A stretch of DNA of 64,000 nucleotides from Lachnospiraceae bacterium (GTDB lineage Bacteria > Bacillota > Clostridia > Lachnospirales > Lachnospiraceae), in NCBI GenBank assembly GCA_949383255.1, contig CASJPF010000002.1:1-64000 (forward strand). The letters are read 5' to 3'. Of the stretch, positions 1 through 64,000 are shown one piece after another; the first letter of the stretch is position 1; each line of letters starts with the position of its first letter. The position numbers were made by a program, and so were the translations under genes. The notes under the pieces were generated by a model. That model made no database searches. It was not told where the DNA came from and saw only the letters and a list, made by a program, of their open reading frames with translations.

Positions 1-2
1 AA

Positions 3-821
3 TATTTATGGATTTTTGTAAAATATTTTTCGGTAATATTTTTCTCATTCATCGCATTGCTTCCTATTGTTTCATGCGTGATTACTGCGCTGAAAACCAA
101 GACAGAATATGAGAATACAAGTGTGATGACACCTCCGGAAAATTGGTTTAATTTTGAGAACTTTGTGACTGCATTTCGTGATGGCGGTATGGGCAGGGCT
201 TTTCTGAATTCAGCACTCATTGTTATCTGTGTTGTGGTTGGCTCTGTGCTAATTGGTTCAATGATTGCCTATGTGCTGAATCGCTTTAAGTTTCCAGGCA
301 ATGGGCTAATCCGTAGTTTGTTCCTCTTTGCAACACTCCTTCCTGGTATTGCAATGCAGGTTGCTACCTATCAGTTAATGTATCAGCTAAAATTTATTGA
401 TACCTTGTATGGCTATATTATCCTTAGTATGGGTACAGATGTTATTTCTATTTATGTATTTATACAGTTTTTTGAAAATATTTCGGTTTCACTTGATGAG
501 TCGGCATATATGGATGGTGCAAATTACTTTACAATTTTCTACAGAATTTTGTTCCCATTACTCAAACCAGCAATTGTGACTTGCGCAATCTTAAAGGGTG
601 TGGGTATCTACAATGAGTACTACAATGCAATGCTCTACTTGACAAAACCGGATTTGAAAACTGTTTCACTGGCACTTTATACGTTTACAGGACCGTTTGG
701 CAATCAGTACAACTTAATCTGTGCAGGTGTTATTATGACACTTCTTCCGGCGCTGATTATTTTTATCGCGTTCCAAAATCAGATTTATTCTGGTTTGACA
801 GCAGGTGCAGTCAAAGGCTAA
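3..821 (+). CDS. ABC sugar permease (MalG-like), 5' end outside window
   Basis: Inner-membrane permease of a carbohydrate ABC importer, most likely for manno-oligosaccharides. The frame is open from the first bases of the window, so the start lies upstream; a TTG at 57 is only an internal codon. Seen: an N-terminal hydrophobic segment ending LLPIVSCVITALK, several further membrane segments, and the EAA-type cytoplasmic loop (DESAYMDGANYFTIFYRI) that docks to the ATPase. The C-terminus ends GLTAGAVKG, typical of MalG-family proteins. It precedes the epimerase, GH130 and esterase genes, so the substrate is inferred from context: the arrangement matches the known Roseburia intestinalis mannan locus, where the second permease precedes these enzymes. 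The binding protein and first permease would lie upstream. Family assignment is secure; substrate is inference. Confidence 0.9.
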   Translation, partial: YLWIFVKYFSVIFFSFIALLPIVSCVITALKTKTEYENTSVMTPPENWFNFENFVTAFRDGGMGRAFLNSALIVICVVVGSVLIGSMIAYVLNRFKFPGNGLIRSLFLFATLLPGIAMQVATYQLMYQLKFIDTLYGYIILSMGTDVISIYVFIQFFENISVSLDESAYMDGANYFTIFYRILFPLLKPAIVTCAILKGVGIYNEYYNAMLYLTKPDLKTVSLALYTFTGPFGNQYNLICAGVIMTLLPALIIFIAFQNQIYSGLTAGAVKG

Positions 822-850
822 ATTATGTTTAATAATTATTAAAATATATT

Positions 851-900
851 ACTGCATCGTTTGTGCGGAAATAGAAAAGCGGTGCAGTATATTATTTTAT
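851..900 (+). terminator. hairpin after the permease gene, possible attenuator/terminator
   Basis: ACTGCATCG at 851-859 pairs with CGGTGCAGT at 880-888 (one G-T pair), followed by an A/T-rich ATATTATTTTAT tract. It lies in the 227-base gap between the permease and epimerase genes. The T-run is broken, so it may only partly terminate and set the ratio of transporter to enzyme transcripts. Confidence 0.35.
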
Positions 901-1048
901 AATTACTTATTTAGTAAAAGTAATGAAGTTAAATCATTTTTAAGTAAAAATAAACAAATACTTTCGGAATATTTCCTAATTGCAGTCTGACAGATTAATT
1001 GTTAAGATAAAATAAGGTTAAATATTTCCTGTTATTAGGAGGCTAAAT

Positions 1049-2245
1049 ATGGCTAACTCAGAAATGCGTTCCGAGGTGATGGCGCATCTTACAAAAGATA
1101 TTATACCGTTTTGGAAGGGTTTAAGGGATAATGAGAACGGCGGTTACATAGGTTATCTTGGATTTAATTTGAAAGCGGATAAGAAAGCAGTCAAGGGTTG
1201 TATTCTCAACAGTCGTATTACCTGGTTTTTTGCAAATGCATACACACTTTTAAAGGAGGAAAGCCTTCTTGACGAGGCAAGACATGGTTTTGCATTTTTA
1301 AAAGATGTGTGTTGGGACAAGAAAAACGGCGGGGTATATTGGTCTGTCAATTATGATGGGACTCCTGCTGAAACACTGAAACATACCTACAATCAGGCAT
1401 TTTCCATCTATGCACTGTCCTCCTACTACGAGGCGAGTGGAGACAAGGAGGCGCTAAAGATGGCGTATCAGCTCTTTGATTTAATTGAAGGAAAGATGCG
1501 TGACGAGCTGGGGTATCTCGAAGCCTTTGATGCAGAATTTCATGAGATTGACAATGAAAAGCTTTCAGAGAATGGCGTGATGGCGTCAAAGACCATGAAC
1601 ACACTTTTGCATGTATTTGAAGCGTACACAGAGCTGTACAGAGTAGACCACAATGAGAAAGTCGCTGATAAAATTCGTTGGATGATGGATATTGTGGCAG
1701 AGAAAATTTATAATCCAAAACGGCATCGTCAGGAAGTATTTTTTGATGCGGCATGGAATTCTATTATAGACTTGCATTCGTATGGACATGATATTGAGAC
1801 AGCATGGCTTGTGGATAGAGGCGTTGCGGTATTAAATGATAACACATATGAGAAAAAGATGTCCCCGATTACACAGGATTTGACAGATGAGATTTACAAG
1901 GTGGCATTTGACGGTTTTTCCCTTGCAAATGAGTGTGAGAGAGGCGTTGTCAACGAATGGCGTATCTGGTGGGTGCAGGCAGAGACTGTTGTGGGATTTT
2001 TAAATGGATATGAAAAGACAGGGCGTGCGGAGTACCTAGAAGCTGCCAAAAAAGTTTGGCAGTATATCAAGGAGCATCTGATTGACCAGCGTGTGCAGAA
2101 TACAGCGGGTAGAGAATGGTACTGGCGGGTAGCGACAGACGGGACACCGGATGAGAGTAAGCCAATTGTGGAACCGTGGAAGTGTCCATATCACAATGGC
2201 AGAATGTGTTTTGAAGTGATTAGGAGATTAAGTGATGGCAAGTAA
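1049..2245 (+). CDS. AGE-family disaccharide 2-epimerase (mannobiose/cellobiose 2-epimerase)
   Basis: Cytoplasmic epimerase of the N-acylglucosamine/cellobiose 2-epimerase family, 398 aa, the usual length. It would convert beta-1,4-mannobiose to mannosyl-glucose, the substrate of the GH130_1 enzyme encoded next. Seen: the alternating helical repeats of an (alpha/alpha)6 barrel, SYGHDIE with His247, and WKCPYHNGR with His382. These match the two histidines known as general acid/base in cellobiose 2-epimerases. [12 protein letters not shown] is also typical of the family. AGGAGG lies 8 bases before the ATG. Its 3' end overlaps the next start by 11 bases, indicating translational coupling. Cellobiose could also be accepted; mannobiose is preferred from the linked GH130 genes. 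Confidence 0.9.
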
Positions 2246-3416
2246 ATTATTTGAGGAAAACAAGACAATGGTAATGAGGCGGTATGAGGAAGTTGTAAAT
2301 CGCAAGAATGTAAAGAGCGATTTTTACAATGGTATTTATGACCGTTATGAATATCCGGTACTGACGCGTGACCATATTCCGCCTTTTTGGAAATTTGATA
2401 TGAATCCCGAGACCAATCCATATTTTATGGAGCGACTTGGCGTAAATGCAGTGATGAACTCGGGCGCAATTGAATTGAATGATAAATTTTATCTTGTGGC
2501 GCGCGTTGAGGGAAACGACAGAAAGTCCTTTTTTGCAGTGGCAGAGAGTGATAATGGTATTGATGGATTTCGTTTTTGGGATTATCCAGTGTTGCTTGAT
2601 GATGTCTGCCCAGAGGAGACCAATGTCTATGACATGCGCCTTACAAAACATGAAGACGGCTATATTTACGGTGTGTTCTGTTCTGAGAGTAAGGATACCA
2701 AAGTGAATGACTTGTCTGCGGCAGTGGCAGCAGCAGGGATTGTGCGCACAAAAGATTTAAAGACATGGGAGCGGCTTGAGAACTTAAAGACACTGCGTTC
2801 TCCACAACAGAGAAATGTTGTGTTGCACCCTGCGTTTGTAAACGGCAAGTATGCGTTTTATACCAGACCAATGGATGATTTTATTGATACAGGTAGTGGC
2901 GGCGGTGTTGGATTTGGACTTTGTGATGATATTACACATGCGGTGATTGACGAGGAGATAATTACTAGCAAAAGGAAATATCATACAATTACCGAGGCAA
3001 AAAATGGTGCCGGCGCAGTGCCAATTAAGACAGATAAGGGGTGGATACATATTGCGCATGGTGTGCGGAATACCGCGGCCGGATTGCGCTATGTAGTGTA
3101 TGCATTTGCCACAGCGTTAGAGGACCCGGCAAAAGTAATTGCGGAGCCAGGAGGTTTTCTGATTGCACCGCTTGGGTCGGAGCGGGTCGGTGATGTGTCG
3201 AACGTTGTGTTCACAAACGGTGCGATTGCAAGGGAAAATGGAGACGTATATATCTACTATGCATCAAGTGATACAAGGTTGCATGTGGCAACAACGACAA
3301 TTGACAAGCTTGTGGACTATGTGTTCAACACGCCAGAAGATCCATTGCGTTCTGTAAAATGTGTGGAGCAAAGATGTGCGTTTATTAAAAAGAATTTGGA
3401 ATATATAAAGCAGTAA
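2235..3416 (+). CDS. GH130 subfamily 1 phosphorylase (4-O-beta-D-mannosyl-D-glucose phosphorylase)
   Basis: Cytoplasmic phosphorylase releasing alpha-mannose-1-phosphate and glucose from mannosyl-glucose. At 393 aa it matches the length of subfamily 1 enzymes (about 390 aa), and it closely resembles Bacteroides mannosylglucose phosphorylase throughout: [64 protein letters not shown]. Asp133 in YDMRL corresponds to the catalytic Asp of the family. The ATG at 2235 is chosen over GTG 2232 because AGGAG (2222-2226) is then 8 bases away. The start lies inside the epimerase gene, so the epimerase product and this enzyme are probably made together. Subfamily call rests on length and remembered family motifs. 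Confidence 0.93.
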
Positions 3417-3442
3417 TGTTTTAGGAGCAGGAGGACAGACAG

Positions 3443-4594
3443 ATGTGTGCACAAAAGTATGGAATCGATTGTAGTAAGGGCGTTTTAAATAGAGGAAATC
3501 TTTATCGAATTGAGAGAGCGATGAAGAAAGCGATGCGCGGTGAAGAAGTTATCGTGGGATTTTTAGGCGGTTCCATCACACAGGGCTGTCTGTCCTCCAC
3601 TCCTGAAACTTGCTATGCATATTTAGTGTATCGGTGGTGGTGCGAAACGTTTCCAGATGCAACAGTTACATATGTCAATGCAGGAATTGGCGGCACAACC
3701 TCACAGTTTGGCGTAGCGAGAGTAGACAGTGATTTGCTGTCAAAAGAAATTGATTTTACAGTGGTAGAATTCAGTGTAAATGACAAGGATAATGAACATT
3801 TCTTAGAGACTTATGAGGGATTAATACGAAAAATTTACAGTTATCGAACGAAACCAGCAGTGCTAATTGTAAACAGTGTATATTATAGTGATGGAGAAAA
3901 TGCACAGACACAGCATGTTAAGATTGGCAAGACCTATGACTTGCCATGTGTTAGCATGAAACCGACATTGTATGAAAAAATATTAGATGGAACTTATACA
4001 AGCCGCGATGTGACCGAGGATGACCTTCACCCAAATGATAAGGGACATGGACTGATGGCGGAGGTTATTATCAGTTTCTTGGAGATGGTTTATGAGGAAT
4101 TACAGTCGGGAAATGAGGCAAAAGACAATCATTTAGAAATACAGAAAATAATACCTGTGACCCCCAATGCTTACGAAAATTCTGTCAGGTATCAGAATAA
4201 TAACAGTGAGAATGTCATGACAGAAAATGAGGGCTTTATGGCAGACAACCAGCCGCAGAATGATATTCGGGAGATTTTTCGGCGCGGTTGGACAGCAGAC
4301 AAAAAGGGTGCACATATTGGTTTTAATATAGAGGGAAGCTGTATTGGTGTACAGTATCGTAAATCCATACAAAAGCCTACTTGTGTAGCGCGGGCTGTGG
4401 TGGATAACGATGTGGATAATGCAGTGATTCTTGATGGAAATTTCGAGGAGACATGGGGCGACTGTCTCCAACTAGACACCATTGCAGAGCATTTGCCCTA
4501 TGGCAGACATCATGTGGAGATTGAGTTGATTGAGACACATATGGACGACAAAGTGCCATTTTACCTTGTGTCAGTAATCGGTTCAGGATTATAA
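3443..4594 (+). CDS. SGNH acetyl esterase, CE17-like, with C-terminal carbohydrate-binding-like domain
   Basis: Predicted acetyl-mannan esterase, 383 aa with no signal peptide, hence probably cytoplasmic. SGNH signatures are present: GGSITQG with nucleophile Ser44, SVNDKDN with Asn113 (block III), and DDLHP with Asp193/His196 as the acid and base. Residues from about 235 to the end form a separate beta-rich part (FRRGWTADKKGAHIGFNIEGS) resembling a CBM35-type module. This arrangement matches RiCE17 of Roseburia intestinalis, which removes 3-O and 6-O acetyl groups from mannooligosaccharides; that match is from memory. Lying between the two GH130 genes, it would clear acetyl groups that block phosphorolysis. 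AGGAGG-like GGAGG lies upstream of ATG 3443. Confidence 0.85.
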   Translation: MCAQKYGIDCSKGVLNRGNLYRIERAMKKAMRGEEVIVGFLGGSITQGCLSSTPETCYAYLVYRWWCETFPDATVTYVNAGIGGTTSQFGVARVDSDLLSKEIDFTVVEFSVNDKDNEHFLETYEGLIRKIYSYRTKPAVLIVNSVYYSDGENAQTQHVKIGKTYDLPCVSMKPTLYEKILDGTYTSRDVTEDDLHPNDKGHGLMAEVIISFLEMVYEELQSGNEAKDNHLEIQKIIPVTPNAYENSVRYQNNNSENVMTENEGFMADNQPQNDIREIFRRGWTADKKGAHIGFNIEGSCIGVQYRKSIQKPTCVARAVVDNDVDNAVILDGNFEETWGDCLQLDTIAEHLPYGRHHVEIELIETHMDDKVPFYLVSVIGSGL

Positions 4595-4631
4595 ACTTTT
4601 AGAACAAAGTAGTAACAAGGAGGATTAAGAA

Positions 4632-5666
4632 ATGAGCAAAGTAAAAATGATAAGTCCGGCAGTTCCAAACATGCCTTGGCAGGACAGAACAGAGGGAAAG
4701 ACATCTGGCGTTGCGGATGCGCCTATCTGGAGATACAGTGAAAATCCAATTATTGGCAGAAATCCTGTAAAGGGCGTTGCGAGAATCTTTAACAGTGCAG
4801 TGATTCCTTATGAGGGTGCATTTATCGGTGTATTTCGCGGAGAACAGACAAACGGTGTTCCTTATATTTATCTAGGACGCAGTGAGGATGCGATTCACTG
4901 GGATTTTGATGCAAACAAAATTCATTTTGTTGATGAGGCGGGAAATCCTTTTATGCCTGTGTATGCATATGACCCTCGCCTTGTAAAAGTAGAAGATGTA
5001 TACTATATTATCTGGTGTCAAGATTTTTACGGCGCAGCAATTGGAATGGCAAAGACAACAGATTTTAAGACATTTACACGGATTGAGAATCCGTTTCTCC
5101 CATTTAATCGAAATGCAGTATTGTTTCCAAGAAAGATTAACGGCAATTTTATAATGTTAAGTCGTCCTTCTGACTCTGGTCATACACCATTTGGTGATAT
5201 TTTTGTGAGTGAGAGCCCAGATTTGGTTTACTGGGGAAAGCATAGACATGTGATGGGCAAAGGAAATGAGTGGTGGCAATCCTTAAAGATTGGTGGCGGT
5301 GCAGCGCCAATTGAGACAAGTGAAGGGTGGTTATTGTTCTATCATGGTGTGACAGGTACTTGCAATGGATATGTATATTCAATTGGCGGTGCAATTCTGG
5401 ATATTGACAATCCTTCTATTGTAAAATACCGCTGTGAGAATTTCTTACTGACGCCGGAGGAGTGGTATGAGGAGAGAGGATTTGTGCCAAATGTATGTTT
5501 TCCTTGCGCTACAATTCATGACTCAGAGACCGGCAGAATTGCTATCTACTATGGCGCAGCAGACAGTTATGTAGGGCTTGCATTTACAGAGATTGATGAA
5601 ATTGTAGATTACATTAAAAATAACAGCAAAGTGACAACATCGGATACAGAAATTGGCAGAAGGTAG
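4632..5666 (+). CDS. GH130 subfamily 2 phosphorylase (beta-1,4-mannooligosaccharide phosphorylase)
   Basis: Cytoplasmic phosphorylase expected to remove mannose-1-phosphate stepwise from the non-reducing end of beta-1,4-mannooligosaccharides. It has 344 aa, near the shorter subfamily 2 length and distinct from the 393-aa paralogue upstream. Seen: five-bladed propeller features such as GVARIFNSAVIPYEGAF, YDPRL with the likely catalytic Asp114, FLPFNRNAVLFPRKI, and a C-terminal IYYGAADSYVGLA. AAGGAGG precedes ATG 4632. A strong terminator follows the gene, closing this transcription block. With the epimerase and subfamily 1 enzyme it completes intracellular mannan oligomer breakdown without spending ATP on mannose phosphorylation. 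Some GH130 enzymes instead process N-glycan mannosyl-GlcNAc; the neighbours favour beta-mannan. Confidence 0.92.
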   Translation: MSKVKMISPAVPNMPWQDRTEGKTSGVADAPIWRYSENPIIGRNPVKGVARIFNSAVIPYEGAFIGVFRGEQTNGVPYIYLGRSEDAIHWDFDANKIHFVDEAGNPFMPVYAYDPRLVKVEDVYYIIWCQDFYGAAIGMAKTTDFKTFTRIENPFLPFNRNAVLFPRKINGNFIMLSRPSDSGHTPFGDIFVSESPDLVYWGKHRHVMGKGNEWWQSLKIGGGAAPIETSEGWLLFYHGVTGTCNGYVYSIGGAILDIDNPSIVKYRCENFLLTPEEWYEERGFVPNVCFPCATIHDSETGRIAIYYGAADSYVGLAFTEIDEIVDYIKNNSKVTTSDTEIGRR

Positions 5667-5683
5667 TCTGTAATATCAAGCAG

Positions 5684-5717
5684 GAAAAAGAACGCCGAAC
5701 ACGCGACGTTCTTTTTC
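5684..5717 (+). terminator. Rho-independent terminator after the second GH130 gene
   Basis: Arms GAAAAAGAACGCCG (5684-5697) and CGACGTTCTTTTTC (5704-5717) form a long stem ending in a U-run. It separates the GH130 block from the CE2-like esterase gene. Confidence 0.85.
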
Positions 5718-5814
5718 TATGCGTATGGGCATCTAAAAGGGAATATTGTCAGCAAGCTGACGGGCGCCCAGCGCGCGAGTAGGGAAATGTTTCTTTCCCT
5801 ACTCGATTACATGG
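5718..5814 (+). repeat. two-stem intergenic repeat, family A, copy 1
   Basis: It begins TATGCGTATGGGC exactly after the terminator U-run. The first stem is GGGCATC/GGGCGCCC-like with an inner GTCAG-CAAG-CTGAC hairpin. The second stem is CGAGTAGGGAAA paired with TTTCCCTACTCG. The same layout recurs at 28551, 39956, 40045 and 48059. Function unknown. Confidence 0.85.
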
Positions 5815-5836
5815 ACAGAGAATAGGAGGTACAATT

Positions 5837-6943
5837 ATGTTAAAGGAGAGATTACTTCAAGATATTTCGGAATTAAAGGTACACGGAAGAACGACGGCAT
5901 GTCGCGCGCCGTTAACCTTGTTTTGGACTGCAAGCGGATTTGAATGCAATGTGACAGGTTCGGAGTTTTGGGTCGAGTTGGAGGTTTGTTTTGATGTGTT
6001 TGAGCCGTGGTTTAGCTACACAATCAATGGTGATTGGGTGGGTAGACAAATGTTGCAAAAGGGGAGATATTGGGTACCATTGTTTCGCGGTATGAGTCCA
6101 GAGTGTGTTAAGAATGTACACTTTTTTAAAGATTTGCAGGCAATGAGCGATGATGGAAATTCCTACATTTATATTCATGCATTTCGCTATGATGGGGAGT
6201 TTTACGCAGTTAAAGACAAAGAACTAAAAATTGAGTTTATTGGTGACAGTATCACTTCCGGTGAGGGGCTTATTGGTGCGCGCAAAGAGTGCGATTGGAT
6301 ACCAATGTTTTTTTCTGCAATCAAAAGTTATACCTATCAGACCGCACAAATACTGGATGCAGAATACCGCATTTTTTCCCAGAGTGGATGGGGGGTACAC
6401 AATGCGTGGGATAATAATATACATGGAGCGATTCCAAAGTACTATAAAGAGATTTGTAGTTTGATGCCTGGAGCTAAAAATGAGACACTTGGAGGAAATC
6501 AGCCGCACGACTTTGCAAGTTGGCAGCCGGATTTTGTGGTGGTCAATCTGGGAACAAATGATGCTGCCTCTTTCGATCAGCCAGAGTGGGTTGACACACA
6601 GACTGGAAAATGCTACAAGATGCGCAGAACTGCAGAGGGGGATTATGATATAGAAGATATTAAAATATTTCAACAGGCAGTAAAAGGTTTTCTGGCATTA
6701 ATTAGGGAGTGCAACCCCAAAGCGCATATAATCTGGTGTTATGGAATGCTTGGGATTTCGCTGCAACTTTATCTGTGTGAGGCAGTCTCTGCGTATATGC
6801 ACGAGACAGGTGATCAGTTTGTTTCTTATTTGCAGCTTCCTGATACTACAAAAGAGAGCGTTGGTTCAAGAGAACATCCCGGGTTTTTATGCCATCAACA
6901 GGCTGCGGAAGTTTTGTCGAGGCATATAGCGCAGATGCGCTAA
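5837..6943 (+). CDS. carbohydrate acetyl esterase, CE2-like (jelly-roll plus SGNH domain)
   Basis: Second predicted mannan deacetylase, 368 aa, no signal peptide. Residues 1 to about 125 are a beta-rich N-terminal domain and the rest an SGNH hydrolase, the two-domain layout of family CE2. Seen: FIGDSITSGEG with nucleophile Ser138, NLGTND with Asn241, and REHPGF with His347. The acidic residue three positions before the His is not an Asp, which fits the Ser-His dyad reported for CE2 enzymes. It resembles RiCE2 of Roseburia, which removes 2-O-acetyl groups and complements the CE17 enzyme. AGGAGG precedes ATG 5837. It is 19 bases upstream of the binding-lipoprotein gene, so it probably shares a transcript with the sensory pair rather than with the GH130 genes. 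Confidence 0.87.
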   Translation: MLKERLLQDISELKVHGRTTACRAPLTLFWTASGFECNVTGSEFWVELEVCFDVFEPWFSYTINGDWVGRQMLQKGRYWVPLFRGMSPECVKNVHFFKDLQAMSDDGNSYIYIHAFRYDGEFYAVKDKELKIEFIGDSITSGEGLIGARKECDWIPMFFSAIKSYTYQTAQILDAEYRIFSQSGWGVHNAWDNNIHGAIPKYYKEICSLMPGAKNETLGGNQPHDFASWQPDFVVVNLGTNDAASFDQPEWVDTQTGKCYKMRRTAEGDYDIEDIKIFQQAVKGFLALIRECNPKAHIIWCYGMLGISLQLYLCEAVSAYMHETGDQFVSYLQLPDTTKESVGSREHPGFLCHQQAAEVLSRHIAQMR

Positions 6944-6962
6944 AAAAGAAGGAGAGAGTGGA

Positions 6963-7997
6963 ATGAAAAAAATATTAGTAGGGATATGCGGTATCTTGCT
7001 TTGCGGATTTCTTATGGCATGTGGGATTACTACAACACCAGAAATCATTATGCCAGATCAGCCTATGGTGTCCTCTGTGGATACAGAGCAGAAAATAGCC
7101 ACAGACAATAAGAACACAGATAGTACGCAGGCGCTAAGTGCTAAGAAACAGGACACACAACAAGAATATACTATCTATTTGATTACGATGGATTTGAGTG
7201 ACAATTATTGGAAGTCTATTGATAATGGCTGTACTGATGCTGCCGCGCAATTTGGAAATATTCGTTATAAATGGACAGGACCAGACACGCATGATGATGT
7301 GCAGCAGAGTGCTTGCATTGACGCGGCGGTTGCAGATGGCGCAAATGCGATTTTGCTTGCGGCAAACAGCGCGGAAGGAGTCAACAGTAGCATACAAAAG
7401 GCGGCGGATGCTGGATGCAAGATTGTTTATGTGGATAGTGCCGCAAGTTATGACTGTGTGACAGTGCTTTCTACTGATAATGTAGCGGCGGGCAGGACAG
7501 CAGGTGAAACGATGAAAAATGTTTTGCAGGAACAAGGGATTACAAGCGGAACAATTGGCATTATGGGCGTGACAGCGGACACTGCCTCCTGCGTAGCAAG
7601 GGAGCAAGGATTTCGGGAAGCTTTTGAGGGTACGACGTTCACACTTTCCAATACTGTTTATATGCAGGATAATACGGAAAATGTAAAAAATGCTGTTGCA
7701 GAGGGGATTTCTCAGGAATATATAGGCTTTTTTGGAACAAATGAGGGCACGACCGCTGCAATTGGCACAGCACTACGAGAGAAAAATACACAGAGCATTG
7801 TAATTGGATTTGACACGTCAGATACTGTGTTAGAAATGGTTTCTGAGGGGGTTATTTATGCCACTATGAAACAAAATCCCGAAGTTATGGGACGTGATGG
7901 ACTGAAAATTGCAGTGCAGGCACTAGAGGGTACATATACTGACACGAACACCAAAATAGATACAGGAGTTACGGTCATAACACAAGATGCAATGTAA
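6963..7997 (+). CDS. sugar-binding lipoprotein (Peripla_BP_4/RbsB-like), no cognate permease nearby
   Basis: Membrane-anchored sugar-binding protein, 344 aa. The signal peptide ends in a lipobox (FLMAC, Cys about residue 20), followed by a Thr/Gln-rich linker to about residue 60. A type I periplasmic-binding fold comes next: YTIYLITMDLSDNYWKSI, DGANAILLAANS, STDNVAAGRTAGETM and IVIGFDTSDTVLEMV. No ABC ATPase or ribose-type permease lies beside it. The next gene, 12 bases away, is a chemoreceptor. I infer that the lipoprotein presents sugar to that receptor or acts as a stand-alone sensor, placed in the mannan locus. It could instead serve a transporter encoded elsewhere. GGAGAG lies before ATG 6963. 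Confidence 0.88.
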   Translation: MKKILVGICGILLCGFLMACGITTTPEIIMPDQPMVSSVDTEQKIATDNKNTDSTQALSAKKQDTQQEYTIYLITMDLSDNYWKSIDNGCTDAAAQFGNIRYKWTGPDTHDDVQQSACIDAAVADGANAILLAANSAEGVNSSIQKAADAGCKIVYVDSAASYDCVTVLSTDNVAAGRTAGETMKNVLQEQGITSGTIGIMGVTADTASCVAREQGFREAFEGTTFTLSNTVYMQDNTENVKNAVAEGISQEYIGFFGTNEGTTAAIGTALREKNTQSIVIGFDTSDTVLEMVSEGVIYATMKQNPEVMGRDGLKIAVQALEGTYTDTNTKIDTGVTVITQDAM

Positions 7998-8009
7998 GGA
8001 GGGGGTGCT

Positions 8010-9713
8010 ATGCGATTTAAACAGAAAATGCTCACACTCTGTGTAGTACCACTCCTTTTGTTGACTGTTCTCTCGCTAGTAAGTGGTATGGCACAGTTTC
8101 GCTCTGGTATGTATGAGGAGACAGAAAGCAGGCTTAAATCTAGTGCACTTGCAGCAATGAACTTGTATGACAGTCAGGGATATGGAAACTATGCCATAAA
8201 AGAAGATGGAAATGTCTGGCGCGGTATGAATTTTAATATTTCCAAAGAGACATCTTTGGTCGATAGCTTAAAAGAACAAACAGAAGTTGACATTACGTTT
8301 TTTTTCCAAGATACTGCGGTGATGACTTCTATCTGCAATCAGAATGGTGCGCGCTGGATTGGCATGATGGCAGGTGAAAATATTAAAAAATATACATTGC
8401 ATCAGGGAGCACAGCTTTGGTATCGCAATATTGATATTGATGGCGAAATGTGTCATGCCTATATTATACCAATTGTTCAACCGGGTGATGGTTCTGTGAT
8501 TGGCGCACTGATGGCGTCGGTGTCAACACAGAATCTGGAAAGTAGAATCAAACGCTATATTGGTACAAGTGCGGCAGTATGCGTCGCAGTATTGATAGCG
8601 GTTGCCATAGTAATATTTTGTTATATTGGCAGCTTGACTAAGGTTATTCACAATGTACGGGAAGTTTTGTTAAAGGTTTCTGAGGGTGATTTGACAGATG
8701 GAAGACTTGCAGGAATACACAGACGAGATGAGTTCGGGGAACTGTCTTCGGGGACAGAAAAATTAAGAATCAAAATGGCACAGCTTATGGAAGAAATCCG
8801 CGTTGGGGTGGAGAAATTAACCCAGTCAGTGGAGCGGCTTAATGTGACGCTGGGCAAGAGTGTTGATTCTGCGAGAGAGATGAACAGAAGCGTCGAGGAA
8901 ATTAATGTGACAGCAAACAATCAAAAACAGGGAACAGAGAGCGCGGAGAGTGATGTTGAGACTACGCGGCAGGCAATTGACCAAATGTTAAAGGAAATAG
9001 CGGATATCAGCGTACTGTCAGAACACATGGCGCAGCTATCCACGGCGAGTAAAGACATTTTGGATGAACTATTCAATAGCAGCAGGGAATCACAGGATAC
9101 TGTGAAAAATATTAGCCAACAGGTGACAGACACAGATGATTCTGTTCAGCAGATTCGCAGCGTTACTGAGTATATTATCAATATTGCAGATGAGACAAAT
9201 TTGCTTGCCCTAAATGCAAGTATTGAGGCAGCGCGAGCAGGGGAAGCAGGCAGAGGATTTGCAGTGGTTGCTACACAGATTCAGAAACTTGCAGAAGAGT
9301 CCAATAATTCTGTATCAAGGATCGAGGATAATATCCAGATGTTAGTCGAGAAGATAACGGGAATTGTCAGCGTGATGGGAACAGTCGGTGAGGCACTACA
9401 AAAACAAGAACAGAATGTAAATCAAACGAAGGATATTTTTGATAAAATCCATCAGGATGTTATGGAGATTACCTATCGTGAATCCAATATGCAATATAGT
9501 GTTTCAGGTATGAATCAGGCTAAAGATAATATGTCTCATATTATCACAGAGCTGTCCGAATCAGCGCGAAATAATGCAAATCTCTCAGAAAATGCTGCGG
9601 ATATGACAACACAGATGATGCATGGGATGGAAGGACTCGAGGTATTAACTGTAGATTTGACAGAATTGGCAAATCGTCTGGATAGAAATCTGAAATCGTT
9701 TCGATTAGATTGA
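8010..9713 (+). CDS. methyl-accepting chemotaxis protein with Cache-type sensor
   Basis: Membrane chemoreceptor, 567 aa. The first hydrophobic helix spans residues 5-28, an extracytoplasmic Cache-like domain about 30-185 ([35 protein letters not shown]), and the second helix about 188-212. A HAMP domain ([14 protein letters not shown]) and a long coiled-coil signalling domain follow. The conserved hairpin tip is seen near residues 391-430 ([20 protein letters not shown], then GRGFAVVA). Coupled to the binding lipoprotein gene 12 bases upstream (GGAGGGGG ribosome site before ATG 8010), it should signal through CheA/CheW to the flagella encoded later in the window. The ligand, a mannan-derived sugar or the loaded lipoprotein, is inferred. 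Confidence 0.93.
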
Positions 9714-9782
9714 CTTTATGGAGCAGAACCTCTACAATGGATTTATAAGGTAGTATGAAAAAGAAATGGAGGAAAATTGTAT

Positions 9783-10721
9783 ATGAGCGAAATTTTATTT
9801 ATGGCACCCGTTTTTAAGCAGATGATTTGGGGCGGAAATAAGCTTGGCAGCAAATGGGGATATGCGATTCCAGGAGAGAATACCGGGGAATGTTGGGCAG
9901 TGAGTGCACATCCAAACGGGGATTGTACAATAAAGGAAGGTACTTTTGCCGGAAAGACATTGAGTCAGCTTTGGACAGAGGAACCACAACTTTTTGGTGA
10001 CACAACTGGAGATCGGTTCCCACTATTAATTAAAATTATTGATGCCAATGACGATTTGAGCATTCAAGTACATCCAGATGACATATATGCTGGAAAAAAT
10101 GAAAATGGCTCGTTTGGAAAAACAGAGTGCTGGTATATTCTTGATGCGCCGGAGGGAGCAACTCTTGTCATCGGCCATAATGCAAAGGATAAGGCGGAGC
10201 TTGAGGACATGATTCACAATGGCAGATGGGAGGAGTTTCTGCGAGAAGTTCCCGTTAAGAGAGGCGATTTCATTCAGATTGACCCAGGAACAGTTCATGC
10301 CATCAAAGGTGGTATTGAAATTTTGGAAACGCAGCAAAACTCTGATATCACATACCGCGTGTATGACTATGGACGCTTTCAAAATGGCAAGCCACGCGAG
10401 CTTCACATTGCAAAGAGCATTGATGTTATTACAGTTCCGGCAAAGTCCGTGGAGGAGAGTGTTATCAATATTTCCACAGATGCAAAAAATACAATGAATC
10501 AACTGATTTCGTGCAATTATTATCGCGTATGGAAGTTGGATGTAGACGGTAGTATAGAGGTTTCACAAGATTATCCATTTCTAATTATGAGTGTTGTGGA
10601 GGGAGAAGGACAGATTGATGGTCACTCTCTTAAAAAAGGTGATCATTTTATCTTGCCAAATGGTTTTGGCAAAGCGCAGCTACAGGGGAAGATGGAATTG
10701 ATTGTCTCTACAGTGGCGTAA
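9783..10721 (+). CDS. manA: mannose-6-phosphate isomerase, class I
   Basis: Cytoplasmic zinc enzyme interconverting mannose-6-phosphate and fructose-6-phosphate, 312 aa, the length of the short Firmicutes ManA type. Seen: MIWGGNKLG near the N-terminus, GECWAVSAHPNG, the metal-site motif QVHPDD, GKTECWYIL, and GDFIQIDPGTVHAIKGG, with a C-terminal cupin (GDHFILPNGFGKAQ). ATG 9783 is preferred over TTG 9777 because GGAGG is 10 bases away. Its place after the mannan genes explains how mannose-1-phosphate from the GH130 enzymes enters glycolysis, after a phosphomannomutase not encoded in this window. It also supplies mannose-6-phosphate for GDP-mannose synthesis in the reverse direction. Confidence 0.95.
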   Translation: MSEILFMAPVFKQMIWGGNKLGSKWGYAIPGENTGECWAVSAHPNGDCTIKEGTFAGKTLSQLWTEEPQLFGDTTGDRFPLLIKIIDANDDLSIQVHPDDIYAGKNENGSFGKTECWYILDAPEGATLVIGHNAKDKAELEDMIHNGRWEEFLREVPVKRGDFIQIDPGTVHAIKGGIEILETQQNSDITYRVYDYGRFQNGKPRELHIAKSIDVITVPAKSVEESVINISTDAKNTMNQLISCNYYRVWKLDVDGSIEVSQDYPFLIMSVVEGEGQIDGHSLKKGDHFILPNGFGKAQLQGKMELIVSTVA

Positions 10722-10736
10722 TTTTGATATAAGAAA

Positions 10737-10765
10737 TTGACAATTATCCCCATTAGCGATATACT
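10737..10765 (+). promoter_or_regulatory. sigma-A type promoter for the aldolase gene
   Basis: TTGACA (10737-10742), 17-base spacer, TATACT (10760-10765). It begins just after the manA stop and leaves a leader of about 60 bases before fba, so fba can be transcribed independently of the mannan genes. Confidence 0.75.
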
Positions 10766-10832
10766 GAATATACCGGCAAACAGCCGCTATTTTTACGGAA
10801 CATATAAATATTAATGATGGAGGTTAAGATTT

Positions 10833-11696
10833 ATGTTAGTATCAGCTACAGAAATGCTTAAAAAGGCAAAAGAAGGTCACTATGCAGTAGGTCAGTTCAA
10901 CATTAATAACCTTGAGTGGACAAAGTGTATTTTACAGACAGCTCAAGAGTTAAACAGTCCTGTTATCCTCGGTGTGTCAGAGGGGGCTGGCAAATATATG
11001 ACAGGATTCAATACCGTTTCAGCGATGGTTAAGGCAATGGATTCAGATCTCGGTATCACAGTTCCTGTAGCACTCCATTTGGATCATGGTACGTATGATG
11101 GATGCTACAAGTGCATTAAGGCAGGCTTTACATCAATTATGTTTGATGGTTCTCACTATGCAATTGAAGAAAATATTGCTAAGACAAAAGAACTTGTTGC
11201 AGTGGCACATCAGCTTGGTCTTTCAATTGAGGCAGAGGTTGGCGCAATCGGCGGTGAGGAAGACGGCGTCGTAGGTATGGGTGAGTGTGCAGATCCAGAA
11301 GAGTGCAAGCAGATTGCTGATTTGGGAGTGGACATGCTTGCAGCGGGCATTGGCAATATTCATGGTAAGTATCCTGAGAACTGGGCAGGATTGAGCTTTG
11401 AGACATTGGATGCAATTCAGCAGAAAACAGGTGTTATGCCATTGGTTCTCCACGGCGGTACAGGCATTCCTGAGGATATGATTAAGAAGGCAATTTCATT
11501 GGGCGTTGCAAAGATTAATGTAAATACAGAGTGTCAGCTTTACTTCCAAGAAGCTACCCGGAAGTATATTGAGGCAGGAAAAGACTTAGAAGGCAAGGGA
11601 TTTGATCCTCGTAAACTTCTCGCACCGGGCTGCGAAGGAATTAAAGAAATCGTTCGGATTAAGATGAATTTGTTTGGCTCTGTTGGCAAGGCATAA
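10833..11696 (+). CDS. fba: class II fructose-1,6-bisphosphate aldolase
   Basis: Zinc-dependent aldolase cleaving fructose-1,6-bisphosphate to dihydroxyacetone phosphate and glyceraldehyde-3-phosphate, 287 aa, full length. Seen: AVGQFNINNLEW, the zinc motif HLDHG, SIMFDGSH, IEAEVGAIGGEEDG, AAGIGNIHGKYPENW, LHGGTGIPEDM and KINVNTECQ. These are the hallmarks of the FbaA/GatY superfamily and favour FBP aldolase over tagatose aldolase, although tagatose-bisphosphate aldolase is a possible alternative. GGAGG precedes ATG 10833 and a good promoter lies upstream. It handles flux from the mannan pathway but is probably the general glycolytic enzyme. Confidence 0.93.
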   Translation: MLVSATEMLKKAKEGHYAVGQFNINNLEWTKCILQTAQELNSPVILGVSEGAGKYMTGFNTVSAMVKAMDSDLGITVPVALHLDHGTYDGCYKCIKAGFTSIMFDGSHYAIEENIAKTKELVAVAHQLGLSIEAEVGAIGGEEDGVVGMGECADPEECKQIADLGVDMLAAGIGNIHGKYPENWAGLSFETLDAIQQKTGVMPLVLHGGTGIPEDMIKKAISLGVAKINVNTECQLYFQEATRKYIEAGKDLEGKGFDPRKLLAPGCEGIKEIVRIKMNLFGSVGKA

Positions 11697-11746
11697 ATTG
11701 TACGAATAAGTATTGAGAAGAACACCTGATAGAAGGTTTTCAAAAA

Positions 11747-12205
11747 ATGAAATTACTGCTGAATCCAGAAGAATTTGAAATTGATACTCTGAACGAGGAA
11801 AAAGAAAAAGGGGTCGCCTGTTGTAAAAAGCTGATTGAGCAATGGAACCCCCAACTGGAAACCGAAATGCTAGAAGCCTTTATACGTCTCTACTATGATG
11901 AAATGTATGGACAATGGGGACCTGATGATGAGGAAGAATATAAAGAATACTGGCCGGAAATAAAATCGCCTGCAGACCTTGTAAAGTACACAGGCACAGA
12001 GGTTGTACTTTATGTTCTGGAGGATGCCGTGTATGCTAGAAGCAAAACAGGCACTCCTCTGTACGAGTCACAAAAAGTTGATGTATGTGTAATATTGGGA
12101 CTTAACTGTCCGTGGGACGAAGATCATGGCTGGGCTGCTGTTTTTATAGACGAAAAATTTATTAAGGTCGGCTGTGATATTGTTGATTGTGTCTGGCTAG
12201 ATTGA
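11747..12205 (+). CDS. hypothetical acidic protein, DUF6985-like
   Basis: A 152-aa acidic cytoplasmic protein of unknown function. The first 80 residues are rich in Glu and Asp (EEKEKGVACCKKLIEQW, YDEMYGQWGPDDEEE). The second half is beta-rich with CPWDEDHGWAAVFIDEKFIKVG, which resembles the WDEEHG region I associate with DUF6985 proteins, often small immunity-like or orphan genes. The ribosome site is weak (GAAGG 10 bases before ATG 11747). It stands alone between fba and the convergent pyrG, with a terminator just downstream. Family match is tentative. Confidence 0.7.
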   Translation: MKLLLNPEEFEIDTLNEEKEKGVACCKKLIEQWNPQLETEMLEAFIRLYYDEMYGQWGPDDEEEYKEYWPEIKSPADLVKYTGTEVVLYVLEDAVYARSKTGTPLYESQKVDVCVILGLNCPWDEDHGWAAVFIDEKFIKVGCDIVDCVWLD

Positions 12206-12314
12206 TTTCGTTTTCCATACGGCAAATACCATTAGCATTTTTAACTTGCAGTTTGTCAATCAAAACAAGTAATAAAAATTGAATATTTGCTGCCCATCAC
12301 AGCACCATATAGAA

Positions 12315-12346
12315 ACAGGAAATCAAGAAAAGATTTCCTGTTTTTT
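12315..12346. terminator. terminator between the hypothetical gene and convergent pyrG
   Basis: ACAGGAAATC (12315-12324), 7-base loop, GATTTCCTGT (12332-12341), then TTTTT. The T-run is on the plus strand; on the minus strand it is weaker but could also serve the end of pyrG. Confidence 0.8.
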
Positions 12347-12410
12347 GGCGCCTATTTTAGAAGCCATAATTGCAAGAAATCTTATAACAATAAAACCAGA
12401 ACAGGTATTT

Positions 12411-14018
12411 TTATTCTTTTTTGCGATTGAGTGCAGCCTCAATAAGCCCTTTAAACAGTGGATGTGGTCTGTTTGGTCTGCTCTTTAATTCAGGGTGCGC
12501 CTGTGTGGCGAGGAAAAATGGGTGTGATGGAATTTCTATCATTTCTACAATGCGTCCGTTAGGAGATAGTCCTGATAGAAGCATTCCTTTTTCTACAACA
12601 GCAGCGCGATAGTCATTATTGACCTCATAGCGGTGCCTGTGACGCTCATGGATCACTTCATTGCCATAAAGTTTGTATGCCTTAGAGGAGGTATCAAGAT
12701 GACATTCATAGGAGCCAAGCCTTAGAGTGCCGCCGATATCTTCGACACCATTCTGGTCAGGCATCAGTGCAATGACAGGATGGGTGGTGTTGGGATTGAG
12801 TTCTATGCTGTGCGCATCATTGTATCCAACAACGTCTCTGACAAATTCCACAATGGCAAGCTGCATACCAAGACAGAGTCCAAGGAATGGGATGTTTTTT
12901 TCACGTGCATAACGAATCGCATCAATCATGCCCTCAATACCACGCCCGCCAAATCCACCGGGAACCAAGATACCATCAACGTCTTTTAAAAGTTCTGATA
13001 CATTTTCCTTGTTGACAAGTTCAGAATCCAACCATTTGATATTGACCGTAGCATGTTGTGGGATACCACCGTGTTTCAGAGCTTCGACAACACTGATATA
13101 AGCGTCATGGAGCTGTGTGTATTTTCCGACAAGAGCAATTGTAACCTCCTGTGTGGGGGATTTAAGATCATCTACCATTTTGGTCCAGTCTGTGAGATCT
13201 GGTTCTGGGCTGTCAAGGTGCAAACATTCGCAGGCAACTTCAGCGAGATGTTCTTTTTCCATAGCGAGCGGTACCTCATAGAGATATTCCACATCAAGAT
13301 TTTGCAGTACGTGTGAGTTTGGCACATTGCAAAATAAAGCGATTTTATCTTTGATAGTCTGATCGAGAGGATGCTCACTGCGACATACAATAATATCAGG
13401 TTGAATGCCCATTCCTTGTAGTTCCTTTACACTTGCCTGTGTCGGTTTAGTTTTCATTTCTTGGGAGGCGCTTAGATAGGGAATGAGTGTCACATGAATT
13501 AAAATAGCATTCTCATGACCAACTTCATGTTGAAATTGTCTTATGGATTCTAGGAAAGGCTGGCTCTCAATATCACCGACAGTTCCGCCGACTTCAATGA
13601 TAGCGATGCGCATATCAGGGTCTGTGAAGTTGCGGTAAAAACGGCTTTTAATCTCGTTGGTGATGTGTGGAATTACCTGCACTGTTCCGCCGCCATAATC
13701 TCCGCGGCGCTCTTTTTGGAGAACGGTCCAGTAGACTTTGCCTGTGGTTACATTAGAGTTTTTGTCCAAACTTTCGTCAATAAAACGCTCATAATGACCG
13801 AGATCCAAATCTGTCTCTGCACCATCATCAGTGACAAAGACTTCGCCATGTTGGATGGGGTTCATTGTACCGGGATCAATATTAATATAAGGATCAAACT
13901 TCTGCATAGTTACTTTATAGCCTCTAGCTTTGAGAAGTCGTCCAAGGGAGGCAGCGGTAATTCCTTTTCCAAGACCAGAAACGACACCGCCGGTTACAAA
14001 TACATATTTAACTGGCAT
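12411..14018 (-). CDS. pyrG: CTP synthase
   Basis: Makes CTP from UTP, ATP and glutamine, 535 aa, full length. The N-terminal synthetase domain has [14 protein letters not shown] with the P-loop, [33 protein letters not shown] and [12 protein letters not shown]. The C-terminal class I amidotransferase domain has PGGFGGRG, the nucleophile motif LGLCLGMQ, and a C-terminal QAHPE supplying the catalytic His/Glu. It is transcribed alone on the minus strand and diverges from ftsH. I saw no GGGCUCCC-type initial transcript of the kind used in Bacillus pyrG attenuation, so regulation may differ. Confidence 0.97.
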
Positions 14019-14071
14019 AATCTACCTATTCCTTTCCTCTGTGAATGTAATGACATTATAAATATTTTATT

Positions 14072-14101
14072 ATTATACAACAGGGTCATAGTAAAAAGCA
14101 A
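14072..14101 (-). promoter_or_regulatory. promoter for pyrG
   Basis: On the minus strand TTGCTT (14101-14096), 18-base spacer, TATAAT (14077-14072), leaving a leader of about 50 bases with GAGGAAAGG before the pyrG ATG. Confidence 0.65.
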
Positions 14102-14250
14102 GCGTTACATAAATTATGCAAAAGCGGCGTATGTTAATAAGGTATCTAGTGTCTTTGAAAATATGTTTTAGAAACTTTTCACAAAGAAATCACAAAGAAT
14201 GTGTTGATTTATGCCCTTTGAGACCCTATAATTATAGTTGCGATTTATTT

Positions 14251-14387
14251 GTAACAGTTCAGCCTTCGGCTTTCTGTTACAAGCATCAAGCCATGTAATA
14301 CCACTTCGCGATGTCTTGATGCATTTCTACCACTACGCAATTTTGCGGACTTTGCGGTAAATGCAAAGTCCTAGACTGAACTGTAAC
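14251..14387 (-). repeat. MITE-like structured repeat, family B, copy 1
   Basis: Occupies much of the 450-base pyrG-ftsH gap. Ends are GTAACAGTTCAG and CTGAACTGTAAC, a terminal inverted repeat. Inside are AGCCTTCGGCT, a GCATCAAG...CTTGATGC hairpin and a GGACTTTGC...GCAAAGTCC hairpin. A second copy lies in the opposite orientation at 41378-41529. No coding content is seen in the gap. Confidence 0.85.
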
Positions 14388-14412
14388 ATTTGTTTACACA
14401 GGCATCACTTTA

Positions 14413-14432
14413 CATCAGAAAAGATTCTGATG
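14413..14432 (+). promoter_or_regulatory. perfect hairpin/inverted repeat upstream of ftsH
   Basis: CATCAGAA, 4-base loop, TTCTGATG, 37 bases before the ftsH start. No T-run follows, so it is not a terminator; it may be an operator or a leader RNA hairpin. Confidence 0.4.
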
Positions 14433-14468
14433 AGTATGACATAAATTTAGAAAGGATACTACAGGAAA

Positions 14469-16952
14469 ATGGACAACAATCAAGTCAACAATTATGACAA
14501 CAATTCCAGTCGAAATAATGGGGGATCCGGCAATGGCGGCAATGGCGGGAATAATAACAACAGTGGGAAGGACCCAAAGAAACAAAGTATCATTATTATG
14601 ATTACAGCGGCAGTGTTGTCGTTGCTGTGCATCAGTTATTTTACGCGCGCCGTGACAGGTGCGACAACAGTTGAGATTTCATACAATAAGTTTATTGAGA
14701 TGGTTGAGTCTGGAAAGATAGAATCGGTTAAAATAGAGTCCAGTCAGATTGAAATCAGACCTGTTTCAAGTGCGCAGGAGAAAGAAAATCCCACCAATTT
14801 GTTAGCGTCTGCCGTCAGAGTGACTTATATTACTGGCAAGGTAGAGGATGATGAGACACTTACACAGCGACTGTTAGATGCGGGAGTTGAGGTGCGCGGA
14901 ACAGTGCCAGACGGCTCTGGTATTATTCTTTCCCTTCTATATTATATTGTGCCAATTCTTTTGATGTGGGGACTTTTGAGTCTTTTGTTCCGCAAGATGA
15001 CTGGTGGTGGCGGTGCATTTAGCATGGGGAAGAGTACAGCAAAAGTTTATGTACAGAAGGAGACAGGTATCACATTCCGTGATGTTGCGGGTGAGGATGA
15101 AGCAAAGGAATCCTTGCAGGAAGTGGTGGATTTTTTGCATAATCCAGGCAGATATGTCAAAATTGGTGCGAAGTTACCAAAAGGTGCGCTGCTCGTAGGC
15201 CCTCCCGGTACAGGTAAGACTATGCTTGCAAAGGCGGTTGCAGGGGAGGCAAAAGTTCCATTTTTTTCCTTGGCAGGATCAGATTTTATTGAATTGTATG
15301 TCGGCGTTGGCGCGTCTCGTGTGCGTGATTTATTTAAAGAGGCAGAGAAGAATGCACCTTGTATTATTTTTATCGACGAGATTGATGCTATCGGTAGAAG
15401 TCGTGATTCTAAATACGGCGGTGGAAATGAGGAGCGCGAACAGACATTAAATCAGTTGCTTTCTGAGATGGATGGATTTGATGGCAAGAAGGGAATTATT
15501 ATTCTTGCAGCAACAAACAGACCGGAGATACTTGACAAGGCACTCTTAAGACCGGGGCGTTTTGATCGTCGGATTATTGTAGATAAGCCAGATTTGAAGG
15601 GGCGCGTCAATATTCTCAAGGTACATGCAAAAGATGTGTTGATGGATGAGACGGTGGATCTCGATGCGATAGCACTCGCGACAAGTGGGGCTGTGGGCGC
15701 TGACCTTGCCAATATGATTAATGAGGCAGCAATCAATGCTGTCAAGGAAGGCAGGGAGTTTGTCAGCCAAAAGGATTTGTTTAATGCGGTGGAAGTAGTG
15801 CTTGTCGGCAAGGAGAAGAAAGACCGCATTATGAGCAAGGAAGAGCGCAAGATTGTCTCCTATCATGAAGTTGGTCATGCGCTGATTAGTGCGTTGCAGA
15901 AAAATTCTGAGCCAGTGCAGAAGATAACAATTGTACCGCGTACTATGGGCGCGCTTGGCTATGTCATGCATGTTCCAGAGGATGAAAAATATCTCAATTC
16001 GCAGAATGAACTGCATGATATGATTGTTGGTCTTTTAGGAGGACGTGCTGCGGAGGAGATTGTGTTTGACACTGTGACAACAGGTGCGTCAAATGATATT
16101 GAAAAGGCAACTAGTATTGCGCGCTCAATGATTACACGCTATGGTATGAGCAAAAAGTTTGGATTGATGGGACTTGAGACCGTTGAGAGTCAATATCTGG
16201 ATGGTAGAAGTTCCTTGAACTGTGCAGACAATACGGCAGCTGAGATTGATACCGAAGTGATGAATATGCTCAAAGAGTGCTATGAGGAGGCACTTGCAAT
16301 GTTGCGTGAGAACCGTGAGGTGATGGATAAAATTGCTGTGCATCTAATTGAGAAAGAGACAATCACTGGAAAAGAGTTTATGAAAATCTATCGGGAAGCA
16401 AAGGGGCTGCCAGAACCAGAGGAAAAGATAGATGAAATCGCGGACAAGAATGCCTTGAATGAGAAATTTGAGGAGGAAAAGCATAAGGAGGAGGTACAGA
16501 TACCAGCACAGACCACATTTTCAGATAATGTGCAGCAGCCTGCATCTGCGGCACAACAGTCACAAAAACCGTGGACAATGCCGCCCGCATATGATTGGAA
16601 TCCGGCAGCAAAGGAGCACAGACAGCAGATAACAGCACTGCAAAATCAAAATGTGCAGCCACAGAATCCGAGTGCACAGCTACAAAATACACAGTTCCAA
16701 AATGTAGCGACACAACCTCAAAAAGAAGATGCATCGCCATTACAGAATGCGCAGTCACAGAATCTGCCTATGTCACAGACCTCAAACACGCAGTCACAGA
16801 TTTCTACAGAACAGCAGTACCAGCAACCAAATGCGGCATTGCCAGAGGATAATGGCAGTAATGGAGAGACATCACGTTTTGGTGCCCTGTGGGACAGAAC
16901 AGTAAATGGCGACCGCAGCAGCAACAATCACAATAATGAGAATAGATGGTAA
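14469..16952 (+). CDS. ftsH: ATP-dependent zinc metalloprotease FtsH with long Gln/Asn-rich C-terminal tail
   Basis: Membrane-anchored AAA+ protease for quality control of membrane and regulatory proteins, 827 aa against the usual 600-680. Residues 1-36 are Asn/Gly-rich. A helix at about 39-60, an extracytoplasmic FtsH_ext domain and a second helix at about 152-176 follow. The AAA module has Walker A GPPGTGKT (from residue 244), Walker [13 protein letters not shown] and the second region of homology ([10 protein letters not shown]). The M41 protease domain has HEVGH from His466. The normal protein ends near residue 640. About 185 extra residues rich in Gln, Asn, Ala and Pro follow, with no recognisable domain. 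ATG 14469 has AGGAAA-like spacing and gives the normal N-terminus. Confidence 0.97.
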
Positions 16953-16997
16953 GATAAGATTGTAGATTTTTTGTATGCATTTCAAGCGGACATTGAA

Positions 16998-17035
16998 GGG
17001 AGTACACATTGATAAAAAACGTGTACTCCCTTTTT
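16998..17035 (+). terminator. terminator after ftsH
   Basis: GGGAGTACAC (16998-17007), 13-base loop, GTGTACTCCC (17021-17030), TTTTT. Its U-run is followed directly by TATGCGTAGACTCG, the start of a repeat-like sequence. Confidence 0.9.
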
Positions 17036-17090
17036 ATGCGTAGACTCGTGCAGAGGAAATATGCCACTAACGACACGTGACCTATACAAA
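17031..17090 (+). repeat. terminator-adjacent repeat variant (family A-like)
   Basis: TATGCGTAGACTCGTGCAGA then GGAAATATGCCACT. The first part is shared with 28463-28510 (TATGCACAGACTGGTGCAGA), and GGAAATATGCCACT recurs at 62830-62843. Probably a diverged relative of family A. Confidence 0.5.
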
Positions 17091-17147
17091 AAAATAACCC
17101 GCTATGGCGGCATACTGGTCGTGCAGCAAGTAAAGGAGGAATAAGAT

Positions 17148-19043
17148 ATGCCAGATATTAAACAAAAATATGTCGAAGAATTTGATGTGAAAGAGGAACT
17201 TCATAAGCTTCCCAATAAGCCGGGTGTCTATATTATGCACGATGTAGAGGACACCATTTTGTATGTTGGAAAGGCAAAAAACCTACATAACCGAGTACGT
17301 TCATATTTTAAGGAAAATATAGGGCGCGGACCACAAATTGATAAGATGGTATCTTTAATTGCACGGTTTGAGTATATCGTTACTGACTCAGAACTAGAAG
17401 CACTTGTGTTGGAAAATAATTTAATTAAAGAATATTCGCCCAAATATAATACGTTGTTAAAGGATGATAAGACATATCCCTATATTAAAGTGACATTAGG
17501 AGAAGATTATCCGCGTGTTATGATTGTTCGGCAGATGAAAAAGGACAAAGCAAAGTATTTTGGACCGTTTACAAATGGAGGGGTGAAGGAGAGTATTGAC
17601 TTAATCAACAAGTTGTATCAGTTGCGTACATGTAACAGAAAACTTCCAAAAGATTGCGGCAAGGAGCGTCCTTGCCTCAATTTTCATATTGGTCAGTGCT
17701 GTGCACCATGTCAAGGAAGTATTACAAAAGAAGAGTATTCACGGCGAATTGACAAGGCGATTGATTTTTTAAATGGAAAACAACAGCCAGTTCTCAAGGA
17801 ATTAAAAGAAAAAATGCAACAGGCTTCAGAGAAGATGGATTTTGAGGAGGCAATCCGATATCGGGATTTGATTGACAGCGTAAAAAAAGTTAGCGAGACA
17901 CAGAAAATGTCTGACAATGTGGGTGAGGATAAGGATATTATCGCGCTCGCAATTGATGGAAATGAAACCGTTGTGCAGGTATTTTTTCTGCGCAATGGCA
18001 AGTTGATTGGCAGGGAGCATTTTTATATGGCACAGGTTGAGGAACTCACAGCAGATAATATTCTGACAAACTTTGTCAAACAGTTTTATTCAGGAACGCC
18101 ATTTATTCCGCGAGAGATTATATTACAGGAGCCAATTGAGGATATGGAGTTGGTGGAACGATGGCTGACAAATAGAAAGGGAACAAGGGTTTATCTAAAA
18201 GTTCCTCAAAAGGGTTCTAAGGAACGGCTGGTAGATTTGGCGGCAAGAAATGCCCAGCTTATATTAAGTCAGGATAGAGAGCGTATTAAGCGCGAGGAGG
18301 GTAGAACAATTGGCGCAGTAAAGGAGATTGAGGATCTTTTGGGTATTTGTCCGCTAACACGTATGGAGGCATTTGATATTTCTAATACCAGTGGTTTTGC
18401 TAATGTAGGTTCTATGGTTGTGTATGAGAAAGGCAAACCCAAACGCAGCGATTATCGTAAATTTCGCATGAAAACGGTTACTGGTCCAGATGATTATGCT
18501 TGTATGTATGAAGTTCTAACACGACGTTTTCAACATGGAATTGACGAGCGTGAAGAAATGATGCTTGATGAGAATAATATTGGAGAAAATTTTGGAAGCT
18601 TTACGAAATTTCCAGATTTGCTTTTGATGGATGGCGGACGCGGACAAGTCAACATCGCTTTGCAAGTGTTGGACGAACTTGGAATTAATATTCCAGTGTG
18701 TGGTATGGTGAAAGATGACAACCATCATACAAGAGGATTGTATTTCAATAACATGGAACTTCCGATTGATACGCGCAGCGAAGGGTTTAAGTTAATTACG
18801 CGTATACAGGATGAAGCGCACCGTTTTGCAATTACGTATCATCGTTCGCTTCGGAGCAAAGCACAAGTGCACTCCGTGCTTGACGAAATACCAGGAGTGG
18901 GACCTAGCCGTCGAAAGGCGTTAATGAAGTATTTTAAATCTATTGAGGAACTACGTGCCGCAGATGCCGCCAAGATTTCGGAGGTGCCGGGAATTTCAGC
19001 AAATGTTGCACAGGAAATTTATCAGTTTTTTCAAACGAAATAA
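17148..19043 (+). CDS. uvrC: excinuclease ABC subunit C
   Basis: Nucleotide-excision-repair endonuclease that makes both incisions around UvrAB-marked damage, 631 aa, full length. Seen in order: N-terminal GIY-YIG nuclease ([19 protein letters not shown], residues about 26-45, then NRVRSYF), the Cys-rich region ([20 protein letters not shown] split by C residues), a UVR motif near residue 215 ([14 protein letters not shown]), the RNase H-like C-terminal nuclease ([22 protein letters not shown]), and C-terminal helix-hairpin-helix motifs ([13 protein letters not shown]). AAAGGAGG precedes ATG 17148. The DNA right after the stop codon is relic sequence. Confidence 0.97.
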
Positions 19044-19058
19044 AATTTTTCTGTTTAA

Positions 19059-19337
19059 GGATTTTTTAAGATTTCTTTCCTTACAAAGATATATCTTGTC
19101 AAGTATTTTGCTGTGGTCGTAGTAGGCGCGACTGTAGGGGTTGTAATAAGTATCCCAGTCGGCAAAGGCATGATGGAAAGTGTCAGCAAAAATATGGTAT
19201 TGGGAGACAGCGCAAATTCGATTGGCATTAATCTGATTTGTAGTATTGTGGTGGTACTGTTTGTGATAGAAATGTGTGTTTTATTTACTGCAAAACTAAA
19301 GAAAGTTTCTGCGATTGAGGCGGTACTTGAAGAATGA
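19059..19337 (+). pseudogene. relic of an FtsX-like ABC permease C-terminus
   Basis: An open frame of about 90 codons that starts only 15 bases after uvrC with no good start codon. It encodes two membrane helices (YFAVVVVGATVGVVISIPVG and INLICSIVVVLFVIEMCV) and ends KKVSAIEAVLEE, the usual C-terminus of FtsX/MacB-type permeases. The N-terminal 250 or more residues are missing. I read it as the surviving 3' end of a transporter gene after deletion. Confidence 0.7.
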
Positions 19338-19407
19338 AGCAGCCTTTTCAAAAAAGATGATGAGGAAAACAATCTGGAAATTGGAGATATAATAATTTTT
19401 CTATACA

Positions 19408-19530
19408 GATAAAAAAGTCTTTGAACAGTTGGATTTTCGGATAATAGCCGGAGAGAAGGTAAGAATCTGTGGAGAAAATGGTAGAGGAAAGACAACTCTG
19501 ATACAAATTCTTGGTACTTTGCTCATGTGA
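19408..19530 (+). pseudogene. relic of an ABC ATPase (Walker A region only)
   Basis: A short frame reads DKKVFEQLDFRIIAGEKVRI followed by CGENGRGKTTLIQILGTLL and a stop. This is the Walker A region of an ABC ATPase, perhaps of the ABC-F type. The rest of the protein is absent in all frames, so the gene is non-functional. Confidence 0.65.
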
Positions 19531-19601
19531 GATAAAGAAGTAAAAGAAGTGTAAAAATTTTTGCCGTTCCCTATCCGGCTGACTGCCGGGCGGGTCGGGC
19601 T

Positions 19602-20205
19602 TTAGTCGGGCAGTTCTACCTTGCCGACAAAAGAGTAATAGATTTCGATTTCCTGTCTGCGGAGCTTCCCCCGGCGTTTCCCGTCAAGGGCTTCCGATTC
19701 GTGGATTACGATTTTCTCCACAAACTCCCGTAACAGGGTAGGGGTGAGTTCCTCAAAGCTGGTGTACTTGCGGACGACTTTCATAAACTTTTCGGCGTTT
19801 TGTGTGGCTTCCAACGTCCTTGAAAGCTCGCCCTGCAAAACGGCGGCACGCTCTTTCAGTTCCTTTTGCTCGGCTTCATAGTCTGCCGAAAGTTCCGTGA
19901 AACGCTCGTCCGATATGCGCCCGGTCACGCTGTCCTCATACAGCCGTTTGAAGATAGCGGAGAGTTCCGCAATCCGCTTTTCTGCCGCTTCCAGCTCTTT
20001 CTTCTTGGCGGCGTTCCGGTGTTTGCCCCCGTCCTCGTTCTACTCGATTAGGTGCTTCATAAACCGGGCTTCGTGCCTGGCGGCGTACTGTGTGATTTTC
20101 TGTAAATTCTCGGTCACGCCCTCGGTCAACAGGTCGGTGCGGATAAAGTGCGTCGTACAGTCTGCCGTGCGCTTCTTATAGCAGCCGCTGTCCTCCCACA
20201 TTATC
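19602..20205 (-). pseudogene. C-terminal fragment of a large serine recombinase (TnpX/DUF4368 type) with internal stop
   Basis: On the minus strand a continuous reading runs from about 20205 to the stop at 19602, interrupted by TAG after KHLIE near 20041. Residues before the stop (TADCTTHFIRTDLLTEGV) and after it (KKKELEAAEKRIAELSAIFK, SVTGRISDERFTELSADYE, TPTLLREFVEKIVIHES) match the coiled-coil and DUF4368 tail of transposon large serine recombinases. The catalytic N-terminal domain is absent. The stretch is visibly more GC-rich than its surroundings, a sign of transfer. It is a dead remnant of an integrated element. Confidence 0.85.
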
Positions 20206-20214
20206 AAATAAAAC

Positions 20215-20739
20215 TTATAAAACAATTTTATAAATATCCGCTATTTCATTTTCAAAAGAAAAGCTCCTTTCATACACACCACCATTTTTTTGTATAACCT
20301 TTATAGAAGCAGTATTGTCTTTTTCGACGGATATATGAAGTTCTTTTAAATCTGCTTCTTTAGCCACTTGAAGAAGCAAATTTAACATTTCTGTTGCATA
20401 TCCTTTTTTCCTTTCAGACGGACGTACACTATATCCGCAATTCCCTAAATCTTTCAAAAATTCATTTAATGTGTGTCTTAAATCAATAATTCCAATTATC
20501 CTGCTGTCGCTTTTTCTTAATGCAAAAAAGGTATCTGTGACTACCCAATTTTCATTTACTGTTTTGGGATTAGTATTCAGTGTTACAGAAGATAGCCATT
20601 CTTCGTAGCTTTCTATCTTGTCAAACAGCTCGCTTCCGTAAATAATCTTTTCTCCGTGTTGAAAATGTTCTTTACGATATGCAAGTCATTCTTCCTTTAG
20701 TTCTAAAGTAGGTCTTACCAAACAAATATTATTTTTCAT
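20215..20739 (-). pseudogene. GNAT N-acetyltransferase, disrupted by an in-frame TGA
   Basis: Reading from ATG 20739 (ribosome site AGGAGG) gives MKNNICLVRPTLELKEE, then TGA at 20688-20686, and then an unbroken frame to the stop at 20215. The downstream part has GNAT signatures: DSRIIGIIDLR, YSVRPSERKKGYATEMLNLL (acetyl-CoA loop) and DNTASIKVIQKNGG. A single base change (TGG to TGA) would explain the stop. The start overlaps the TetR gene by 11 bases, so the two formed an operon. A shorter product from a downstream start is possible but would lose the first strand of the fold. Confidence 0.8.
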
Positions 20740-21328
20740 TTTGAACCTCCTGTGGCAGTAAAAGCCTTTTTATTTCATGTATTATTTGACTGGGAATATC
20801 ATTATCCATTTTCATCAATTTACTATACATTCGCACTCCTTGATATGCAAATATAATTACATTAAAAACAGATTCCGGGTTTACACTGTTAAATTCTTTT
20901 GTGCCTATTCCATAGTTAATAAGTTCTACCCATGTTGATTTTGAAATTTCATACTGCATTTTTACAGAATTATCCTCTTTGGAGATAGCCGGATTACTAT
21001 AAAACTCACAAATTGCAAGGCTAAAAGAATTTTCATAGTCAATCATTTCACTTGCATATTTTGAAAGAAGTTCATCTAAAATAGTGGTCGCTGGAATGTG
21101 TTGTGTAATTTTAGTAAATACTTCGTTTCTCTGTTTATCAGAAAAAGCATTAACAATTTCTAAAAAAATCTGTTCGGTGCTTTCGTAATGGCGATACAGA
21201 CCGCCACGGCTAAGCCCTGTTAGTTCGCAAATATCTTTCATAGTAACCTCTTTAAACCCTTTTTGGGCAAAAAGTTGATATGCTTTTTCTCGAATATCCT
21301 GTTTTGTCTTTTCTCCTTTCAAGCTCAT
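20729..21328 (-). CDS. TetR-family transcriptional regulator
   Basis: A 199-aa DNA-binding repressor. Residues 8-55 hold the TetR helix-turn-helix (REKAYQLFAQKGFKEVTMKD, then LSRGGLYRHYES); the rest is the helical ligand/dimer domain. ATG 21328 is chosen because AGAGGTGA lies 5 bases before it; a longer frame to 21355 lacks this. It is co-directional and overlaps the broken acetyltransferase gene by 11 bases, so it probably controlled that gene and itself. Its promoter contains repeated GCGACA motifs that may be its operator. The ligand is unknown. The region looks horizontally acquired. Confidence 0.9.
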   Translation of the reverse strand: MSLKGEKTKQDIREKAYQLFAQKGFKEVTMKDICELTGLSRGGLYRHYESTEQIFLEIVNAFSDKQRNEVFTKITQHIPATTILDELLSKYASEMIDYENSFSLAICEFYSNPAISKEDNSVKMQYEISKSTWVELINYGIGTKEFNSVNPESVFNVIIFAYQGVRMYSKLMKMDNDIPSQIIHEIKRLLLPQEVQNEK

Positions 21329-21368
21329 GTTATCACCTCTTTCTTTTTGCAACATTCATGTCGCTTTT

Positions 21369-21397
21369 ATTATGCGTCATTAGTGTCGCTTTGTCAA
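21369..21397 (-). promoter_or_regulatory. promoter of the TetR gene with repeated AAGCGACA motif
   Basis: On the minus strand TTGACA (21397-21392), 17-base spacer, CATAAT (21374-21369). AAGCGACA occurs in the spacer and again just downstream of the -10 box, a possible autoregulatory operator. Confidence 0.7.
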
Positions 21398-21462
21398 GAA
21401 TAATTGGAAATAGAATTATAAAAATGAGTATGAATGAGTGGGATTCCGCCGTAGTCGGCATT

Positions 21463-21606
21463 GTGGGAATGTGTATAACTGACTATCTTATGGAATTGTG
21501 GGTAACTCTGTTTGCAGGACGTGGGAAAGCTGCACTTTAGCTTTTCCATGTGCTGTGAATAGAGTTATCCATGATTCCATAGCCTGTTATGCACATTTCC
21601 ATAATG
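21463..21606. repeat. large imperfect palindrome (about 60-base arms)
   Basis: The left arm (from GGGAATGTGTATAAC, through TATGGAATTGTGGGTAACTC, to GGGAAAGCT) and the right arm (AGCTTTTCCATGTGC, GAGTTATCCATGATTCCAT, GTTATGCACATTTCC) pair across a short centre near 21530. It fills part of the gene-free stretch 21329-22037. In the rest of that stretch I see only an unrecognised 37-codon frame near 21721-21834, and CTATTTGTG inverted motifs at 21832-21893. Confidence 0.75.
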
Positions 21607-21937
21607 CTTGTCTTTTGGTCTTTGGTTCGGAATAGTGTGGTGCTGGCAGTCTATCTGTTGTTTTTAGTTTCTGCTTCTTTACCGTACATGAGCATTTGCT
21701 GGAGAGTCATAATGGCAGATTGATGATATCTGAACAGGATTTTCGAGAGATTGACAAGAAAAGTTGGCGCAGTCTTATTTCCTATGTATTGATCTGTAAC
21801 AAGGAATTGTTAATAAATAATTTGTATAAATAACTATTTGTGCCATTATTTATACATTGTTTTTGCTTGTATAAATACCACAAATAGTATATCAGATTTT
21901 TGAGGCTATATCTAAAAATTTTAAAGTAATAAGAGGT

Positions 21938-21966
21938 TTGAAATTCTGTGCGTTATTGTGTATAAT
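21938..21966 (+). promoter_or_regulatory. promoter for the deformylase gene
   Basis: TTGAAA (21938-21943), 17-base spacer, TATAAT (21961-21966), about 70 bases before the start codon. Confidence 0.8.
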
Positions 21967-22037
21967 AGAAATACACAACTTTTTGTAAAAATACAGACTA
22001 TAATTTGAGTGCTTACTGGAAAGTTAGAGGGATTATT

Positions 22038-22448
22038 ATGGTGAAGCAAATTGTAAGAGATACTTTTTTCTTGAATCAAAAATCAGAACTTGCAACAAGA
22101 GAGGATGCGCAAGTGGTTACGGATTTGCTTGATACTCTGAAAGCAAATCAGGCTCGATGCGCTGGAATGGCAGCCAATATGATTGGTGTGCGAAAACGAA
22201 TTATTGTGGTAAATATGGGGTTTATGAATGTACCAATGATAAATCCCGTAATTACGAAAAAATCAGGCGTATACGAAGTTGAGGAAGGCTGTTTGTCTTT
22301 GGATGGAGTGCGGGCAACAACGCGGTATCAAGAGATTGCGGTGGAGTTTTTTGATGCTGAATGGAAAAAGCAAAAGCAGAAATATTCCGGTTGGATTGCA
22401 CAGATTATACAACATGAGTGTGACCATTTGGAAGGCATTATCATATGA
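22038..22448 (+). CDS. short peptide deformylase-like protein
   Basis: Metallo-enzyme of the peptide deformylase family, 136 aa against about 165-190 for standard enzymes. Motif 2 EEGCLSL (metal ligand Cys85) and motif 3 HECDH (His126, Glu127, His130) are intact, so metal binding is expected. Motif 1 reads GMAANMIG where standard enzymes have G-L-A-A-x-Q: the Gln that helps stabilise the transition state is Met48. The C-terminal helix is missing. ATG 22038 has AGAGGG upstream; the frame to 22005 is not needed. It may be an accessory or diverged deformylase rather than the essential housekeeping one. Confidence 0.85.
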   Translation: MVKQIVRDTFFLNQKSELATREDAQVVTDLLDTLKANQARCAGMAANMIGVRKRIIVVNMGFMNVPMINPVITKKSGVYEVEEGCLSLDGVRATTRYQEIAVEFFDAEWKKQKQKYSGWIAQIIQHECDHLEGIII

Positions 22449-22461
22449 AAAGAGGGAAGAA

Positions 22462-22896
22462 ATGGAAGAATATAAATTTTATGGCTGGGAGCAGGCAGAC
22501 ACGCCGGCGGTGACAGACCAATATGCAGGGATAAAAACACCAATAGACTTATATAATGCGCTGTCAAAGATTTGGTGTGCGGATACCTGTGCACCAAGAA
22601 TGCGTGTGAACTGGACACCGGAGAATAAAACACTCGGACAGTGCTCCATTACAGCATTTCTGGCACAGGATATTTTTGGTGGAAAAGTGTATGGAATCCT
22701 AAGACCTGATGGAAATTATCACTGTTATAATGTTGCTGGTGGCCGTTGTTTTGATTTGACCAGTGAGCAGTTTGGCGACGAAATTCTGAACTATGAAGAT
22801 AATCCCGAGCAATCGCGTGAAGTACATTTTGCAAAGGAGGAGAAACGTCAACGATATGAGTATTTAAAGAAAATGCTTCTCCTGATGGAACCGTGA
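22462..22896 (+). CDS. YunG-like hypothetical protein
   Basis: A 144-aa soluble protein of unknown biochemical role. The segment LSKIWCADTCAPRMRVNWTP, then LGQCSITAFLAQDIFGG, then a YHCYNV...FDLTSEQFG core, resembles the YunG family of Bacillus from memory. Conserved Cys, His and Asp residues in that core suggest a papain-like or binding fold, but no catalytic role is shown. ATG 22462 has GAGGGAAG upstream, and the gene starts 13 bases after the deformylase stop, so the two are co-transcribed. Its 3' end overlaps the convergent ATPase gene by 33 bases. Confidence 0.75.
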   Translation: MEEYKFYGWEQADTPAVTDQYAGIKTPIDLYNALSKIWCADTCAPRMRVNWTPENKTLGQCSITAFLAQDIFGGKVYGILRPDGNYHCYNVAGGRCFDLTSEQFGDEILNYEDNPEQSREVHFAKEEKRQRYEYLKKMLLLMEP

Positions 22897-23661
22897 CAAA
22901 AATTGCTTTGTGCGTTCTTCCTTTGGATTTTCTATGACATCTTTGGGCGCTCCTTGTTCCAAAATAGTTCCATCGTCCATAAAAATAACAGAATCCGCGA
23001 CATCTCGCGCAAATGCCATTTCATGTGTGACAATAATCATGGTGGTTTCTTTGGCTGCAAGCTCTTGAATCACATGCAATACTTCACCGGTTAATTCTGG
23101 GTCAAGCGCAGAAGTTGGTTCATCAAAACACAAAATATCAGGGGTGAGCGCCAGTGCACGTGCAATAGCAACACGCTGGCATTGACCGCCTGAAAGTTGG
23201 TGTGGATAGTTTCCCATGCGGTCGGCAAGCCCCATTTGATTTAGTAGTTCTTTTGCTTGCAGTTCAATTTGGAGTAGTCTTTCTTTTTTGTGTGCTTTGT
23301 AGTCAGGTGCTTCTTTTGCAAGCAACTGTCCTGCCAACATAACATTTTGTAGCGCAGTGTATTGCGGAAATAGATTGAATGATTGAAATACAAGACCAAA
23401 ATGCAAGCGCTTTCGGCGAATTTCACTTTCCTTTCCTGTGGATGGGTCGTCAGAATCAAAAAGAGTTTCTCCGTTTACGCGAATAACGCCACTGTCAGGT
23501 TTTTCTAAAAAGTTTAAACAGCGCAGAAGCGTTGTCTTACCGCTTCCAGAGGAGCCAATAATGGATACTGTCTGTCCTTTTTCCATCGAGAAGCTAATGT
23601 CCTTTAATACTTGTGTCTTTTCAAATGTTTTCTGAATGTGTTGTACTTCTAAGACAGCCAT
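22864..23661 (-). CDS. polar amino-acid ABC transporter ATP-binding protein
   Basis: Cytoplasmic ATPase that powers the importer encoded with it, 265 aa. Seen: Walker A GSSGSGKTT near residues 36-44, Q-loop FQSFNLFPQ, signature LSGGQCQRVAIARAL, Walker B ILCFDEPTSALDPE and the switch His in IIVTHEMAFA. It is of the GlnQ/TcyC/ArtM type. It is the last gene of a three-gene operon (binding protein, permease, ATPase) and lies 12 bases after the permease gene. No terminator is obvious; its end runs 33 bases into the convergent YunG-like gene. Confidence 0.95.
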   Translation of the reverse strand: MAVLEVQHIQKTFEKTQVLKDISFSMEKGQTVSIIGSSGSGKTTLLRCLNFLEKPDSGVIRVNGETLFDSDDPSTGKESEIRRKRLHFGLVFQSFNLFPQYTALQNVMLAGQLLAKEAPDYKAHKKERLLQIELQAKELLNQMGLADRMGNYPHQLSGGQCQRVAIARALALTPDILCFDEPTSALDPELTGEVLHVIQELAAKETTMIIVTHEMAFARDVADSVIFMDDGTILEQGAPKDVIENPKEERTKQFLSRFHQEKHFL

Positions 23662-23673
23662 GTCAATTTCCCC

Positions 23674-24360
23674 CTATTTAAAGTAATCTAGCCGTTTTTC
23701 AAGATATCCCAAAAGCGTAGTGAGAATACCATTCCAAATCAGATAGTAGACCGCGGTAAAAAACAGTGGCCAGATTGCGCCAGAAATTCCCTGTGAGCCT
23801 TTTAGAAAAGACTGTCCTGCCCAGATTATCTCCTGCAAGGCGATAATGCGAGCAAGGGAAGTATCCTTTACCAATGTAATAATTTCATTGGACATTGGCG
23901 GAACAATTCGTTTTATCATCTGAAGCAGCTTAATTTTTACAAAAATCTGTCTTTTGGTCATGCCAAGCACAAGTCCGGCTTCTGTTTGACCGACAGGAAT
24001 AGACTGGATGCCACCACGATAAATTTCAGAAAAATAACATGCATAGTTTAAAATAAAGGAAAAGCTTGCCGCCAGAAAACGGCCGCTTTCCCCACCACCC
24101 CAGATAGGGTTGTGCAATACCAGACCCGGGAAATAGTAAATAATTAGCAATTGAATCATAAGTGGCGTTCCTCGTATAATCCACACAACAAATCTTGCGA
24201 GATATTTTATGGGTCTAAAATGGGACATAGAGCCAAACGCAATGACCAGACCAAGCGGAAATGCGCCAATAAGCGTGACAAAAAACAGTTTTAAGGTTTG
24301 TAGGAAACCAATATTTAATGAGCGAATTACAATTGGAAATTGTTCGATAATCAGTTGCAT
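23674..24360 (-). CDS. polar amino-acid ABC transporter permease
   Basis: Inner-membrane permease of the HisM/GlnP family, 228 aa. Seen: an N-terminal TLKLFFVTLIGAFPLGLVIA membrane helix, RGTPLMIQLLIIYY, the EAA-like docking loop (GQTEAGLVLGMTKRQIFVKI), the conserved LVKDTSLARIIALQEI, and about five helices overall. It sits between the binding protein and ATPase genes and would form a homodimer channel. Substrate cannot be read from the sequence; cystine, glutamine or another polar amino acid are possible. Confidence 0.95.
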   Translation of the reverse strand: MQLIIEQFPIVIRSLNIGFLQTLKLFFVTLIGAFPLGLVIAFGSMSHFRPIKYLARFVVWIIRGTPLMIQLLIIYYFPGLVLHNPIWGGGESGRFLAASFSFILNYACYFSEIYRGGIQSIPVGQTEAGLVLGMTKRQIFVKIKLLQMIKRIVPPMSNEIITLVKDTSLARIIALQEIIWAGQSFLKGSQGISGAIWPLFFTAVYYLIWNGILTTLLGYLEKRLDYFK

Positions 24361-24395
24361 AGAAATCTTCTGTTTATCTCCTTGTTTTCTTTTGA

Positions 24396-25328
24396 TTATT
24401 GTTCAATCAGTGCAGCTTGGACACCATATTTTTCTGCGATTGTAAGCATACTTCCATCTTGATAACTTGTGACAAAAAAGTCGTTTAATGCAGTTGCAAG
24501 GTCAGAACCTTTTCTAAAACCGACACCGTATTTCTCATCATTTAATCCAACTGTATATGTAAGATTTGTATATCCTGTGCCTTCTCCCACCATAGCAGCC
24601 GCCATAAGAGAATCAATAATAGCAGCGTCAGAAGTTCCTGCTGCAACTTCCATCAAAGCATCTGCCTGCGCTGTGACAGGTGTGTGTTCAAGTTCGAGTG
24701 CAATGGCTTGCGCTTCCCCCGCGCTGCCTGCTTCAACGGCAAAGTTGACTTCTGGAATGTTGTCTTTGTCTTGGAAGCTATCAGCTTTATCAACAGGTAC
24801 TACAATTACTTGTGCATTGTTGCAATAAGCATTGGAACATTCCATAGCACTTGTGACTTCTGATGTAAGAGTCATGCCATTCCACACACAATCAATTGTT
24901 TTGCCTTCTAGTTCCATAATCTTGTTGTCCCAGTCAATTTCAACAAACTCGGCAGATACATTAAGACTTTCTGCAAAAGCTTTTGCCATATCTGCATCAA
25001 AACCAATCCATTCGCCATTTTCGTCTTTGTAGTCCATCGGCTCAAAATCTGTGATTCCAACAACCAAAGTGCCTTTGTTTTTAACATAGTCAAGATCGGA
25101 TGCAGTATTTTGTGCGTCTGCGGAATTAGAAGCAACATTGGAATCTTGTGTAGAAGTGGAGTTTTCTGCTTCTGCGTTCTGCGCGGCATCTGTTGGTGTG
25201 TTGTTGTTTTCTTGTGCTGGTGTGGAATTGTCCGTGGATGGTGCAGATGTGTTGCTGCATCCTGCAAGTGCTGCGGATAACATAAGTGCTGTGGTTAGCG
25301 CCATCGCCTTTGTAATCATATTTTTCAT
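24396..25328 (-). CDS. amino-acid-binding lipoprotein of the same ABC importer
   Basis: Extracytoplasmic solute-binding lipoprotein, 310 aa. The lipobox LAGC ends the signal peptide near residue 24. Residues about 25-78 are a low-complexity Thr/Asn/Ala/Gln linker that holds the domain away from the membrane. A type II binding fold follows: KGTLVVGITDFEPMDYKDEN, GFDADMAKAFAESLNV, DCVWNGMTLT, AAIIDSLMAA and a C-terminal IAEKYGV. It is the first gene of the operon, with GGAGGAG before ATG 25328 and its own promoter. The fold is that of the polar amino acid group (SBP family 3). Confidence 0.95.
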   Translation of the reverse strand: MKNMITKAMALTTALMLSAALAGCSNTSAPSTDNSTPAQENNNTPTDAAQNAEAENSTSTQDSNVASNSADAQNTASDLDYVKNKGTLVVGITDFEPMDYKDENGEWIGFDADMAKAFAESLNVSAEFVEIDWDNKIMELEGKTIDCVWNGMTLTSEVTSAMECSNAYCNNAQVIVVPVDKADSFQDKDNIPEVNFAVEAGSAGEAQAIALELEHTPVTAQADALMEVAAGTSDAAIIDSLMAAAMVGEGTGYTNLTYTVGLNDEKYGVGFRKGSDLATALNDFFVTSYQDGSMLTIAEKYGVQAALIEQ

Positions 25329-25392
25329 AATACTCCTCCATTTAAAATAAGAATAGATTTTTGGATAGTAAAATCTTTGATTTCACGTTATC

Positions 25393-25421
25393 ATGTTATC
25401 AGTTTACCGTATTAAAGTCAA
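25393..25421 (-). promoter_or_regulatory. promoter for the amino-acid importer operon
   Basis: On the minus strand TTGACT (25421-25416), 17-base spacer, TAACAT (25398-25393). No T-box or S-box leader is recognisable in the leader of about 65 bases. Confidence 0.6.
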
Positions 25422-25448
25422 TAGGGCATATCTTATTTTTGTTAATAA

Positions 25449-25477
25449 TTGATTTGACACATTTTTTCCTGTATAAT
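25449..25477 (+). promoter_or_regulatory. promoter for the first DUF1963 gene
   Basis: TTGATT (25449-25454), 17-base spacer, TATAAT (25472-25477), about 185 bases upstream of the start and divergent from the amino-acid importer promoter. The rest of the gap 25329-25662 holds nothing else I can recognise. Confidence 0.6.
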
Positions 25478-25662
25478 GAAAGAAACAATTACAAGAGTAT
25501 GAAAACTTCTTAGGATTTTCCATATACTGCAAACGATGGCTTTATGAGTCATATAAAATTATATAGTGGTAAGAGTACATTAAGTTACGGAGAGTGGTTT
25601 TGTATGATTTGATGTTTGTAACAGGAAGTTGAAGGTTCATTTTTAATAGTAAGAGGATGCAT

Positions 25663-26961
25663 ATGCAAAAGAATGAGAGGACAATTGACCCACACCTTTT
25701 GCGGGCGATTGTAAGAACAACTGGCAGGGTTCCATTAATTCCATATGATCTAAAAAAAATCAAGGAATTGGCGATTTATGAGCGGTGTAGAATGCCCAGT
25801 TATGAAACAATATCTTTTTTTCGTTTTAAAGAGCACGATTTTTCTGTACTTGGAGAGATGGAAAATTTGCATACGTTAAGAATGTATACATACAATCCGT
25901 TAATTATTGCAGATTTTTCTTTTTTAAAAAAGTGTAGAAAAATGAAAAAGTTGGATTTGGCGCAGACCAATTTTACAGACTGTGCGCTGTTATCTTATCT
26001 TCCAGAATTAGTCTATGTTCATCTTCCAGAAGAGAAAAACCTTATCAATAAGCACGTTTTAGATACCATTCATGCAAAAATCGAATTTGATGAGGAGGAA
26101 ATTCATGATTATCCAATTGTGGAAATTGTGGAGCAAATAAAGGAGAAGACGAAAAGACCAGCATATGCCTTGGCATTGCGAAAAGGTATTGTGCCAGATT
26201 TGTTTGATAGCAAATTTGGCGGTCTGCCATATTGGAATCCGAAAATGGCGTATCCATTGGATAGGACAGGGCAAAAGATGACGATGATAGCGCAGATTAA
26301 CTTTGATAGGGCGACAGTGGATGAAAGACTGCCGCAACAGGGAATATTGCAGTTTTTTATCGCTTTAGATGACGAAGAAGATTTGTATGGATATGATGGA
26401 GAAGTGCCGGATAGACAAGAAATGTTCCGCGTTGTGTATCATGAGGCAGTGGATTACGGTATTACAAAAGAGCAAGTTTTAAAGTTAGAGATTCCCATTT
26501 GTACAGATCCAGAACTTAGACAATGTTCACCTGTCTGGAATGAAATTGGCTTTGATTTTGTGCCGCAAGAGGTCTATCTATATCCTGATGATAAGCACAT
26601 TGTAGATCCATTACGGGAAGCGGAAATTGCCTTGATAGGAAAAGACGTTAGAGAACGATATTTTTTTAACAGGGAAGAAGTGGATTATTTTTACCGCAAA
26701 TTGTCCTATTTTGGAAGTCATATGTTAGGGTATCCGCTTCGTCTTCTTTTTACCCCTCAAAAGATTGTTAATAAAATAGAGAAATATGATACAGTATTGT
26801 TGCAGATTCATCAGGAAATCAAGGAGCAAGCAGACCGTGTGCTCTGGTCCGACAGTGGTGCTATTCAATTTTTTATGAATAGCGAGGCACTTGCGCGGCG
26901 AGATTTTAGCAAAGTATTGTATTACTGGGGGTGTGTAAATAAGGAGAAGTACCCAAAATAA
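25663..26961 (+). CDS. LRR-like plus YwqG/DUF1963 protein, paralogue 1
   Basis: A 432-aa soluble protein of unknown function. Residues about 25-135 look like degenerate leucine-rich repeats (MENLHTLRMYTYNPLIIADF, CRKMKKLDLAQTNFTDC, LSYLPELVYVHLP). From about residue 160 on it is a YwqG/DUF1963 domain (DLFDSKFGGLPYWNPKMAYP, MTMIAQINFDRA, GILQFFIALDD, MFRVVYHEAVDYG, HMLGYP). ATG 25663 is preferred to ATG 25657: it places AGAGG at 6 bases and matches the paralogue's start. The following gene is a tandem duplicate. DUF1963 proteins are common in this family and often sit near toxin or stress genes, but no role is established. Confidence 0.85.
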   Translation: MQKNERTIDPHLLRAIVRTTGRVPLIPYDLKKIKELAIYERCRMPSYETISFFRFKEHDFSVLGEMENLHTLRMYTYNPLIIADFSFLKKCRKMKKLDLAQTNFTDCALLSYLPELVYVHLPEEKNLINKHVLDTIHAKIEFDEEEIHDYPIVEIVEQIKEKTKRPAYALALRKGIVPDLFDSKFGGLPYWNPKMAYPLDRTGQKMTMIAQINFDRATVDERLPQQGILQFFIALDDEEDLYGYDGEVPDRQEMFRVVYHEAVDYGITKEQVLKLEIPICTDPELRQCSPVWNEIGFDFVPQEVYLYPDDKHIVDPLREAEIALIGKDVRERYFFNREEVDYFYRKLSYFGSHMLGYPLRLLFTPQKIVNKIEKYDTVLLQIHQEIKEQADRVLWSDSGAIQFFMNSEALARRDFSKVLYYWGCVNKEKYPK

Positions 26962-27099
26962 GTAATACAGATTGCAAGGGATATTTTTGTGAGATTTAAG
27001 AGAAGATGAATTTGCAGATTGATAAGAAGATGTATGGAAATAACATGGATAGATTGCGTAGAATATTTTCATACAGTTTCTAAGAAAGGGGATAGTTTT

Positions 27100-28368
27100 A
27101 TGCAACAGGAGAAGAGAACTGTTGATCCATATCTTATGGGGGCAATTGTAAGAAGTAATGGAAAAATCCCATATGTGCTGTATGATATAAAGAAGATAAA
27201 GACGCTAACGCTGACAGAGGAAACGATAGGGTCATATTCTGATATGTTTCAGATAAAAGAGCATGATTTTTCAATTGTTGAAGAGATGGAAAATCTGCAT
27301 ACTTTAATCGTTAATACGCGAAAGCCACTTATTATAGAAAATTATTCTTTTCTTGCAAAGTGCACAAAATTAAAAAAATTGGATTTGGTACAGACAAATT
27401 TTACGGACTGTGCACCTTTGGCACAGCTTACTGCACTTGCTTATATTCGGTTGCCAGAAAAGCATCGTCTTGTCAATACACAGGTTTTGGATACGCTTTG
27501 CGCAGAGATTGAATTTGACGAGACGACAACCTATGATTATCCAATAGAAGAGATTGCGAAATATATCAAAGAGCAGACCAAGACAATGGCATATGCGTTG
27601 ACTTTGCAGAAAGATATTGCACCAGATTTGTTTGACAGTAAGTTTGGCGGTTTGCCGTATTGGAATCTGAAAATGGCATATCCAGAGGACAAGACAGGTC
27701 AAAAAATGATATTTCTTGCGCAGATTAATTTTGACAGAGCAACAGTGGATAAGCGTCTGCCGCAGCAGGGAATGCTACAATTTTTTATTGCGCTTGATGA
27801 TTGTGAGGGTACTTATGGCTATGACGGTGACACGCCGGATTGTCAGGAAATGTTTCGTGTGGTATACCATGAAACAGTGGATTACTCTATCACAGAGAAA
27901 CAAATTTTAGCGTTGGATATTCCGGTGTCAACGGATCCAGAAATTGAAGAGTTTACCCCTGTCTGGAAGCCATTTCGGGTTGAAATTACACCAAAGGAAG
28001 CTTATATGAGTACCACTGACAAGCGCTTTGACAAGCTGTTTCGGAGTGCAGTAAAGGCGTTAAAGGGGAAAACTATTGGGAAAAAGAGTGCATATGATGT
28101 TTTGACCAATGAAGATTATTGGGCTCTAAATAACGAGTTGTCATACTATGGGCATAATATGTTAGGCTACCCATTTTTTGTACAGTCTGATCCAAGAAAA
28201 AAAGCAAAGTATTACGATACGGTATTGTTACAGATTCATTCGGAGATGACAGATGACGAGGAGCTTGTGTGTTGGGCAGATGGCGGCGTAGCCAATTTCT
28301 TTATCAATAGTGAGGCGCTTGCACAGCGAGATTTTAGTAAGATATTTTATTGTTGGGATTGTGATTAA
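27100..28368 (+). CDS. LRR-like plus YwqG/DUF1963 protein, paralogue 2
   Basis: A 422-aa paralogue of the preceding gene, alike over its whole length: MQQEKRTVDPYLMGAIVRSN against MQKNERTIDPHLLRAIVRTT, KKLDLVQTNFTDC, DLFDSKFGGLPYWNLKMAYP, INFDRATVDKRLPQQG. The LRR-like N-terminal part diverges more than the DUF1963 part. ATG 27100 is chosen for its AAAGGGG ribosome site; an upstream frame to 27019 is not supported. The 138-base gap after paralogue 1 has no terminator, so the two may be co-transcribed. A terminator follows. Function unknown; duplication suggests either dosage or diverged binding specificity. Confidence 0.85.
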   Translation: MQQEKRTVDPYLMGAIVRSNGKIPYVLYDIKKIKTLTLTEETIGSYSDMFQIKEHDFSIVEEMENLHTLIVNTRKPLIIENYSFLAKCTKLKKLDLVQTNFTDCAPLAQLTALAYIRLPEKHRLVNTQVLDTLCAEIEFDETTTYDYPIEEIAKYIKEQTKTMAYALTLQKDIAPDLFDSKFGGLPYWNLKMAYPEDKTGQKMIFLAQINFDRATVDKRLPQQGMLQFFIALDDCEGTYGYDGDTPDCQEMFRVVYHETVDYSITEKQILALDIPVSTDPEIEEFTPVWKPFRVEITPKEAYMSTTDKRFDKLFRSAVKALKGKTIGKKSAYDVLTNEDYWALNNELSYYGHNMLGYPFFVQSDPRKKAKYYDTVLLQIHSEMTDDEELVCWADGGVANFFINSEALAQRDFSKIFYCWDCD

Positions 28369-28422
28369 ATAAAAAATAACCCCTGCCCCAGCTTACGAAA
28401 AAAATCAATATAAGATATAATG

Positions 28423-28467
28423 AATTTCAGTGCGATACATAGAAAGTGTGTCGTACTGAAATTTTTT
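28423..28467 (+). terminator. terminator after the DUF1963 pair
   Basis: AATTTCAGTGCGATACA (28423-28439) pairs with TGTGTCGTACTGAAATT (28447-28463) with two G-T pairs, then TTTTT running straight into TATGCACAGACTGG. Confidence 0.9.
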
Positions 28468-28550
28468 ATGCACAGACTGGTGCAGAAGAAATAAACCGCT
28501 AAGGTGGCACACCGATCACACAAAGAGGGAAAGTAATTTTCCCTTCTCGA
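28463..28550 (+). repeat. terminator-adjacent repeat variant, followed by family A copy
   Basis: TATGCACAGACTGGTGCAGA resembles 17032-17051. It ends with GAGGGAAAGTAATTTTCCCTTC, a weak version of the family A second stem, and abuts family A copy 2 in tandem. Confidence 0.55.
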
Positions 28551-28642
28551 GTGCACATGGGCGTTCAAATGAAATATGTCAGCAAGGCGACGGACGCTCC
28601 TCGGGCGAGTAGAGAAGATAAGACTTTCCTGCTTGATTGCGC
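28551..28642 (+). repeat. two-stem intergenic repeat, family A, copy 2 (diverged)
   Basis: TGCACATGGGCGTTCAAATG, GTCAGCAAGGCGAC and GCGAGTAGAGAAG...CTTTCCTGCTTGATTG follow the family A layout with more substitutions. It lies 28 bases upstream of the solute-binding protein gene. Confidence 0.7.
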
Positions 28643-28670
28643 ACGAGTGTGGGAAGTAGGAGGAATTTTG

Positions 28671-30287
28671 ATGAGGAGAAAGAAATATTTATTTTTCTGG
28701 CTATTATTAGGTGTAATAACAATGAGCATGCTTTTTGGTTGTGCTTCGCAAAATAGTGTAGTCTCGTCAGAAACAGTTGTTAGTAGTAAAGAGCGCGAGG
28801 AGGTTATCATTGCGATATCTACAGAGCCGTCTACATTAGACCCCTGTCAAGGTTGGGGGCATGGCAATACTCCACTAATACAAAGTACACTTATAAAATA
28901 TAATGAGGAAATGTATTTTGAGAAGGATTTGGCAGTTGATTACAGTCTTGATAAAACAGGGTTGGTGTGGACATTTAAGCTGCGCGATGATGCGCGTTTT
29001 ACAGACGGAAAAGCAGTTACGGCGGAGGATGTGGTATTTACTTTTGAGACAGCGAAGGCTGCGCAAGCTTCGATAGACTTGACTTTTCTGGAAAAAGTGG
29101 AGGCAAGAAATGACACAACTGTCACTTTTTTACTGTCAAAGCCAACTTCTGTATTTCTCAATACAATTGCATCGGTGGGGATTATTCCAAAACATGCATA
29201 TGGCACAGATTATGGAGTTAATCCGGTTGGTTCTGGACCGTGGAAGTTTGTTCAGTGGAATCCACAGGAGCAGTTAATTTTGGAGGCGAATGAGGATTAT
29301 TATGGAACAATTCCTTCTATTAAAAAAGTAACGATTGTTTTTATGACAGAGGAGGCTGCCTTTGGGGCAGTGCAGGCGGGGCAAGTTGACATCGCATTGA
29401 CGGCGGCGACGCTTGCAGATAAAGAGATTGCGGGTTATCATCTGGCGCGTGTCACTTCTGTGGACAATCGCGGCTTTACGCTGCCAATATTGCCCAATGA
29501 AGGAAACGTTACGGAAGGCGGATATCCGATTGGCAATAATGTGACTTGCAATTTGGAAATCCGTCAGGCGATTGCCTATGCAATAGATCGAGAATTGATT
29601 GCCAAAGTGGCACTAAATGGTTTTGGGACACCTTGCTATTCCGAGAATGATGGAATGCCTTGGAATAATTCCGCAGTACTGATTGAGGCAGATGTTGATT
29701 ATGCAAAGAAATTGCTTGCGGATGCAGGTTGGGTGGATTCTGATGGAGATGGTATTGTGGAAAAGGAGGGAATTAAGGCGGAGTTTACTGTTTTGTACCC
29801 AAGTGGTGATTCTGTCCGCCAAGCAGTGGCAATAGCGACTGCAGAGCAGGTAAAACAAATTGGCATTCATATTATAGTGGAAGGAACGAGTTGGGATGAT
29901 TTATCTAAACGTATGTTCTCTAATGGCGTTATGATGGGGTGGGGCGCAGCAAATCCTTATGAAAGTTACTGTCTGTATTACAGCAAAGGTGCATTTCAGG
30001 AGGATTTTTACAATCCAGAAGGGTATCAATTACAGAAAACGGACGCCTATTTGTCCGCAGCTATGGAAGCACTGACAACAGAGAAAGCGTATGAATATTG
30101 GCGGCTTGCACAATGGAATGGTGAAACAGGTACCTGTATGAAGGGGATTTGCCCGTGGGTGTGGATTGTCAATGTGGACCATTTATATTATGTGCGTGAC
30201 GGGCTTGATATTGGAAGACAGCAGCTTCACCCACATGGTGCTTCTATGCCGTTGCTGCAAAATCTGCATACATGGCGGTGGATGTGA
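28671..30287 (+). CDS. peptide/nickel-type ABC solute-binding lipoprotein (SBP family 5)
   Basis: Extracytoplasmic binding protein of the OppA/DppA/NikA class, 538 aa. Signal peptide with lipobox MLFGC (Cys about residue 24). Family 5 signatures follow: STEPSTLDPCQGWG, WTFKLRDDARFTDGKAVTAE, DVVFTFETAKAA, NPVGSGPWKFVQWNP, and IRQAIAYAIDRELI. ATG 28671 fits the signal peptide and has AGGAGG upstream; the longer frame to 28551 runs through the repeat. It leads a five-gene operon (binding protein, two permeases, two ATPases). Clues for nickel as against peptide are lacking; no histidine-rich site is evident, so substrate is left open. Confidence 0.92.
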   Translation: MRRKKYLFFWLLLGVITMSMLFGCASQNSVVSSETVVSSKEREEVIIAISTEPSTLDPCQGWGHGNTPLIQSTLIKYNEEMYFEKDLAVDYSLDKTGLVWTFKLRDDARFTDGKAVTAEDVVFTFETAKAAQASIDLTFLEKVEARNDTTVTFLLSKPTSVFLNTIASVGIIPKHAYGTDYGVNPVGSGPWKFVQWNPQEQLILEANEDYYGTIPSIKKVTIVFMTEEAAFGAVQAGQVDIALTAATLADKEIAGYHLARVTSVDNRGFTLPILPNEGNVTEGGYPIGNNVTCNLEIRQAIAYAIDRELIAKVALNGFGTPCYSENDGMPWNNSAVLIEADVDYAKKLLADAGWVDSDGDGIVEKEGIKAEFTVLYPSGDSVRQAVAIATAEQVKQIGIHIIVEGTSWDDLSKRMFSNGVMMGWGAANPYESYCLYYSKGAFQEDFYNPEGYQLQKTDAYLSAAMEALTTEKAYEYWRLAQWNGETGTCMKGICPWVWIVNVDHLYYVRDGLDIGRQQLHPHGASMPLLQNLHTWRWM

Positions 30288-30412
30288 TATGGATGTCAGA
30301 AAAGCGGCAAATTGGCGTAAAGGGAATAAGACAGTTGTGTCAGAAATAAAGGTAGAATTTGTATAACAGTTGGAAAAATAGGGCACTTGTGTCAGAAATG
30401 AGGTGCAACGAC

Positions 30413-31405
30413 GTGAAAAATACGGTTAAGCAGATTGTTTTATTATTCTTAAAAAACAGTATACGAATGTTATCCCTACTCTTTGCAGTTAGCATTATCT
30501 CGTTTGCGTTGGTGAGTGTTTCCCCAATCGATCCAGTACAGCAGTACATTATGGGAATTGGACCTGTCTCAGAAGAACAGCGCGCTGAGATTGAGGCGTA
30601 TTGGGGGCTTGATAGACCGCCAGTTGCGCGTTATATTCGCTGGTTGTCCGCCTTGTTTCGCGGAGATTTTGGCACCTCGTTATTGTATCGCAGACCTGTG
30701 ACTGAAATTATTTTAGAGCGCTTTCAAAATTCGCTTGTTCTAATGCTGTGCGCGTGGGGAGTCTCAGGAATCATTGGGTTTTCGTTGGGCTGCGTTATGG
30801 GCATGAATCAGGGAAAATGGCAGGATAGGTTGTTCCGAAAGTTATGCTATTTTCTGAGCAGTGTGCCAACTTTTTGGCTGGGGCTTGTATTTTTGTTGCT
30901 TTTTTCTGTAAGATTAGGTTGGTTTCCAGTTGGATTTTCGACGCCAATCGGAATGCGCAACAGTGAAGTGCGTATATGGCAGCGTTTGCATCATTTAGCA
31001 TTACCAGCATTCACATTGAGTTTAATGTCTTTTTCCGACATTGCGCTTCATACAAGGCAGAAGATGATTGATGTAATGAATAGTGCATATGTTTTATTTG
31101 CGCGTGCGCGCGGGGAGTTTGGATGGACATTGTTTGTTCGTCATGGATTGCGCAATACGCTTTTGCCAGCGCTAACATTGCAGTTTGCTTCATTTGCAGA
31201 GCTTTTTGGTGGTTCGGTGCTTGCAGAGAATGTATTTTCGTATCCGGGGCTTGGCTCTGCGGTCTCCGCGGCAGGACTTCATTCTGATGTGCCACTTTTG
31301 TTGGGGATCACACTGTTTTCGACTCTGTTCGTCTGCATAGGAAATATGACAGCCAATCTGTTGTATGGTGTTATTGATCCCAAAATTAGGGAGGCGCAGT
31401 CATGA
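30413..31405 (+). CDS. ABC transporter permease, DppB/NikB type
   Basis: First membrane subunit of the importer, about 330 aa. Seen: N-terminal helix (IRMLSLLFAVSIISFALVSV), SPIDPVQQYIMGIGPVSEEQ, GLDRPPVARYIRWLS, the GDFGTSLLYRRPV signature, and the docking loop VLFARARGEFGWTLFVRHGL then NTLLPALTLQ. I chose GTG 30413 because GAGGTG lies about 8 bases before it; ATG 30398 and TTG 30359 are in-frame alternatives. The stop overlaps the next start as ATGA, so the permeases are translationally coupled. Confidence 0.9.
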   Translation: MKNTVKQIVLLFLKNSIRMLSLLFAVSIISFALVSVSPIDPVQQYIMGIGPVSEEQRAEIEAYWGLDRPPVARYIRWLSALFRGDFGTSLLYRRPVTEIILERFQNSLVLMLCAWGVSGIIGFSLGCVMGMNQGKWQDRLFRKLCYFLSSVPTFWLGLVFLLLFSVRLGWFPVGFSTPIGMRNSEVRIWQRLHHLALPAFTLSLMSFSDIALHTRQKMIDVMNSAYVLFARARGEFGWTLFVRHGLRNTLLPALTLQFASFAELFGGSVLAENVFSYPGLGSAVSAAGLHSDVPLLLGITLFSTLFVCIGNMTANLLYGVIDPKIREAQS

Positions 31406-32286
31406 AAAAGTTAAGACAATGGTTATTTCATTGGCAGCAATGGAAAACACCATTGCTGCCAATGAAGCGTTTGAATGTACGAACAAAAGCCTTTGCGCTG
31501 ACAGTGATTTTGTTTTCTCTAATTGTGACAATTTATGGAGTTGGTATACTGATTCCACAAAAGGCAGTTGCGACAGACTTTGCCCATGCGAAACAACCTC
31601 CATCGTGGCAGCATTTGTTTGGTACAGACAATCTGGGACGTGACATTTTAGTGCGCACTTTAAAAGGGATGTCAGTCAGCGTGACAATAGGCATTGTGGC
31701 TTCATGCATTAGTGCAGTGATTGGAATTTTGATTGGCATTGCGGCAGCGGTGGGTTCCCGCTTTTGGGACAGTGTGATAAATTGGCTGATTGATTTGATA
31801 ATGGGGATTCCACACACGGTTTTTATTATATTGATTTCTTTTGCTTTGGGAAGAGGACTTAAAGGGCTGTTGGCTGGTATTGCGGCAACACACTGGGCAA
31901 GCCTTGCAAGGCTGATACGAGGAGAGGTGCTGCAACTGCGCAATCAGCATTATATCACGGTGTCGCGTCGTCTGGGGAAGTCAGGTAGCTGGATTTTGAT
32001 CCATCATATGCTACCGCATCTAGTGCCACAGTTTTTGGTAGGGTTGATTTTAATGTTTCCTCATGCCATATTGCATGAGGCGTCTATCTCTTTTTTGGGG
32101 TATGGATTACCACCGGAACAACCAGCAGTTGGTATTATACTGGCGGAGAGTATGACCTATCTATCCGCTGGAATGTGGTGGATGGCGGTGTTTCCCGGGC
32201 TAGTTTTAGTGCTGATAGTTTGGCTAATTGACCAACTAGGAGAAAATCTGCGCAGAGTGATTGACCCATTTCACGCACAGGAGTAG
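31402..32286 (+). CDS. ABC transporter permease, DppC/NikC type
   Basis: Second membrane subunit, 294 aa. An N-terminal cytoplasmic segment of about 30 residues precedes the first helix (FALTVILFSLIVTIYGVGIL). The family signature HLFGTDNLGRDILVRTLKG and the docking region LARLIRGEVLQLRNQHYITV follow, then SISFLGYGLPPEQPAVGIIL near the end. ATG 31402 overlaps the preceding stop by 4 bases (ATGA), with GGGAGGCG upstream. It pairs with the preceding permease to make the channel. Confidence 0.93.
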   Translation: MKKLRQWLFHWQQWKTPLLPMKRLNVRTKAFALTVILFSLIVTIYGVGILIPQKAVATDFAHAKQPPSWQHLFGTDNLGRDILVRTLKGMSVSVTIGIVASCISAVIGILIGIAAAVGSRFWDSVINWLIDLIMGIPHTVFIILISFALGRGLKGLLAGIAATHWASLARLIRGEVLQLRNQHYITVSRRLGKSGSWILIHHMLPHLVPQFLVGLILMFPHAILHEASISFLGYGLPPEQPAVGIILAESMTYLSAGMWWMAVFPGLVLVLIVWLIDQLGENLRRVIDPFHAQE

Positions 32287-32316
32287 AAGATTAAAAAATA
32301 TTTCATAGAGGTGTTT

Positions 32317-33255
32317 ATGGATAACAAACAAAATCCTCCAATTTTGGAGGTCGATAATCTATCCATTTCTTTTCAAATGTACGATGGTAGATTTGATCAA
32401 AAGGCGCTGCAAGTTATTTCTGAGTTGAATATAAAAATATACGCAGGAGAGATTCTAGCAATTGCTGGCTCATCTGGCTCGGGAAAAAGCCTGCTTGCCT
32501 CAGCGATTTTGGGGATTTTGCCAAACAATGCGACTGTCACTGGAAAGATGTGCTATAATGGTCAAATGTTGACTCCCAAATTACAGAAACGTTTAAGGGG
32601 AACTGAGATTGCGCTGGTACCACAGTCTGTAGATTTTCTTGACCCATTAATGCAGGTAGGAACACAGGCAGACGGGCATAAAAAGCCATTTCCTACACAG
32701 AAAAGACGCAGGTTCTTTCAGCGGTTTGGTTTGCCTAGTGGAATAGAGAAATGTTATCCCTTTCAACTTTCCGGTGGCATGGCGCGGCGCGTTTTGGTCT
32801 CCACAGCGCTGATTGCAGATGCACAATTGATTATTGCTGACGAGCCGACACCGGGTATGGGTCTAGAACAGGCATTGGATACATTGAAAATGTTTCGAGA
32901 GATGGCAGATGACAAGAAAGCAGTAATTTTAATTACGCATGATATTGATCTTGCATTTGCAGTTGCAGACAGAATCGCAGTTTTTTATGCTGGAACGATT
33001 GTGGAAACTGCAAATGCCCATGACTTTCAGATAGGGCCAGTCGCGTTGCGTCATCCATATAGTAAAGCACTTTGGCGCGCGTTGCCGCAAAATGAGTTTG
33101 AGTCGATAGCAGGAGTGCAGCCCTATGCTGGAAATTTACCGAAGGGATGTTTGTTTGCGCCACGATGCAAGTGCAAAACGCCAAGGTGTATGCAGGAGTC
33201 CCCGCCTTTGCGAATGTTGCGTGGTGGAGAAGTGCGGTGCTTTTGTGCAAAGTAG
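32317..33255 (+). CDS. ABC transporter ATP-binding protein, DppD/NikD type
   Basis: First ATPase subunit, 312 aa. Seen: Walker A IAGSSGSGKS near residues 50-59, signature LSGGMARRVLVS, Walker B LIIADEPTPGMG and the switch His in LITHDIDLAF. The C-terminal oligopeptide-transporter extension has clustered cysteines (CLFAPRCKCKTPRCMQ), which in this family can bind an iron-sulfur cluster. The ATG at 32317 has AGAGG five bases before it; GTG 32311 is an alternative. The signature lacks the usual Gln after LSGG, reading LSGGMARR, as often seen in D subunits. Confidence 0.92.
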   Translation: MDNKQNPPILEVDNLSISFQMYDGRFDQKALQVISELNIKIYAGEILAIAGSSGSGKSLLASAILGILPNNATVTGKMCYNGQMLTPKLQKRLRGTEIALVPQSVDFLDPLMQVGTQADGHKKPFPTQKRRRFFQRFGLPSGIEKCYPFQLSGGMARRVLVSTALIADAQLIIADEPTPGMGLEQALDTLKMFREMADDKKAVILITHDIDLAFAVADRIAVFYAGTIVETANAHDFQIGPVALRHPYSKALWRALPQNEFESIAGVQPYAGNLPKGCLFAPRCKCKTPRCMQESPPLRMLRGGEVRCFCAK

Positions 33256-33278
33256 GGAATGGAAGGGGAATAACGCAA

Positions 33279-33902
33279 ATGTGTCTCAAGGCAAAAGACA
33301 TTAGCTTTCGATATGCAAAGCATCAGTCGTGGATAGTCCAAAATCTAAACTTTTGTGTAGAGCAAGGAACTTGTGTCGGTTTATCTGCGCCAAGCGGAGC
33401 AGGAAAGTCCACTCTGGCAATGTTACTTGCAGGATATCTAACACCTGTGGAAGGTGAAATTTTGTTAAATGAAAAGCCGCTTTCAAAGAAGGGTATCTGT
33501 CCAGTGCAATTAATTTATCAACATCCAGAGCAGACAGTCAATCCGCGCTGGCGATTGCGTAAAGTGCTTGAGGAGAGCGGGCAAATTTCGGAGGAACTTC
33601 TTGCTGCGCTTGGTATTGAATCCGCATGGTTAGGACGCTTTCCGCAAGAACTTTCCGGCGGAGAATTACAACGATTTTGTGTTGCACGTGCACTGATGAG
33701 CGGGGCGTCTTTTTTGATATGCGATGAGATTAGCACGATGCTAGATGCCATTACACAGGCGCAGATTTGGCATGTGGTCTGCGACGAGGCAAAAAAACGT
33801 AACATGGGAATTGTAGTCATTACACACAACTATCATTTGGCAAGACATTTGTGCAGCCAGATTTATGATTTGCATAAAATCCAAAATACTGAGAAAATTT
33901 AA
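33279..33902 (+). CDS. ABC transporter ATP-binding protein, DppF/NikE type, short
   Basis: Second ATPase subunit, 207 aa, at the short end for F/E subunits (about 200-330). Seen: Walker A SAPSGAGKSTLA, Q-loop IYQHPEQTVNPRW, signature LSGGELQRFCVARAL, Walker B FLICDEISTMLD and the switch His in VITHNYHLAR. ATG 33279 is preferred, with AAGGGG 10 bases upstream; the frame extends back to 33147 inside the previous gene but without support. It lacks the C-terminal oligopeptide extension. It ends the importer operon. Confidence 0.9.
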   Translation: MCLKAKDISFRYAKHQSWIVQNLNFCVEQGTCVGLSAPSGAGKSTLAMLLAGYLTPVEGEILLNEKPLSKKGICPVQLIYQHPEQTVNPRWRLRKVLEESGQISEELLAALGIESAWLGRFPQELSGGELQRFCVARALMSGASFLICDEISTMLDAITQAQIWHVVCDEAKKRNMGIVVITHNYHLARHLCSQIYDLHKIQNTEKI

Positions 33903-33942
33903 GATTTGAGAACGTCTTTTCTTTACTACCAAAAGTATTTTT

Positions 33943-33965
33943 CTGGTATTTGATAACCAGTTTTT
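33943..33965 (+). terminator. weak terminator after the importer operon
   Basis: CTGGT (33943-33947), 8-base loop, ACCAG (33956-33960), TTTTT. The stem is short. Confidence 0.45.
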
Positions 33966-34107
33966 CCAAAAACATAAACTTTTTTACATTAGTTGTGAAT
34001 TGTAACAATTAATTTCTAAGATATTGGTTTGGAATGAGCAATTGGAATATCTTGCAATTTAAAGATAGCAGAGTTATTATGTTTGTAAAGATAGACAAAT
34101 AAGAATT

Positions 34108-34312
34108 ATGAATAAAAGTGAAAGAGACGGCATTATTCAGAGATGTAAATACTACAGAGAATATACGTGTGGAAGATTAATACCACAAAAAATAAGAGTA
34201 TAGGGCGGAGTCTGCCGGATGGGTGCCTGTGGAGTTAGGAGAGAAATCAAACAGTTTTGATTACGAGGATAATAAAGCAGAAAACCCATTGGATTTAAAC
34301 AATGGGTAGTTC
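34108..34312 (+). pseudogene. relic of a small hypothetical protein gene
   Basis: The 459-base gap before the macrodomain gene holds traces of a decayed reading frame. ATG 34108 starts MNKSERDGIIQRCKYYREY and soon stops. In a second frame WVPVELGEKSNSFDYEDN runs to ENPLDLNNG and a stop at 34312. Both look like the ends of one small protein whose middle has been lost. No family name is offered. Confidence 0.4.
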
Positions 34313-34361
34313 ACTATAAAATTTGAGAAATAGAATAGCAACTTTGTGTTAGGAGAATATT

Positions 34362-34886
34362 ATGATACAGTTTTTAAAGGGAGATATTACGAAAATAGAC
34401 AATGTGGATGCGATTGTAAATGCGGCAAATAGTAGTTTGCTTGGCGGCGGAGGCGTTGACGGGGCAATACATCGGGCGGCGGGACCAGAATTATTGTTTG
34501 AGTGCCGATTGCTTGGTGGTTGCAAGACAGGGCAAGCAAAGATAACAAAGGCATATAGGATTCCTTGTCAATATATTATTCATACTGTTGGACCTGTGTG
34601 GAATGGAGGAAGCCACAACGAGGACGAATTGCTTGCCGACTGTTATCGTAATTCGCTTAAGCTTGCCGCAGAGCATAAGATTAGAAAGATTGCATTTCCG
34701 TCCATATCAACAGGGATTTATGCATTTCCGGTGGAACGGGCAGCAAGGATTGCAGTGGGAACTGTTCAACAATACTTAAAAGAAAATCAGGATTTGTTTG
34801 ATATTGTTTTGTGGGTATTGTTTAATGACAGAACCAAGGCTGTTTATTGTGACGCTGCAACATTGTTGATGAAAGAAGAATACTAA
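34362..34886 (+). CDS. macrodomain protein (O-acetyl-ADP-ribose deacetylase type)
   Basis: A 174-aa stand-alone macrodomain of the YmdB/MacroD type that would hydrolyse O-acetyl-ADP-ribose or remove ADP-ribose from acidic residues. Seen: [20 protein letters not shown], the [14 protein letters not shown] catalytic loop with Asp, [18 protein letters not shown] and the ribose-phosphate loop [17 protein letters not shown] precedes ATG 34362. Only one base separates its stop from the next gene's ATG, so it is coupled to an HD-domain hydrolase. The pairing suggests nucleotide or ADP-ribose metabolism but the target is unknown. Confidence 0.93.
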
Positions 34887-34887
34887 T

Positions 34888-35658
34888 ATGAAAATTGACA
34901 AACAAAAAGCGTTAAAAGCGTTTCAAGAATACACGACACACTATGATGTGTCAGATGAAAAAGTAAAATTGAAGATTGACCATACTTATAGAGTGTGTGG
35001 ACTTTGCCAACAGATTGCAGTGCAGTCTGGATTTGATGAAAATGAGATAGAGTTAGCGTGGTTGACAGGATTGCTGCATGATGTTGGGCGATTTGAACAA
35101 TTAAAAAGATATGGTACTTTTATAGATGCACAATCCATAGATCATGCAGAATTTGGCGCCAATATTTTATTCAAAAAGGGAAGAATTAGAGATTATATTG
35201 AGGATGCTTCGGAGGACCAACTGCTTGAAAAAACAGTGCGGTGCCACAGTGCATATCGCGTGCCTGCTCATTATACAGAGCGCGAGAAAAAGTTTGCAGA
35301 CCTGCTCCGCGATGCAGATAAGATAGATATTTTAAAGGTTAATATTACTGTGCCAATTGAGGAAATCTACAATGTGACTACTTATGACCTGAAACATTGT
35401 ATAGTGACAGAGGAAGTGATGCAGGCGTTTTTTGAAGAACATGCGGTTCTTCGCAGCTTGAAGAAAACACCAGTTGATAATTTGGTTGGACATATCTCTC
35501 TTGTGTATGAGTTGGTTTATCCAATTAGCCGTAAGCTTGTGCATCAACAAAAGGATTTGGATAAACTAATGAGTTTTCAGTCCGAACTTCCGGAAACCAA
35601 TGCACAATTTGCAAAAATTCGGGAGAAGATGACAACATATATGGAGCAAATCCAGTAA
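34888..35658 (+). CDS. HD-domain phosphohydrolase
   Basis: A 256-aa metal-dependent phosphohydrolase. HD signatures: first His in IDHTYRVCGL near residue 32, the HD doublet in LTGLLHDVGRFEQ near residue 70, a further His in VRCHSAYRVP, and the closing Asp in LLRDADKIDILKV. The substrate is probably a nucleotide or nucleotide-like phosphate but cannot be assigned. It begins one base after the macrodomain gene and uses a ribosome site inside that gene (AAAGAAG). Confidence 0.9.
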   Translation: MKIDKQKALKAFQEYTTHYDVSDEKVKLKIDHTYRVCGLCQQIAVQSGFDENEIELAWLTGLLHDVGRFEQLKRYGTFIDAQSIDHAEFGANILFKKGRIRDYIEDASEDQLLEKTVRCHSAYRVPAHYTEREKKFADLLRDADKIDILKVNITVPIEEIYNVTTYDLKHCIVTEEVMQAFFEEHAVLRSLKKTPVDNLVGHISLVYELVYPISRKLVHQQKDLDKLMSFQSELPETNAQFAKIREKMTTYMEQIQ

Positions 35659-35739
35659 AAGATTAGAATCATTACTGTTCATGAGAAGGGAAGGCATGTC
35701 TTTTTGATAAGGGCGGCAGTGAGGCAAACAGTGGCGGCG

Positions 35740-35895
35740 GTTAGCTTATGGGATATATCAATGATCCTGCAAGTAGGTCGTGTGATTTGGGTATTCCGTG
35801 TGTCGAGTGTTATGGCGTGCGTCTTGTCTATTTTTATCATGATCCAGAGCGATTTTGGAAATATATCCGATCAGTACGAAAACTTTAAGAGTTGC
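35740..35895 (+). pseudogene. possible gene relic between the HD gene and its terminator
   Basis: In the 433-base gap, one frame reads GYINDPASRSCDLGIPCVEC then YGVRLVYFYHDPERFWKYIR and stops. It looks protein-like but has no start or family match. An overlapping 91-codon frame at 35704-35979 looks random in composition. I would treat this as decayed coding DNA. Confidence 0.3.
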
Positions 35896-35898
35896 GTT

Positions 35899-35944
35899 AT
35901 CTCACACAGAGGAGGCGATTACCTCTTGGTGTGGGATATTTTTT
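35899..35944 (+). terminator. terminator downstream of the macrodomain-HD pair
   Basis: ATCTCACACAGAGG pairs with CCTCTTGGTGTGGGAT across an 8-base loop, with small mismatches, then ATTTTTT. Confidence 0.75.
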
Positions 35945-36091
35945 CGGTTTATACAAATAAAAGCCCTATAACACGATAGACGCCGTCCGGTTTTGTGTGA
36001 GGGATATTTTTCGTTTTAGAAATATAGATAAGTAAAAGATTTTAGGTAATATTTGAGAATATTATAGAAAGGAATGTGGAAACAAAAGATT

Positions 36092-36994
36092 ATGAACAAA
36101 TTTATTTTTCGGCAGTCTATGATTTTATTTATGGCTGCCACAGTTTGGGGAGTTGCCTTTGTTGCGCAGAGTGTGGGAATGGACTATGTGGGACCCTACA
36201 CTTTTATTGCAGTGAGAAATGTCGTTGCGTTGGCAGTTCTTGTACCCTGCGCGATATTTATGGACAGGAATCGCCAAGGAAAGGGCACAGAGGAACGACA
36301 TTATCAAAAAGAAGACAAAAAAGTATTAGTGATTGGTGGTATTTGTTGCGGCATCTGTCTTTTTACAGCAAGTACGCTACAACAGTTTGGAGTGAAGTAC
36401 ACCACAGTAGGAAAAGCGGGCTTTATCACAGCGATGTATCTTGTGATTGTGCCAGTTTTTGGACTGTTTCTCAAAAAAAAGACCGGATTCAAGGTATGGA
36501 TTGCAGTAGTGCTTGCCTCGTTGGGGCTTTATTTATTGTGCATTACAAAAGGGGATTTTCGGCTGCAAAAAGGGGATCTCTATATGTTGGGGTGCGCTGC
36601 TGTCTTTGCAGTACATATTCTAGTTATAGATCATTTCTCACCGCTGGTAGACGGCGTCAAGCTCTCCTGTATACAAACGTTTACCAATGCAGTACTTGGG
36701 GCGGTTATGATGCTTTTACTGGAACAACCACACCTGTCTGAAATTATTGCAGCATGGTTGCCAATTCTATATGCAGGTGCGCTTTCAAGCGGTGTAGGAT
36801 ACACATTTCAGATTATTGGACAGAAGGGCATGAATCCTACAGCGGCTTCTCTAATCTTAAGTTTGGAGTCTGTGATTTCTGTGTTGGCTGGATGGCTGTT
36901 GCTCCATCAAGTACTTACTACAAGGGAAATAGCGGGCTGTGTGCTTGCTTTTGCAGCGATTATTTTGGTTCAGTTGCCTGAACGCAGGAAATGA
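36092..36994 (+). CDS. EamA/DMT-family transporter
   Basis: A ten-helix inner-membrane transporter with two EamA repeats, about 300 aa. The first repeat spans about residues 5-140 (MILFMAATVWGVAFVAQSVG, GPYTFIAVRNVVALAVLVP, FGVKYTTVGKAGFITAMYLV) and the second about 150-295 (GDLYMLGCAAVFAVHILVID, SSGVGYTFQIIGQKGMNPTA, ASLILSLESVISVLAGWLLL). Known members export metabolites or amino acids; the substrate is unknown. Start is uncertain: ATG 36074 is only 1 base from AGAAAGGA, while ATG 36092 lies 19 bases away but gives the usual N-terminus. Confidence 0.9.
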   Translation: MNKFIFRQSMILFMAATVWGVAFVAQSVGMDYVGPYTFIAVRNVVALAVLVPCAIFMDRNRQGKGTEERHYQKEDKKVLVIGGICCGICLFTASTLQQFGVKYTTVGKAGFITAMYLVIVPVFGLFLKKKTGFKVWIAVVLASLGLYLLCITKGDFRLQKGDLYMLGCAAVFAVHILVIDHFSPLVDGVKLSCIQTFTNAVLGAVMMLLLEQPHLSEIIAAWLPILYAGALSSGVGYTFQIIGQKGMNPTAASLILSLESVISVLAGWLLLHQVLTTREIAGCVLAFAAIILVQLPERRK

Positions 36995-36995
36995 C

Positions 36996-37024
36996 TTGAA
37001 TTTCATGAAAAGATACACTATACT
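36996..37024 (+). promoter_or_regulatory. promoter for the second chemoreceptor gene
   Basis: TTGAAT (36996-37001), 17-base spacer, TATACT (37019-37024), beginning just after the EamA stop. Confidence 0.65.
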
Positions 37025-37061
37025 TGTATTATATTAATTTGTAACAGGGGGAATTATACAC

Positions 37062-38408
37062 ATGGAAAACAAGAAATACAGGAAAGTTTCTATTATAGTA
37101 ACAATCAGTGTTTTAATGTTTATTGTTCTTGTAATTGCTTTTTCTATCAACAATATTGCTGCGTGTAAAATGATGGAAAATGAAGTTGTGAAAGCTTCTG
37201 GCATTACAATGGCGGAAGCAAGAGCACAAGTCATGGGAACTGTCAAGGCTGCAACAATGGTAAGTTTTATTGTAGGAATGATTGCGTTGGTAATTTTAGC
37301 TGTTTTTATAGAGTTTTTGCTTGTAAAACCACTCAAAAAAACAGTGGCGGAGATTCACAGGATTGCGCGTTATGACTTAACGGAAGGAGATATGGCAGAG
37401 ATTCGCGCGATGTACACAAGGAAAGATGAGATTGGAAGCATTAGTAGAAATATTATATTGATGTATGATAATTTGCGGGATATTGTGAAACAGATTGATC
37501 AGACGGCAGGCGCATTGTCCAATAATGCGGGGGCGTTAGCAGAGCACACAACACAGATTAAACATTCGTCAGACGAGATTAATACAACCATGAATGATCT
37601 GAGCAATGCAGCCATGTCGCAGGCGGGGGAAGCGACAACCAGTGCAAATGAAGTTGCAAAGTTGGATGAGTTGATTATACAAAATATCTGTGATACTGAA
37701 AATCTTAAAAGCAATGCGAAAGAAATGGAACGGGTAAAAAATAATGGTCTTACCGCAATTAAAGATTTGATGGAAAAGACAGCAAAAAGTCGGGAAAGTA
37801 TTGGCGTTGTGCGAGATGCAATGCGGCAGAATAATGAGCAGGCGCAGAAGATTGAGGCGACAAGCCAGAAAATTAATGACATTGCCGATCAGACGAATCT
37901 TCTTTCCTTAAACGCGGCGATTGAGGCTGCGAGAGCCGGAGATGCGGGAAGAGGTTTTGCTGTTGTGGCAGAGGAAATCAGAGGGCTTGCGGAAGAGACA
38001 AACAGCCTGACCAATGAGATTGGTATAATTATTCAAGAACTTTTGGACAAAACTGCAGACGCAACTAGGAATATGGAAACGATGGAGCAGATTTTTCAGG
38101 AGCAGGAAAATAGTGTAGGTGATACCAAGGAAAATTTTGTTCAGATAGAACAGTGTCTTGAGAGTGTGCAGTCAAGTGTTGATACGTTGTATGAATCTAG
38201 TACGAATATGACAGGAAGCAAGCAGATTATTGTGGAAATGATTGATGGAATGTCGGCTACTTCCGAAGAGAATGCAGCGGGCAGTGAGGAAGTGTTGGCA
38301 GCAGTGGAGACACAAAACAGCGTAATTACAAATATTGCGGATATGACGCAAGGTTTATCAGCATTGGCAGCGGAACTCGCAGAGCAGGCACATAAATTTA
38401 CATATTAA
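37062..38408 (+). CDS. methyl-accepting chemotaxis protein with minimal external loop
   Basis: Membrane chemoreceptor, 448 aa. The first helix is at about residues 9-31 and the second at about 69-90, so the extracytoplasmic part is only about 37 residues, too short for a Cache or four-helix sensor. A HAMP-like region ([20 protein letters not shown]) and a signalling domain follow, with the tip [20 protein letters not shown] near residues 272-291, then [18 protein letters not shown]. Ligand sensing is therefore likely cytoplasmic, membrane-based or via a partner. It has its own promoter and GGGGGA before ATG 37062. Confidence 0.93.
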
Positions 38409-38425
38409 AAAGTAAGGAAGGGATT

Positions 38426-38529
38426 AAAGGGTGAAAGAAAAAAAAGAGAAAGGGATAAAATGCAAACACATATCTTTCACCCTTTGTGTTTGCGCCTCAA
38501 ATGAAAATGCAAGCATTTTCGCTTGAGGC
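38426..38529 (+). promoter_or_regulatory. structured leader of the M18 peptidase gene with mutually exclusive helices
   Basis: AAAGGGTGAAAGA (38426-38438) is perfectly complementary to TCTTTCACCCTTT (38473-38485). GCAAACACA (38462-38470) is perfectly complementary to TGTGTTTGC (38485-38493). The two helices interleave with no linker, so they should not form together. A third hairpin, GCCTCAA/GAAAATGC with GCATTTTC/TTGAGGC (38494-38529), follows and contains the only GAGG ribosome-site-like bases before the start codon. Confidence 0.6.
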
Positions 38530-38541
38530 TTGGTGCAAAAA

Positions 38542-39945
38542 ATGAAAAAGGATAATCTATGGCGTAAGTATACGAATGAGGAGAAAAAGAAAGTACAAGA
38601 AGTTTGTGATAGATACAAAGACTGCTTGAACCACGGCAAGACAGAGCGCGAATGTGTATCCCAAGCAGTAGAGATTGCACAGAAAAATGGTTATAAGGAG
38701 TTGTTTGAGACACTTGAAAAAGGGGAGCCTATAAAGGTGGGCGATAAGCTTTATGCTGTGCAGATGGATAAGAGTGTTGTACTTTTTCAGATTGGTAAGA
38801 AATTATTGTCTGATGGAATGAATATTCTTGGAGCACATATTGATTCCCCTAGAATTGATATAAAACAGAATCCGTTGTACGAGAAGGAAGGCTTTGCATA
38901 TTTTGATACACATTACTATGGCGGTATTAAAAAATATCAATGGACTGCAATTCCTTTGGCAATTCATGGTGTGATTGCAAAGAAAGATGGAACAATCATT
39001 TCTGTCAGTATCGGTGAAAAGGAGGATGAACCAGTGTTTGTTATCTCGGATTTATTGGTACATTTGTCTGGAAAACAGATGGCAGAGAAAGCATCAGAAG
39101 TAATCAAAGGAGAGAATCTTGACCTGTTAATTGGAAATTGTCCAATCGAACAAGATGAGACACTAGATCAGGAGGAGAAGGAGGCGCTCAAGGCAAATAT
39201 CTTAAAAATTCTTGCAGAATCTTATGATATTGAGGAGGAGGATTTGCTCTCAGCAGAATTAGAAATTGTTCCAGCAGGAAAAGCAAGAGATTTGGGACTT
39301 GACAGAAGCATGATTCTTGGCTATGGCCATGATGACAGGGTATGTGCATTTACATCTGTCTTTGCAATGATGAATCTGGCAGAAGAAGTTACAGAGAGGA
39401 CTTTGTGCTGTATTCTAGTGGACAAAGAGGAAATTGGAAATGCGGGTGCGACTGGCGCAGAGTCTCGTTTCTTTGAAAATACTGTGGCAGAACTTATCGC
39501 TGCTACAGAAAAGGATTCTCAACTTCTTGTGCGCCGTGCTCTGGCAAATTCTAAGATGCTGTCCTCAGATGTCAGTGCAGGATATGACCCATTGTATGCC
39601 GATGTATTTGAGAAAAATAACGCTGCATTTCTGGCGAGGGGACTTGCTTTCAATAAATATACAGGTTCGGGTGGAAAATCAGGATCGAGCGATGCCAATG
39701 CGAAGTATGTGGCAAGGATTCGGAAAATTATGGATGATGCAGATATTATGTATCAGTTTTGTGAATTGGGAAAAGTTGATGCAGGCGGTGGCGGAACGAT
39801 TGCGCGAGTCATGGCAAAATATGGTATGAATGTGATTGACAGCGGAGTGGCTGTAATCAATATGCATGCGCCATATGAAGTTGTTAGCAAGGCGGATGTG
39901 TATGAGGCTGTGCAAGGGTACACAGCATTTTTAAAAAGGGCTTAG
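38542..39945 (+). CDS. M18-family aminopeptidase
   Basis: Cytoplasmic zinc aminopeptidase, 467 aa, the usual M18 length. Seen: GAHIDSPRIDIKQNP (first metal His/Asp), FDTHYYGGIKKYQW, GYGHDDRVCAFTS (metal Asp), VDKEEIGNAGATGA (catalytic and metal Glu), and a C-terminal SGVAVINMHAPYEVVSKADV (metal His). It would trim acidic or other N-terminal residues from peptides. Starts at TTG 38530 and GTG 38533 lie in the leader hairpin region and cannot be excluded; ATG 38542 gives the normal N-terminus. Its stop codon lies in the loop of the terminator. Confidence 0.94.
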   Translation: MKKDNLWRKYTNEEKKKVQEVCDRYKDCLNHGKTERECVSQAVEIAQKNGYKELFETLEKGEPIKVGDKLYAVQMDKSVVLFQIGKKLLSDGMNILGAHIDSPRIDIKQNPLYEKEGFAYFDTHYYGGIKKYQWTAIPLAIHGVIAKKDGTIISVSIGEKEDEPVFVISDLLVHLSGKQMAEKASEVIKGENLDLLIGNCPIEQDETLDQEEKEALKANILKILAESYDIEEEDLLSAELEIVPAGKARDLGLDRSMILGYGHDDRVCAFTSVFAMMNLAEEVTERTLCCILVDKEEIGNAGATGAESRFFENTVAELIAATEKDSQLLVRRALANSKMLSSDVSAGYDPLYADVFEKNNAAFLARGLAFNKYTGSGGKSGSSDANAKYVARIRKIMDDADIMYQFCELGKVDAGGGGTIARVMAKYGMNVIDSGVAVINMHAPYEVVSKADVYEAVQGYTAFLKRA

Positions 39946-39956
39946 GCCCTTTTTTT
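39933..39956 (+). terminator. terminator overlapping the end of the M18 gene
   Basis: AAAAAGGGC, TTAG loop, GCCCTTTTT plus further T. The TAG stop codon is in the loop, so translation to the end may influence folding. TATGCACATGGGC of a family A repeat follows at once. Confidence 0.85.
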
Positions 39957-40045
39957 ATGCACATGGGCACCCAAAGGAATATTGTCAGCAAGCTGACGGG
40001 TGCCCAGCACACGAATATGGAAGATAAGACTTCTCTACTCGATTG
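39956..40045 (+). repeat. two-stem intergenic repeat, family A, copy 3
   Basis: TATGCACATGGGCACCCAAA, GTCAG-CAAG-CTGAC, GGGTGCCC, then a diverged second stem (GAATATGGAAG/CTTCTCTACTCG). First of two tandem copies. Confidence 0.9.
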
Positions 40046-40130
40046 CACATGGGCACCCAAAGGAATATTGTCAGCAAGCTGACGGGTGCTCAGCGCACGA
40101 GTAGGAAAGAAAACTTTCCTACTCGATTGT
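40045..40130 (+). repeat. two-stem intergenic repeat, family A, copy 4
   Basis: Tandem to copy 3. It starts GCACATGGGCACCCAAAGGA, has the same inner hairpin, and a better second stem CGAGTAGGAAAG/CTTTCCTACTCG. Confidence 0.9.
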
Positions 40131-40158
40131 GAAGATTTGCACCTATAATAAAAATATC

Positions 40159-40217
40159 TTGACATATATATCGTATAATGATATATTAAGAATATGATAT
40201 ATCATTATACGATATAT
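40159..40217 (+). promoter_or_regulatory. padR promoter with perfect 21-bp inverted-repeat operator
   Basis: TTGACA (40159-40164), 17-base spacer, TATATT (40182-40187). A perfect 21-base inverted repeat spans 40166-40186 and 40197-40217 with a 10-base centre; each arm is itself near-palindromic (ATATATC, 7 bases, GATATAT). It covers the -10 box and start site, as expected for autoregulation by the PadR protein encoded next. Confidence 0.85.
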
Positions 40218-40271
40218 TGGCAACTGATATAAAAGCGAAGTTGAGCTGTGGAAGGAGGCAGAACTGACTTT

Positions 40272-40595
40272 ATGGCAGAGCGGGAGAATCCCTTGACGGA
40301 GGCAGTATACTATATTCTTTTAGCGCTTAGAAAACCCAATCATGGATATGGCATTATTCAAGAGGTAGAACAGTTGACTGGTGGGCGCGTGATACTAGGA
40401 GCAGGAACTTTGTATGGGGCGATACAGACTCTTTTAAAAAAGAAATGGATTGATATTTATAGTATTGACACAGAGTCCAGAAAAAAGAAGGAATATATGA
40501 TTACAGATTTGGGAAGACAAGTCTTTGAGACAGAGCGACAGCGATTGGAAGAATTGCTAGAAAATGCAAAATTAATGCACATTGAGAAAAAATAA
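40272..40595 (+). CDS. PadR-family transcriptional regulator
   Basis: A 107-aa winged-helix repressor of the short PadR type. Seen: LTEAVYYILLALRKPNHGYG, then IIQEVEQLTGG, the wing ILGAGTLYGAIQTLLKKKWI, and KKEYMITDLGRQVFETER. ATG 40272 is used; GGAGG is 14 bases upstream, rather far, and no better start is seen. It is followed 15 bases later by a DUF2812 gene, a pairing common in Firmicutes, in which PadR controls the membrane protein. The large palindromic operator upstream is its probable binding site. Confidence 0.92.
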   Translation: MAERENPLTEAVYYILLALRKPNHGYGIIQEVEQLTGGRVILGAGTLYGAIQTLLKKKWIDIYSIDTESRKKKEYMITDLGRQVFETERQRLEELLENAKLMHIEKK

Positions 40596-40610
40596 GAAAG
40601 GAAATTAAAA

Positions 40611-41306
40611 ATGATTCGATTTCGTTTATATCTCGATAAAGATGCAAAGGAACAGTGGTTAAATCAGATGGCGGCAGAGGGATGGGCAATGGAAACTTTT
40701 TTTGCGGGGATTTATCAATTTACTGCCTGTGAAAAAGGAGCGTATACCTATCGTGTTGATTTTGGAGATAGATTATTTTCTGTTAGCAATGATTATCGAG
40801 AGTTAATGCAGGATGCAGGAATCCAGATAATACAGACATGGGGATATTGGGTGATATTGCGAAAAAAAGCGTCGGAGGGAGCATTTGCGCTCTATACAGA
40901 TTTGGCTTCAAGTATTGAGCACTATCAAAAAATTCGCAGGATGTTTCGGGTTGTCACTATATTGGAAATGATTTGCTTGTTTGTAGAACTTTATGTTGGA
41001 GCCAAGGGAATTATGCTGGGCTATGGGTGTGCGCTTTTGATTGCAGCAATGTTGGTAGCAGTAGTCAATGCGGTGTTTCAGACAAACCGTAAGATTGCAG
41101 AACTAGAAGAGAAAATGACGGGGATTTCAACAAAACACAAAAATACATATGTGTCTGTCTTTTTGGCAGTTGGATTATTGATAAACAGTTGTGCTTTTTT
41201 GCTGATGGAATATATACCACATGCAGTGACAAGAGGGTTGCAGATTATAGCGATTGCATTCATGCTTGTTGGAGTGGCGAAAACCTGCACAAAAAGTTTG
41301 TTTTGA
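40611..41306 (+). CDS. DUF2812 membrane protein
   Basis: A 231-aa protein. The N-terminal DUF2812 domain occupies about residues 1-105 (FRLYLDKDAKEQWLNQMAAE, GWAMETFFAGIYQFTACEKG, then YRVDFGD). Four hydrophobic helices follow between about 113 and 228, so it is membrane-bound. DUF2812 proteins are usually encoded after PadR regulators; their function is unknown and a role in envelope stress or drug response is only suggested by that link. AGAAAGGA precedes ATG 40611. Confidence 0.85.
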   Translation: MIRFRLYLDKDAKEQWLNQMAAEGWAMETFFAGIYQFTACEKGAYTYRVDFGDRLFSVSNDYRELMQDAGIQIIQTWGYWVILRKKASEGAFALYTDLASSIEHYQKIRRMFRVVTILEMICLFVELYVGAKGIMLGYGCALLIAAMLVAVVNAVFQTNRKIAELEEKMTGISTKHKNTYVSVFLAVGLLINSCAFLLMEYIPHAVTRGLQIIAIAFMLVGVAKTCTKSLF

Positions 41307-41377
41307 CAATAAGACAAAACAGCTACAATGATTTGCAGAGAAAATGGGTATACTGATTGTGTGGTTAAGAACTGTAA

Positions 41378-41529
41378 GTTACAGTTCAGTCTAGGACTTT
41401 GCACTGCGCTGCAAATTATGGCTTATATAAGCCGCGTAAGAAAACGTAGTGGCTTAAGATGCATCAAGCCATCGCGAAGCGGTTTTGCATGGCTTGATGC
41501 GTTACAGTTTGGCAAGGCTGAACTGTAAA
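41378..41529 (+). repeat. MITE-like structured repeat, family B, copy 2
   Basis: Inverted copy of 14251-14387: GTTACAGTTCAGTCTAGGAC at the left, CTGAACTGTAA at the right, and a strong central hairpin GCATCAAGCCAT/ATGGCTTGATGC. It fills the 316-base gap between the DUF2812 gene and the next gene; nothing else is seen there. Confidence 0.88.
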
Positions 41530-41622
41530 GACTACATGCGGTGTGCAAATCAGCTTTGTTGACAGATTATGAATTCGCATGCCTGCAATAAAATGATATC
41601 GTATATTAAGGAGGTATAAAAA

Positions 41623-42057
41623 TTGGTAGAACAGGACACAATTAGGCTTTTGCGAGAGTGCGACGCAGGGATTAAAATGGGAATTTCATCAATTGATGAT
41701 GTTATTGACTATGTAAGTCATGATAAGCTTCGAAAATGTCTTGAGGATTGCAAGACGAAACATGTTGCGTTGCAGCATGAAATGGAGGGGATGCTTGCCG
41801 AATATCATGATGATGGAAAAGAGCCAAATATTATGGCAAAAAGTATGTCTTGGATGAAAACAAATGTAAAATTAGTGATGAACGAATCCGATCATACAAT
41901 TGCAGATTTAATGACAGATGGCTGCAATATGGGGGTTAAATCATTACACAAATATCTAAATGAATATAAAGCCGCAGAGGAGAAAGCTAAAGACATTGCA
42001 AAGAGGCTGATCAATATTGAGGAAAAGCTTACGCTGGAAATTAGAGAATTTTTGTAG
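41623..42057 (+). CDS. hypothetical four-helix protein, DUF2383-like, TTG start
   Basis: A 144-aa all-helical protein resembling ferritin-like DUF2383 proteins (LLRECDAGIKMGISSIDDVI, LRKCLEDCKTKHVALQHEME, NVKLVMNESDHTIADLMTDG). AAGGAGG lies 8 bases before a TTG at 41623, which I take as the start; no ATG gives the helix at the N-terminus. No metal-binding Glu/His set of a true ferritin can be confirmed. Function unknown. A clear terminator follows. Confidence 0.75.
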   Translation: MVEQDTIRLLRECDAGIKMGISSIDDVIDYVSHDKLRKCLEDCKTKHVALQHEMEGMLAEYHDDGKEPNIMAKSMSWMKTNVKLVMNESDHTIADLMTDGCNMGVKSLHKYLNEYKAAEEKAKDIAKRLINIEEKLTLEIREFL

Positions 42058-42061
42058 AAAG

Positions 42062-42086
42062 AGACAGGCAGTTTTGCCTGTCTTTT
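42062..42086 (+). terminator. terminator after the four-helix protein gene
   Basis: AGACAGGC, 6-base loop, GCCTGTCT, TTT. It is followed by TATGCGCATGGCCACC, a truncated family A start (42086-42109). Confidence 0.85.
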
Positions 42087-42149
42087 ATGCGCATGGCCAC
42101 CAAAAGGAAGATGGTTGAAGTATCTTTTTTATTTTGGAAAGGCACTTAA

Positions 42150-42857
42150 ATGGTCCGCAAGTCATACAATAAAATAAATGAGTCCCGGGGGCATTTCTTG
42201 AAAACCTTTGAGCAACCTTTATCTGCCAAGGAGGAGACTGAATATCTGGAAGAAATGAACGGCGAAGATTTGGAGGCGGCCCATAGGGCAAGACAGATTC
42301 TGATTGAGAGAAATCTGCGTCTGGTGGCACATGTGTCCAAGAAATACATGGGGTGTGGAGAAGATATGGAGGACTTAATATCTATCGGCACCATAGGACT
42401 TATCAAGGCAGTGAATACTTTCAAGCCAGAGAAAGGAAGCAGGCTTGCTACATATGCTGCAAAATGTATAGACAACGAGCTGCTGATGATGTTTCGGGCA
42501 AGAAAAAAAGTTACGCGAGAAGTATCTTTATATGAACCGATTGGCACTGATAAAGAGGGGAACGAAATCAATCTGATTGATGTCTGTGAACAGGAACAGC
42601 GCGATATTGTGGATGATATGGATATGGTGGCAAAACTTAGATGCTTGCACCGCCTGATAGAAGAAAAACTTGACGATAGAGAGCAGGAGATTATTCGTCT
42701 GCGATATGGTATTTTAGAAAAAAATTTTACTGGGGAGGAGATGACACAGCGGGATATTGGAAAACTTTTGGGTATTTCTAGAAGTTATGTATCAAGAATA
42801 GAAAAGAAAGCTTTGGGAAAGTTAAAAGCAGGCCTAGAAGCAGAAAATCTCTGTTAA
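42150..42857 (+). CDS. sigK: RNA polymerase sigma-K factor
   Basis: Late mother-cell sporulation sigma factor, 235 aa. Seen: FEQPLSAKEETEYLEEMN, ILIERNLRLVAHVSKKYMG, DLISIGTIGLIKAVNTF (region 2.2), RLATYAAKCIDNELLMMFRA (2.3/2.4), VSLYEPIGTDKEGNEINLID, and a C-terminal region 4 HTH (TQRDIGKLLGISRSYVSRIE). The N-terminus (MVRKSYNKINESRGHFLKTF) is polar: the hydrophobic pro-sequence found in Bacillus pro-sigma-K is absent, as in some Clostridia. GGAAAGG lies before ATG 42150. The gene is not split by a skin element. Confidence 0.9.
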   Translation: MVRKSYNKINESRGHFLKTFEQPLSAKEETEYLEEMNGEDLEAAHRARQILIERNLRLVAHVSKKYMGCGEDMEDLISIGTIGLIKAVNTFKPEKGSRLATYAAKCIDNELLMMFRARKKVTREVSLYEPIGTDKEGNEINLIDVCEQEQRDIVDDMDMVAKLRCLHRLIEEKLDDREQEIIRLRYGILEKNFTGEEMTQRDIGKLLGISRSYVSRIEKKALGKLKAGLEAENLC

Positions 42858-42860
42858 AGT

Positions 42861-42899
42861 GTGCTATTTTTTACATTTCGCGTGCTATTTTTTACATTT
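42861..42899 (+). repeat. direct tandem repeat after sigK
   Basis: GTGCTATTTTTTACATTT occurs at 42861-42878 and 42882-42899, a period of 21 bases, about two DNA turns. No stem precedes the T-runs, so a spaced protein-binding site upstream of comM is more likely than a terminator. Confidence 0.6.
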
Positions 42900-42967
42900 A
42901 CATTGTAAATGCAGACAGCCTATGGTATATATGACAAAGTACAATAGAAGCAAAGGAGCAGCAAGGA

Positions 42968-44509
42968 ATGTATAGCAGAGTGATAACAGGTGCCGTCAGT
43001 GGGATTGAGAGTGTGCTTGCAGCGGTCGAGGTTGACGCGTCGAAAGGCATGCCCGGTTTCGAGATGGTAGGACAGTTAAATAACGAGGTGCGGGAGGCAA
43101 GGGAGCGCGTCAGGGTAGCATTGAAAAATGTTTCTGTGGAAATTCCACCTATGCGAATTACAGTCAGCATATCCCCAGCAGAAATGCGCAAGGAAGGGGC
43201 TTCTTATGATTTGCCAATTGCAGTTGGCATTCTGGTATCGTTGGGATTGATACCAGAAGAGGGAATTAAGAACACTTTGATAATAGGAGAACTTGGTCTG
43301 GATGGGGAAGTGCGCCTCGTCAGAGGTGTGCTGCCTATTGTGCAAAGAGCAAAACAGGAAAAGATAATGCGATGCATTGTGCCGATAGAAAATGTAAAAG
43401 AAGGCGCTGTAATTGGCGGCATTGAAATTATTGGGGTAAGGACCCTTCGCAATACCATAGAGTATCTTAGAGAGGTTGAGGAGCGCAAGGCGCAGAGGAT
43501 AGTGCCCGCTGAACAGACGTTGATGGAAAGCCTAGAGGAGACAATTGCAGATGTTGATTTTGCAGAAGTGAACGGTCAGGAGTCCATAAAACGTGCAGTG
43601 GAGGTTGCAGCGGCTGGGTTCCACCACATATTGATGGTGGGGCCGCCAGGCTCTGGCAAGACTATGATTGCCAAACGAATACCAACGATTTTGCCAGACT
43701 TATCAATGGAGGAAAGTTTGGAAGTTTCCACGATATACAGTGTTGCAGGACAGTTGGATAACAAAAAGGCACTGATTACTAGGAGGCCGTTTTTAGATCC
43801 GCACCACACAATTTCAGAACAGGCACTTGCAGGCGGCGGGCGGATTCCCCGGCCCGGCGTCATCTCGCTCGCGCACAGAGGGGTTCTTTTTATGGACGAG
43901 CTGCCAGAGTTTCGGCGCAACACCATAGAGATTCTCCGACAACCTCTTGAGGACAAGCGCATTCACATTGCCAGAACATACGGCAGTTTTGTCTATCCAG
44001 CGGATTTTATGCTAGTGGCTGCGATGAATCCATGTCCTTGTGGTCATTTTCCAGATAGAAATCGATGCAGCTGTTCAGAAGCCGAAATTAAAAAGTATCT
44101 TTCTAGGATTTCAGGACCAATCTTAGACCGAATTGATGTGGTAACAGAAGCCCCAAGAGTAGAGATTCGACAGTTGTCCGCGGAGATGCATAATGAGAGC
44201 AGTGTTGATATCAAGCAGCGTGTCTTAGAGGCAAGAGCACGTCAAGAATACCGTTATAAAGACACAACCTATCAATTTAACGCAGAGCTGCGACCGGGTG
44301 ATATCAAAGAATATTGCAAGTTAGATACAAAAACGCAGGAAATGATGGAGGAAGTATTTACCATGATGAATTTATCTGCGCGTGCATATCATAAGATTAT
44401 AAAGGTAGCACGGACAATCGCAGATTTGGATAGGAAAGAAGACATTCTTGCGGAACATCTCAGCGAGGCGATTTGCTATAGAATGAATGATTATAAATAT
44501 TGGAATTAG
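42968..44509 (+). CDS. comM: YifB/ComM-family Mg-chelatase-like AAA ATPase
   Basis: A 513-aa ATPase. In competent species ComM is a helicase promoting branch migration during recombination. An N-terminal Lon-protease-like domain spans residues 1 to about 175 (GFEMVGQLNNEVREARERVR, TVSISPAEMRKEGASYDLPI), followed by the AAA domain with Walker A GPPGSGKT near residue 225, HRGVLFMDELPEFRR, and the Mg_chelatase_C region with four cysteines (NPCPCGHFPDRNRCSC). The next gene is dprA, 34 bases on. The pairing with DprA supports a DNA-processing role. Confidence 0.94.
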   Translation: MYSRVITGAVSGIESVLAAVEVDASKGMPGFEMVGQLNNEVREARERVRVALKNVSVEIPPMRITVSISPAEMRKEGASYDLPIAVGILVSLGLIPEEGIKNTLIIGELGLDGEVRLVRGVLPIVQRAKQEKIMRCIVPIENVKEGAVIGGIEIIGVRTLRNTIEYLREVEERKAQRIVPAEQTLMESLEETIADVDFAEVNGQESIKRAVEVAAAGFHHILMVGPPGSGKTMIAKRIPTILPDLSMEESLEVSTIYSVAGQLDNKKALITRRPFLDPHHTISEQALAGGGRIPRPGVISLAHRGVLFMDELPEFRRNTIEILRQPLEDKRIHIARTYGSFVYPADFMLVAAMNPCPCGHFPDRNRCSCSEAEIKKYLSRISGPILDRIDVVTEAPRVEIRQLSAEMHNESSVDIKQRVLEARARQEYRYKDTTYQFNAELRPGDIKEYCKLDTKTQEMMEEVFTMMNLSARAYHKIIKVARTIADLDRKEDILAEHLSEAICYRMNDYKYWN

Positions 44510-44543
44510 CGTTTTCGATAAAATATTATTAAACAGGAGAATT

Positions 44544-45668
44544 ATGAGAGAGGATAAAGAAGGTATTGTACAACAAAAACAATATGCCTGTTGGCTTGAC
44601 ACAATTTACTGGATTGCGAGCGACACAAAGTATAAGCTTCTTAGGGCGGCGGGCAGTATTCAAAATGTCTATAATATGGAAGAAAGGCAGCTTGCAGCCA
44701 TTATGGGACGAAAAGGGTGTGAGCGTTTCTGCCAGCATAGAAAGAGATATACGCCGCAGAAAGTATGGAATTATATAAAAGAGTTGGGGATTCGTTATAC
44801 ATACTGTGAGGATTCGGATTTTCCCAGAAAGCTTGTTTGCATTCCAGACCCGCCTTTTGGCATCTTTTATAAGGGACAGCTTCCGGCAAAGAATGTTGCG
44901 GCAGTAGCTATAATTGGAGCAAGGAAGTGTAGCGAGTATGGTAAGCATATGGCTGAAACCTTTGCTTTGGCATTTGCATCGCAAGGTATTGATATTATAA
45001 GCGGAATGGCACAAGGGATAGATGGCATAAGCCAAAAAGCTGCGTTGGAAGCAGGGGGCAATTCCTATGCTGTGCTTGGATGCGGCGTTGACATTGTATA
45101 TCCCAAATCCAATGAAAAACTTTATTATCAGCTTTTAGAACATGGGGGAGTACTGTCGGAGTATCCACCACAGATGGAGCCAAGACCAATGCTGTTTCCG
45201 CCAAGAAATCGAATAATTAGTGCATTGTCGGATGTAGTGTTAGTAGTGGAGGCGCGGGAAAAGAGTGGCACGTTAATTACGGTGGATATGGCGCTAGAAC
45301 AAGGGAAAGAAGTGTACACGGTTCCGGGAAGATGTACGGACAGCCTTAGTATGGGGTGCAATCGACTGTTGCGTCAGGGAGCGGTGACTGCGACTGTGCC
45401 AGAGGATATTATTGAGGATATGCGCTGGGGAGCACTACCACAAAAAATTGATAAACAGACCTCAAAGGTTTCTTGGGAAAAACTCTCCACAATAGCACAG
45501 GAAGTCTATGCAATTATCGGTGTTTTGCCAGTTACACAGGAAAGAATTGTCTCTTTGCTGCGGGAAAAAAAGAAAACATTTACAGTACCACAGATTTGTC
45601 AGGGACTTGTCGAGCTGGAATTAAAGGGTTTTATTATCTTTGCTAACAGACAGTATAAAAGAACTTAG
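44544..45668 (+). CDS. dprA: DNA-processing protein DprA
   Basis: Loads RecA on incoming single-stranded DNA in natural transformation, 374 aa, normal length. Residues 1-70 are an N-terminal SAM-like helical domain, then the Rossmann core: VAAVAIIGARKCSEYGKHMA, GIDIISGMAQGIDGISQKAA, YAVLGCGVDIVYPKSN, FPPRNRIISALSDVVLVVEA, REKSGTLITVDMALEQGKEV. The C-terminal winged-helix domain runs from about residue 310. ATG 44544 has AGGAGA upstream. With ComM it indicates at least partial competence machinery. Confidence 0.96.
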   Translation: MREDKEGIVQQKQYACWLDTIYWIASDTKYKLLRAAGSIQNVYNMEERQLAAIMGRKGCERFCQHRKRYTPQKVWNYIKELGIRYTYCEDSDFPRKLVCIPDPPFGIFYKGQLPAKNVAAVAIIGARKCSEYGKHMAETFALAFASQGIDIISGMAQGIDGISQKAALEAGGNSYAVLGCGVDIVYPKSNEKLYYQLLEHGGVLSEYPPQMEPRPMLFPPRNRIISALSDVVLVVEAREKSGTLITVDMALEQGKEVYTVPGRCTDSLSMGCNRLLRQGAVTATVPEDIIEDMRWGALPQKIDKQTSKVSWEKLSTIAQEVYAIIGVLPVTQERIVSLLREKKKTFTVPQICQGLVELELKGFIIFANRQYKRT

Positions 45669-45752
45669 AATGTGTTTGAAAGATTCCTTGCGTGATATTT
45701 GCGCCAAATTGTGATGCATATCTGAATAGAAAGCATTTTTCAAACACGCTCT
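45668..45752. repeat. palindromic element with GTGTTTGAAA arms
   Basis: GTGTTTGAAA (45672-45681) and TTTCAAACAC (45738-45747) are perfect inverted ends around a 56-base interior. No T-run follows, so it is probably a small mobile-type or structural repeat after dprA rather than a plain terminator. Confidence 0.6.
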
Positions 45753-45851
45753 AAAATTTGATAGATTTTGGTATATAATTTTCACTACTTTTGTAAAGGC
45801 GTGAAAAGGAGCGACAACATAAAATAATTGATAGATTTTACAAAATATTAC

Positions 45852-45880
45852 TTGCCACAAGTTTAAAATTAGGTTATAGT
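45852..45880 (+). promoter_or_regulatory. promoter for topA
   Basis: TTGCCA (45852-45857), 17-base spacer, TATAGT (45875-45880), about 35 bases before the ribosome site. Confidence 0.7.
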
Positions 45881-45921
45881 GGTGAACGTAAGTCAAGAAT
45901 AAGAAATTAAGAGGTAACAGT

Positions 45922-48009
45922 ATGGCAAAATATTTGGTGATAGTTGAGTCACCCGCGAAAGTAAAGACAATCAAAAAATTTCTGGGTGCAAATTATGAGG
46001 TATTGGCGAGCAACGGTCATGTGCGCGATATGCCCAAAAGCCAACTGGGATTTGATGCGGAAAATGATTACGAACCGAAATATATAACCATTCGTGGAAA
46101 GGGAGACATTCTGGCAAAGCTTCGCAAGGAAGTAAAAAAGGCAGATAAAATCTATCTTGCAACGGACCCTGACCGCGAGGGAGAGGCAATCTCATGGCAT
46201 TTGTATATTGCTCTGAAATTAGAGGGCAAAAAGGTATATCGCATTACATTTAACGAAATCACAAAAAATGCGGTAAAGGAATCTTTCAAGAATCCAAGAG
46301 AGATTGATATGAGTTTGGTTGATGCGCAGCAAGCGCGCCGTATGCTTGACCGAATGGTAGGGTATCGGATTTCACCGCTTCTGTGGGCAAAGATTAAGAG
46401 AGGATTGAGCGCGGGAAGAGTACAGTCTGTAGCGTTGCGCATTATCTGCGACAGGGAAGATGAAATCAATGCTTTTATTCCAGAAGAATACTGGACATTG
46501 GATGCAACATTGAAAATAAAAGGGGAGAAAAAACCTCTTATAGCAAAGTATCATGGCACTGGAGAGAAAAAGACAGAGATTTCTTCTAAGGAAGAGATGG
46601 ACAAAATTTTAAGAGAACTAGAAGGGGCAAAGTTTGCCGTCACAGATATAAAAAAGGGAGAGCGTGTTAAGAAAGCGCCGCTGCCCTTCACAACATCAAC
46701 ATTGCAGCAGGAGGCAAGCAAGACGTTAAATTTCTCCACACAGAAGACAATGCGTCTGGCACAACAGCTCTATGAAGGTGTGGAACTAAAAGGGCAGGGA
46801 ACTGTTGGTATTATTACGTATCTGCGAACAGATTCGACCAGAATTTCTGATGAGGCTGCCGCTTCTTCCAAAGAGTACATTGCTAAAAATTATGGAGATG
46901 CGTATACAGCGGAGGCTGTGGCAGAAAAGAAAAAAGAGCAGAAAATACAAGATGCGCATGAGGCGATACGCCCGACAGATATCAATAACACTCCAGCAGA
47001 TTTAAAGGAGTCTTTGAGTCGGGACCAGTTTCGCTTGTATCAACTTATCTGGAAACGGTTTACAGCAAGCCGCATGACACCCGCGAAGTTTGAGACAACT
47101 TCCATAAAAATTGACGCGGAGGGACATCACTTTACAGTGTCCGCGTCTAAACTAGATTTTGACGGATTTATGAGTGTCTACAAAGAGGCAGATGAAGAGA
47201 AAGCAGTATCCAACACGCTTGTGAAAGATATCACAAAAGAGGCACAACTTTCCTTAGAGGCGTTGGATCCCAAACAGCATTTTACGCAGCCGCCTCCACA
47301 TTATACGGAGGCATCACTTGTAAGAGCACTCGAGGAGCTTGGAATTGGGCGGCCTAGTACTTATGCGCCGACAATCACAACAATTATGGCAAGACGCTAC
47401 GTAGTAAAAGAGGACAAAAACCTCTATGTTTCCGAGTTGGGCGAAGTAGTCAACAATATGATGAAAGATGCATTTCCGTCAATAGTGGATGTGAATTTCA
47501 CGGCGAATCTTGAAGCTTTGCTCGACAAGGTGGAAGATGGTGCAATTGGCTGGAAGACAGTGGTAGGAAATTTTTATCCGGATTTGGATGAGGCGGTGAA
47601 GAATGCGGAGAAAGAACTTGATGAGGTAGAAATTGCTGACGAAGTATCCGATGAATTGTGCGATGTATGTGGTAGAAATATGGTTATTAAATATGGACCA
47701 CACGGTAAATTTCTTGCTTGCCCGGGATTTCCAGAGTGCAAAAACACAAAACCTTATTTTGAGAAGATTGGTGTATCTTGTCCAAAGTGCGGCAAGGAAG
47801 TTGTTATCAGAAAGACGAAAAAAGGCAGAAGATATTATGGTTGTGAGGCGATACCAGAATGTGACTTTATGGTATGGCAAAAGCCTTCCAAAGAAAAGTG
47901 TGACCGCTGTGGCGGTATTATGCTAATCAAGGGAAATAAGCTTGTGTGTGTGAATGAGCAGTGCGGTTTTGTGAAAAAGATAGAGGATATTGATACAGTG
48001 ACATCATAA
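45922..48009 (+). CDS. topA: DNA topoisomerase I
   Basis: Type IA topoisomerase relaxing negative supercoils, 695 aa. Seen: TOPRIM domain (YLVIVESPAKVKTIKKFLG, TDPDREGEAISWHL), LSAGRVQSVALRIICDRE, and the active-site segment GIITYLRTDSTRISDEA with Tyr300. The C-terminal tail has zinc fingers: CDVCG...CPGFPEC, CPKCG...CEAIPEC and CDRCG...CVNEQC, twelve cysteines in three sets. ATG 45922 follows GAGGTAAC. It has its own promoter and terminator, and lies in the conserved dprA-topA-codY neighbourhood. Confidence 0.97.
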   Translation: MAKYLVIVESPAKVKTIKKFLGANYEVLASNGHVRDMPKSQLGFDAENDYEPKYITIRGKGDILAKLRKEVKKADKIYLATDPDREGEAISWHLYIALKLEGKKVYRITFNEITKNAVKESFKNPREIDMSLVDAQQARRMLDRMVGYRISPLLWAKIKRGLSAGRVQSVALRIICDREDEINAFIPEEYWTLDATLKIKGEKKPLIAKYHGTGEKKTEISSKEEMDKILRELEGAKFAVTDIKKGERVKKAPLPFTTSTLQQEASKTLNFSTQKTMRLAQQLYEGVELKGQGTVGIITYLRTDSTRISDEAAASSKEYIAKNYGDAYTAEAVAEKKKEQKIQDAHEAIRPTDINNTPADLKESLSRDQFRLYQLIWKRFTASRMTPAKFETTSIKIDAEGHHFTVSASKLDFDGFMSVYKEADEEKAVSNTLVKDITKEAQLSLEALDPKQHFTQPPPHYTEASLVRALEELGIGRPSTYAPTITTIMARRYVVKEDKNLYVSELGEVVNNMMKDAFPSIVDVNFTANLEALLDKVEDGAIGWKTVVGNFYPDLDEAVKNAEKELDEVEIADEVSDELCDVCGRNMVIKYGPHGKFLACPGFPECKNTKPYFEKIGVSCPKCGKEVVIRKTKKGRRYYGCEAIPECDFMVWQKPSKEKCDRCGGIMLIKGNKLVCVNEQCGFVKKIEDIDTVTS

Positions 48010-48059
48010 AAAAGAGCTGTGAAATAATGAGATAATCATTTTTTTCACAGCTCTTTTTT
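48008..48059 (+). terminator. terminator after topA
   Basis: AAAAAAGAGCTGTGAAA (48008-48024) pairs with TTTCACAGCTCTTTTTT (48043-48059). It runs directly into TATGCACATGGGC of the next repeat. Confidence 0.93.
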
Positions 48060-48150
48060 ATGCACATGGGCACCCAAAGGAATATTGTCAGCGAAGCTGA
48101 CGGGTGCCCAGTGTGCGAGTAGGGAAAGGAATCTTTCCCTACTCGATTGT
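48059..48150 (+). repeat. two-stem intergenic repeat, family A, copy 5
   Basis: TATGCACATGGGCACCCAAA, inner GTCAGC-GAA-GCTGAC, GGGTGCCC, then CGAGTAGGGAAAG/CTTTCCCTACTCG. A further partial unit (ACATACGCACCCAAAAG) follows at 48151-48167. The rest of the gap to codY holds only its promoter. Confidence 0.92.
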
Positions 48151-48258
48151 ACATACGCACCCAAAAGTTATTGCTGCAATCGTTTCAATATTTTTTACAT
48201 TATAGAAATTAAAAGAAATTGTAAAGTATTATTGAATTATTGACTGAAACTATTGAAA

Positions 48259-48287
48259 AATAGAGATACGTATGTTAAAATTTAGTA
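48259..48287 (+). promoter_or_regulatory. promoter for codY
   Basis: TTGAAA, 17-base spacer, TAAAAT in the stretch around 48254-48283, with about 80 bases of leader before codY. Coordinates are good to a few bases. Confidence 0.55.
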
Positions 48288-48363
48288 TCAATAGGACTTT
48301 TTGACGGAGAAATTGCAGAAGTTCATATGAGCTGCAGACAATAAAAGGACTTGGAGGTTTGCT

Positions 48364-49149
48364 ATGGGTAGCGTACAATTATTAGATAAAACGAGAAAGA
48401 TAGGAAAACTTTTACACAACAATAATTCCAGCAAAGTGGTTTTTAATGATATCTGCAAGGTAATCCGAGATATTGTGGACTCGAATGTATTGGTAATTAG
48501 CAAAAAAGGAAAAGTGCTGGGCATAGGAAAATGTGAAGGTGTAGATGAACTAAAGGAACTTGTCGAGGATAATGTAGGCGGATTTATTGATCCGATGTTA
48601 AATGAGCGGCTTCTGGGAGTGCTTTCCACAAAAGAAAATGTAAACCTTGCCACTCTGGGATTTGAGAGTGAGGATATCCGCAAGTATCAGGCGGTCATTA
48701 CACCGATTGAGATTGCAGGGGAGCGTCTAGGAACGTTATTTATATATAAGTGCAATGAGCAGTATGACATTGATGATATTATTTTGTGTGAGTATGGTGT
48801 GACTGTTGTTGGGCTTGAGATGCTTCGCGCTGTGAGTGAGGAGAATGCAGAGGAAAGCCGCAAGATTGCAGTTGTAAAATCTGCGATTTCTACACTGTCT
48901 TTTTCCGAGATGGAAGCAATCACGCATATTTTTGATGAGCTGAATGGCACGGAAGGGATTTTGGTTGCCAGTAAAATTGCGGATCGTGTAGGTATTACAA
49001 GAAGCGTGATTGTAAATGCGCTTCGCAAATTTGAGAGCGCAGGTGTAATTGAGTCGCGTTCTTCAGGAATGAAGGGAACTTATATCAAGGTTCTCAATGA
49101 TGTCGTGTTTGAGGAAGTGGAAGCGCTAAAACGGCAACTGAACAAATAA
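48364..49149 (+). CDS. codY: GTP- and branched-chain-amino-acid-sensing repressor CodY
   Basis: Global nutrient regulator, 261 aa, full length. An N-terminal GAF sensor domain (VQLLDKTRKIGKLLHNNNSS, VFNDICKVIRDIVDSNVLVI) is joined by a helix to a C-terminal winged helix with the family's recognition motif (ASKIADRVGITRSVIVNALR, KFESAGVIESRSSGMKGTYI). CTTGGAGG precedes ATG 48364. The gene lies directly upstream of the flagellar operon, an arrangement also seen in Bacillus, where CodY represses flagellar genes. CodY could link nutrient limitation to motility here; no binding site is proven. Confidence 0.97.
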   Translation: MGSVQLLDKTRKIGKLLHNNNSSKVVFNDICKVIRDIVDSNVLVISKKGKVLGIGKCEGVDELKELVEDNVGGFIDPMLNERLLGVLSTKENVNLATLGFESEDIRKYQAVITPIEIAGERLGTLFIYKCNEQYDIDDIILCEYGVTVVGLEMLRAVSEENAEESRKIAVVKSAISTLSFSEMEAITHIFDELNGTEGILVASKIADRVGITRSVIVNALRKFESAGVIESRSSGMKGTYIKVLNDVVFEEVEALKRQLNK

Positions 49150-49194
49150 TCGTTTGAAATTGCGGCAATAATTTGAATTGTATCAATATAATAT

Positions 49195-49243
49195 AAAAAA
49201 GACTTATCTTACGTATTTATCAGGAAAAGATAAGTCTTTTTTT
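49195..49243 (+). terminator. terminator after codY
   Basis: AAAAAAGACTTATCTT (49195-49210) pairs with AAGATAAGTC plus TTTTTTT (49227-49243), separating codY from the flagellar operon. Confidence 0.93.
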
Positions 49244-49323
49244 GATTTTGGGATTAAAATAATGGATTTACATAACAGAGTAAAACAAATTCACATAATA
49301 TTGCAAAATAATGAAAAAAATAC

Positions 49324-49351
49324 TTGAAATATTCTGAAAATAATCTATAAT
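49324..49351 (+). promoter_or_regulatory. sigma-A type promoter of the flagellar operon
   Basis: TTGAAA (49324-49329), 16-base spacer, TATAAT (49346-49351), with about 80 bases of leader. No sigma-28 type TAAA...GCCGATAA box is seen here. Confidence 0.75.
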
Positions 49352-49437
49352 AGAGTAAGAAAGACGATATATTATGTAAATCCATATGAGGGGTATTTGG
49401 TTTACATAGAATCAGATTATGAAAAGGAGGAGTAGAC

Positions 49438-49830
49438 ATGTTAAACAACTCAGGTGTATTTGACTACATTAATGTTTTGGGAACTTCATTAGATGCAGCG
49501 TCAACAAGAAATGACATTATCAATCATAATATTGCAAATGTGAACACACCCAACTATAAGAGGAAGGATATTCGTTTTGAGACAGAGCTAAAACATGCAT
49601 TTGCAAGAGCAAGTGAAGACACTGTGGATGCGAGAGTGAAAAATTTAGATTTGGAGGCATTGACTCCTGAAATTTACACGGATTATGCAGAGTTATCTTT
49701 TCGGTATGACGGAAATAACGTGGACATTAACAATGAGAATGCTATTCTTGCAAAAAATCAGATTAAATATAATGGAATGATGGATTTGTTGAATAAAAAT
49801 TTCTCGCAGTTAAAGTCAGTAATGAAATAG
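49438..49830 (+). CDS. flgB: flagellar basal-body rod protein FlgB
   Basis: Proximal rod subunit, 130 aa, exported by the flagellar type III system. The N-terminal rod motif is seen (RNDIINHNIANVNTPNYKRK), with a C-terminal helix NAILAKNQIKYNGMMDLLNK that pairs with it. AAAGGAGG precedes ATG 49438. First gene of the operon, 13 bases from flgC. Confidence 0.96.
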   Translation: MLNNSGVFDYINVLGTSLDAASTRNDIINHNIANVNTPNYKRKDIRFETELKHAFARASEDTVDARVKNLDLEALTPEIYTDYAELSFRYDGNNVDINNENAILAKNQIKYNGMMDLLNKNFSQLKSVMK

Positions 49831-49842
49831 GAGGGCGATTAA

Positions 49843-50337
49843 ATGGGAATCTTTGATTCGTTTGATATCAGTGCATCAGGAATGTCCGCTGAGCGATATC
49901 GCATGGATATTATCTCGCAGAATATGGCAAATGCACATTCGACAAGAACAGAAGATGGTACACCATATGTCAGAAAAGTTGTTACTTTTCAGGAAAAGAC
50001 AGACACAAAGAACAGAAAGTTTTCACATATGTTGGATACCGCGTTCAGCAATCTGAGCGGCAGACCGCTTGGCTGTACTAATTCGGCAGAATTAGCAAGC
50101 CCAGGAACAGGAGTGAAGGTGGGAGGATTGTATGAAGATACATGGACCGAGGATGTGATGGCTTATGACCCAGAGCATCCAGATGCAGATGAGAACGGTT
50201 ATGTACACTATCCCAATGTAAACGTCATTACAGAGATGACAAATATGATTGATGCAAGTAGGGGGTATGAGGCAAACCAGGCAGCTTTTGAGGCGACAAA
50301 GGCGATGGCAAGCAAAGGGTTGGAAATGAATTTTTAG
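49843..50337 (+). CDS. flgC: flagellar basal-body rod protein FlgC
   Basis: Proximal rod subunit, 164 aa. N-terminal motif FDISASGMSAERYRMDIISQ then NMANAHSTRTEDGTPYVRK; the C-terminus has YPNVNVITEMTNMIDASRGY and EANQAAFEATKAMASKGLEM, the standard axial-protein ends that form the coiled-coil packing of the rod. AGGAGGG precedes ATG 49843. Stop is 35 bases before fliE. Confidence 0.96.
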   Translation: MGIFDSFDISASGMSAERYRMDIISQNMANAHSTRTEDGTPYVRKVVTFQEKTDTKNRKFSHMLDTAFSNLSGRPLGCTNSAELASPGTGVKVGGLYEDTWTEDVMAYDPEHPDADENGYVHYPNVNVITEMTNMIDASRGYEANQAAFEATKAMASKGLEMNF

Positions 50338-50372
50338 GAATTAGATAAGGGAGAGTATAGGGGGAAAGAGCG

Positions 50373-50708
50373 ATGACAATAACAGCAGCAAAGGATATTA
50401 ATGATCTGTACAAGGTTAGTTCTGATACGGCAAAAAATGCCTTGTATGGCACAAATACCGACAATGAGGGGACAAAGAGCAATCTGTTTGGTTCGTTTTT
50501 GGATGCGGCAGTGAGCAATATCAACAATACAAATGAACTGTTATCCAATCAGGAGAACGAGGTGCTAAAATGGTCAATGGGTATTTCAGAGAATACGCAT
50601 GATCTGACAATCGCAGTCGGAAAGGCACAGACAGCACTTGATTATACAGTTGCACTCCGAGATAAGCTTTTGGAGGCATATAAGGAGATTATGCAGATTC
50701 AAATCTAA
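50373..50708 (+). CDS. fliE: flagellar hook-basal body complex protein FliE
   Basis: Adapter between the MS ring and rod, 111 aa. The C-terminal half matches FliE: LDAAVSNINNTNELLSNQEN, NTHDLTIAVGKAQTALDYTV, ALRDKLLEAYKEIMQIQI. The ribosome site is GGGGGAAAG. Gap to fliF is 67 bases with no terminator. Confidence 0.95.
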   Translation: MTITAAKDINDLYKVSSDTAKNALYGTNTDNEGTKSNLFGSFLDAAVSNINNTNELLSNQENEVLKWSMGISENTHDLTIAVGKAQTALDYTVALRDKLLEAYKEIMQIQI

Positions 50709-50775
50709 TGAGTTGGTTGTAAAGGATTACCGGTAAAGGATTACAGGGGAAGTTTGGAAGAAGGAGACACTTGAC

Positions 50776-52389
50776 ATGGTTGACAAGGTATTAGATTTTG
50801 GGAAAAAGCTATTGGAGCGAATAAAAGAATGGTGGAATAAGTTTCAGCCAAAACAGAAGACACTGATTATTGGAATTATAGTTGTGCTTTTGTTAGCCAT
50901 TGCAATATTGGTGGCAGTGCTTACGAGAAAACAGTATGTAAATATTGTGAATGCGGAGTCCACAAAAGAGGCGGCGGCAGTAAGAGACTTGCTGGATGGG
51001 CAAGGGCTTGACTACAAAGTCTCATCGGATGGTCTGCATTTTGATATTGTGAGTACACAACAGTCAGATGCAAATCTACTGCTTGGTTCCAACAATATTC
51101 CAACGGCAGCATATACAATTGATGACGTGTTAAACGGAAGCTTTTCCACAACAGAAGCAGATAAGCAGAAGCGCTATAAACTTTTTATCGAGGAGCAGAT
51201 TGAGCAGGATGTAAAGAGTATGAAGGCAGTTAACACTGCTTCTTGCCAACTAACGATTCCAGATGATAATGGTACGCTTATCGCACAGAATCGAGAAACT
51301 TATGCAAGTGTTCTTCTGGAGCTTAATGAAGGAATCTCCTTTACAGAGGAGAATGCGGCAGCCATTGCAAGGATGGTAGCGACAGGACTTGGAAACGCTA
51401 CGACAGACAATATAACCATCACTGACGTGGAGGGAAGAATTTGGTTTCCAGTGGAGCAGAGTTACTCTACCATTGAGAAGGCTGACAATATGATGATGCT
51501 CAAACAGGAGGCAGAAAGTCTGATTAAAAACGAAGTTAGACAGGTACTTTTAGGAACAAATGAGTTCAATCAGATTGAGGTGGGAACCAACATTGCGATG
51601 GACTTTTCACAGAAGGAAATCACACAGCACAATTACTCCACACCAGATGATGAGCATGATCAGGGATTGCTTGCCCATGAGGAAGTATATCAGTCAAATG
51701 CGACAGATGGTTTGGGGGGCGTACCTGGAACAGATTCCAATTCAGAGGAAGATTATATGATTGATGAATCTTCAGGTACAAGAAGCAATACATATGAGCG
51801 AAAGAGTGATTATCTTCCAAACGAGGAGATTATCAAGACAACAGCTGCTACAGGAACGATTGTATATAATGACAGCTCCATCTCTGTGGCTGCAGTAAGA
51901 TACCGTGTAGTCCGAGAGGAAGATGTACGTCTTCAAGGATTTTTGGATGGTATTTCATGGGAAGAATACAAGCTTGCAAACAATGGCAAAACAAAGCTTG
52001 AGATAGATGAAGATTTAGTCGGCATGGTGGCAAATGCGACAGGCATACCGACTAAAAATGTAAGTTTTGTGGCATATGAAGAGGTACAATTTATTGATAC
52101 AATACAGTCTACTGTAGCACTGAAAGATATTATACAGATTGTGCTGATTGTAATTATTCTCACACTTCTGGCATTTGTGGTAATTATGAGTCTGAGAACC
52201 AGAAGAGAAGTCGAGGAAGAGGAAGAACTTGCGGTGGAAGATTTGCTTCAGTCACATGTCGATGAACTAGAGGGCATTGAGACAGAGCAGAAGTCCGAAG
52301 CGAGAAAACTAATAGAAAACTTTGTCGAGGAAAATCCAGAAGCAGTTGCTACACTTTTAAGAAACTGGCTTGACGAGGATTGGGGGTAA
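50776..52389 (+). CDS. fliF: flagellar MS-ring protein FliF
   Basis: Forms the membrane ring on which the flagellum assembles, 537 aa. First membrane helix near residues 28-50 (TLIIGIIVVLLLAIAILVAV). The secretin-like ring-building domains follow (YVNIVNAESTKEAAAVRDLL, YKLFIEEQIEQDVKSM, ASVLLELNEGISFTEENAAA). The second helix is near residue 453-475 (IIQIVLIVIILTLLAFVVIM). The extreme C-terminus (KLIENFVEENPEAVATLLRN) is the FliG-binding segment. AAGGAGA lies 8 bases before ATG 50776. Confidence 0.97.
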   Translation: MVDKVLDFGKKLLERIKEWWNKFQPKQKTLIIGIIVVLLLAIAILVAVLTRKQYVNIVNAESTKEAAAVRDLLDGQGLDYKVSSDGLHFDIVSTQQSDANLLLGSNNIPTAAYTIDDVLNGSFSTTEADKQKRYKLFIEEQIEQDVKSMKAVNTASCQLTIPDDNGTLIAQNRETYASVLLELNEGISFTEENAAAIARMVATGLGNATTDNITITDVEGRIWFPVEQSYSTIEKADNMMMLKQEAESLIKNEVRQVLLGTNEFNQIEVGTNIAMDFSQKEITQHNYSTPDDEHDQGLLAHEEVYQSNATDGLGGVPGTDSNSEEDYMIDESSGTRSNTYERKSDYLPNEEIIKTTAATGTIVYNDSSISVAAVRYRVVREEDVRLQGFLDGISWEEYKLANNGKTKLEIDEDLVGMVANATGIPTKNVSFVAYEEVQFIDTIQSTVALKDIIQIVLIVIILTLLAFVVIMSLRTRREVEEEEELAVEDLLQSHVDELEGIETEQKSEARKLIENFVEENPEAVATLLRNWLDEDWG

Positions 52390-52395
52390 CCAGTA

Positions 52396-53406
52396 ATGGC
52401 TAGTAATGAAGAGTTAAAGGGAATACAGAAGGCGGCAATTTTATTGATTGCCCTCGGACCTGAGAAATCTTCCCTGATATTTAAACATTTAAAGGAAGAG
52501 GAAATCGAGGACCTGACACTTGAGATTGCGAATACCAAGAGCGTTACACCACAGGTAAAAGAGAAGGTAATCAATGAATTTTATGAGGTATGTCTTGCGC
52601 AGCAGTACATTGCAGAGGGCGGCATTGGCTATGCAAAAGAACTTTTGGAGAAAGCACTTGGAGCCGACAAGGCAATGGACGTCATTGGCAAGTTAACTGC
52701 GTCGCTGCAAGTAAAACCATTCGAGTTTGTCAAAAAGACAGATGCCTCTCAGTTGTTGAACTTTATACAAGATGAGCATCCGCAGACGATCGCATTAATT
52801 CTCTCTTACCTGTCTGCGGGACAGGCGGCTACAATTCTCGGCGCGCTGGTGCCTGAGAAACAGGCGGAAGTTGCAAGGCGTATTGCTACAATGGACAGAA
52901 CGAGTCCAGATGTGATTAAGGAAGTTGAGCGCGTGCTAGAATCAAAGCTTTCTTCTCTCGTAAATCAAGATTACACGATTATCGGTGGTGTAGACGCTGT
53001 GGTGGATATTTTGAACACAGTAGACAGAGGAACAGAAAAACATATTATGGAAACACTCGAAGTGGAAGAGCCAGAACTTGCAGACGAGATCAGAAAGAAG
53101 ATGTTTGTATTCGAGGATATTTTGCTGCTCGACGACCGCGCTATCCAGCGTGTGCTTAGAGATGTTGACAACAACGATCTTGCCATTGCATGTAAAGGTT
53201 CGACAGAGGAAGTGCAGAATGCGATTTTCAGCAATATGTCAAAACGTCTTGCTGAGATGATTAAGGAAGATATGGAGTTTATGGGTCCTATTAGAATGAA
53301 GGATGTTGAGGAAGCACAGCAGAAGATTGTAAACATAATTAGAAAACTTGAAGATTCTGCGGAGATCGTTATTTCTAGAGGTGGAGGTGACGAGATCGTT
53401 GTCTAA
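52396..53406 (+). CDS. fliG: flagellar motor switch protein FliG
   Basis: C-ring subunit that interacts with MotA to generate torque and direction, 336 aa. Seen: N-terminal KAAILLIALGPEKSSLIFKH, the middle-domain EHPQTIALILSYLSAGQAAT, and C-terminal charged-ridge helices MFVFEDILLLDDRAIQRVLR with the usual Arg/Asp/Glu residues. It starts 6 bases after fliF. Its last bases overlap the TTG start of fliH. Confidence 0.97.
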   Translation: MASNEELKGIQKAAILLIALGPEKSSLIFKHLKEEEIEDLTLEIANTKSVTPQVKEKVINEFYEVCLAQQYIAEGGIGYAKELLEKALGADKAMDVIGKLTASLQVKPFEFVKKTDASQLLNFIQDEHPQTIALILSYLSAGQAATILGALVPEKQAEVARRIATMDRTSPDVIKEVERVLESKLSSLVNQDYTIIGGVDAVVDILNTVDRGTEKHIMETLEVEEPELADEIRKKMFVFEDILLLDDRAIQRVLRDVDNNDLAIACKGSTEEVQNAIFSNMSKRLAEMIKEDMEFMGPIRMKDVEEAQQKIVNIIRKLEDSAEIVISRGGGDEIVV

Positions 53407-54322
53407 TGGTGGTATATTAAAATCGGGCTGGGTCGTAGTAGACCCAGCAAACACTAGAATTATAGATTCTAATGCAAGGGCAGAAGCCAGACTGCGGGAG
53501 CTTGCAATTGAGCTTGCAAGAGAGTGTGGCGAGGAGCCAGATTTTGCAGACGGGTTTACAGAGGGCATCAATGCAGTCGAAGTGTCGCAGTTAATTCGCG
53601 ATGGCGAGGAAAATGTTTTTGGAGGCGGTTTCAGTTCGGATGAGAGTGCATTTTCAGAGGAAGTTATTCCTCCACAACCTCCCAGTCAAATGCAGGAGGA
53701 ATTGATTGCAGATGCACAGGCGCAGATAGAACAGATGCGTGAGGAAGCACTTGCAGAAATTGAACAGGCAAGGGCGCAGATGATGGAGGAGGCGCGAAGT
53801 CAGGGATATCAGGAAGGCTTTGAACAGGGGCAGAATGATGGTTTTGCGCAGGGACATCAGGATGGACTTAACAGTGTGGCAGAGCAACGAGAACAGGTTC
53901 AGATAGAGGCCGAGCAGAAAATGGCGGCAATTGAGGAAGAATATCAACAGAAGATCAAAGAGTTAGAACCAGTTTTTATTGATACATTAACAGGAATTTA
54001 TGAGCATATTTTCCATGTGAGTCTTAAAAATTCTAGAGAATTGATTGTCTATCTGATTCAAAATACAATGCGCAATATTGAGACAGGCAGCACATATTTG
54101 ATTCATGTGTCAAAAGAGGACTATCCTTTTGCAAGTATGCAGAAAAAAGAACTGATTAAGGGAACGAATATTGCAATTGAGAATGTGGAGCTTCTTGAGG
54201 ATGTAACACTTGGAAAAAATGAGTGTATGATAGAGACAGGAAATGGTGTGTTTGACTGTAGTTTAGGGACACAGTTGGAGGCGCTGAACGAAGAGCTAAG
54301 ACTCCTGTCATATGAACCATAA
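53399..54322 (+). CDS. fliH: flagellar assembly protein FliH, TTG start
   Basis: Regulator of the export ATPase, 307 aa. The middle is a long Gln/Glu-rich coiled coil (MQEELIADAQAQIEQMREEA) followed by a Gly-xxx-Gly type run (SQGYQEGFEQGQNDGFAQGH), a known FliH hallmark, and a C-terminal FliH domain (EHIFHVSLKNSRELIVYLIQ). I place the start at TTG 53399 because GGAGGTGA lies about 8 bases upstream within fliG; no ATG fits. The 8-base overlap with fliG implies coupled translation. Confidence 0.9.
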   Translation: MSNGGILKSGWVVVDPANTRIIDSNARAEARLRELAIELARECGEEPDFADGFTEGINAVEVSQLIRDGEENVFGGGFSSDESAFSEEVIPPQPPSQMQEELIADAQAQIEQMREEALAEIEQARAQMMEEARSQGYQEGFEQGQNDGFAQGHQDGLNSVAEQREQVQIEAEQKMAAIEEEYQQKIKELEPVFIDTLTGIYEHIFHVSLKNSRELIVYLIQNTMRNIETGSTYLIHVSKEDYPFASMQKKELIKGTNIAIENVELLEDVTLGKNECMIETGNGVFDCSLGTQLEALNEELRLLSYEP

Positions 54323-54335
54323 AAGGGGATAAAAC

Positions 54336-55658
54336 ATGGAAACAAACATTTCCTTTCAGAAATATCAGGCAGTGGTAAATAAGAGCTTTTTTAAGAAGCT
54401 TGGCAAAGTGGAAAATGTGGTGGGACTGACAATTGAGTCTTCTGGGCCGGATGCAAAACTTGGGGATATGTGTAAGATTTATACAGATCCGGAGAAAGAG
54501 CATGGGATTTTGGCGGAGGTTGTTGGTTTTAAAGATAAGAAAACTTTGCTTATGCCCTATGAGGATACAGAGGGAATTGGCTTAGGCTGTATTGTCGAGA
54601 ATATGAACTATCCGCTTAGTGTGTCTGTGGGCGAGAGTCTTCTGGGAAAGACATTAGATGGATTGGGTAGATGTATTGATGGATTTGTGCCGGAACCAAC
54701 AACTGTTAAACGATATCCGCTGGAAGCAACGCCGCCAGATCCCATGAGTAGAACAATTATTAGCGAGGTGTTACCACTTGGCGTAAAGGCAGTAGATGGA
54801 CTAATCACAGTAGGAAAAGGGCAGCGTATAGGAATTTTTGCAGGTTCCGGTGTTGGAAAATCTACATTGATGGGTATGTTTGCGCGCAATACAAAGGCAG
54901 ATATTAATGTGATTGCTCTGATTGGAGAGCGTGGACGTGAGGTGAGAGAGTTTATAGAGCGCGATCTTGGAGAGGAAGGTATGCGCCGTTCTATTGTGGT
55001 TGTGGCGACTTCTGACAGACCAGCTCTTGAGCGAAACAAGGCGGCAAAGACAGCAACTGCAATCGCAGAGTATTTTCGAGATCAGGGAAAAGATGTGCTG
55101 TTAATGATGGATTCTCTCACGCGTTTTTCAATGGCACAAAGAGAAATTGGTTTGGCAACAGGGGAGCCGCCAGTGACAAGAGGATACCCGCCTAGTGTAT
55201 ATTCGGAGATGCCAAAGCTTCTTGAGCGTGCAGGTTGTTCCGAAAATGGTTCCATTACAGGACTGTACACCGTTTTAGTAGAAGGTGAGGATTTTAATGA
55301 GCCAATTACAGACACAGCAAGAAGTATTCTGGATGGACATATTATGCTGACAAGAAAGCTTGCAAATAGAAATCATTATCCGGCGATTGATGTATTGCAG
55401 AGCATTTCGCGTTGTATGTCAATGATTGCATCTAGCGGGCACAAGGCCGCTGCTGGAAAATTAAAAAATATTATGGCAACTTATAACGAGGCGGAAGATT
55501 TGATTAATATTGGTGCCTACAAGAGAGGAAGCAATCCAAACATTGACAGAGCAATCAATAAGATTGACGAAGTGAATGAGTATTTGCTACAGTCAACCGA
55601 GGAAAAATTTAGCTTTGAGGAGACCGTGGAACAGTTGGAAACAATGTTTCAGCAGTGA
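54336..55658 (+). CDS. fliI: flagellum-specific ATP synthase FliI
   Basis: Hexameric ATPase of the flagellar type III export apparatus, 440 aa. Seen: Walker A GIFAGSGVGKSTLMG near residues 167-181, ALIGERGREVREFIE, Walker B DVLLMMDSLTRF, PPSVYSEMPKLLERAGCSEN and the DTARSILDGHIMLTRKLAN region. AAAGGGG precedes ATG 54336, 13 bases after fliH. Full length. Confidence 0.97.
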   Translation: METNISFQKYQAVVNKSFFKKLGKVENVVGLTIESSGPDAKLGDMCKIYTDPEKEHGILAEVVGFKDKKTLLMPYEDTEGIGLGCIVENMNYPLSVSVGESLLGKTLDGLGRCIDGFVPEPTTVKRYPLEATPPDPMSRTIISEVLPLGVKAVDGLITVGKGQRIGIFAGSGVGKSTLMGMFARNTKADINVIALIGERGREVREFIERDLGEEGMRRSIVVVATSDRPALERNKAAKTATAIAEYFRDQGKDVLLMMDSLTRFSMAQREIGLATGEPPVTRGYPPSVYSEMPKLLERAGCSENGSITGLYTVLVEGEDFNEPITDTARSILDGHIMLTRKLANRNHYPAIDVLQSISRCMSMIASSGHKAAAGKLKNIMATYNEAEDLINIGAYKRGSNPNIDRAINKIDEVNEYLLQSTEEKFSFEETVEQLETMFQQ

Positions 55659-55695
55659 TAGATTTTTTTCAGGAAAGTAAAAGGGTGGTAAGCAA

Positions 55696-56166
55696 ATGGC
55701 AGTTTTCCGTTACAAGATGCAAGGGATTCTTGACATTAAGGAAAAACTTGAAAATAAGGCGAAACAGGAGTTTGCAGAGGCAAATATGCGGCTTGATGCC
55801 GAAAAGAAAAAGTTGGATGAATTTCACGCAAGAAAAGTTTATTATATGCAGGAGGGTGTAAAACTCCGCACAGAATTGATTGATGTGAGAAAAATCCGAG
55901 AGAATAAAATGGCAGTTCTAAAGATGGATGAATATATTGCAGATCAGATGAAGCAGGTAGCCCGCGCGGCAAAAGTAGTTGAGAAGGCAAGGGCGGCGTT
56001 GCAAGAACTCATGCAGGAGAGAAAGGCGCATGAAAAGCTCAAGGAAAATGCGTTTGAGGAGTTTATGAGGGAGGAGCTGGCAGCAGAGAGCAAGGAGATT
56101 GACCAGTTGACTTCTTATACTTACGGACAGAAACTGATGGAAGAACACAGTATGAAAAGCTCGTGA
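55696..56166 (+). CDS. fliJ: flagellar export protein FliJ
   Basis: General chaperone and central stalk of the export ATPase, 156 aa, almost entirely alpha-helical coiled coil (FRYKMQGILDIKEKLENKAK, RLDAEKKKLDEFHARKVYYM, QVARAAKVVEKARAALQELM). It is recognised by size, composition and position after fliI rather than by sequence motif. GGGTGG lies before ATG 55696. Confidence 0.92.
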   Translation: MAVFRYKMQGILDIKEKLENKAKQEFAEANMRLDAEKKKLDEFHARKVYYMQEGVKLRTELIDVRKIRENKMAVLKMDEYIADQMKQVARAAKVVEKARAALQELMQERKAHEKLKENAFEEFMREELAAESKEIDQLTSYTYGQKLMEEHSMKSS

Positions 56167-56215
56167 GTTACAAAATTTGGTATGATAAAATCTATGGAAA
56201 GGCATGGTTAGCGAT

Positions 56216-57094
56216 ATGGCACGTAAGGACGAAACTTTAAGCCCCGACGCACCGGAGATGCAGCTTAAGCAGTTAAAACAAAGTCAGAAGGCGTTTAGAC
56301 AGGAGCAGAAGAACCAGAAAAAGGAAGCTAAGAAGCGCGCGAAGGAGCTGGAAGACCAAGAAAGGGAATTGGATGAGCAGATAGACGGCACAAATGCTTC
56401 CGTAGTGGTGGTCACGATCTTTATTATCTTGATATGGCTGGGAATACTGTGTCTATTGGTAAAAATGGATGTTGGCGGATTCGGTTCTAATGTGCTGACG
56501 CCAATGCTCAAAGATATTCCTGTCATCAATAAAATTCTTCCGACAGAGATGAGTACAGAGTCCACAAAGGAGAAATCATATAACGGATACAGCAGCATTA
56601 AAGAGGCGGTTGACCAGCTTGCAGAGCTGGAGAAAAAGCTGGAACAATTACAGAACACAAACGCTGCGTACTCTGAGCAGATAGAGGCACTCAAAGCGGA
56701 AGTGCAGCGGTTGAAGACTTTTGAGGATAGTCAAGTAAAGTTTCAGCAAATTAAAGAGCAATTCTATGAGGAAGTGGTCTACGCAGACAATGGGCCAGGG
56801 GCAGAGGCGTATCGTGAATACTATGAGGAGATGGACCCTACAACGGCGGAGGCACTGTACAAACAGGTTATTCAGGAGCAGGCAGTCAGCGGTAAAATGA
56901 AGGATTATGTCGCGACATATAGTAATATGGATGCGGCAAAGGCAGCAAGCATATTGGGTGCTATGACAGACAACTTGGATTTGGCAGCAGATATTCTCTC
57001 AAATCTTCCAGCAGCGACAAGAGGCGGCATTATGGGAGAGATGGACCCTGCTGTGGCTGCAAGAATTACCAAAATTATGAATCCTGGCAATTAA
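56216..57094 (+). CDS. MotE/MgtE-N-like flagellar operon protein
   Basis: A 292-aa membrane protein. Residues 1-60 are a charged cytoplasmic segment (KQSQKAFRQEQKNQKKEAKK), a single helix follows at about 65-87 (SVVVVTIFIILIWLGILCLL), then an extracytoplasmic coiled coil (AVDQLAELEKKLEQLQNTNA). The C-terminal MgtE-N/FliG-like helical domain (YSNMDAAKAASILGAMTDNL, ILSNLPAATRGGIMGEMDPA) resembles MotE, which stabilises MotB-type stators. ATG 56216 is chosen over ATG 56204, which sits 1-2 bases from GGAAAGG; both are in frame. Confidence 0.85.
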   Translation: MARKDETLSPDAPEMQLKQLKQSQKAFRQEQKNQKKEAKKRAKELEDQERELDEQIDGTNASVVVVTIFIILIWLGILCLLVKMDVGGFGSNVLTPMLKDIPVINKILPTEMSTESTKEKSYNGYSSIKEAVDQLAELEKKLEQLQNTNAAYSEQIEALKAEVQRLKTFEDSQVKFQQIKEQFYEEVVYADNGPGAEAYREYYEEMDPTTAEALYKQVIQEQAVSGKMKDYVATYSNMDAAKAASILGAMTDNLDLAADILSNLPAATRGGIMGEMDPAVAARITKIMNPGN

Positions 57095-57220
57095 AAAACA
57101 ATTGCTAAAGTTTTCTGACAATTTGCCGATATATGTTATGTGATTATGTAAGCCCTGCATTATGGGCTACAAAACACAGAGACAGAATTTAAAAGTCAAA
57201 AAGCGAAAGGAGGAATGAGA

Positions 57221-58780
57221 ATGACGGACACGACTTTAAAGAATGCGATGTTTGGTGTGAATCCTGCATTGAGCGCAGCAGCAAATGCACAGAAATCAGT
57301 ACAGAATGCGACAAACAATAAACAGGATTTTGGCGCGGTGCTTGACAAGACGGCGCGGAAGCTTGAGAAGCCAGAACAGACAAAACAGTCTGTGGCAGAT
57401 AATGCCAAGGGTCAGACAAAACAATCTGACAAAACAGCTTCTGCTACAAAGGAGAAAGAGTCAACACAGAATACTGCATCGACAAGAGAAGACGTATCTG
57501 AGACAAAGGAAACTGCAACCACAGAAAATTTAGAACAAGTGACAGATGAGATGGAGGATTCCGTCGAGAAGCTGACCGCAGATGAAATTGCAAAGACTTT
57601 GGAACAGATTATTGCACAGCTCAAAGAGATGCTTGGAATTACAGATGATGAACTTCTAGTCGGTATGGAAAACCTAGAGTTACAGCCTTTTGACTTGCTG
57701 AATGTCAACAATATGGCACAGCTTGTTGCATCTGTTTCTGGAGAGGATTCTACAATTGGTCTTGTTGCAAATGAAGAACTCTATGCAGCATTGCAAGATA
57801 TTACAGAGATGGTGGGAACACAAGTCAACAATTTGCTTGAGAACACAGGTCTTACCAGTGAAGAGCTTGAGGCAGTGTTACAGAAATTGCAAGAATTACA
57901 ACAGCAAAACCTTGACAATCAGATTGAGAATGCAGAGATACTGCCGGAGGAAGCGCTTGACAATTTGGCAGGGTCATCAATGCAGGAGACTGCACAAAAA
58001 CAGGTTACAGAAGGACCAGTTATAATTCACGAAGACAATACAACTGCAAAAGACCAGTCTGCAAAAGAGTATGACCAGCTTCCAGAGAATCAGCAGGAAG
58101 ACTTGGTTCAAATGGATACCAAATCACAGACACAAAATGCGGAAAGAGAATCTAAAGACAATGAACCTGGCAAAGAGACCAAAAATTTTGGTCAGAATAA
58201 CACAGCACAAAATTTTCAGAATCAGTTAGATGCATTAAATGATTCGACAGCGGCAGAGGGTGTTGCGAAGTTTACTTCTGAGAGTACAGAGAGCATTATG
58301 AAGCAACTTGCAGATCTGGTAAAGATTGTAAAAAATGAAAATCTTACCGAAATGGAATTGCAGCTTCATCCGGCAAGTCTTGGAACCGTGAATGTATCGT
58401 TAACGACAAAGGGCGGTGTTGTGACAGCAGAGTTTACCACGCAAAATGAGGCGGTTAAGGCAGCGATTGAAGCGCAGGCATCACAGTTGCGTGCAAATCT
58501 GGAAGAACAAGGTGTCAAGATTGAAGCGATTGAGGTCTCAGTAGAGAGTCATCAGATGGAGCGAGATCTTGATAAGAATGGTCAGGAACAGCAAAGACAG
58601 TCGCAGGAGCAGGAGACAGGACGTATTCAGGGAATGCGCAGAAACAGAAGCACCATCAATCTCAGGGCGTTTATGAATGGGGAGGAACTTGAGGGCGAGA
58701 TGCAAGGAGCAGATGATGCGACAAGGATTGCGATGGAAATCATGGCAGCAAATGGAAACACAATGGATTTGTTAGTGTAA
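57221..58780 (+). CDS. fliK: flagellar hook-length control protein FliK
   Basis: Secreted molecular ruler that stops hook growth, 519 aa. The N-terminal 400 residues are low-complexity, rich in Gln, Asn, Thr and Glu (KSCLL-free, with repeated NKQDFGAVLDKTARKLEKPE and TKQSDKTASATKEKES). The conserved C-terminal Flg_hook domain spans about residues 360-455 (MELQLHPASLGTVNVSLTTK, then GGVVTAEFTTQNEAVKAAIE). AAGGAGG lies 7 bases before ATG 57221, better than the in-frame ATG 57215 two bases from it. Confidence 0.92.
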   Translation: MTDTTLKNAMFGVNPALSAAANAQKSVQNATNNKQDFGAVLDKTARKLEKPEQTKQSVADNAKGQTKQSDKTASATKEKESTQNTASTREDVSETKETATTENLEQVTDEMEDSVEKLTADEIAKTLEQIIAQLKEMLGITDDELLVGMENLELQPFDLLNVNNMAQLVASVSGEDSTIGLVANEELYAALQDITEMVGTQVNNLLENTGLTSEELEAVLQKLQELQQQNLDNQIENAEILPEEALDNLAGSSMQETAQKQVTEGPVIIHEDNTTAKDQSAKEYDQLPENQQEDLVQMDTKSQTQNAERESKDNEPGKETKNFGQNNTAQNFQNQLDALNDSTAAEGVAKFTSESTESIMKQLADLVKIVKNENLTEMELQLHPASLGTVNVSLTTKGGVVTAEFTTQNEAVKAAIEAQASQLRANLEEQGVKIEAIEVSVESHQMERDLDKNGQEQQRQSQEQETGRIQGMRRNRSTINLRAFMNGEELEGEMQGADDATRIAMEIMAANGNTMDLLV

Positions 58781-58795
58781 AAGAGAGGTGAACAT

Positions 58796-59986
58796 ATGGG
58801 AAGTTTAGTTGCACCGTTTGACGAAAAAGGTAATTTACAGACACATACCACGTCTGGGGATTCGCTTAAGAAGAATGAAAAAAACAAGAATGCAGTAGAC
58901 AGCGATATGTTTTTGACGCTTCTGGTGGCGGAAATGCAAAACCAAGACCCACTGGAACCGACAAGTAATACTGAATGGGTTTCACAGTACGCGACCTTTA
59001 CGCAAGTACAAAAGATGAGTGAGATGGCGGAAGCAGTTGATGTGCTTAGAGCAAATGAACTGATTGGCAAGGAAGTAATTGTGAAGACTACCAGCACAGA
59101 CACTGGAGAAGTCAATTATAAACAAGGTATTGTTGATTTTGTTGAGATTGAGAATGGAAAACCGTTGCTTGTAATTGACAATGCGAAATATTCAATAAGT
59201 GATTTGGATACCGTTGTGAGCACAGAGTATTCACAGGCATATGGAAAATACAGCACCTTTAAGGGAATGATTGACAGTTTGCCAGATGTAGCTTATGCAG
59301 ACACAAGTTATGAGAACGTAATTCAGGGTGCGTTTGATTTCTATAACACCATGAATGAATACGAAAAGAATTATATGGCATTCTATGGTGCGGATCAGAT
59401 GGAGAAATTTACCCAGTGGAAGGTTGAGCTTGAAAACTTGGGAATTGAGTTTAAGGACAGCTCAAAAGAGGAAGAAAATAAGACCTCTCTTGATGACATT
59501 TTGGAGAGTTTCAACACCAAGATGAATGCGATTATTGATAAGTTAAATTTGTTGTCAAGCAATACAAGTTCGGGGAATACAGATAAGACAGACCAAGGTT
59601 CTGATAGCAAGACAGATGGAGCAGATAAGACAGATGGCTCTAACAAAACAGATGGCACTGGCAAGACAGATGGTTCAGACAACACAAATGCAGGCAACAC
59701 AAGCGGTTCGGACAATACAACAGGTTCGGACAACACAAATGCAGGCAACACAAGCGGTTCGGATAATACAACAGGTTCGGACAACACAAATGCAGGCAAC
59801 ACAAGCGGTTCGGACAATACAACAGGTTCAGACAACACAAACGCAGGCAATACAAGCGGTTCGGACAATACAACAGGTTCAGACAACACAAACGCAGGTA
59901 ACACAAGCGGTTCGGATAATACAACAGGTTCGGATAACACAAACGCAGGTAATACAAACGGGTCTAACAGTGCAGATCAAACGTAG
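58796..59986 (+). CDS. flgD: flagellar hook-assembly scaffold FlgD with repetitive C-terminal tail
   Basis: Hook cap/scaffold protein, 396 aa. The conserved N-terminal segment is clear (DSDMFLTLLVAEMQNQDPLE, SQYATFTQVQKMSEMAEAVD, LIGKEVIVKTTSTDTG). From about residue 265 the protein becomes a Ser/Thr/Asn/Gly/Asp tail: first short KTDG repeats, then about five and a half copies of a 17-residue unit containing NAGNTSGSDNTTGSD, to the end. Standard FlgD proteins lack such a tail. GAGAGG lies before ATG 58796. Repeat number may vary by slippage or recombination. Confidence 0.93.
   Translation: MGSLVAPFDEKGNLQTHTTSGDSLKKNEKNKNAVDSDMFLTLLVAEMQNQDPLEPTSNTEWVSQYATFTQVQKMSEMAEAVDVLRANELIGKEVIVKTTSTDTGEVNYKQGIVDFVEIENGKPLLVIDNAKYSISDLDTVVSTEYSQAYGKYSTFKGMIDSLPDVAYADTSYENVIQGAFDFYNTMNEYEKNYMAFYGADQMEKFTQWKVELENLGIEFKDSSKEEENKTSLDDILESFNTKMNAIIDKLNLLSSNTSSGNTDKTDQGSDSKTDGADKTDGSNKTDGTGKTDGSDNTNAGNTSGSDNTTGSDNTNAGNTSGSDNTTGSDNTNAGNTSGSDNTTGSDNTNAGNTSGSDNTTGSDNTNAGNTSGSDNTTGSDNTNAGNTNGSNSADQT
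59678..59965 (+). repeat. 51-bp tandem repeat inside flgD
   Basis: Five units of 51 bases (GAC AAC ACA AAT GCA then GGC AAC ACA AGC GGT TCG GAC) from 59678 to 59932, plus a partial sixth. Units differ only at synonymous positions (AAT/AAC, GGC/GGT, TCG/TCA). Being a multiple of three, gain or loss of units keeps the frame. Confidence 0.95.
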
Positions 59987-60034
59987 ACCACATAGTTTGG
60001 AAACAAAAGGCTTTATGGTGAGGGGGAATGCAGG

Positions 60035-60442
60035 ATGAACATTAACAACAGTCAATTCCTTTCCATTGAACAGCTACAAGATCAATATCTAAAACAGCAG
60101 AAGGTCAATTCAGGAAATAAGCCACCTCAGGGTATGAGCTTTGAAGAAATCCTGCAAAAGCAGCAGGTACAAGGAACACCGACAAAAGAGGTCGTAAAAT
60201 TCTCAAAACATGCGGCGAACAGACTGAACGACAGAAAGATTGAATTGACTGACGAACAACTGGAAAGATTGAATGATGGAACGAAAAAGGCAGGCCAGAA
60301 GGGAATCAGAGATTCACTGGTGCTCGTAGATCAGCTTGCATTTATCGTAAATACAAAAAGCAATACAGTTATTACAGCGATGGATCAGACAGAAGCAAAT
60401 GAAAATATTTATACCAATATTGACGGAGCCGTAATTATCTAA
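60035..60442 (+). CDS. flagellar operon protein, TIGR02530 family
   Basis: A 135-aa small flagellar-operon protein. The C-terminal core reads VVKFSKHAANRLNDRKIELT then GIRDSLVLVDQLAFIVNTKS, then MDQTEANENIYTNIDGAVII, matching the TIGR02530 family found between flgD and flgE in many Firmicutes. Its molecular role is unknown; position suggests a hook function. GAGGGGGA lies before ATG 60035. Confidence 0.9.
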   Translation: MNINNSQFLSIEQLQDQYLKQQKVNSGNKPPQGMSFEEILQKQQVQGTPTKEVVKFSKHAANRLNDRKIELTDEQLERLNDGTKKAGQKGIRDSLVLVDQLAFIVNTKSNTVITAMDQTEANENIYTNIDGAVII

Positions 60443-60551
60443 ATACAGGATGTAGAGACATTAGCCGGACCTTTTAAGGAGGCTTGATCCCTCGGAATGA
60501 CGGATGAGGGTAGAAATCTACGGCAAATATGATTTAGGAGGTCACTTAATT

Positions 60552-62597
60552 ATGATGAGAGCACTTTATTCTGGTGTATCTGGTCTTAGGACACACCAGA
60601 CAAGAATGGATGTTATCGGTAACAATATTGCAAACGTGAACACAACTGGATTTAAGGCAAAGCAGATGAATTTTTCTGATATGCTGTATCAGACAACACA
60701 GGCTGCTACCGGAGCGAATTCGGCAAACGGCACGGGTGGTACAAACCCTAGACAGATTGGTCTTGGCGTGAAGGCGGCGGCAATTAACACAACAATCACA
60801 CAAGAAGGTGCAAACCAGTCGACAGGAAATCCGTTTGACTTAAAGCTGACGGGAGAGGCGTTCTTTGTTGTGAGTGATGGCACAAGCACATTCTATACAA
60901 GAGACGGGTCTTTTGATGTAGATGATGCCGGAAACCTTTGTATGGCAAGCACAGGATATATTGTGCAGGGCTGGGGCGTTGATGAAAATGGTGATATTGT
61001 ACAGGGAACCCTTGGCGGTATTAATGTAACTGCACAGGATACTTTTGGTGCAGCAGCGACGACGCAAGGAAAGATTACAGGCATTATTGACAGCAATGAT
61101 ACACAGCTTGAGGATAAGACAGGAAAAGTGGTAACACTTGGTTTGTATGATAAATCGGGTTATCAATATGATATGAAGTTTGGTATTTTGCCTACAAAGA
61201 GTGTGACAAATGGCACTAGAGATATTACCAATAGAGAGAAAGAATATGGATTAAGCAACACAATCTATAAGGTAGATACTTCTAAATTAACATTTAAATA
61301 TACAGTGAATGGTGAGACAAGAATCTTATCAGATTCGGCAAGCCCTGAACTGATGGAAGATTTAAAGGCTGCTATCTGGAAATACGTTGCCGGTGATACA
61401 TCAAGCGCAGCTGCATACGGAATTAGTGGTGCTCATACGCTTGGAACAAAGGATAGTGCAATAACAATTAGTCTAGGGGCATTTATCGACAATACAAAGT
61501 ATAGTGGAACGACTCTAACAGATAGTGCTTTAAAACATGCAGGACCAATTACAGTAGAATTTTCCGGTGATATTGGCTTTACAAAAACAAAGCCAACCTA
61601 TCCGCTTAGTGATAATGTAATTGTTAGTAAGATATCACCAGAAGCAGTCGATTATTTATATGATACAACGACCGCCACTACTGGAGCATTTACAAGTTGC
61701 ACGGTTAAGACGAGTTTTGGTACAGGTACAGTTTCTGTAACTTCATTACAACAAACATATGTAGATGATAATGATAAATCGCAGACAGATTATACATTTA
61801 AGATTAATAATCAAGAAATTACAGGTGCAAACAATACGCCAATTCCAAGCAGTTTGTACAATGATGTTACAAGACTACTGGCGTTAGGAAATGAGAGCAA
61901 AATTACAAATACCTATACCACTCAAGAAGCGAAAGAAACTGAGACTGTCGAGAAAGGAAGTTTTAAGATTACACTTTTGGGAATGACAGATGCGACAGGT
62001 GCAGCGGTTAATATTGATTCGCTTGTTGATAATGGAACAACATCATGGGATGTTTTCTATAATACCAGTGATGGTGAATTTAAATATGTGGGACAGGAAG
62101 GAAATAAATCCTTTAGTGTGAACTTAAGCATGTTGGGCGATAACTTTGACAATATTGATATTGACATGTCAGGAACTAGAAACGGAAACAATGGTAATAA
62201 GTCTTCTGTTACGGGCAATAAGTTAGATGGGCGCAAGATTGGCACTAGAACAGGTGTATCCATTGGTACAGATGGTATTGTAACAGCACTGTACAGCAAT
62301 GGTATGTCCAGAAAGCTTGGACAGCTCTGCGTTGCTACATTCCCAAATGCTATGGGACTTGAGAACTCTGGTGACAATCTCTATCAGGTGACAGCAAGTT
62401 CCGGTGATGTCAATATTGTTGACATTAAGGCAAGTGGTACTGGTGTTATGACAAGCGGTGTGCTTGAGATGTCCAATGTAGACCTTTCACAACAGTTTAC
62501 GGATATGATTACAACACAGAGAGGTTTCCAGGCAAACAGCCGTATTATTACAACTTCAGATACACTGCTTGAGGAGCTTGTAAACCTTAAGAGATAA
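60552..62597 (+). CDS. flgE: flagellar hook protein FlgE
   Basis: Hook subunit, 681 aa, longer than the 400-450 aa of many FlgE proteins because of an enlarged surface domain. N-terminal rod-type motif RALYSGVSGLRTHQTRMDVI then GNNIANVNTTGFKAKQMNFS; C-terminal motif LEMSNVDLSQQFTDMITTQR then GFQANSRIITTSDTLLEELV. The middle has the FlgE beta-domains (AFFVVSDGTSTFYTRDGSFD) and a large Thr/Ser/Asn-rich insertion of about residues 200-560. ATG 60552 follows AGGAGG by 10 bases; the frame back to 60504 is not needed. Last gene of the operon here. Confidence 0.95.
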   Translation: MMRALYSGVSGLRTHQTRMDVIGNNIANVNTTGFKAKQMNFSDMLYQTTQAATGANSANGTGGTNPRQIGLGVKAAAINTTITQEGANQSTGNPFDLKLTGEAFFVVSDGTSTFYTRDGSFDVDDAGNLCMASTGYIVQGWGVDENGDIVQGTLGGINVTAQDTFGAAATTQGKITGIIDSNDTQLEDKTGKVVTLGLYDKSGYQYDMKFGILPTKSVTNGTRDITNREKEYGLSNTIYKVDTSKLTFKYTVNGETRILSDSASPELMEDLKAAIWKYVAGDTSSAAAYGISGAHTLGTKDSAITISLGAFIDNTKYSGTTLTDSALKHAGPITVEFSGDIGFTKTKPTYPLSDNVIVSKISPEAVDYLYDTTTATTGAFTSCTVKTSFGTGTVSVTSLQQTYVDDNDKSQTDYTFKINNQEITGANNTPIPSSLYNDVTRLLALGNESKITNTYTTQEAKETETVEKGSFKITLLGMTDATGAAVNIDSLVDNGTTSWDVFYNTSDGEFKYVGQEGNKSFSVNLSMLGDNFDNIDIDMSGTRNGNNGNKSSVTGNKLDGRKIGTRTGVSIGTDGIVTALYSNGMSRKLGQLCVATFPNAMGLENSGDNLYQVTASSGDVNIVDIKASGTGVMTSGVLEMSNVDLSQQFTDMITTQRGFQANSRIITTSDTLLEELVNLKR

Positions 62598-62614
62598 TAA
62601 TATAAGATAATACA

Positions 62615-62649
62615 AATGGGCAGGGAAGAAAATTTCCCTGTTCATTTTT
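62615..62649 (+). terminator. terminator after flgE
   Basis: AATGGGCAGGGAA pairs with TTCCCTGTTCATT (two G-T pairs) across a short loop, with a T-run. It ends the flagellar operon; the gap to the next gene is 333 bases. Confidence 0.85.
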
Positions 62650-62739
62650 GTTCGGTTTGTCTTTTCATTGTTCAAAATATGTGTTATACTATCAACTATG
62701 GATATAAGTTTTCTTTTAAAAAGATACAATTGGACTGCG

Positions 62740-62894
62740 GGGCGGCAAAAACCGCCCTGTACTTTTGCAGAGTCTGCACTGGCGGTCAGAAAGACTGATC
62801 GTTTAGTATAAGATTACACAACTGCATAAGGAAATATGCCACTTTGCGGCTGTGGCTGGCGCAACACTCACGGCGAACTTCATTTACCGTGAGT
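62740..62894 (+). other. structured gap between flgE and the glycosyltransferase gene
   Basis: GGGCGG/CCGCCC hairpin at 62740-62757, then GGAAATATGCCACT at 62830-62843 shared with 17055-17068, then ACTCACGG/CCGTGAGT at 62866-62894 just before the ribosome site. Part is probably a decayed intergenic repeat. No gene is seen. Confidence 0.5.
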
Positions 62895-62930
62895 ATATAA
62901 CGAGAATAGGAGAGGAGTTGTATTACAGAT

Positions 62931-64000
62931 ATGGCAAGATTACCAGTCAGTGTGTGTATGATTGCAAAAAATGAAGAACAGTACATAGAACAGTGTCTCA
63001 AAAAACTTTTGCGGTACAATATGGAAATTGTAGTGGTGGATACAGGTTCCACAGATAGGACAAGAGAAATTGCAGCCAAGTATACGAATCATCTTTATGA
63101 TTTTGCGTGGTGTGATGATTTTAGCGCAGCGAGAAACTTTGCAGTCTCAAAAGCTTCGAACAATTGGATACTAATTCTTGACTGTGACGAGTATGTGCAG
63201 GAACTAGATGTAGCGAAGCTGCGCACTTGTATGCAAAAATATTCCAAGAATGTTGGTGTATTAGAGATTCAGAACGTTCACACAACTGTGGAGGGTGGGA
63301 TTCAAAAAGAGGGTATTCAATTAGATGAAGTTCCACGATTTTATAATAGAAATTATTATGAGTACCGCTTTCGGATTCATGAGCAGATAACACCAAAGCA
63401 ATCGATTCATTATAATGAGATTACCTTAGAGACGTTTCATCTGCCAATTGTTGTCAAACATTATGGTTATGATATTCCGCAACAAGAAATGATGAAAAAA
63501 CAGGAGAGAAATCTAAAACTTTTATTAAACTCTATCGGGGAAGTTCAGGAGATGGACGACTATATTTATTTTCAGATAGGTCAGTCCTATAATGTGCTAG
63601 GGGAATATGAGAAGGCGATAGAGGCGTATGATACCTGTCTTGCAATCAACTGTAATTCGGAGAGAAAATTTCTAAATACTTGTTTGGAATCCTATGCGGA
63701 TTGCCTAATAAAGATGGAAAATGCACAAGATGCGTACAGACTGCTTAACATGAACAGGGAATATTTAAGAACGACGAAACTTCGGTATCTTTTTGGAAAA
63801 GCAGCATATATGTGTAAAGATTATGGGACTGCGATTGGATTTCTGATAGGAATTACAGATGCAGCAGATTTTGAGCAGCTTGGCGAAGATGTTTTCGATG
63901 CGTATACTCGGATTTTTGCAATCTATCGTGAGACAGGACAGACCGATAAATTTGAGCAATATAAGGCAAAACTTGCAGAATTTGGAAGGCGGCATGGAAA
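62931..64000 (+). CDS. family 2 glycosyltransferase with TPR region, 3' end outside window
   Basis: At least 356 residues, open to the end of the window. The N-terminal GT-A domain has VSVCMIAKNEEQYIEQCLKK, VVVDTGSTDRTREIAAKYTN, WCDDFSAARNFAVSKASNNW, and the metal-binding LDCDEY motif. From about residue 215 TPR-type helices follow (YIYFQIGQSYNVLGEYEKAI, EAYDTCLAINCNSE). GT2-TPR proteins of this type are often encoded beside flagellar loci in Lachnospiraceae and may glycosylate flagellin; that is inference. GAGGAG lies about 10 bases before ATG 62931. Confidence 0.88.
   Translation, partial: MARLPVSVCMIAKNEEQYIEQCLKKLLRYNMEIVVVDTGSTDRTREIAAKYTNHLYDFAWCDDFSAARNFAVSKASNNWILILDCDEYVQELDVAKLRTCMQKYSKNVGVLEIQNVHTTVEGGIQKEGIQLDEVPRFYNRNYYEYRFRIHEQITPKQSIHYNEITLETFHLPIVVKHYGYDIPQQEMMKKQERNLKLLLNSIGEVQEMDDYIYFQIGQSYNVLGEYEKAIEAYDTCLAINCNSERKFLNTCLESYADCLIKMENAQDAYRLLNMNREYLRTTKLRYLFGKAAYMCKDYGTAIGFLIGITDAADFEQLGEDVFDAYTRIFAIYRETGQTDKFEQYKAKLAEFGRRHG

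Follow-up and report, generated by a model that had tools for sequence, protein, structure and literature searches.

A structured repeat of Lachnospiraceae that probably moves as a miniature element addressed by hairpins

Repeat units and terminators in the window

The window, by which we mean the whole 64,000-nt stretch of DNA analyzed, carries a series of structured repeat units and the terminators that precede them, all on the + strand. An A-type unit occupies positions 5718..5809 according to R1, the covariance model used for the repeat (E 8.2e-16), with a body at 5721-5808 by the filled/empty rule given below, and a terminator hairpin with its T-run precedes it (5685..5717; sequence and hairpin analysis). 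The terminator hairpin and T-run at 28423..28466 are followed by an array of two units, a B-type at 28467..28553 (E 8.4e-6) and an A'-type at 28550..28639 (E 1.1e-12), and those at 39933..39955 by an array of two A-type units at 39956..40045 (E 3.7e-17) and 40042..40129 (E 6.5e-19). A further A-type unit at 48059..48149 (E 5.8e-19) lies behind the terminator hairpin and T-run at 48009..48058, and is joined by what is probably left of a following unit, GTACATACGCACCCAAA, at 48149..48165, recognized by sequence and BLAST extension. Partial copies follow two more terminators that were read from the sequence: a degenerate B-type left half beginning with TATGCGTAGACTCGTGCAGAGGAAATATGCCAC at 17031..17079, behind the hairpin and T-run at 16998..17030, and a remnant holding the left end only at 42086..42118 (direct-repeat family D4, 74% identity), behind the terminator at 42061..42085.

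A sequence-only reading of this DNA had named five copies, at 5718, 28551, 39956, 40045 and 48059, and all of them are present, each with an R1 E-value of 1.1e-12 or better. What it took for a variant at 28463 proved to be a genuine sixth unit (28467-28553) in tandem with the 28550 unit. The latter does not share the common outer stem, having GGGCGTTC/GGACGCTC instead, and is preceded by another unit rather than by a terminator. The truncated copy at 42086 and the variant at 17031 are visible by eye but absent among the 144 matches listed at E<=0.1 by an R1 run in which 150 of the 1518 first-look candidates were scored. The TAT that had been included in the shared motif belongs to the flank, as comparisons of filled and empty sites set the left boundary between TAT and GCACATGGG. 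At curated thresholds, Rfam gave no family match in the 64,000-nt window, and in region 39900-40220 only matches far below threshold, the best of which (about 40146-40220) were set aside as they belong to an AT-rich inverted repeat next to the array and not to the element. A search of the literature, with subscription papers mostly outside its scope, found no account of this repeat.

Structure, covariation and spread of the family

The unit is about 86-92 nt long, has two hairpins and no ORF, and runs from GCRCA to CGATT behind a hairpin-NNT. Its body reads, in order, GCRCA, a left structure, GCGC, hairpin P4 and ATT, the left structure being made of the 9-pair stem P2, a bulge of 11 nt on one side with a GGAA core, and hairpin P3. 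The bulge is better conserved than P2 (1.32 vs 0.81 bits per column). We place the end of the element at the T of CGATT because the following base varies (G28 A20 T14 C5 in the 67 last units with a readable end). The hairpins (P2/P3 and P4), which covariation supports, lie close to the element ends, and the terminal sequences GCRCA and CGATT do not form an inverted repeat. Compared with dinucleotide shuffles, all six single copies folded from this genome scored lower, by 3.7 to 10.3 s.d. as DNA and by 4.4 to 9.7 s.d. as RNA.

The genome-wide check with a covariance model that the sequence-only reading had proposed found both the family and its covariation. In the genome of the window (G000) there are 110 copies at E<=1e-5, grouped in 99 arrays. 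The repeat was matched in 23 of the 24 genus genomes searched and, in a sample of the whole family, in 28 of 250 genomes and 27 of 249 genera, with ten copies of similar score in one genome of another genus (G057) and at least 17 copies in G226, again from another genus. Records of strain COE1 and of Parablautia intestinalis also contain it.

The claim that differences between copies keep pairing was borne out by strong covariation (29 of 30 pairs) over a conserved pairing. The conclusion drawn from it, selection at the RNA level in place, is unsupported, because the excess of G.T over A.C among imperfect pairs is modest and copies change no slower than their flanks. In P2-P4 of 101 copies we counted 224 G.T against 157 A.C pairs, a comparison in which the R1 model itself favours G.T, and in P1 the trend is reversed (A.C 70, G.T 33). 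Between G000 and the near-identical strain G042, changes affect 48 of 5314 sites in copies and 150 of 41931 in flanks. The covariation separates subfamilies and species and does not demonstrate selection on each copy. Changes cluster inside the element at 5718, 48059, C1:75236 and C1:167983; general hypervariability of the copies, hinted at by a few loci, was discarded, as over the set most copies differ at 0-1 sites.

Targets and probable insertion events

The adjacency to terminators described in the sequence-only reading goes well beyond chance. In the window's genome 75 of the 99 arrays have a hairpin ending immediately upstream, compared with 3/96, 4/99, 4/45 and 9/297 in controls (3-9%); by the score used it is weak or absent in the other 24. 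In other genomes the figures are 71 of 87 copies and 1 of 87 in the control, a count that includes units in second position, whose upstream neighbour is a P4. Orientation is fixed, the left end always facing the target hairpin in the counts made. No fixed target tetranucleotide was found, since TAT, TGT and ATT all precede the junction, and the alignment has no GTAG guide at the hairpin foot, GTAG occurring only within the P4 stem. Units stack head to tail, which would be explained by the resemblance of the unit's own 3' end, P4 + ATT, to the hairpin-NNT target. The two kinds of target nevertheless differ in geometry, as 3 nt separate the P4 stem from the junction in tandems, compared with about 8 and 13 nt at the two empty sites. 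The idea that the bulge GAAATA pairs in parallel with a target TTTTAT was dropped, as it fits neither tandem nor non-terminator targets.

Two comparisons capture a locus with and without the unit. The homologous locus of the unit at G000 C41:26645 is empty in G042, where GTATCTGT is joined directly to GCAGAC, and that of the unit at G042 L354:18113 is empty in the relative G022, where GGGGTGGTGTATTAT is joined to ATAAAG within a 237-aa ORF that is whole there and split by the unit in G042. Both pairs differ by exactly one unit, with no clear target duplication and an ambiguity of 1 and 2 bases, and the empty state appears to be the older in both, although an empty site could alternatively reflect precise loss and contig C41 may be paralogous or a contaminant (contamination estimate 6.85). 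Of 53 orthologous arrays compared between G000 and G042, every one is occupied in both strains, and two differ by one unit: the C2:39956 array, in which G042 has one unit fewer (86 bp), and the C13:48523 array (87 bp). Recombination between tandem units could alternatively produce such changes. The terminator at 39933..39955 is kept in the sister species G021 and is followed there by a different unit type, and site 48059, read by eye, has no unit in 18 of 20 relatives. The case for activity rests on few events, and most copies are common to both strains.

Stabilization of 3' ends, transcript processing and a mobile element targeting terminators had been offered as possible roles. It is the last that the filled/empty pairs, the differences in unit number and the unit types swapped behind one terminator support, with one amendment. 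The target is a hairpin, mostly that of a gene terminator, and not the terminator as such, as shown by the unit within an ORF, which follows a non-terminator hairpin.

Interpretation and comparison with known systems

We consider it likely that the repeat is a miniature mobile element, non-autonomous and some 86-90 nt long, for which a hairpin is the address. It would recombine as a folded single strand, since the choice of target, the fixed orientation and the structure-preserving change between subfamilies are readily explained only by a strand-specific hairpin. A circular intermediate joining P4-ATT to GCRCA may exchange with an exposed hairpin-NNT site, an old copy could itself serve as target through the likeness of P4-ATT to that site, and the enzyme would be supplied in trans. 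By analogy, a first guess at the chemistry would be a single-strand DNA reaction of the kind used by IS200/IS605 or TnpAREP proteins. More doubtful, although conceivable, would be a class of bacterial mobile element in its own right. Here an enzyme outside the known Y1, RT and DDE systems would join a folded unit of single-stranded DNA to whatever hairpin-NNT end is exposed, the 3' end of the unit providing one such hairpin, and the family would have diversified by compensated stem changes across Lachnospiraceae.

A Y1 transposase was rejected as partner, as G000 has one truncated IS200-like gene, with ends unlike the element by eye, and there is no correlation with copy number. Among the 38 genus genomes, which are drafts, 20 gave a Y1_Tnp match and 18 none, including G015, G013, G006 and G005 (35-55 copies). 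In 30 Y1 loci scanned for R1 units there was one copy (L415); halves of the element on either side of a gene were looked for by eye, at L031. Reverse transcriptase was rejected too, its presence showing no correlation with the repeat: no RT match was found in 14 of the 38, including G015 (46 copies), G017 (48 copies) and G040. The G015 assembly, 86% complete, has neither Y1 nor RT matches. In G000 one RT, which we take to be that of a group II intron, is cut by a contig end, and a further one is presumably DGR-like.

These results bear on two narrower accounts of mobility. One is a REPIN-like or PATE-like element (PATE being the name for non-autonomous derivatives of IS200/IS605), mobilized by a Y1 transposase of the HUH type, which nicks single strands beside subterminal hairpins. 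Hairpins near both ends, the lack of clear target duplication, a left end facing the target hairpin, the bulged stem and high copy number agree with it; the distribution of Y1 genes does not follow that of the repeats, though incomplete genomes weaken the absence, and neither a fixed tetranucleotide nor a GTAG guide at a hairpin foot is present. We hold it to be rather unlikely. The other account, RNA-mediated insertion in which a reverse transcriptase would select hairpins, we find improbable. In its favour is a kind of target matching that of group IIC introns (PMC4424553). However, 86-90 nt is too short for a ribozyme core, no Rfam family matched, RT is unmatched even in copy-rich genomes, and no series of 5'-truncated copies was seen, though the model search favours whole units.

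Two further explanations dispense with movement. It is quite improbable that the repeat is old and inert, its copies merely shuffling by gene conversion and tandem recombination: the occupancy of all orthologous arrays compared and the conversion-like clusters of change speak for it, but the precise filled/empty pairs, the unit types that differ between sister species behind one terminator and the copies of G057, which may reflect recent spread there, do not. A functional RNA at transcript ends (stabilizer, processing site or read-through control), selected at each site, would account for the strong conserved structure, the strict orientation behind terminators at about 100 sites and the G.T excess. 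We think it very unlikely, given that the excess is small and model-favoured, that copies change no slower than flanks and sit beyond the terminator U-tract, which is awkward for 3'-end stabilization or processing, that one copy splits an ORF and that most relatives lack the unit at 48059. If the element is indeed mobile and addressed by hairpins, it would be an abundant one that reads DNA shape over sequence and lands mostly behind terminators, where least harm is expected, and its hundreds of covarying hairpins would be a natural library for tracing its enzyme. It would also caution that an intergenic motif can covary strongly without having an RNA function at each site.

Among known systems, DDE-type MITEs differ from the element, which has no terminal inverted repeats and no target duplication beyond 1-2 ambiguous bases. 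Integron attC cassettes have bulged folded sites and head-to-tail arrays; the element shares both features, but its unit holds no cassette gene and its units are dispersed over many contigs. Group IIC introns are ribozymes, with a core that includes domain V, and encode a reverse transcriptase, whereas the element measures about 87 nt and has no ribozyme match in Rfam and no gene. The introns insert at intrinsic terminators and attC sites (PMC4424553), and the likeness is that both they and the element insert just 3' of terminator hairpins. Accounts of IS200/IS605 and REP sequences describe subterminal hairpins, single-stranded DNA and guide tetranucleotides (PMC6006769, PMC8266576). The element resembles the non-autonomous IS200/IS605 derivatives in its hairpin near each end, lack of clear target duplication and single orientation, and differs in its upstream target hairpin, the lack of a fixed tetranucleotide and Y1 genes that do not track it. 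REP, BIME and REPIN sequences are small bulged hairpin repeats between genes, of high copy number and possibly mobilized in trans by TnpAREP (PMC8266576, PMC6006769); the element is alike in its small bulged hairpins, intergenic placement and high copy number, but has no GTAG guide at the hairpin foot, and has direct tandem arrays and precise filled/empty pairs. Finally, MRSC-65-2 is a covarying repeat, suggested to be selfish, with dozens of copies per genome (PMC11109978). It is described as one long stem carrying UYCCGG repeats (PMC11109978), which rules out identity with the two-hairpin element reported here, although the two are alike in covariation and in copy number per genome.

Distribution and anatomy of the repeat

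All five copies named by the sequence-only reading (5718, 28551, 39956, 40045 and 48059) and their variants are visible in the window. Six window units are significant with R1, a covariance model that we built from 31 units of the window's own genome (set A1), while the model's list contains neither the 17031 nor the 42086 remnant. The genome-wide search proposed along with these copies, run on the 4.38-Mb draft (169 contigs, completeness 86%, contamination 6.85; the window lies on contig C2), returned 144 matches at E<=0.1 among 150 candidates scored, 110 of which reach E<=1e-5. These 110 units fall into 99 arrays: 89 have one unit, 9 have two and one has three. Matches at E<=0.01 occur in 25 of 40 genomes: 23 of the 24 from the genus, some with just 1-3 weak matches and only G016 with none at that threshold, and 2 of the 16 from other families (G030 strong, G029 weak). 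In a family-wide sample of 250 genomes, where the filters were stricter and 17 candidates per genome were scored, matches at E<=1e-5 were found in 28 (27 of 249 genera) and none in the other 222. A pattern scan of named genomes gave 90 stretches and, among the 80 listed, any named family or genus is Lachnospiraceae or a genus within it. G057, from another genus, has ten copies (L235, which was read, and nine more) whose scores are alike (60.7-70.7 bits); we suggest it as a place to look for recent spread and for the enzyme. One scan of viral contigs gave one copy, at L180:600-690 in a phage-like contig; the ORF just downstream is presumably terminase-like, and we take another protein of this contig to carry an HUH-like motif (GGIHVHILINR).

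All unit types follow a common plan: P1, P2, a bulge, P3, the 3' strand of P2, GCGC, P4 and ATT. P1 (GCRC/GYGC) is weak, its third pair being broken in 19 of the 31 units. P2 has nine pairs and a one-sided bulge of 11 nt (consensus AGAGGAAATAT), its 3' strand having none; P3, a hairpin of five pairs, follows the bulge, and the P4 hairpin, between GCGC and ATT, reads CGAGTAGGGAAG/CTTCCCTACTCG in this genome. By eye, its outer stems are of at least six kinds (GGGCACCC, GGGCGTCC, GACCCGTGC, GACCTGCGC, CGCCGATGC and CGGACGCGG), and P4 is also altered in more distant genomes (GAATGTGC/GCACATTC; AGACTCGCGAGCGAGTCT). Covariation extends to more copies: in 88 copies of other genomes 93.7% of 2522 cells are paired, 29 of 30 pairs have both-sided changes, and covariation scores 0.527, compared with 0.178 for shuffles (none of 500 reach it), with slid structures pairing at 27-49%, in an alignment fitted to the structure and hence favouring it. 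An unfitted MAFFT alignment of the 31 units gave 90.1% pairing, a score of 0.389 against 0.218 in shuffles (0 of 500 reach it) and both-sided changes in 17 of 30 pairs, a count reached by 64 of 500 shuffles. Per column, the bulge (1.32 bits) is more conserved than P2 (0.81 bits), and unpaired and paired columns are alike overall (1.07 vs 1.08 bits). In stretches of distant genomes (L246, L247, L250, L254 and L084) the T-run 5' of the unit is replaced by CGCTCCGCGAG^GAT (^, junction), which may be an additional module or a target hairpin of minimal size; L252 and L255 have CCCTCCGGGG in its place.

Placement of the units

A stem-loop (score >=18) ends at most 14 nt before the start of 75 of the 99 arrays, compared with 3/96 and 4/99 flank windows, 4/45 of the window's other TTTTAT(G/A) sites and 9/297 shuffles, so placement relative to terminators is not random. 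The start letters are TATG in 79 of the 99. Among the other 24 arrays, some have long-loop hairpins by eye, two start behind another decayed unit, and some have nothing hairpin-like upstream by eye. In other genomes the stem-loop precedes 71 of 87 copies vs 1 of 87 controls (87 of the 88 copies had sufficient flank, and second units, which stand behind P4, were kept in the count).

Comparison with the near-identical strain G042 (99.5-99.8% identity over C2) took in 55 of the 99 arrays, those with both flanks in the G042 DNA examined. At 53 of these, both strains have the element; C2:39956 has two units here and one in G042 (86 bp difference), and at C13:48523 G042 has one unit more (87 bp). 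The other two, on contig C41, align with the homologous G042 locus at about 10% divergence. At C41:26645 the filled site reads TATCTGT^GTACAGACC...TTGATT^GCAGAC and the empty G042 homolog TATCTGT^GCAGAC, the hairpin CTTGATTGATAAAATCAAG ending 13 nt ahead of the junction; C41 is possibly paralogous or contaminating, and either case leaves this comparison unaffected. The G042 unit at L354:18113, ortholog of C26:8771, is missing from the relative G022 (flank identity 91-95%). There a 237-aa ORF continues through the empty site, GGGGTGGTGTATTAT^ATAAAG; in G042 the site reads GTGTATTAT^GCACAC...CGATT^ATAAAG, and the ORF is out of frame after 32 residues. The hairpin CCACCCCT...AGGGGTGG lies within the unbroken gene and is therefore not a terminator; provided that the intact gene is the earlier form, the target predates the unit. 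Both empty sites permit one placement that also matches the tandem (ATT^GCAC) and terminator (TAT^GCAC) junctions, and the base following CGATT is mixed in the 67 last units with a recognised end (G28 A20 T14 C5).

At window 39956, examined by eye, the sister species G021 keeps the terminator TTAGGCCCTTTTTTTAT, followed by a unit with a different outer stem (GGGGTGCGT/ACGCACCCC), whereas the G022 copy follows another terminator; no unit was seen in G015, G007 or a short G049 stretch. At 48059, a by-eye comparison of 20 relatives shows the unit in G042, just a P4-like hairpin in G021, and no unit in the remaining 18.

Other repeats and variable stretches were noted. A large imperfect palindrome of ~140-150 bp (CAGTTCAG...CTGAACTG) at window 41378-41526 aligns with another at L354:12658-12796; this second family, a candidate mobile repeat, has matches in 10 of 10 genus genomes of one search and, among the matches listed in a second, in four of six genomes (G003, G007, G015 and G021). 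At L354:16970-17070 in G042 lies a MITE-like repeat whose ends are inverted (AGTACAGCGTTTT...AAAACGCTGTACT), with similar stretches in G021, G022 and G049. Between the 39956 array and the next gene, an AT-rich inverted repeat (TATATCGTATAATGATATAT...) at 40167-40216, retained in G021 with compensating changes, may be operator-like. The 2.17-kb insert at 19524-21695, missing in G042, has CATGTGAGATAAAGAAG at one end and ATGCTCATGTACGGTAAAGAAG, inverted, at the other, and a ~6-base direct repeat at its ends; it is insertion-sequence-like and splits a gene that we take to be ABC-type. Differences between the two strains cluster at 61800-62500, in a coding region elsewhere almost identical, and 59593-60000 holds tandem repeats of 51 bases in a coding region.

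Possible selection on RNA and proposed movement as DNA

If copies are maintained as RNA, G.U is expected to be much more frequent than A.C among imperfect pairs. The G.U:A.C counts are 33:70 (P1), 77:64 (P2), 35:16 (P3) and 112:77 (P4) in 101 copies of this genome, and 5:42, 24:20, 14:7 and 49:41 in the 88 copies of other genomes; the modest excess in P2-P4 says little either way because the model itself favours G.U. Between the two strains, copies differ at 48 of 5314 sites and flanks at 150 of 41931 (two C41 rows excluded), and 24 of the 48 differences sit in four arrays, where the clustered changes look like conversion tracts. Since copies do not change more slowly than their flanks and the G.U excess is modest, we see no purifying selection in place, and the RNA-level selection suggested at first is not supported; the covariation between subfamilies would thus reflect the needs of movement.

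The recombining form would be a folded single strand, as suggested by the hairpin target, the fixed orientation, the lack of a clear duplication and the stem-preserving change. The 3' end of the element (P4-ATT) resembles the target (hairpin-NNT), a likeness that would lead to the stacking of units. As for a partner enzyme, among 38 genus genomes profiled Y1_Tnp matches 20 and RT 24, and neither matched in G015, which has 46 copies, in a test weakened by incomplete genomes and bound to miss an enzyme that is no longer present or that a plasmid or phage carries. The RT at L033 (contig C20 of the window's genome) is presumably diversity-generating-retroelement-like and in a prophage-like region.

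Comparison with known systems

Group IIC introns share their target with the element (PMC4424553), but one defining intron feature, when looked for in the element, was absent. IS200/IS605 and TnpAREP elements have hairpin ends and, on the view proposed above, single-stranded DNA chemistry in common with it (PMC6006769, PMC8266576), and again a defining feature was absent. That the element is a class of its own seems to us less likely than not; as it lacks these defining features, we place it as its own variant among small non-autonomous hairpin repeats.
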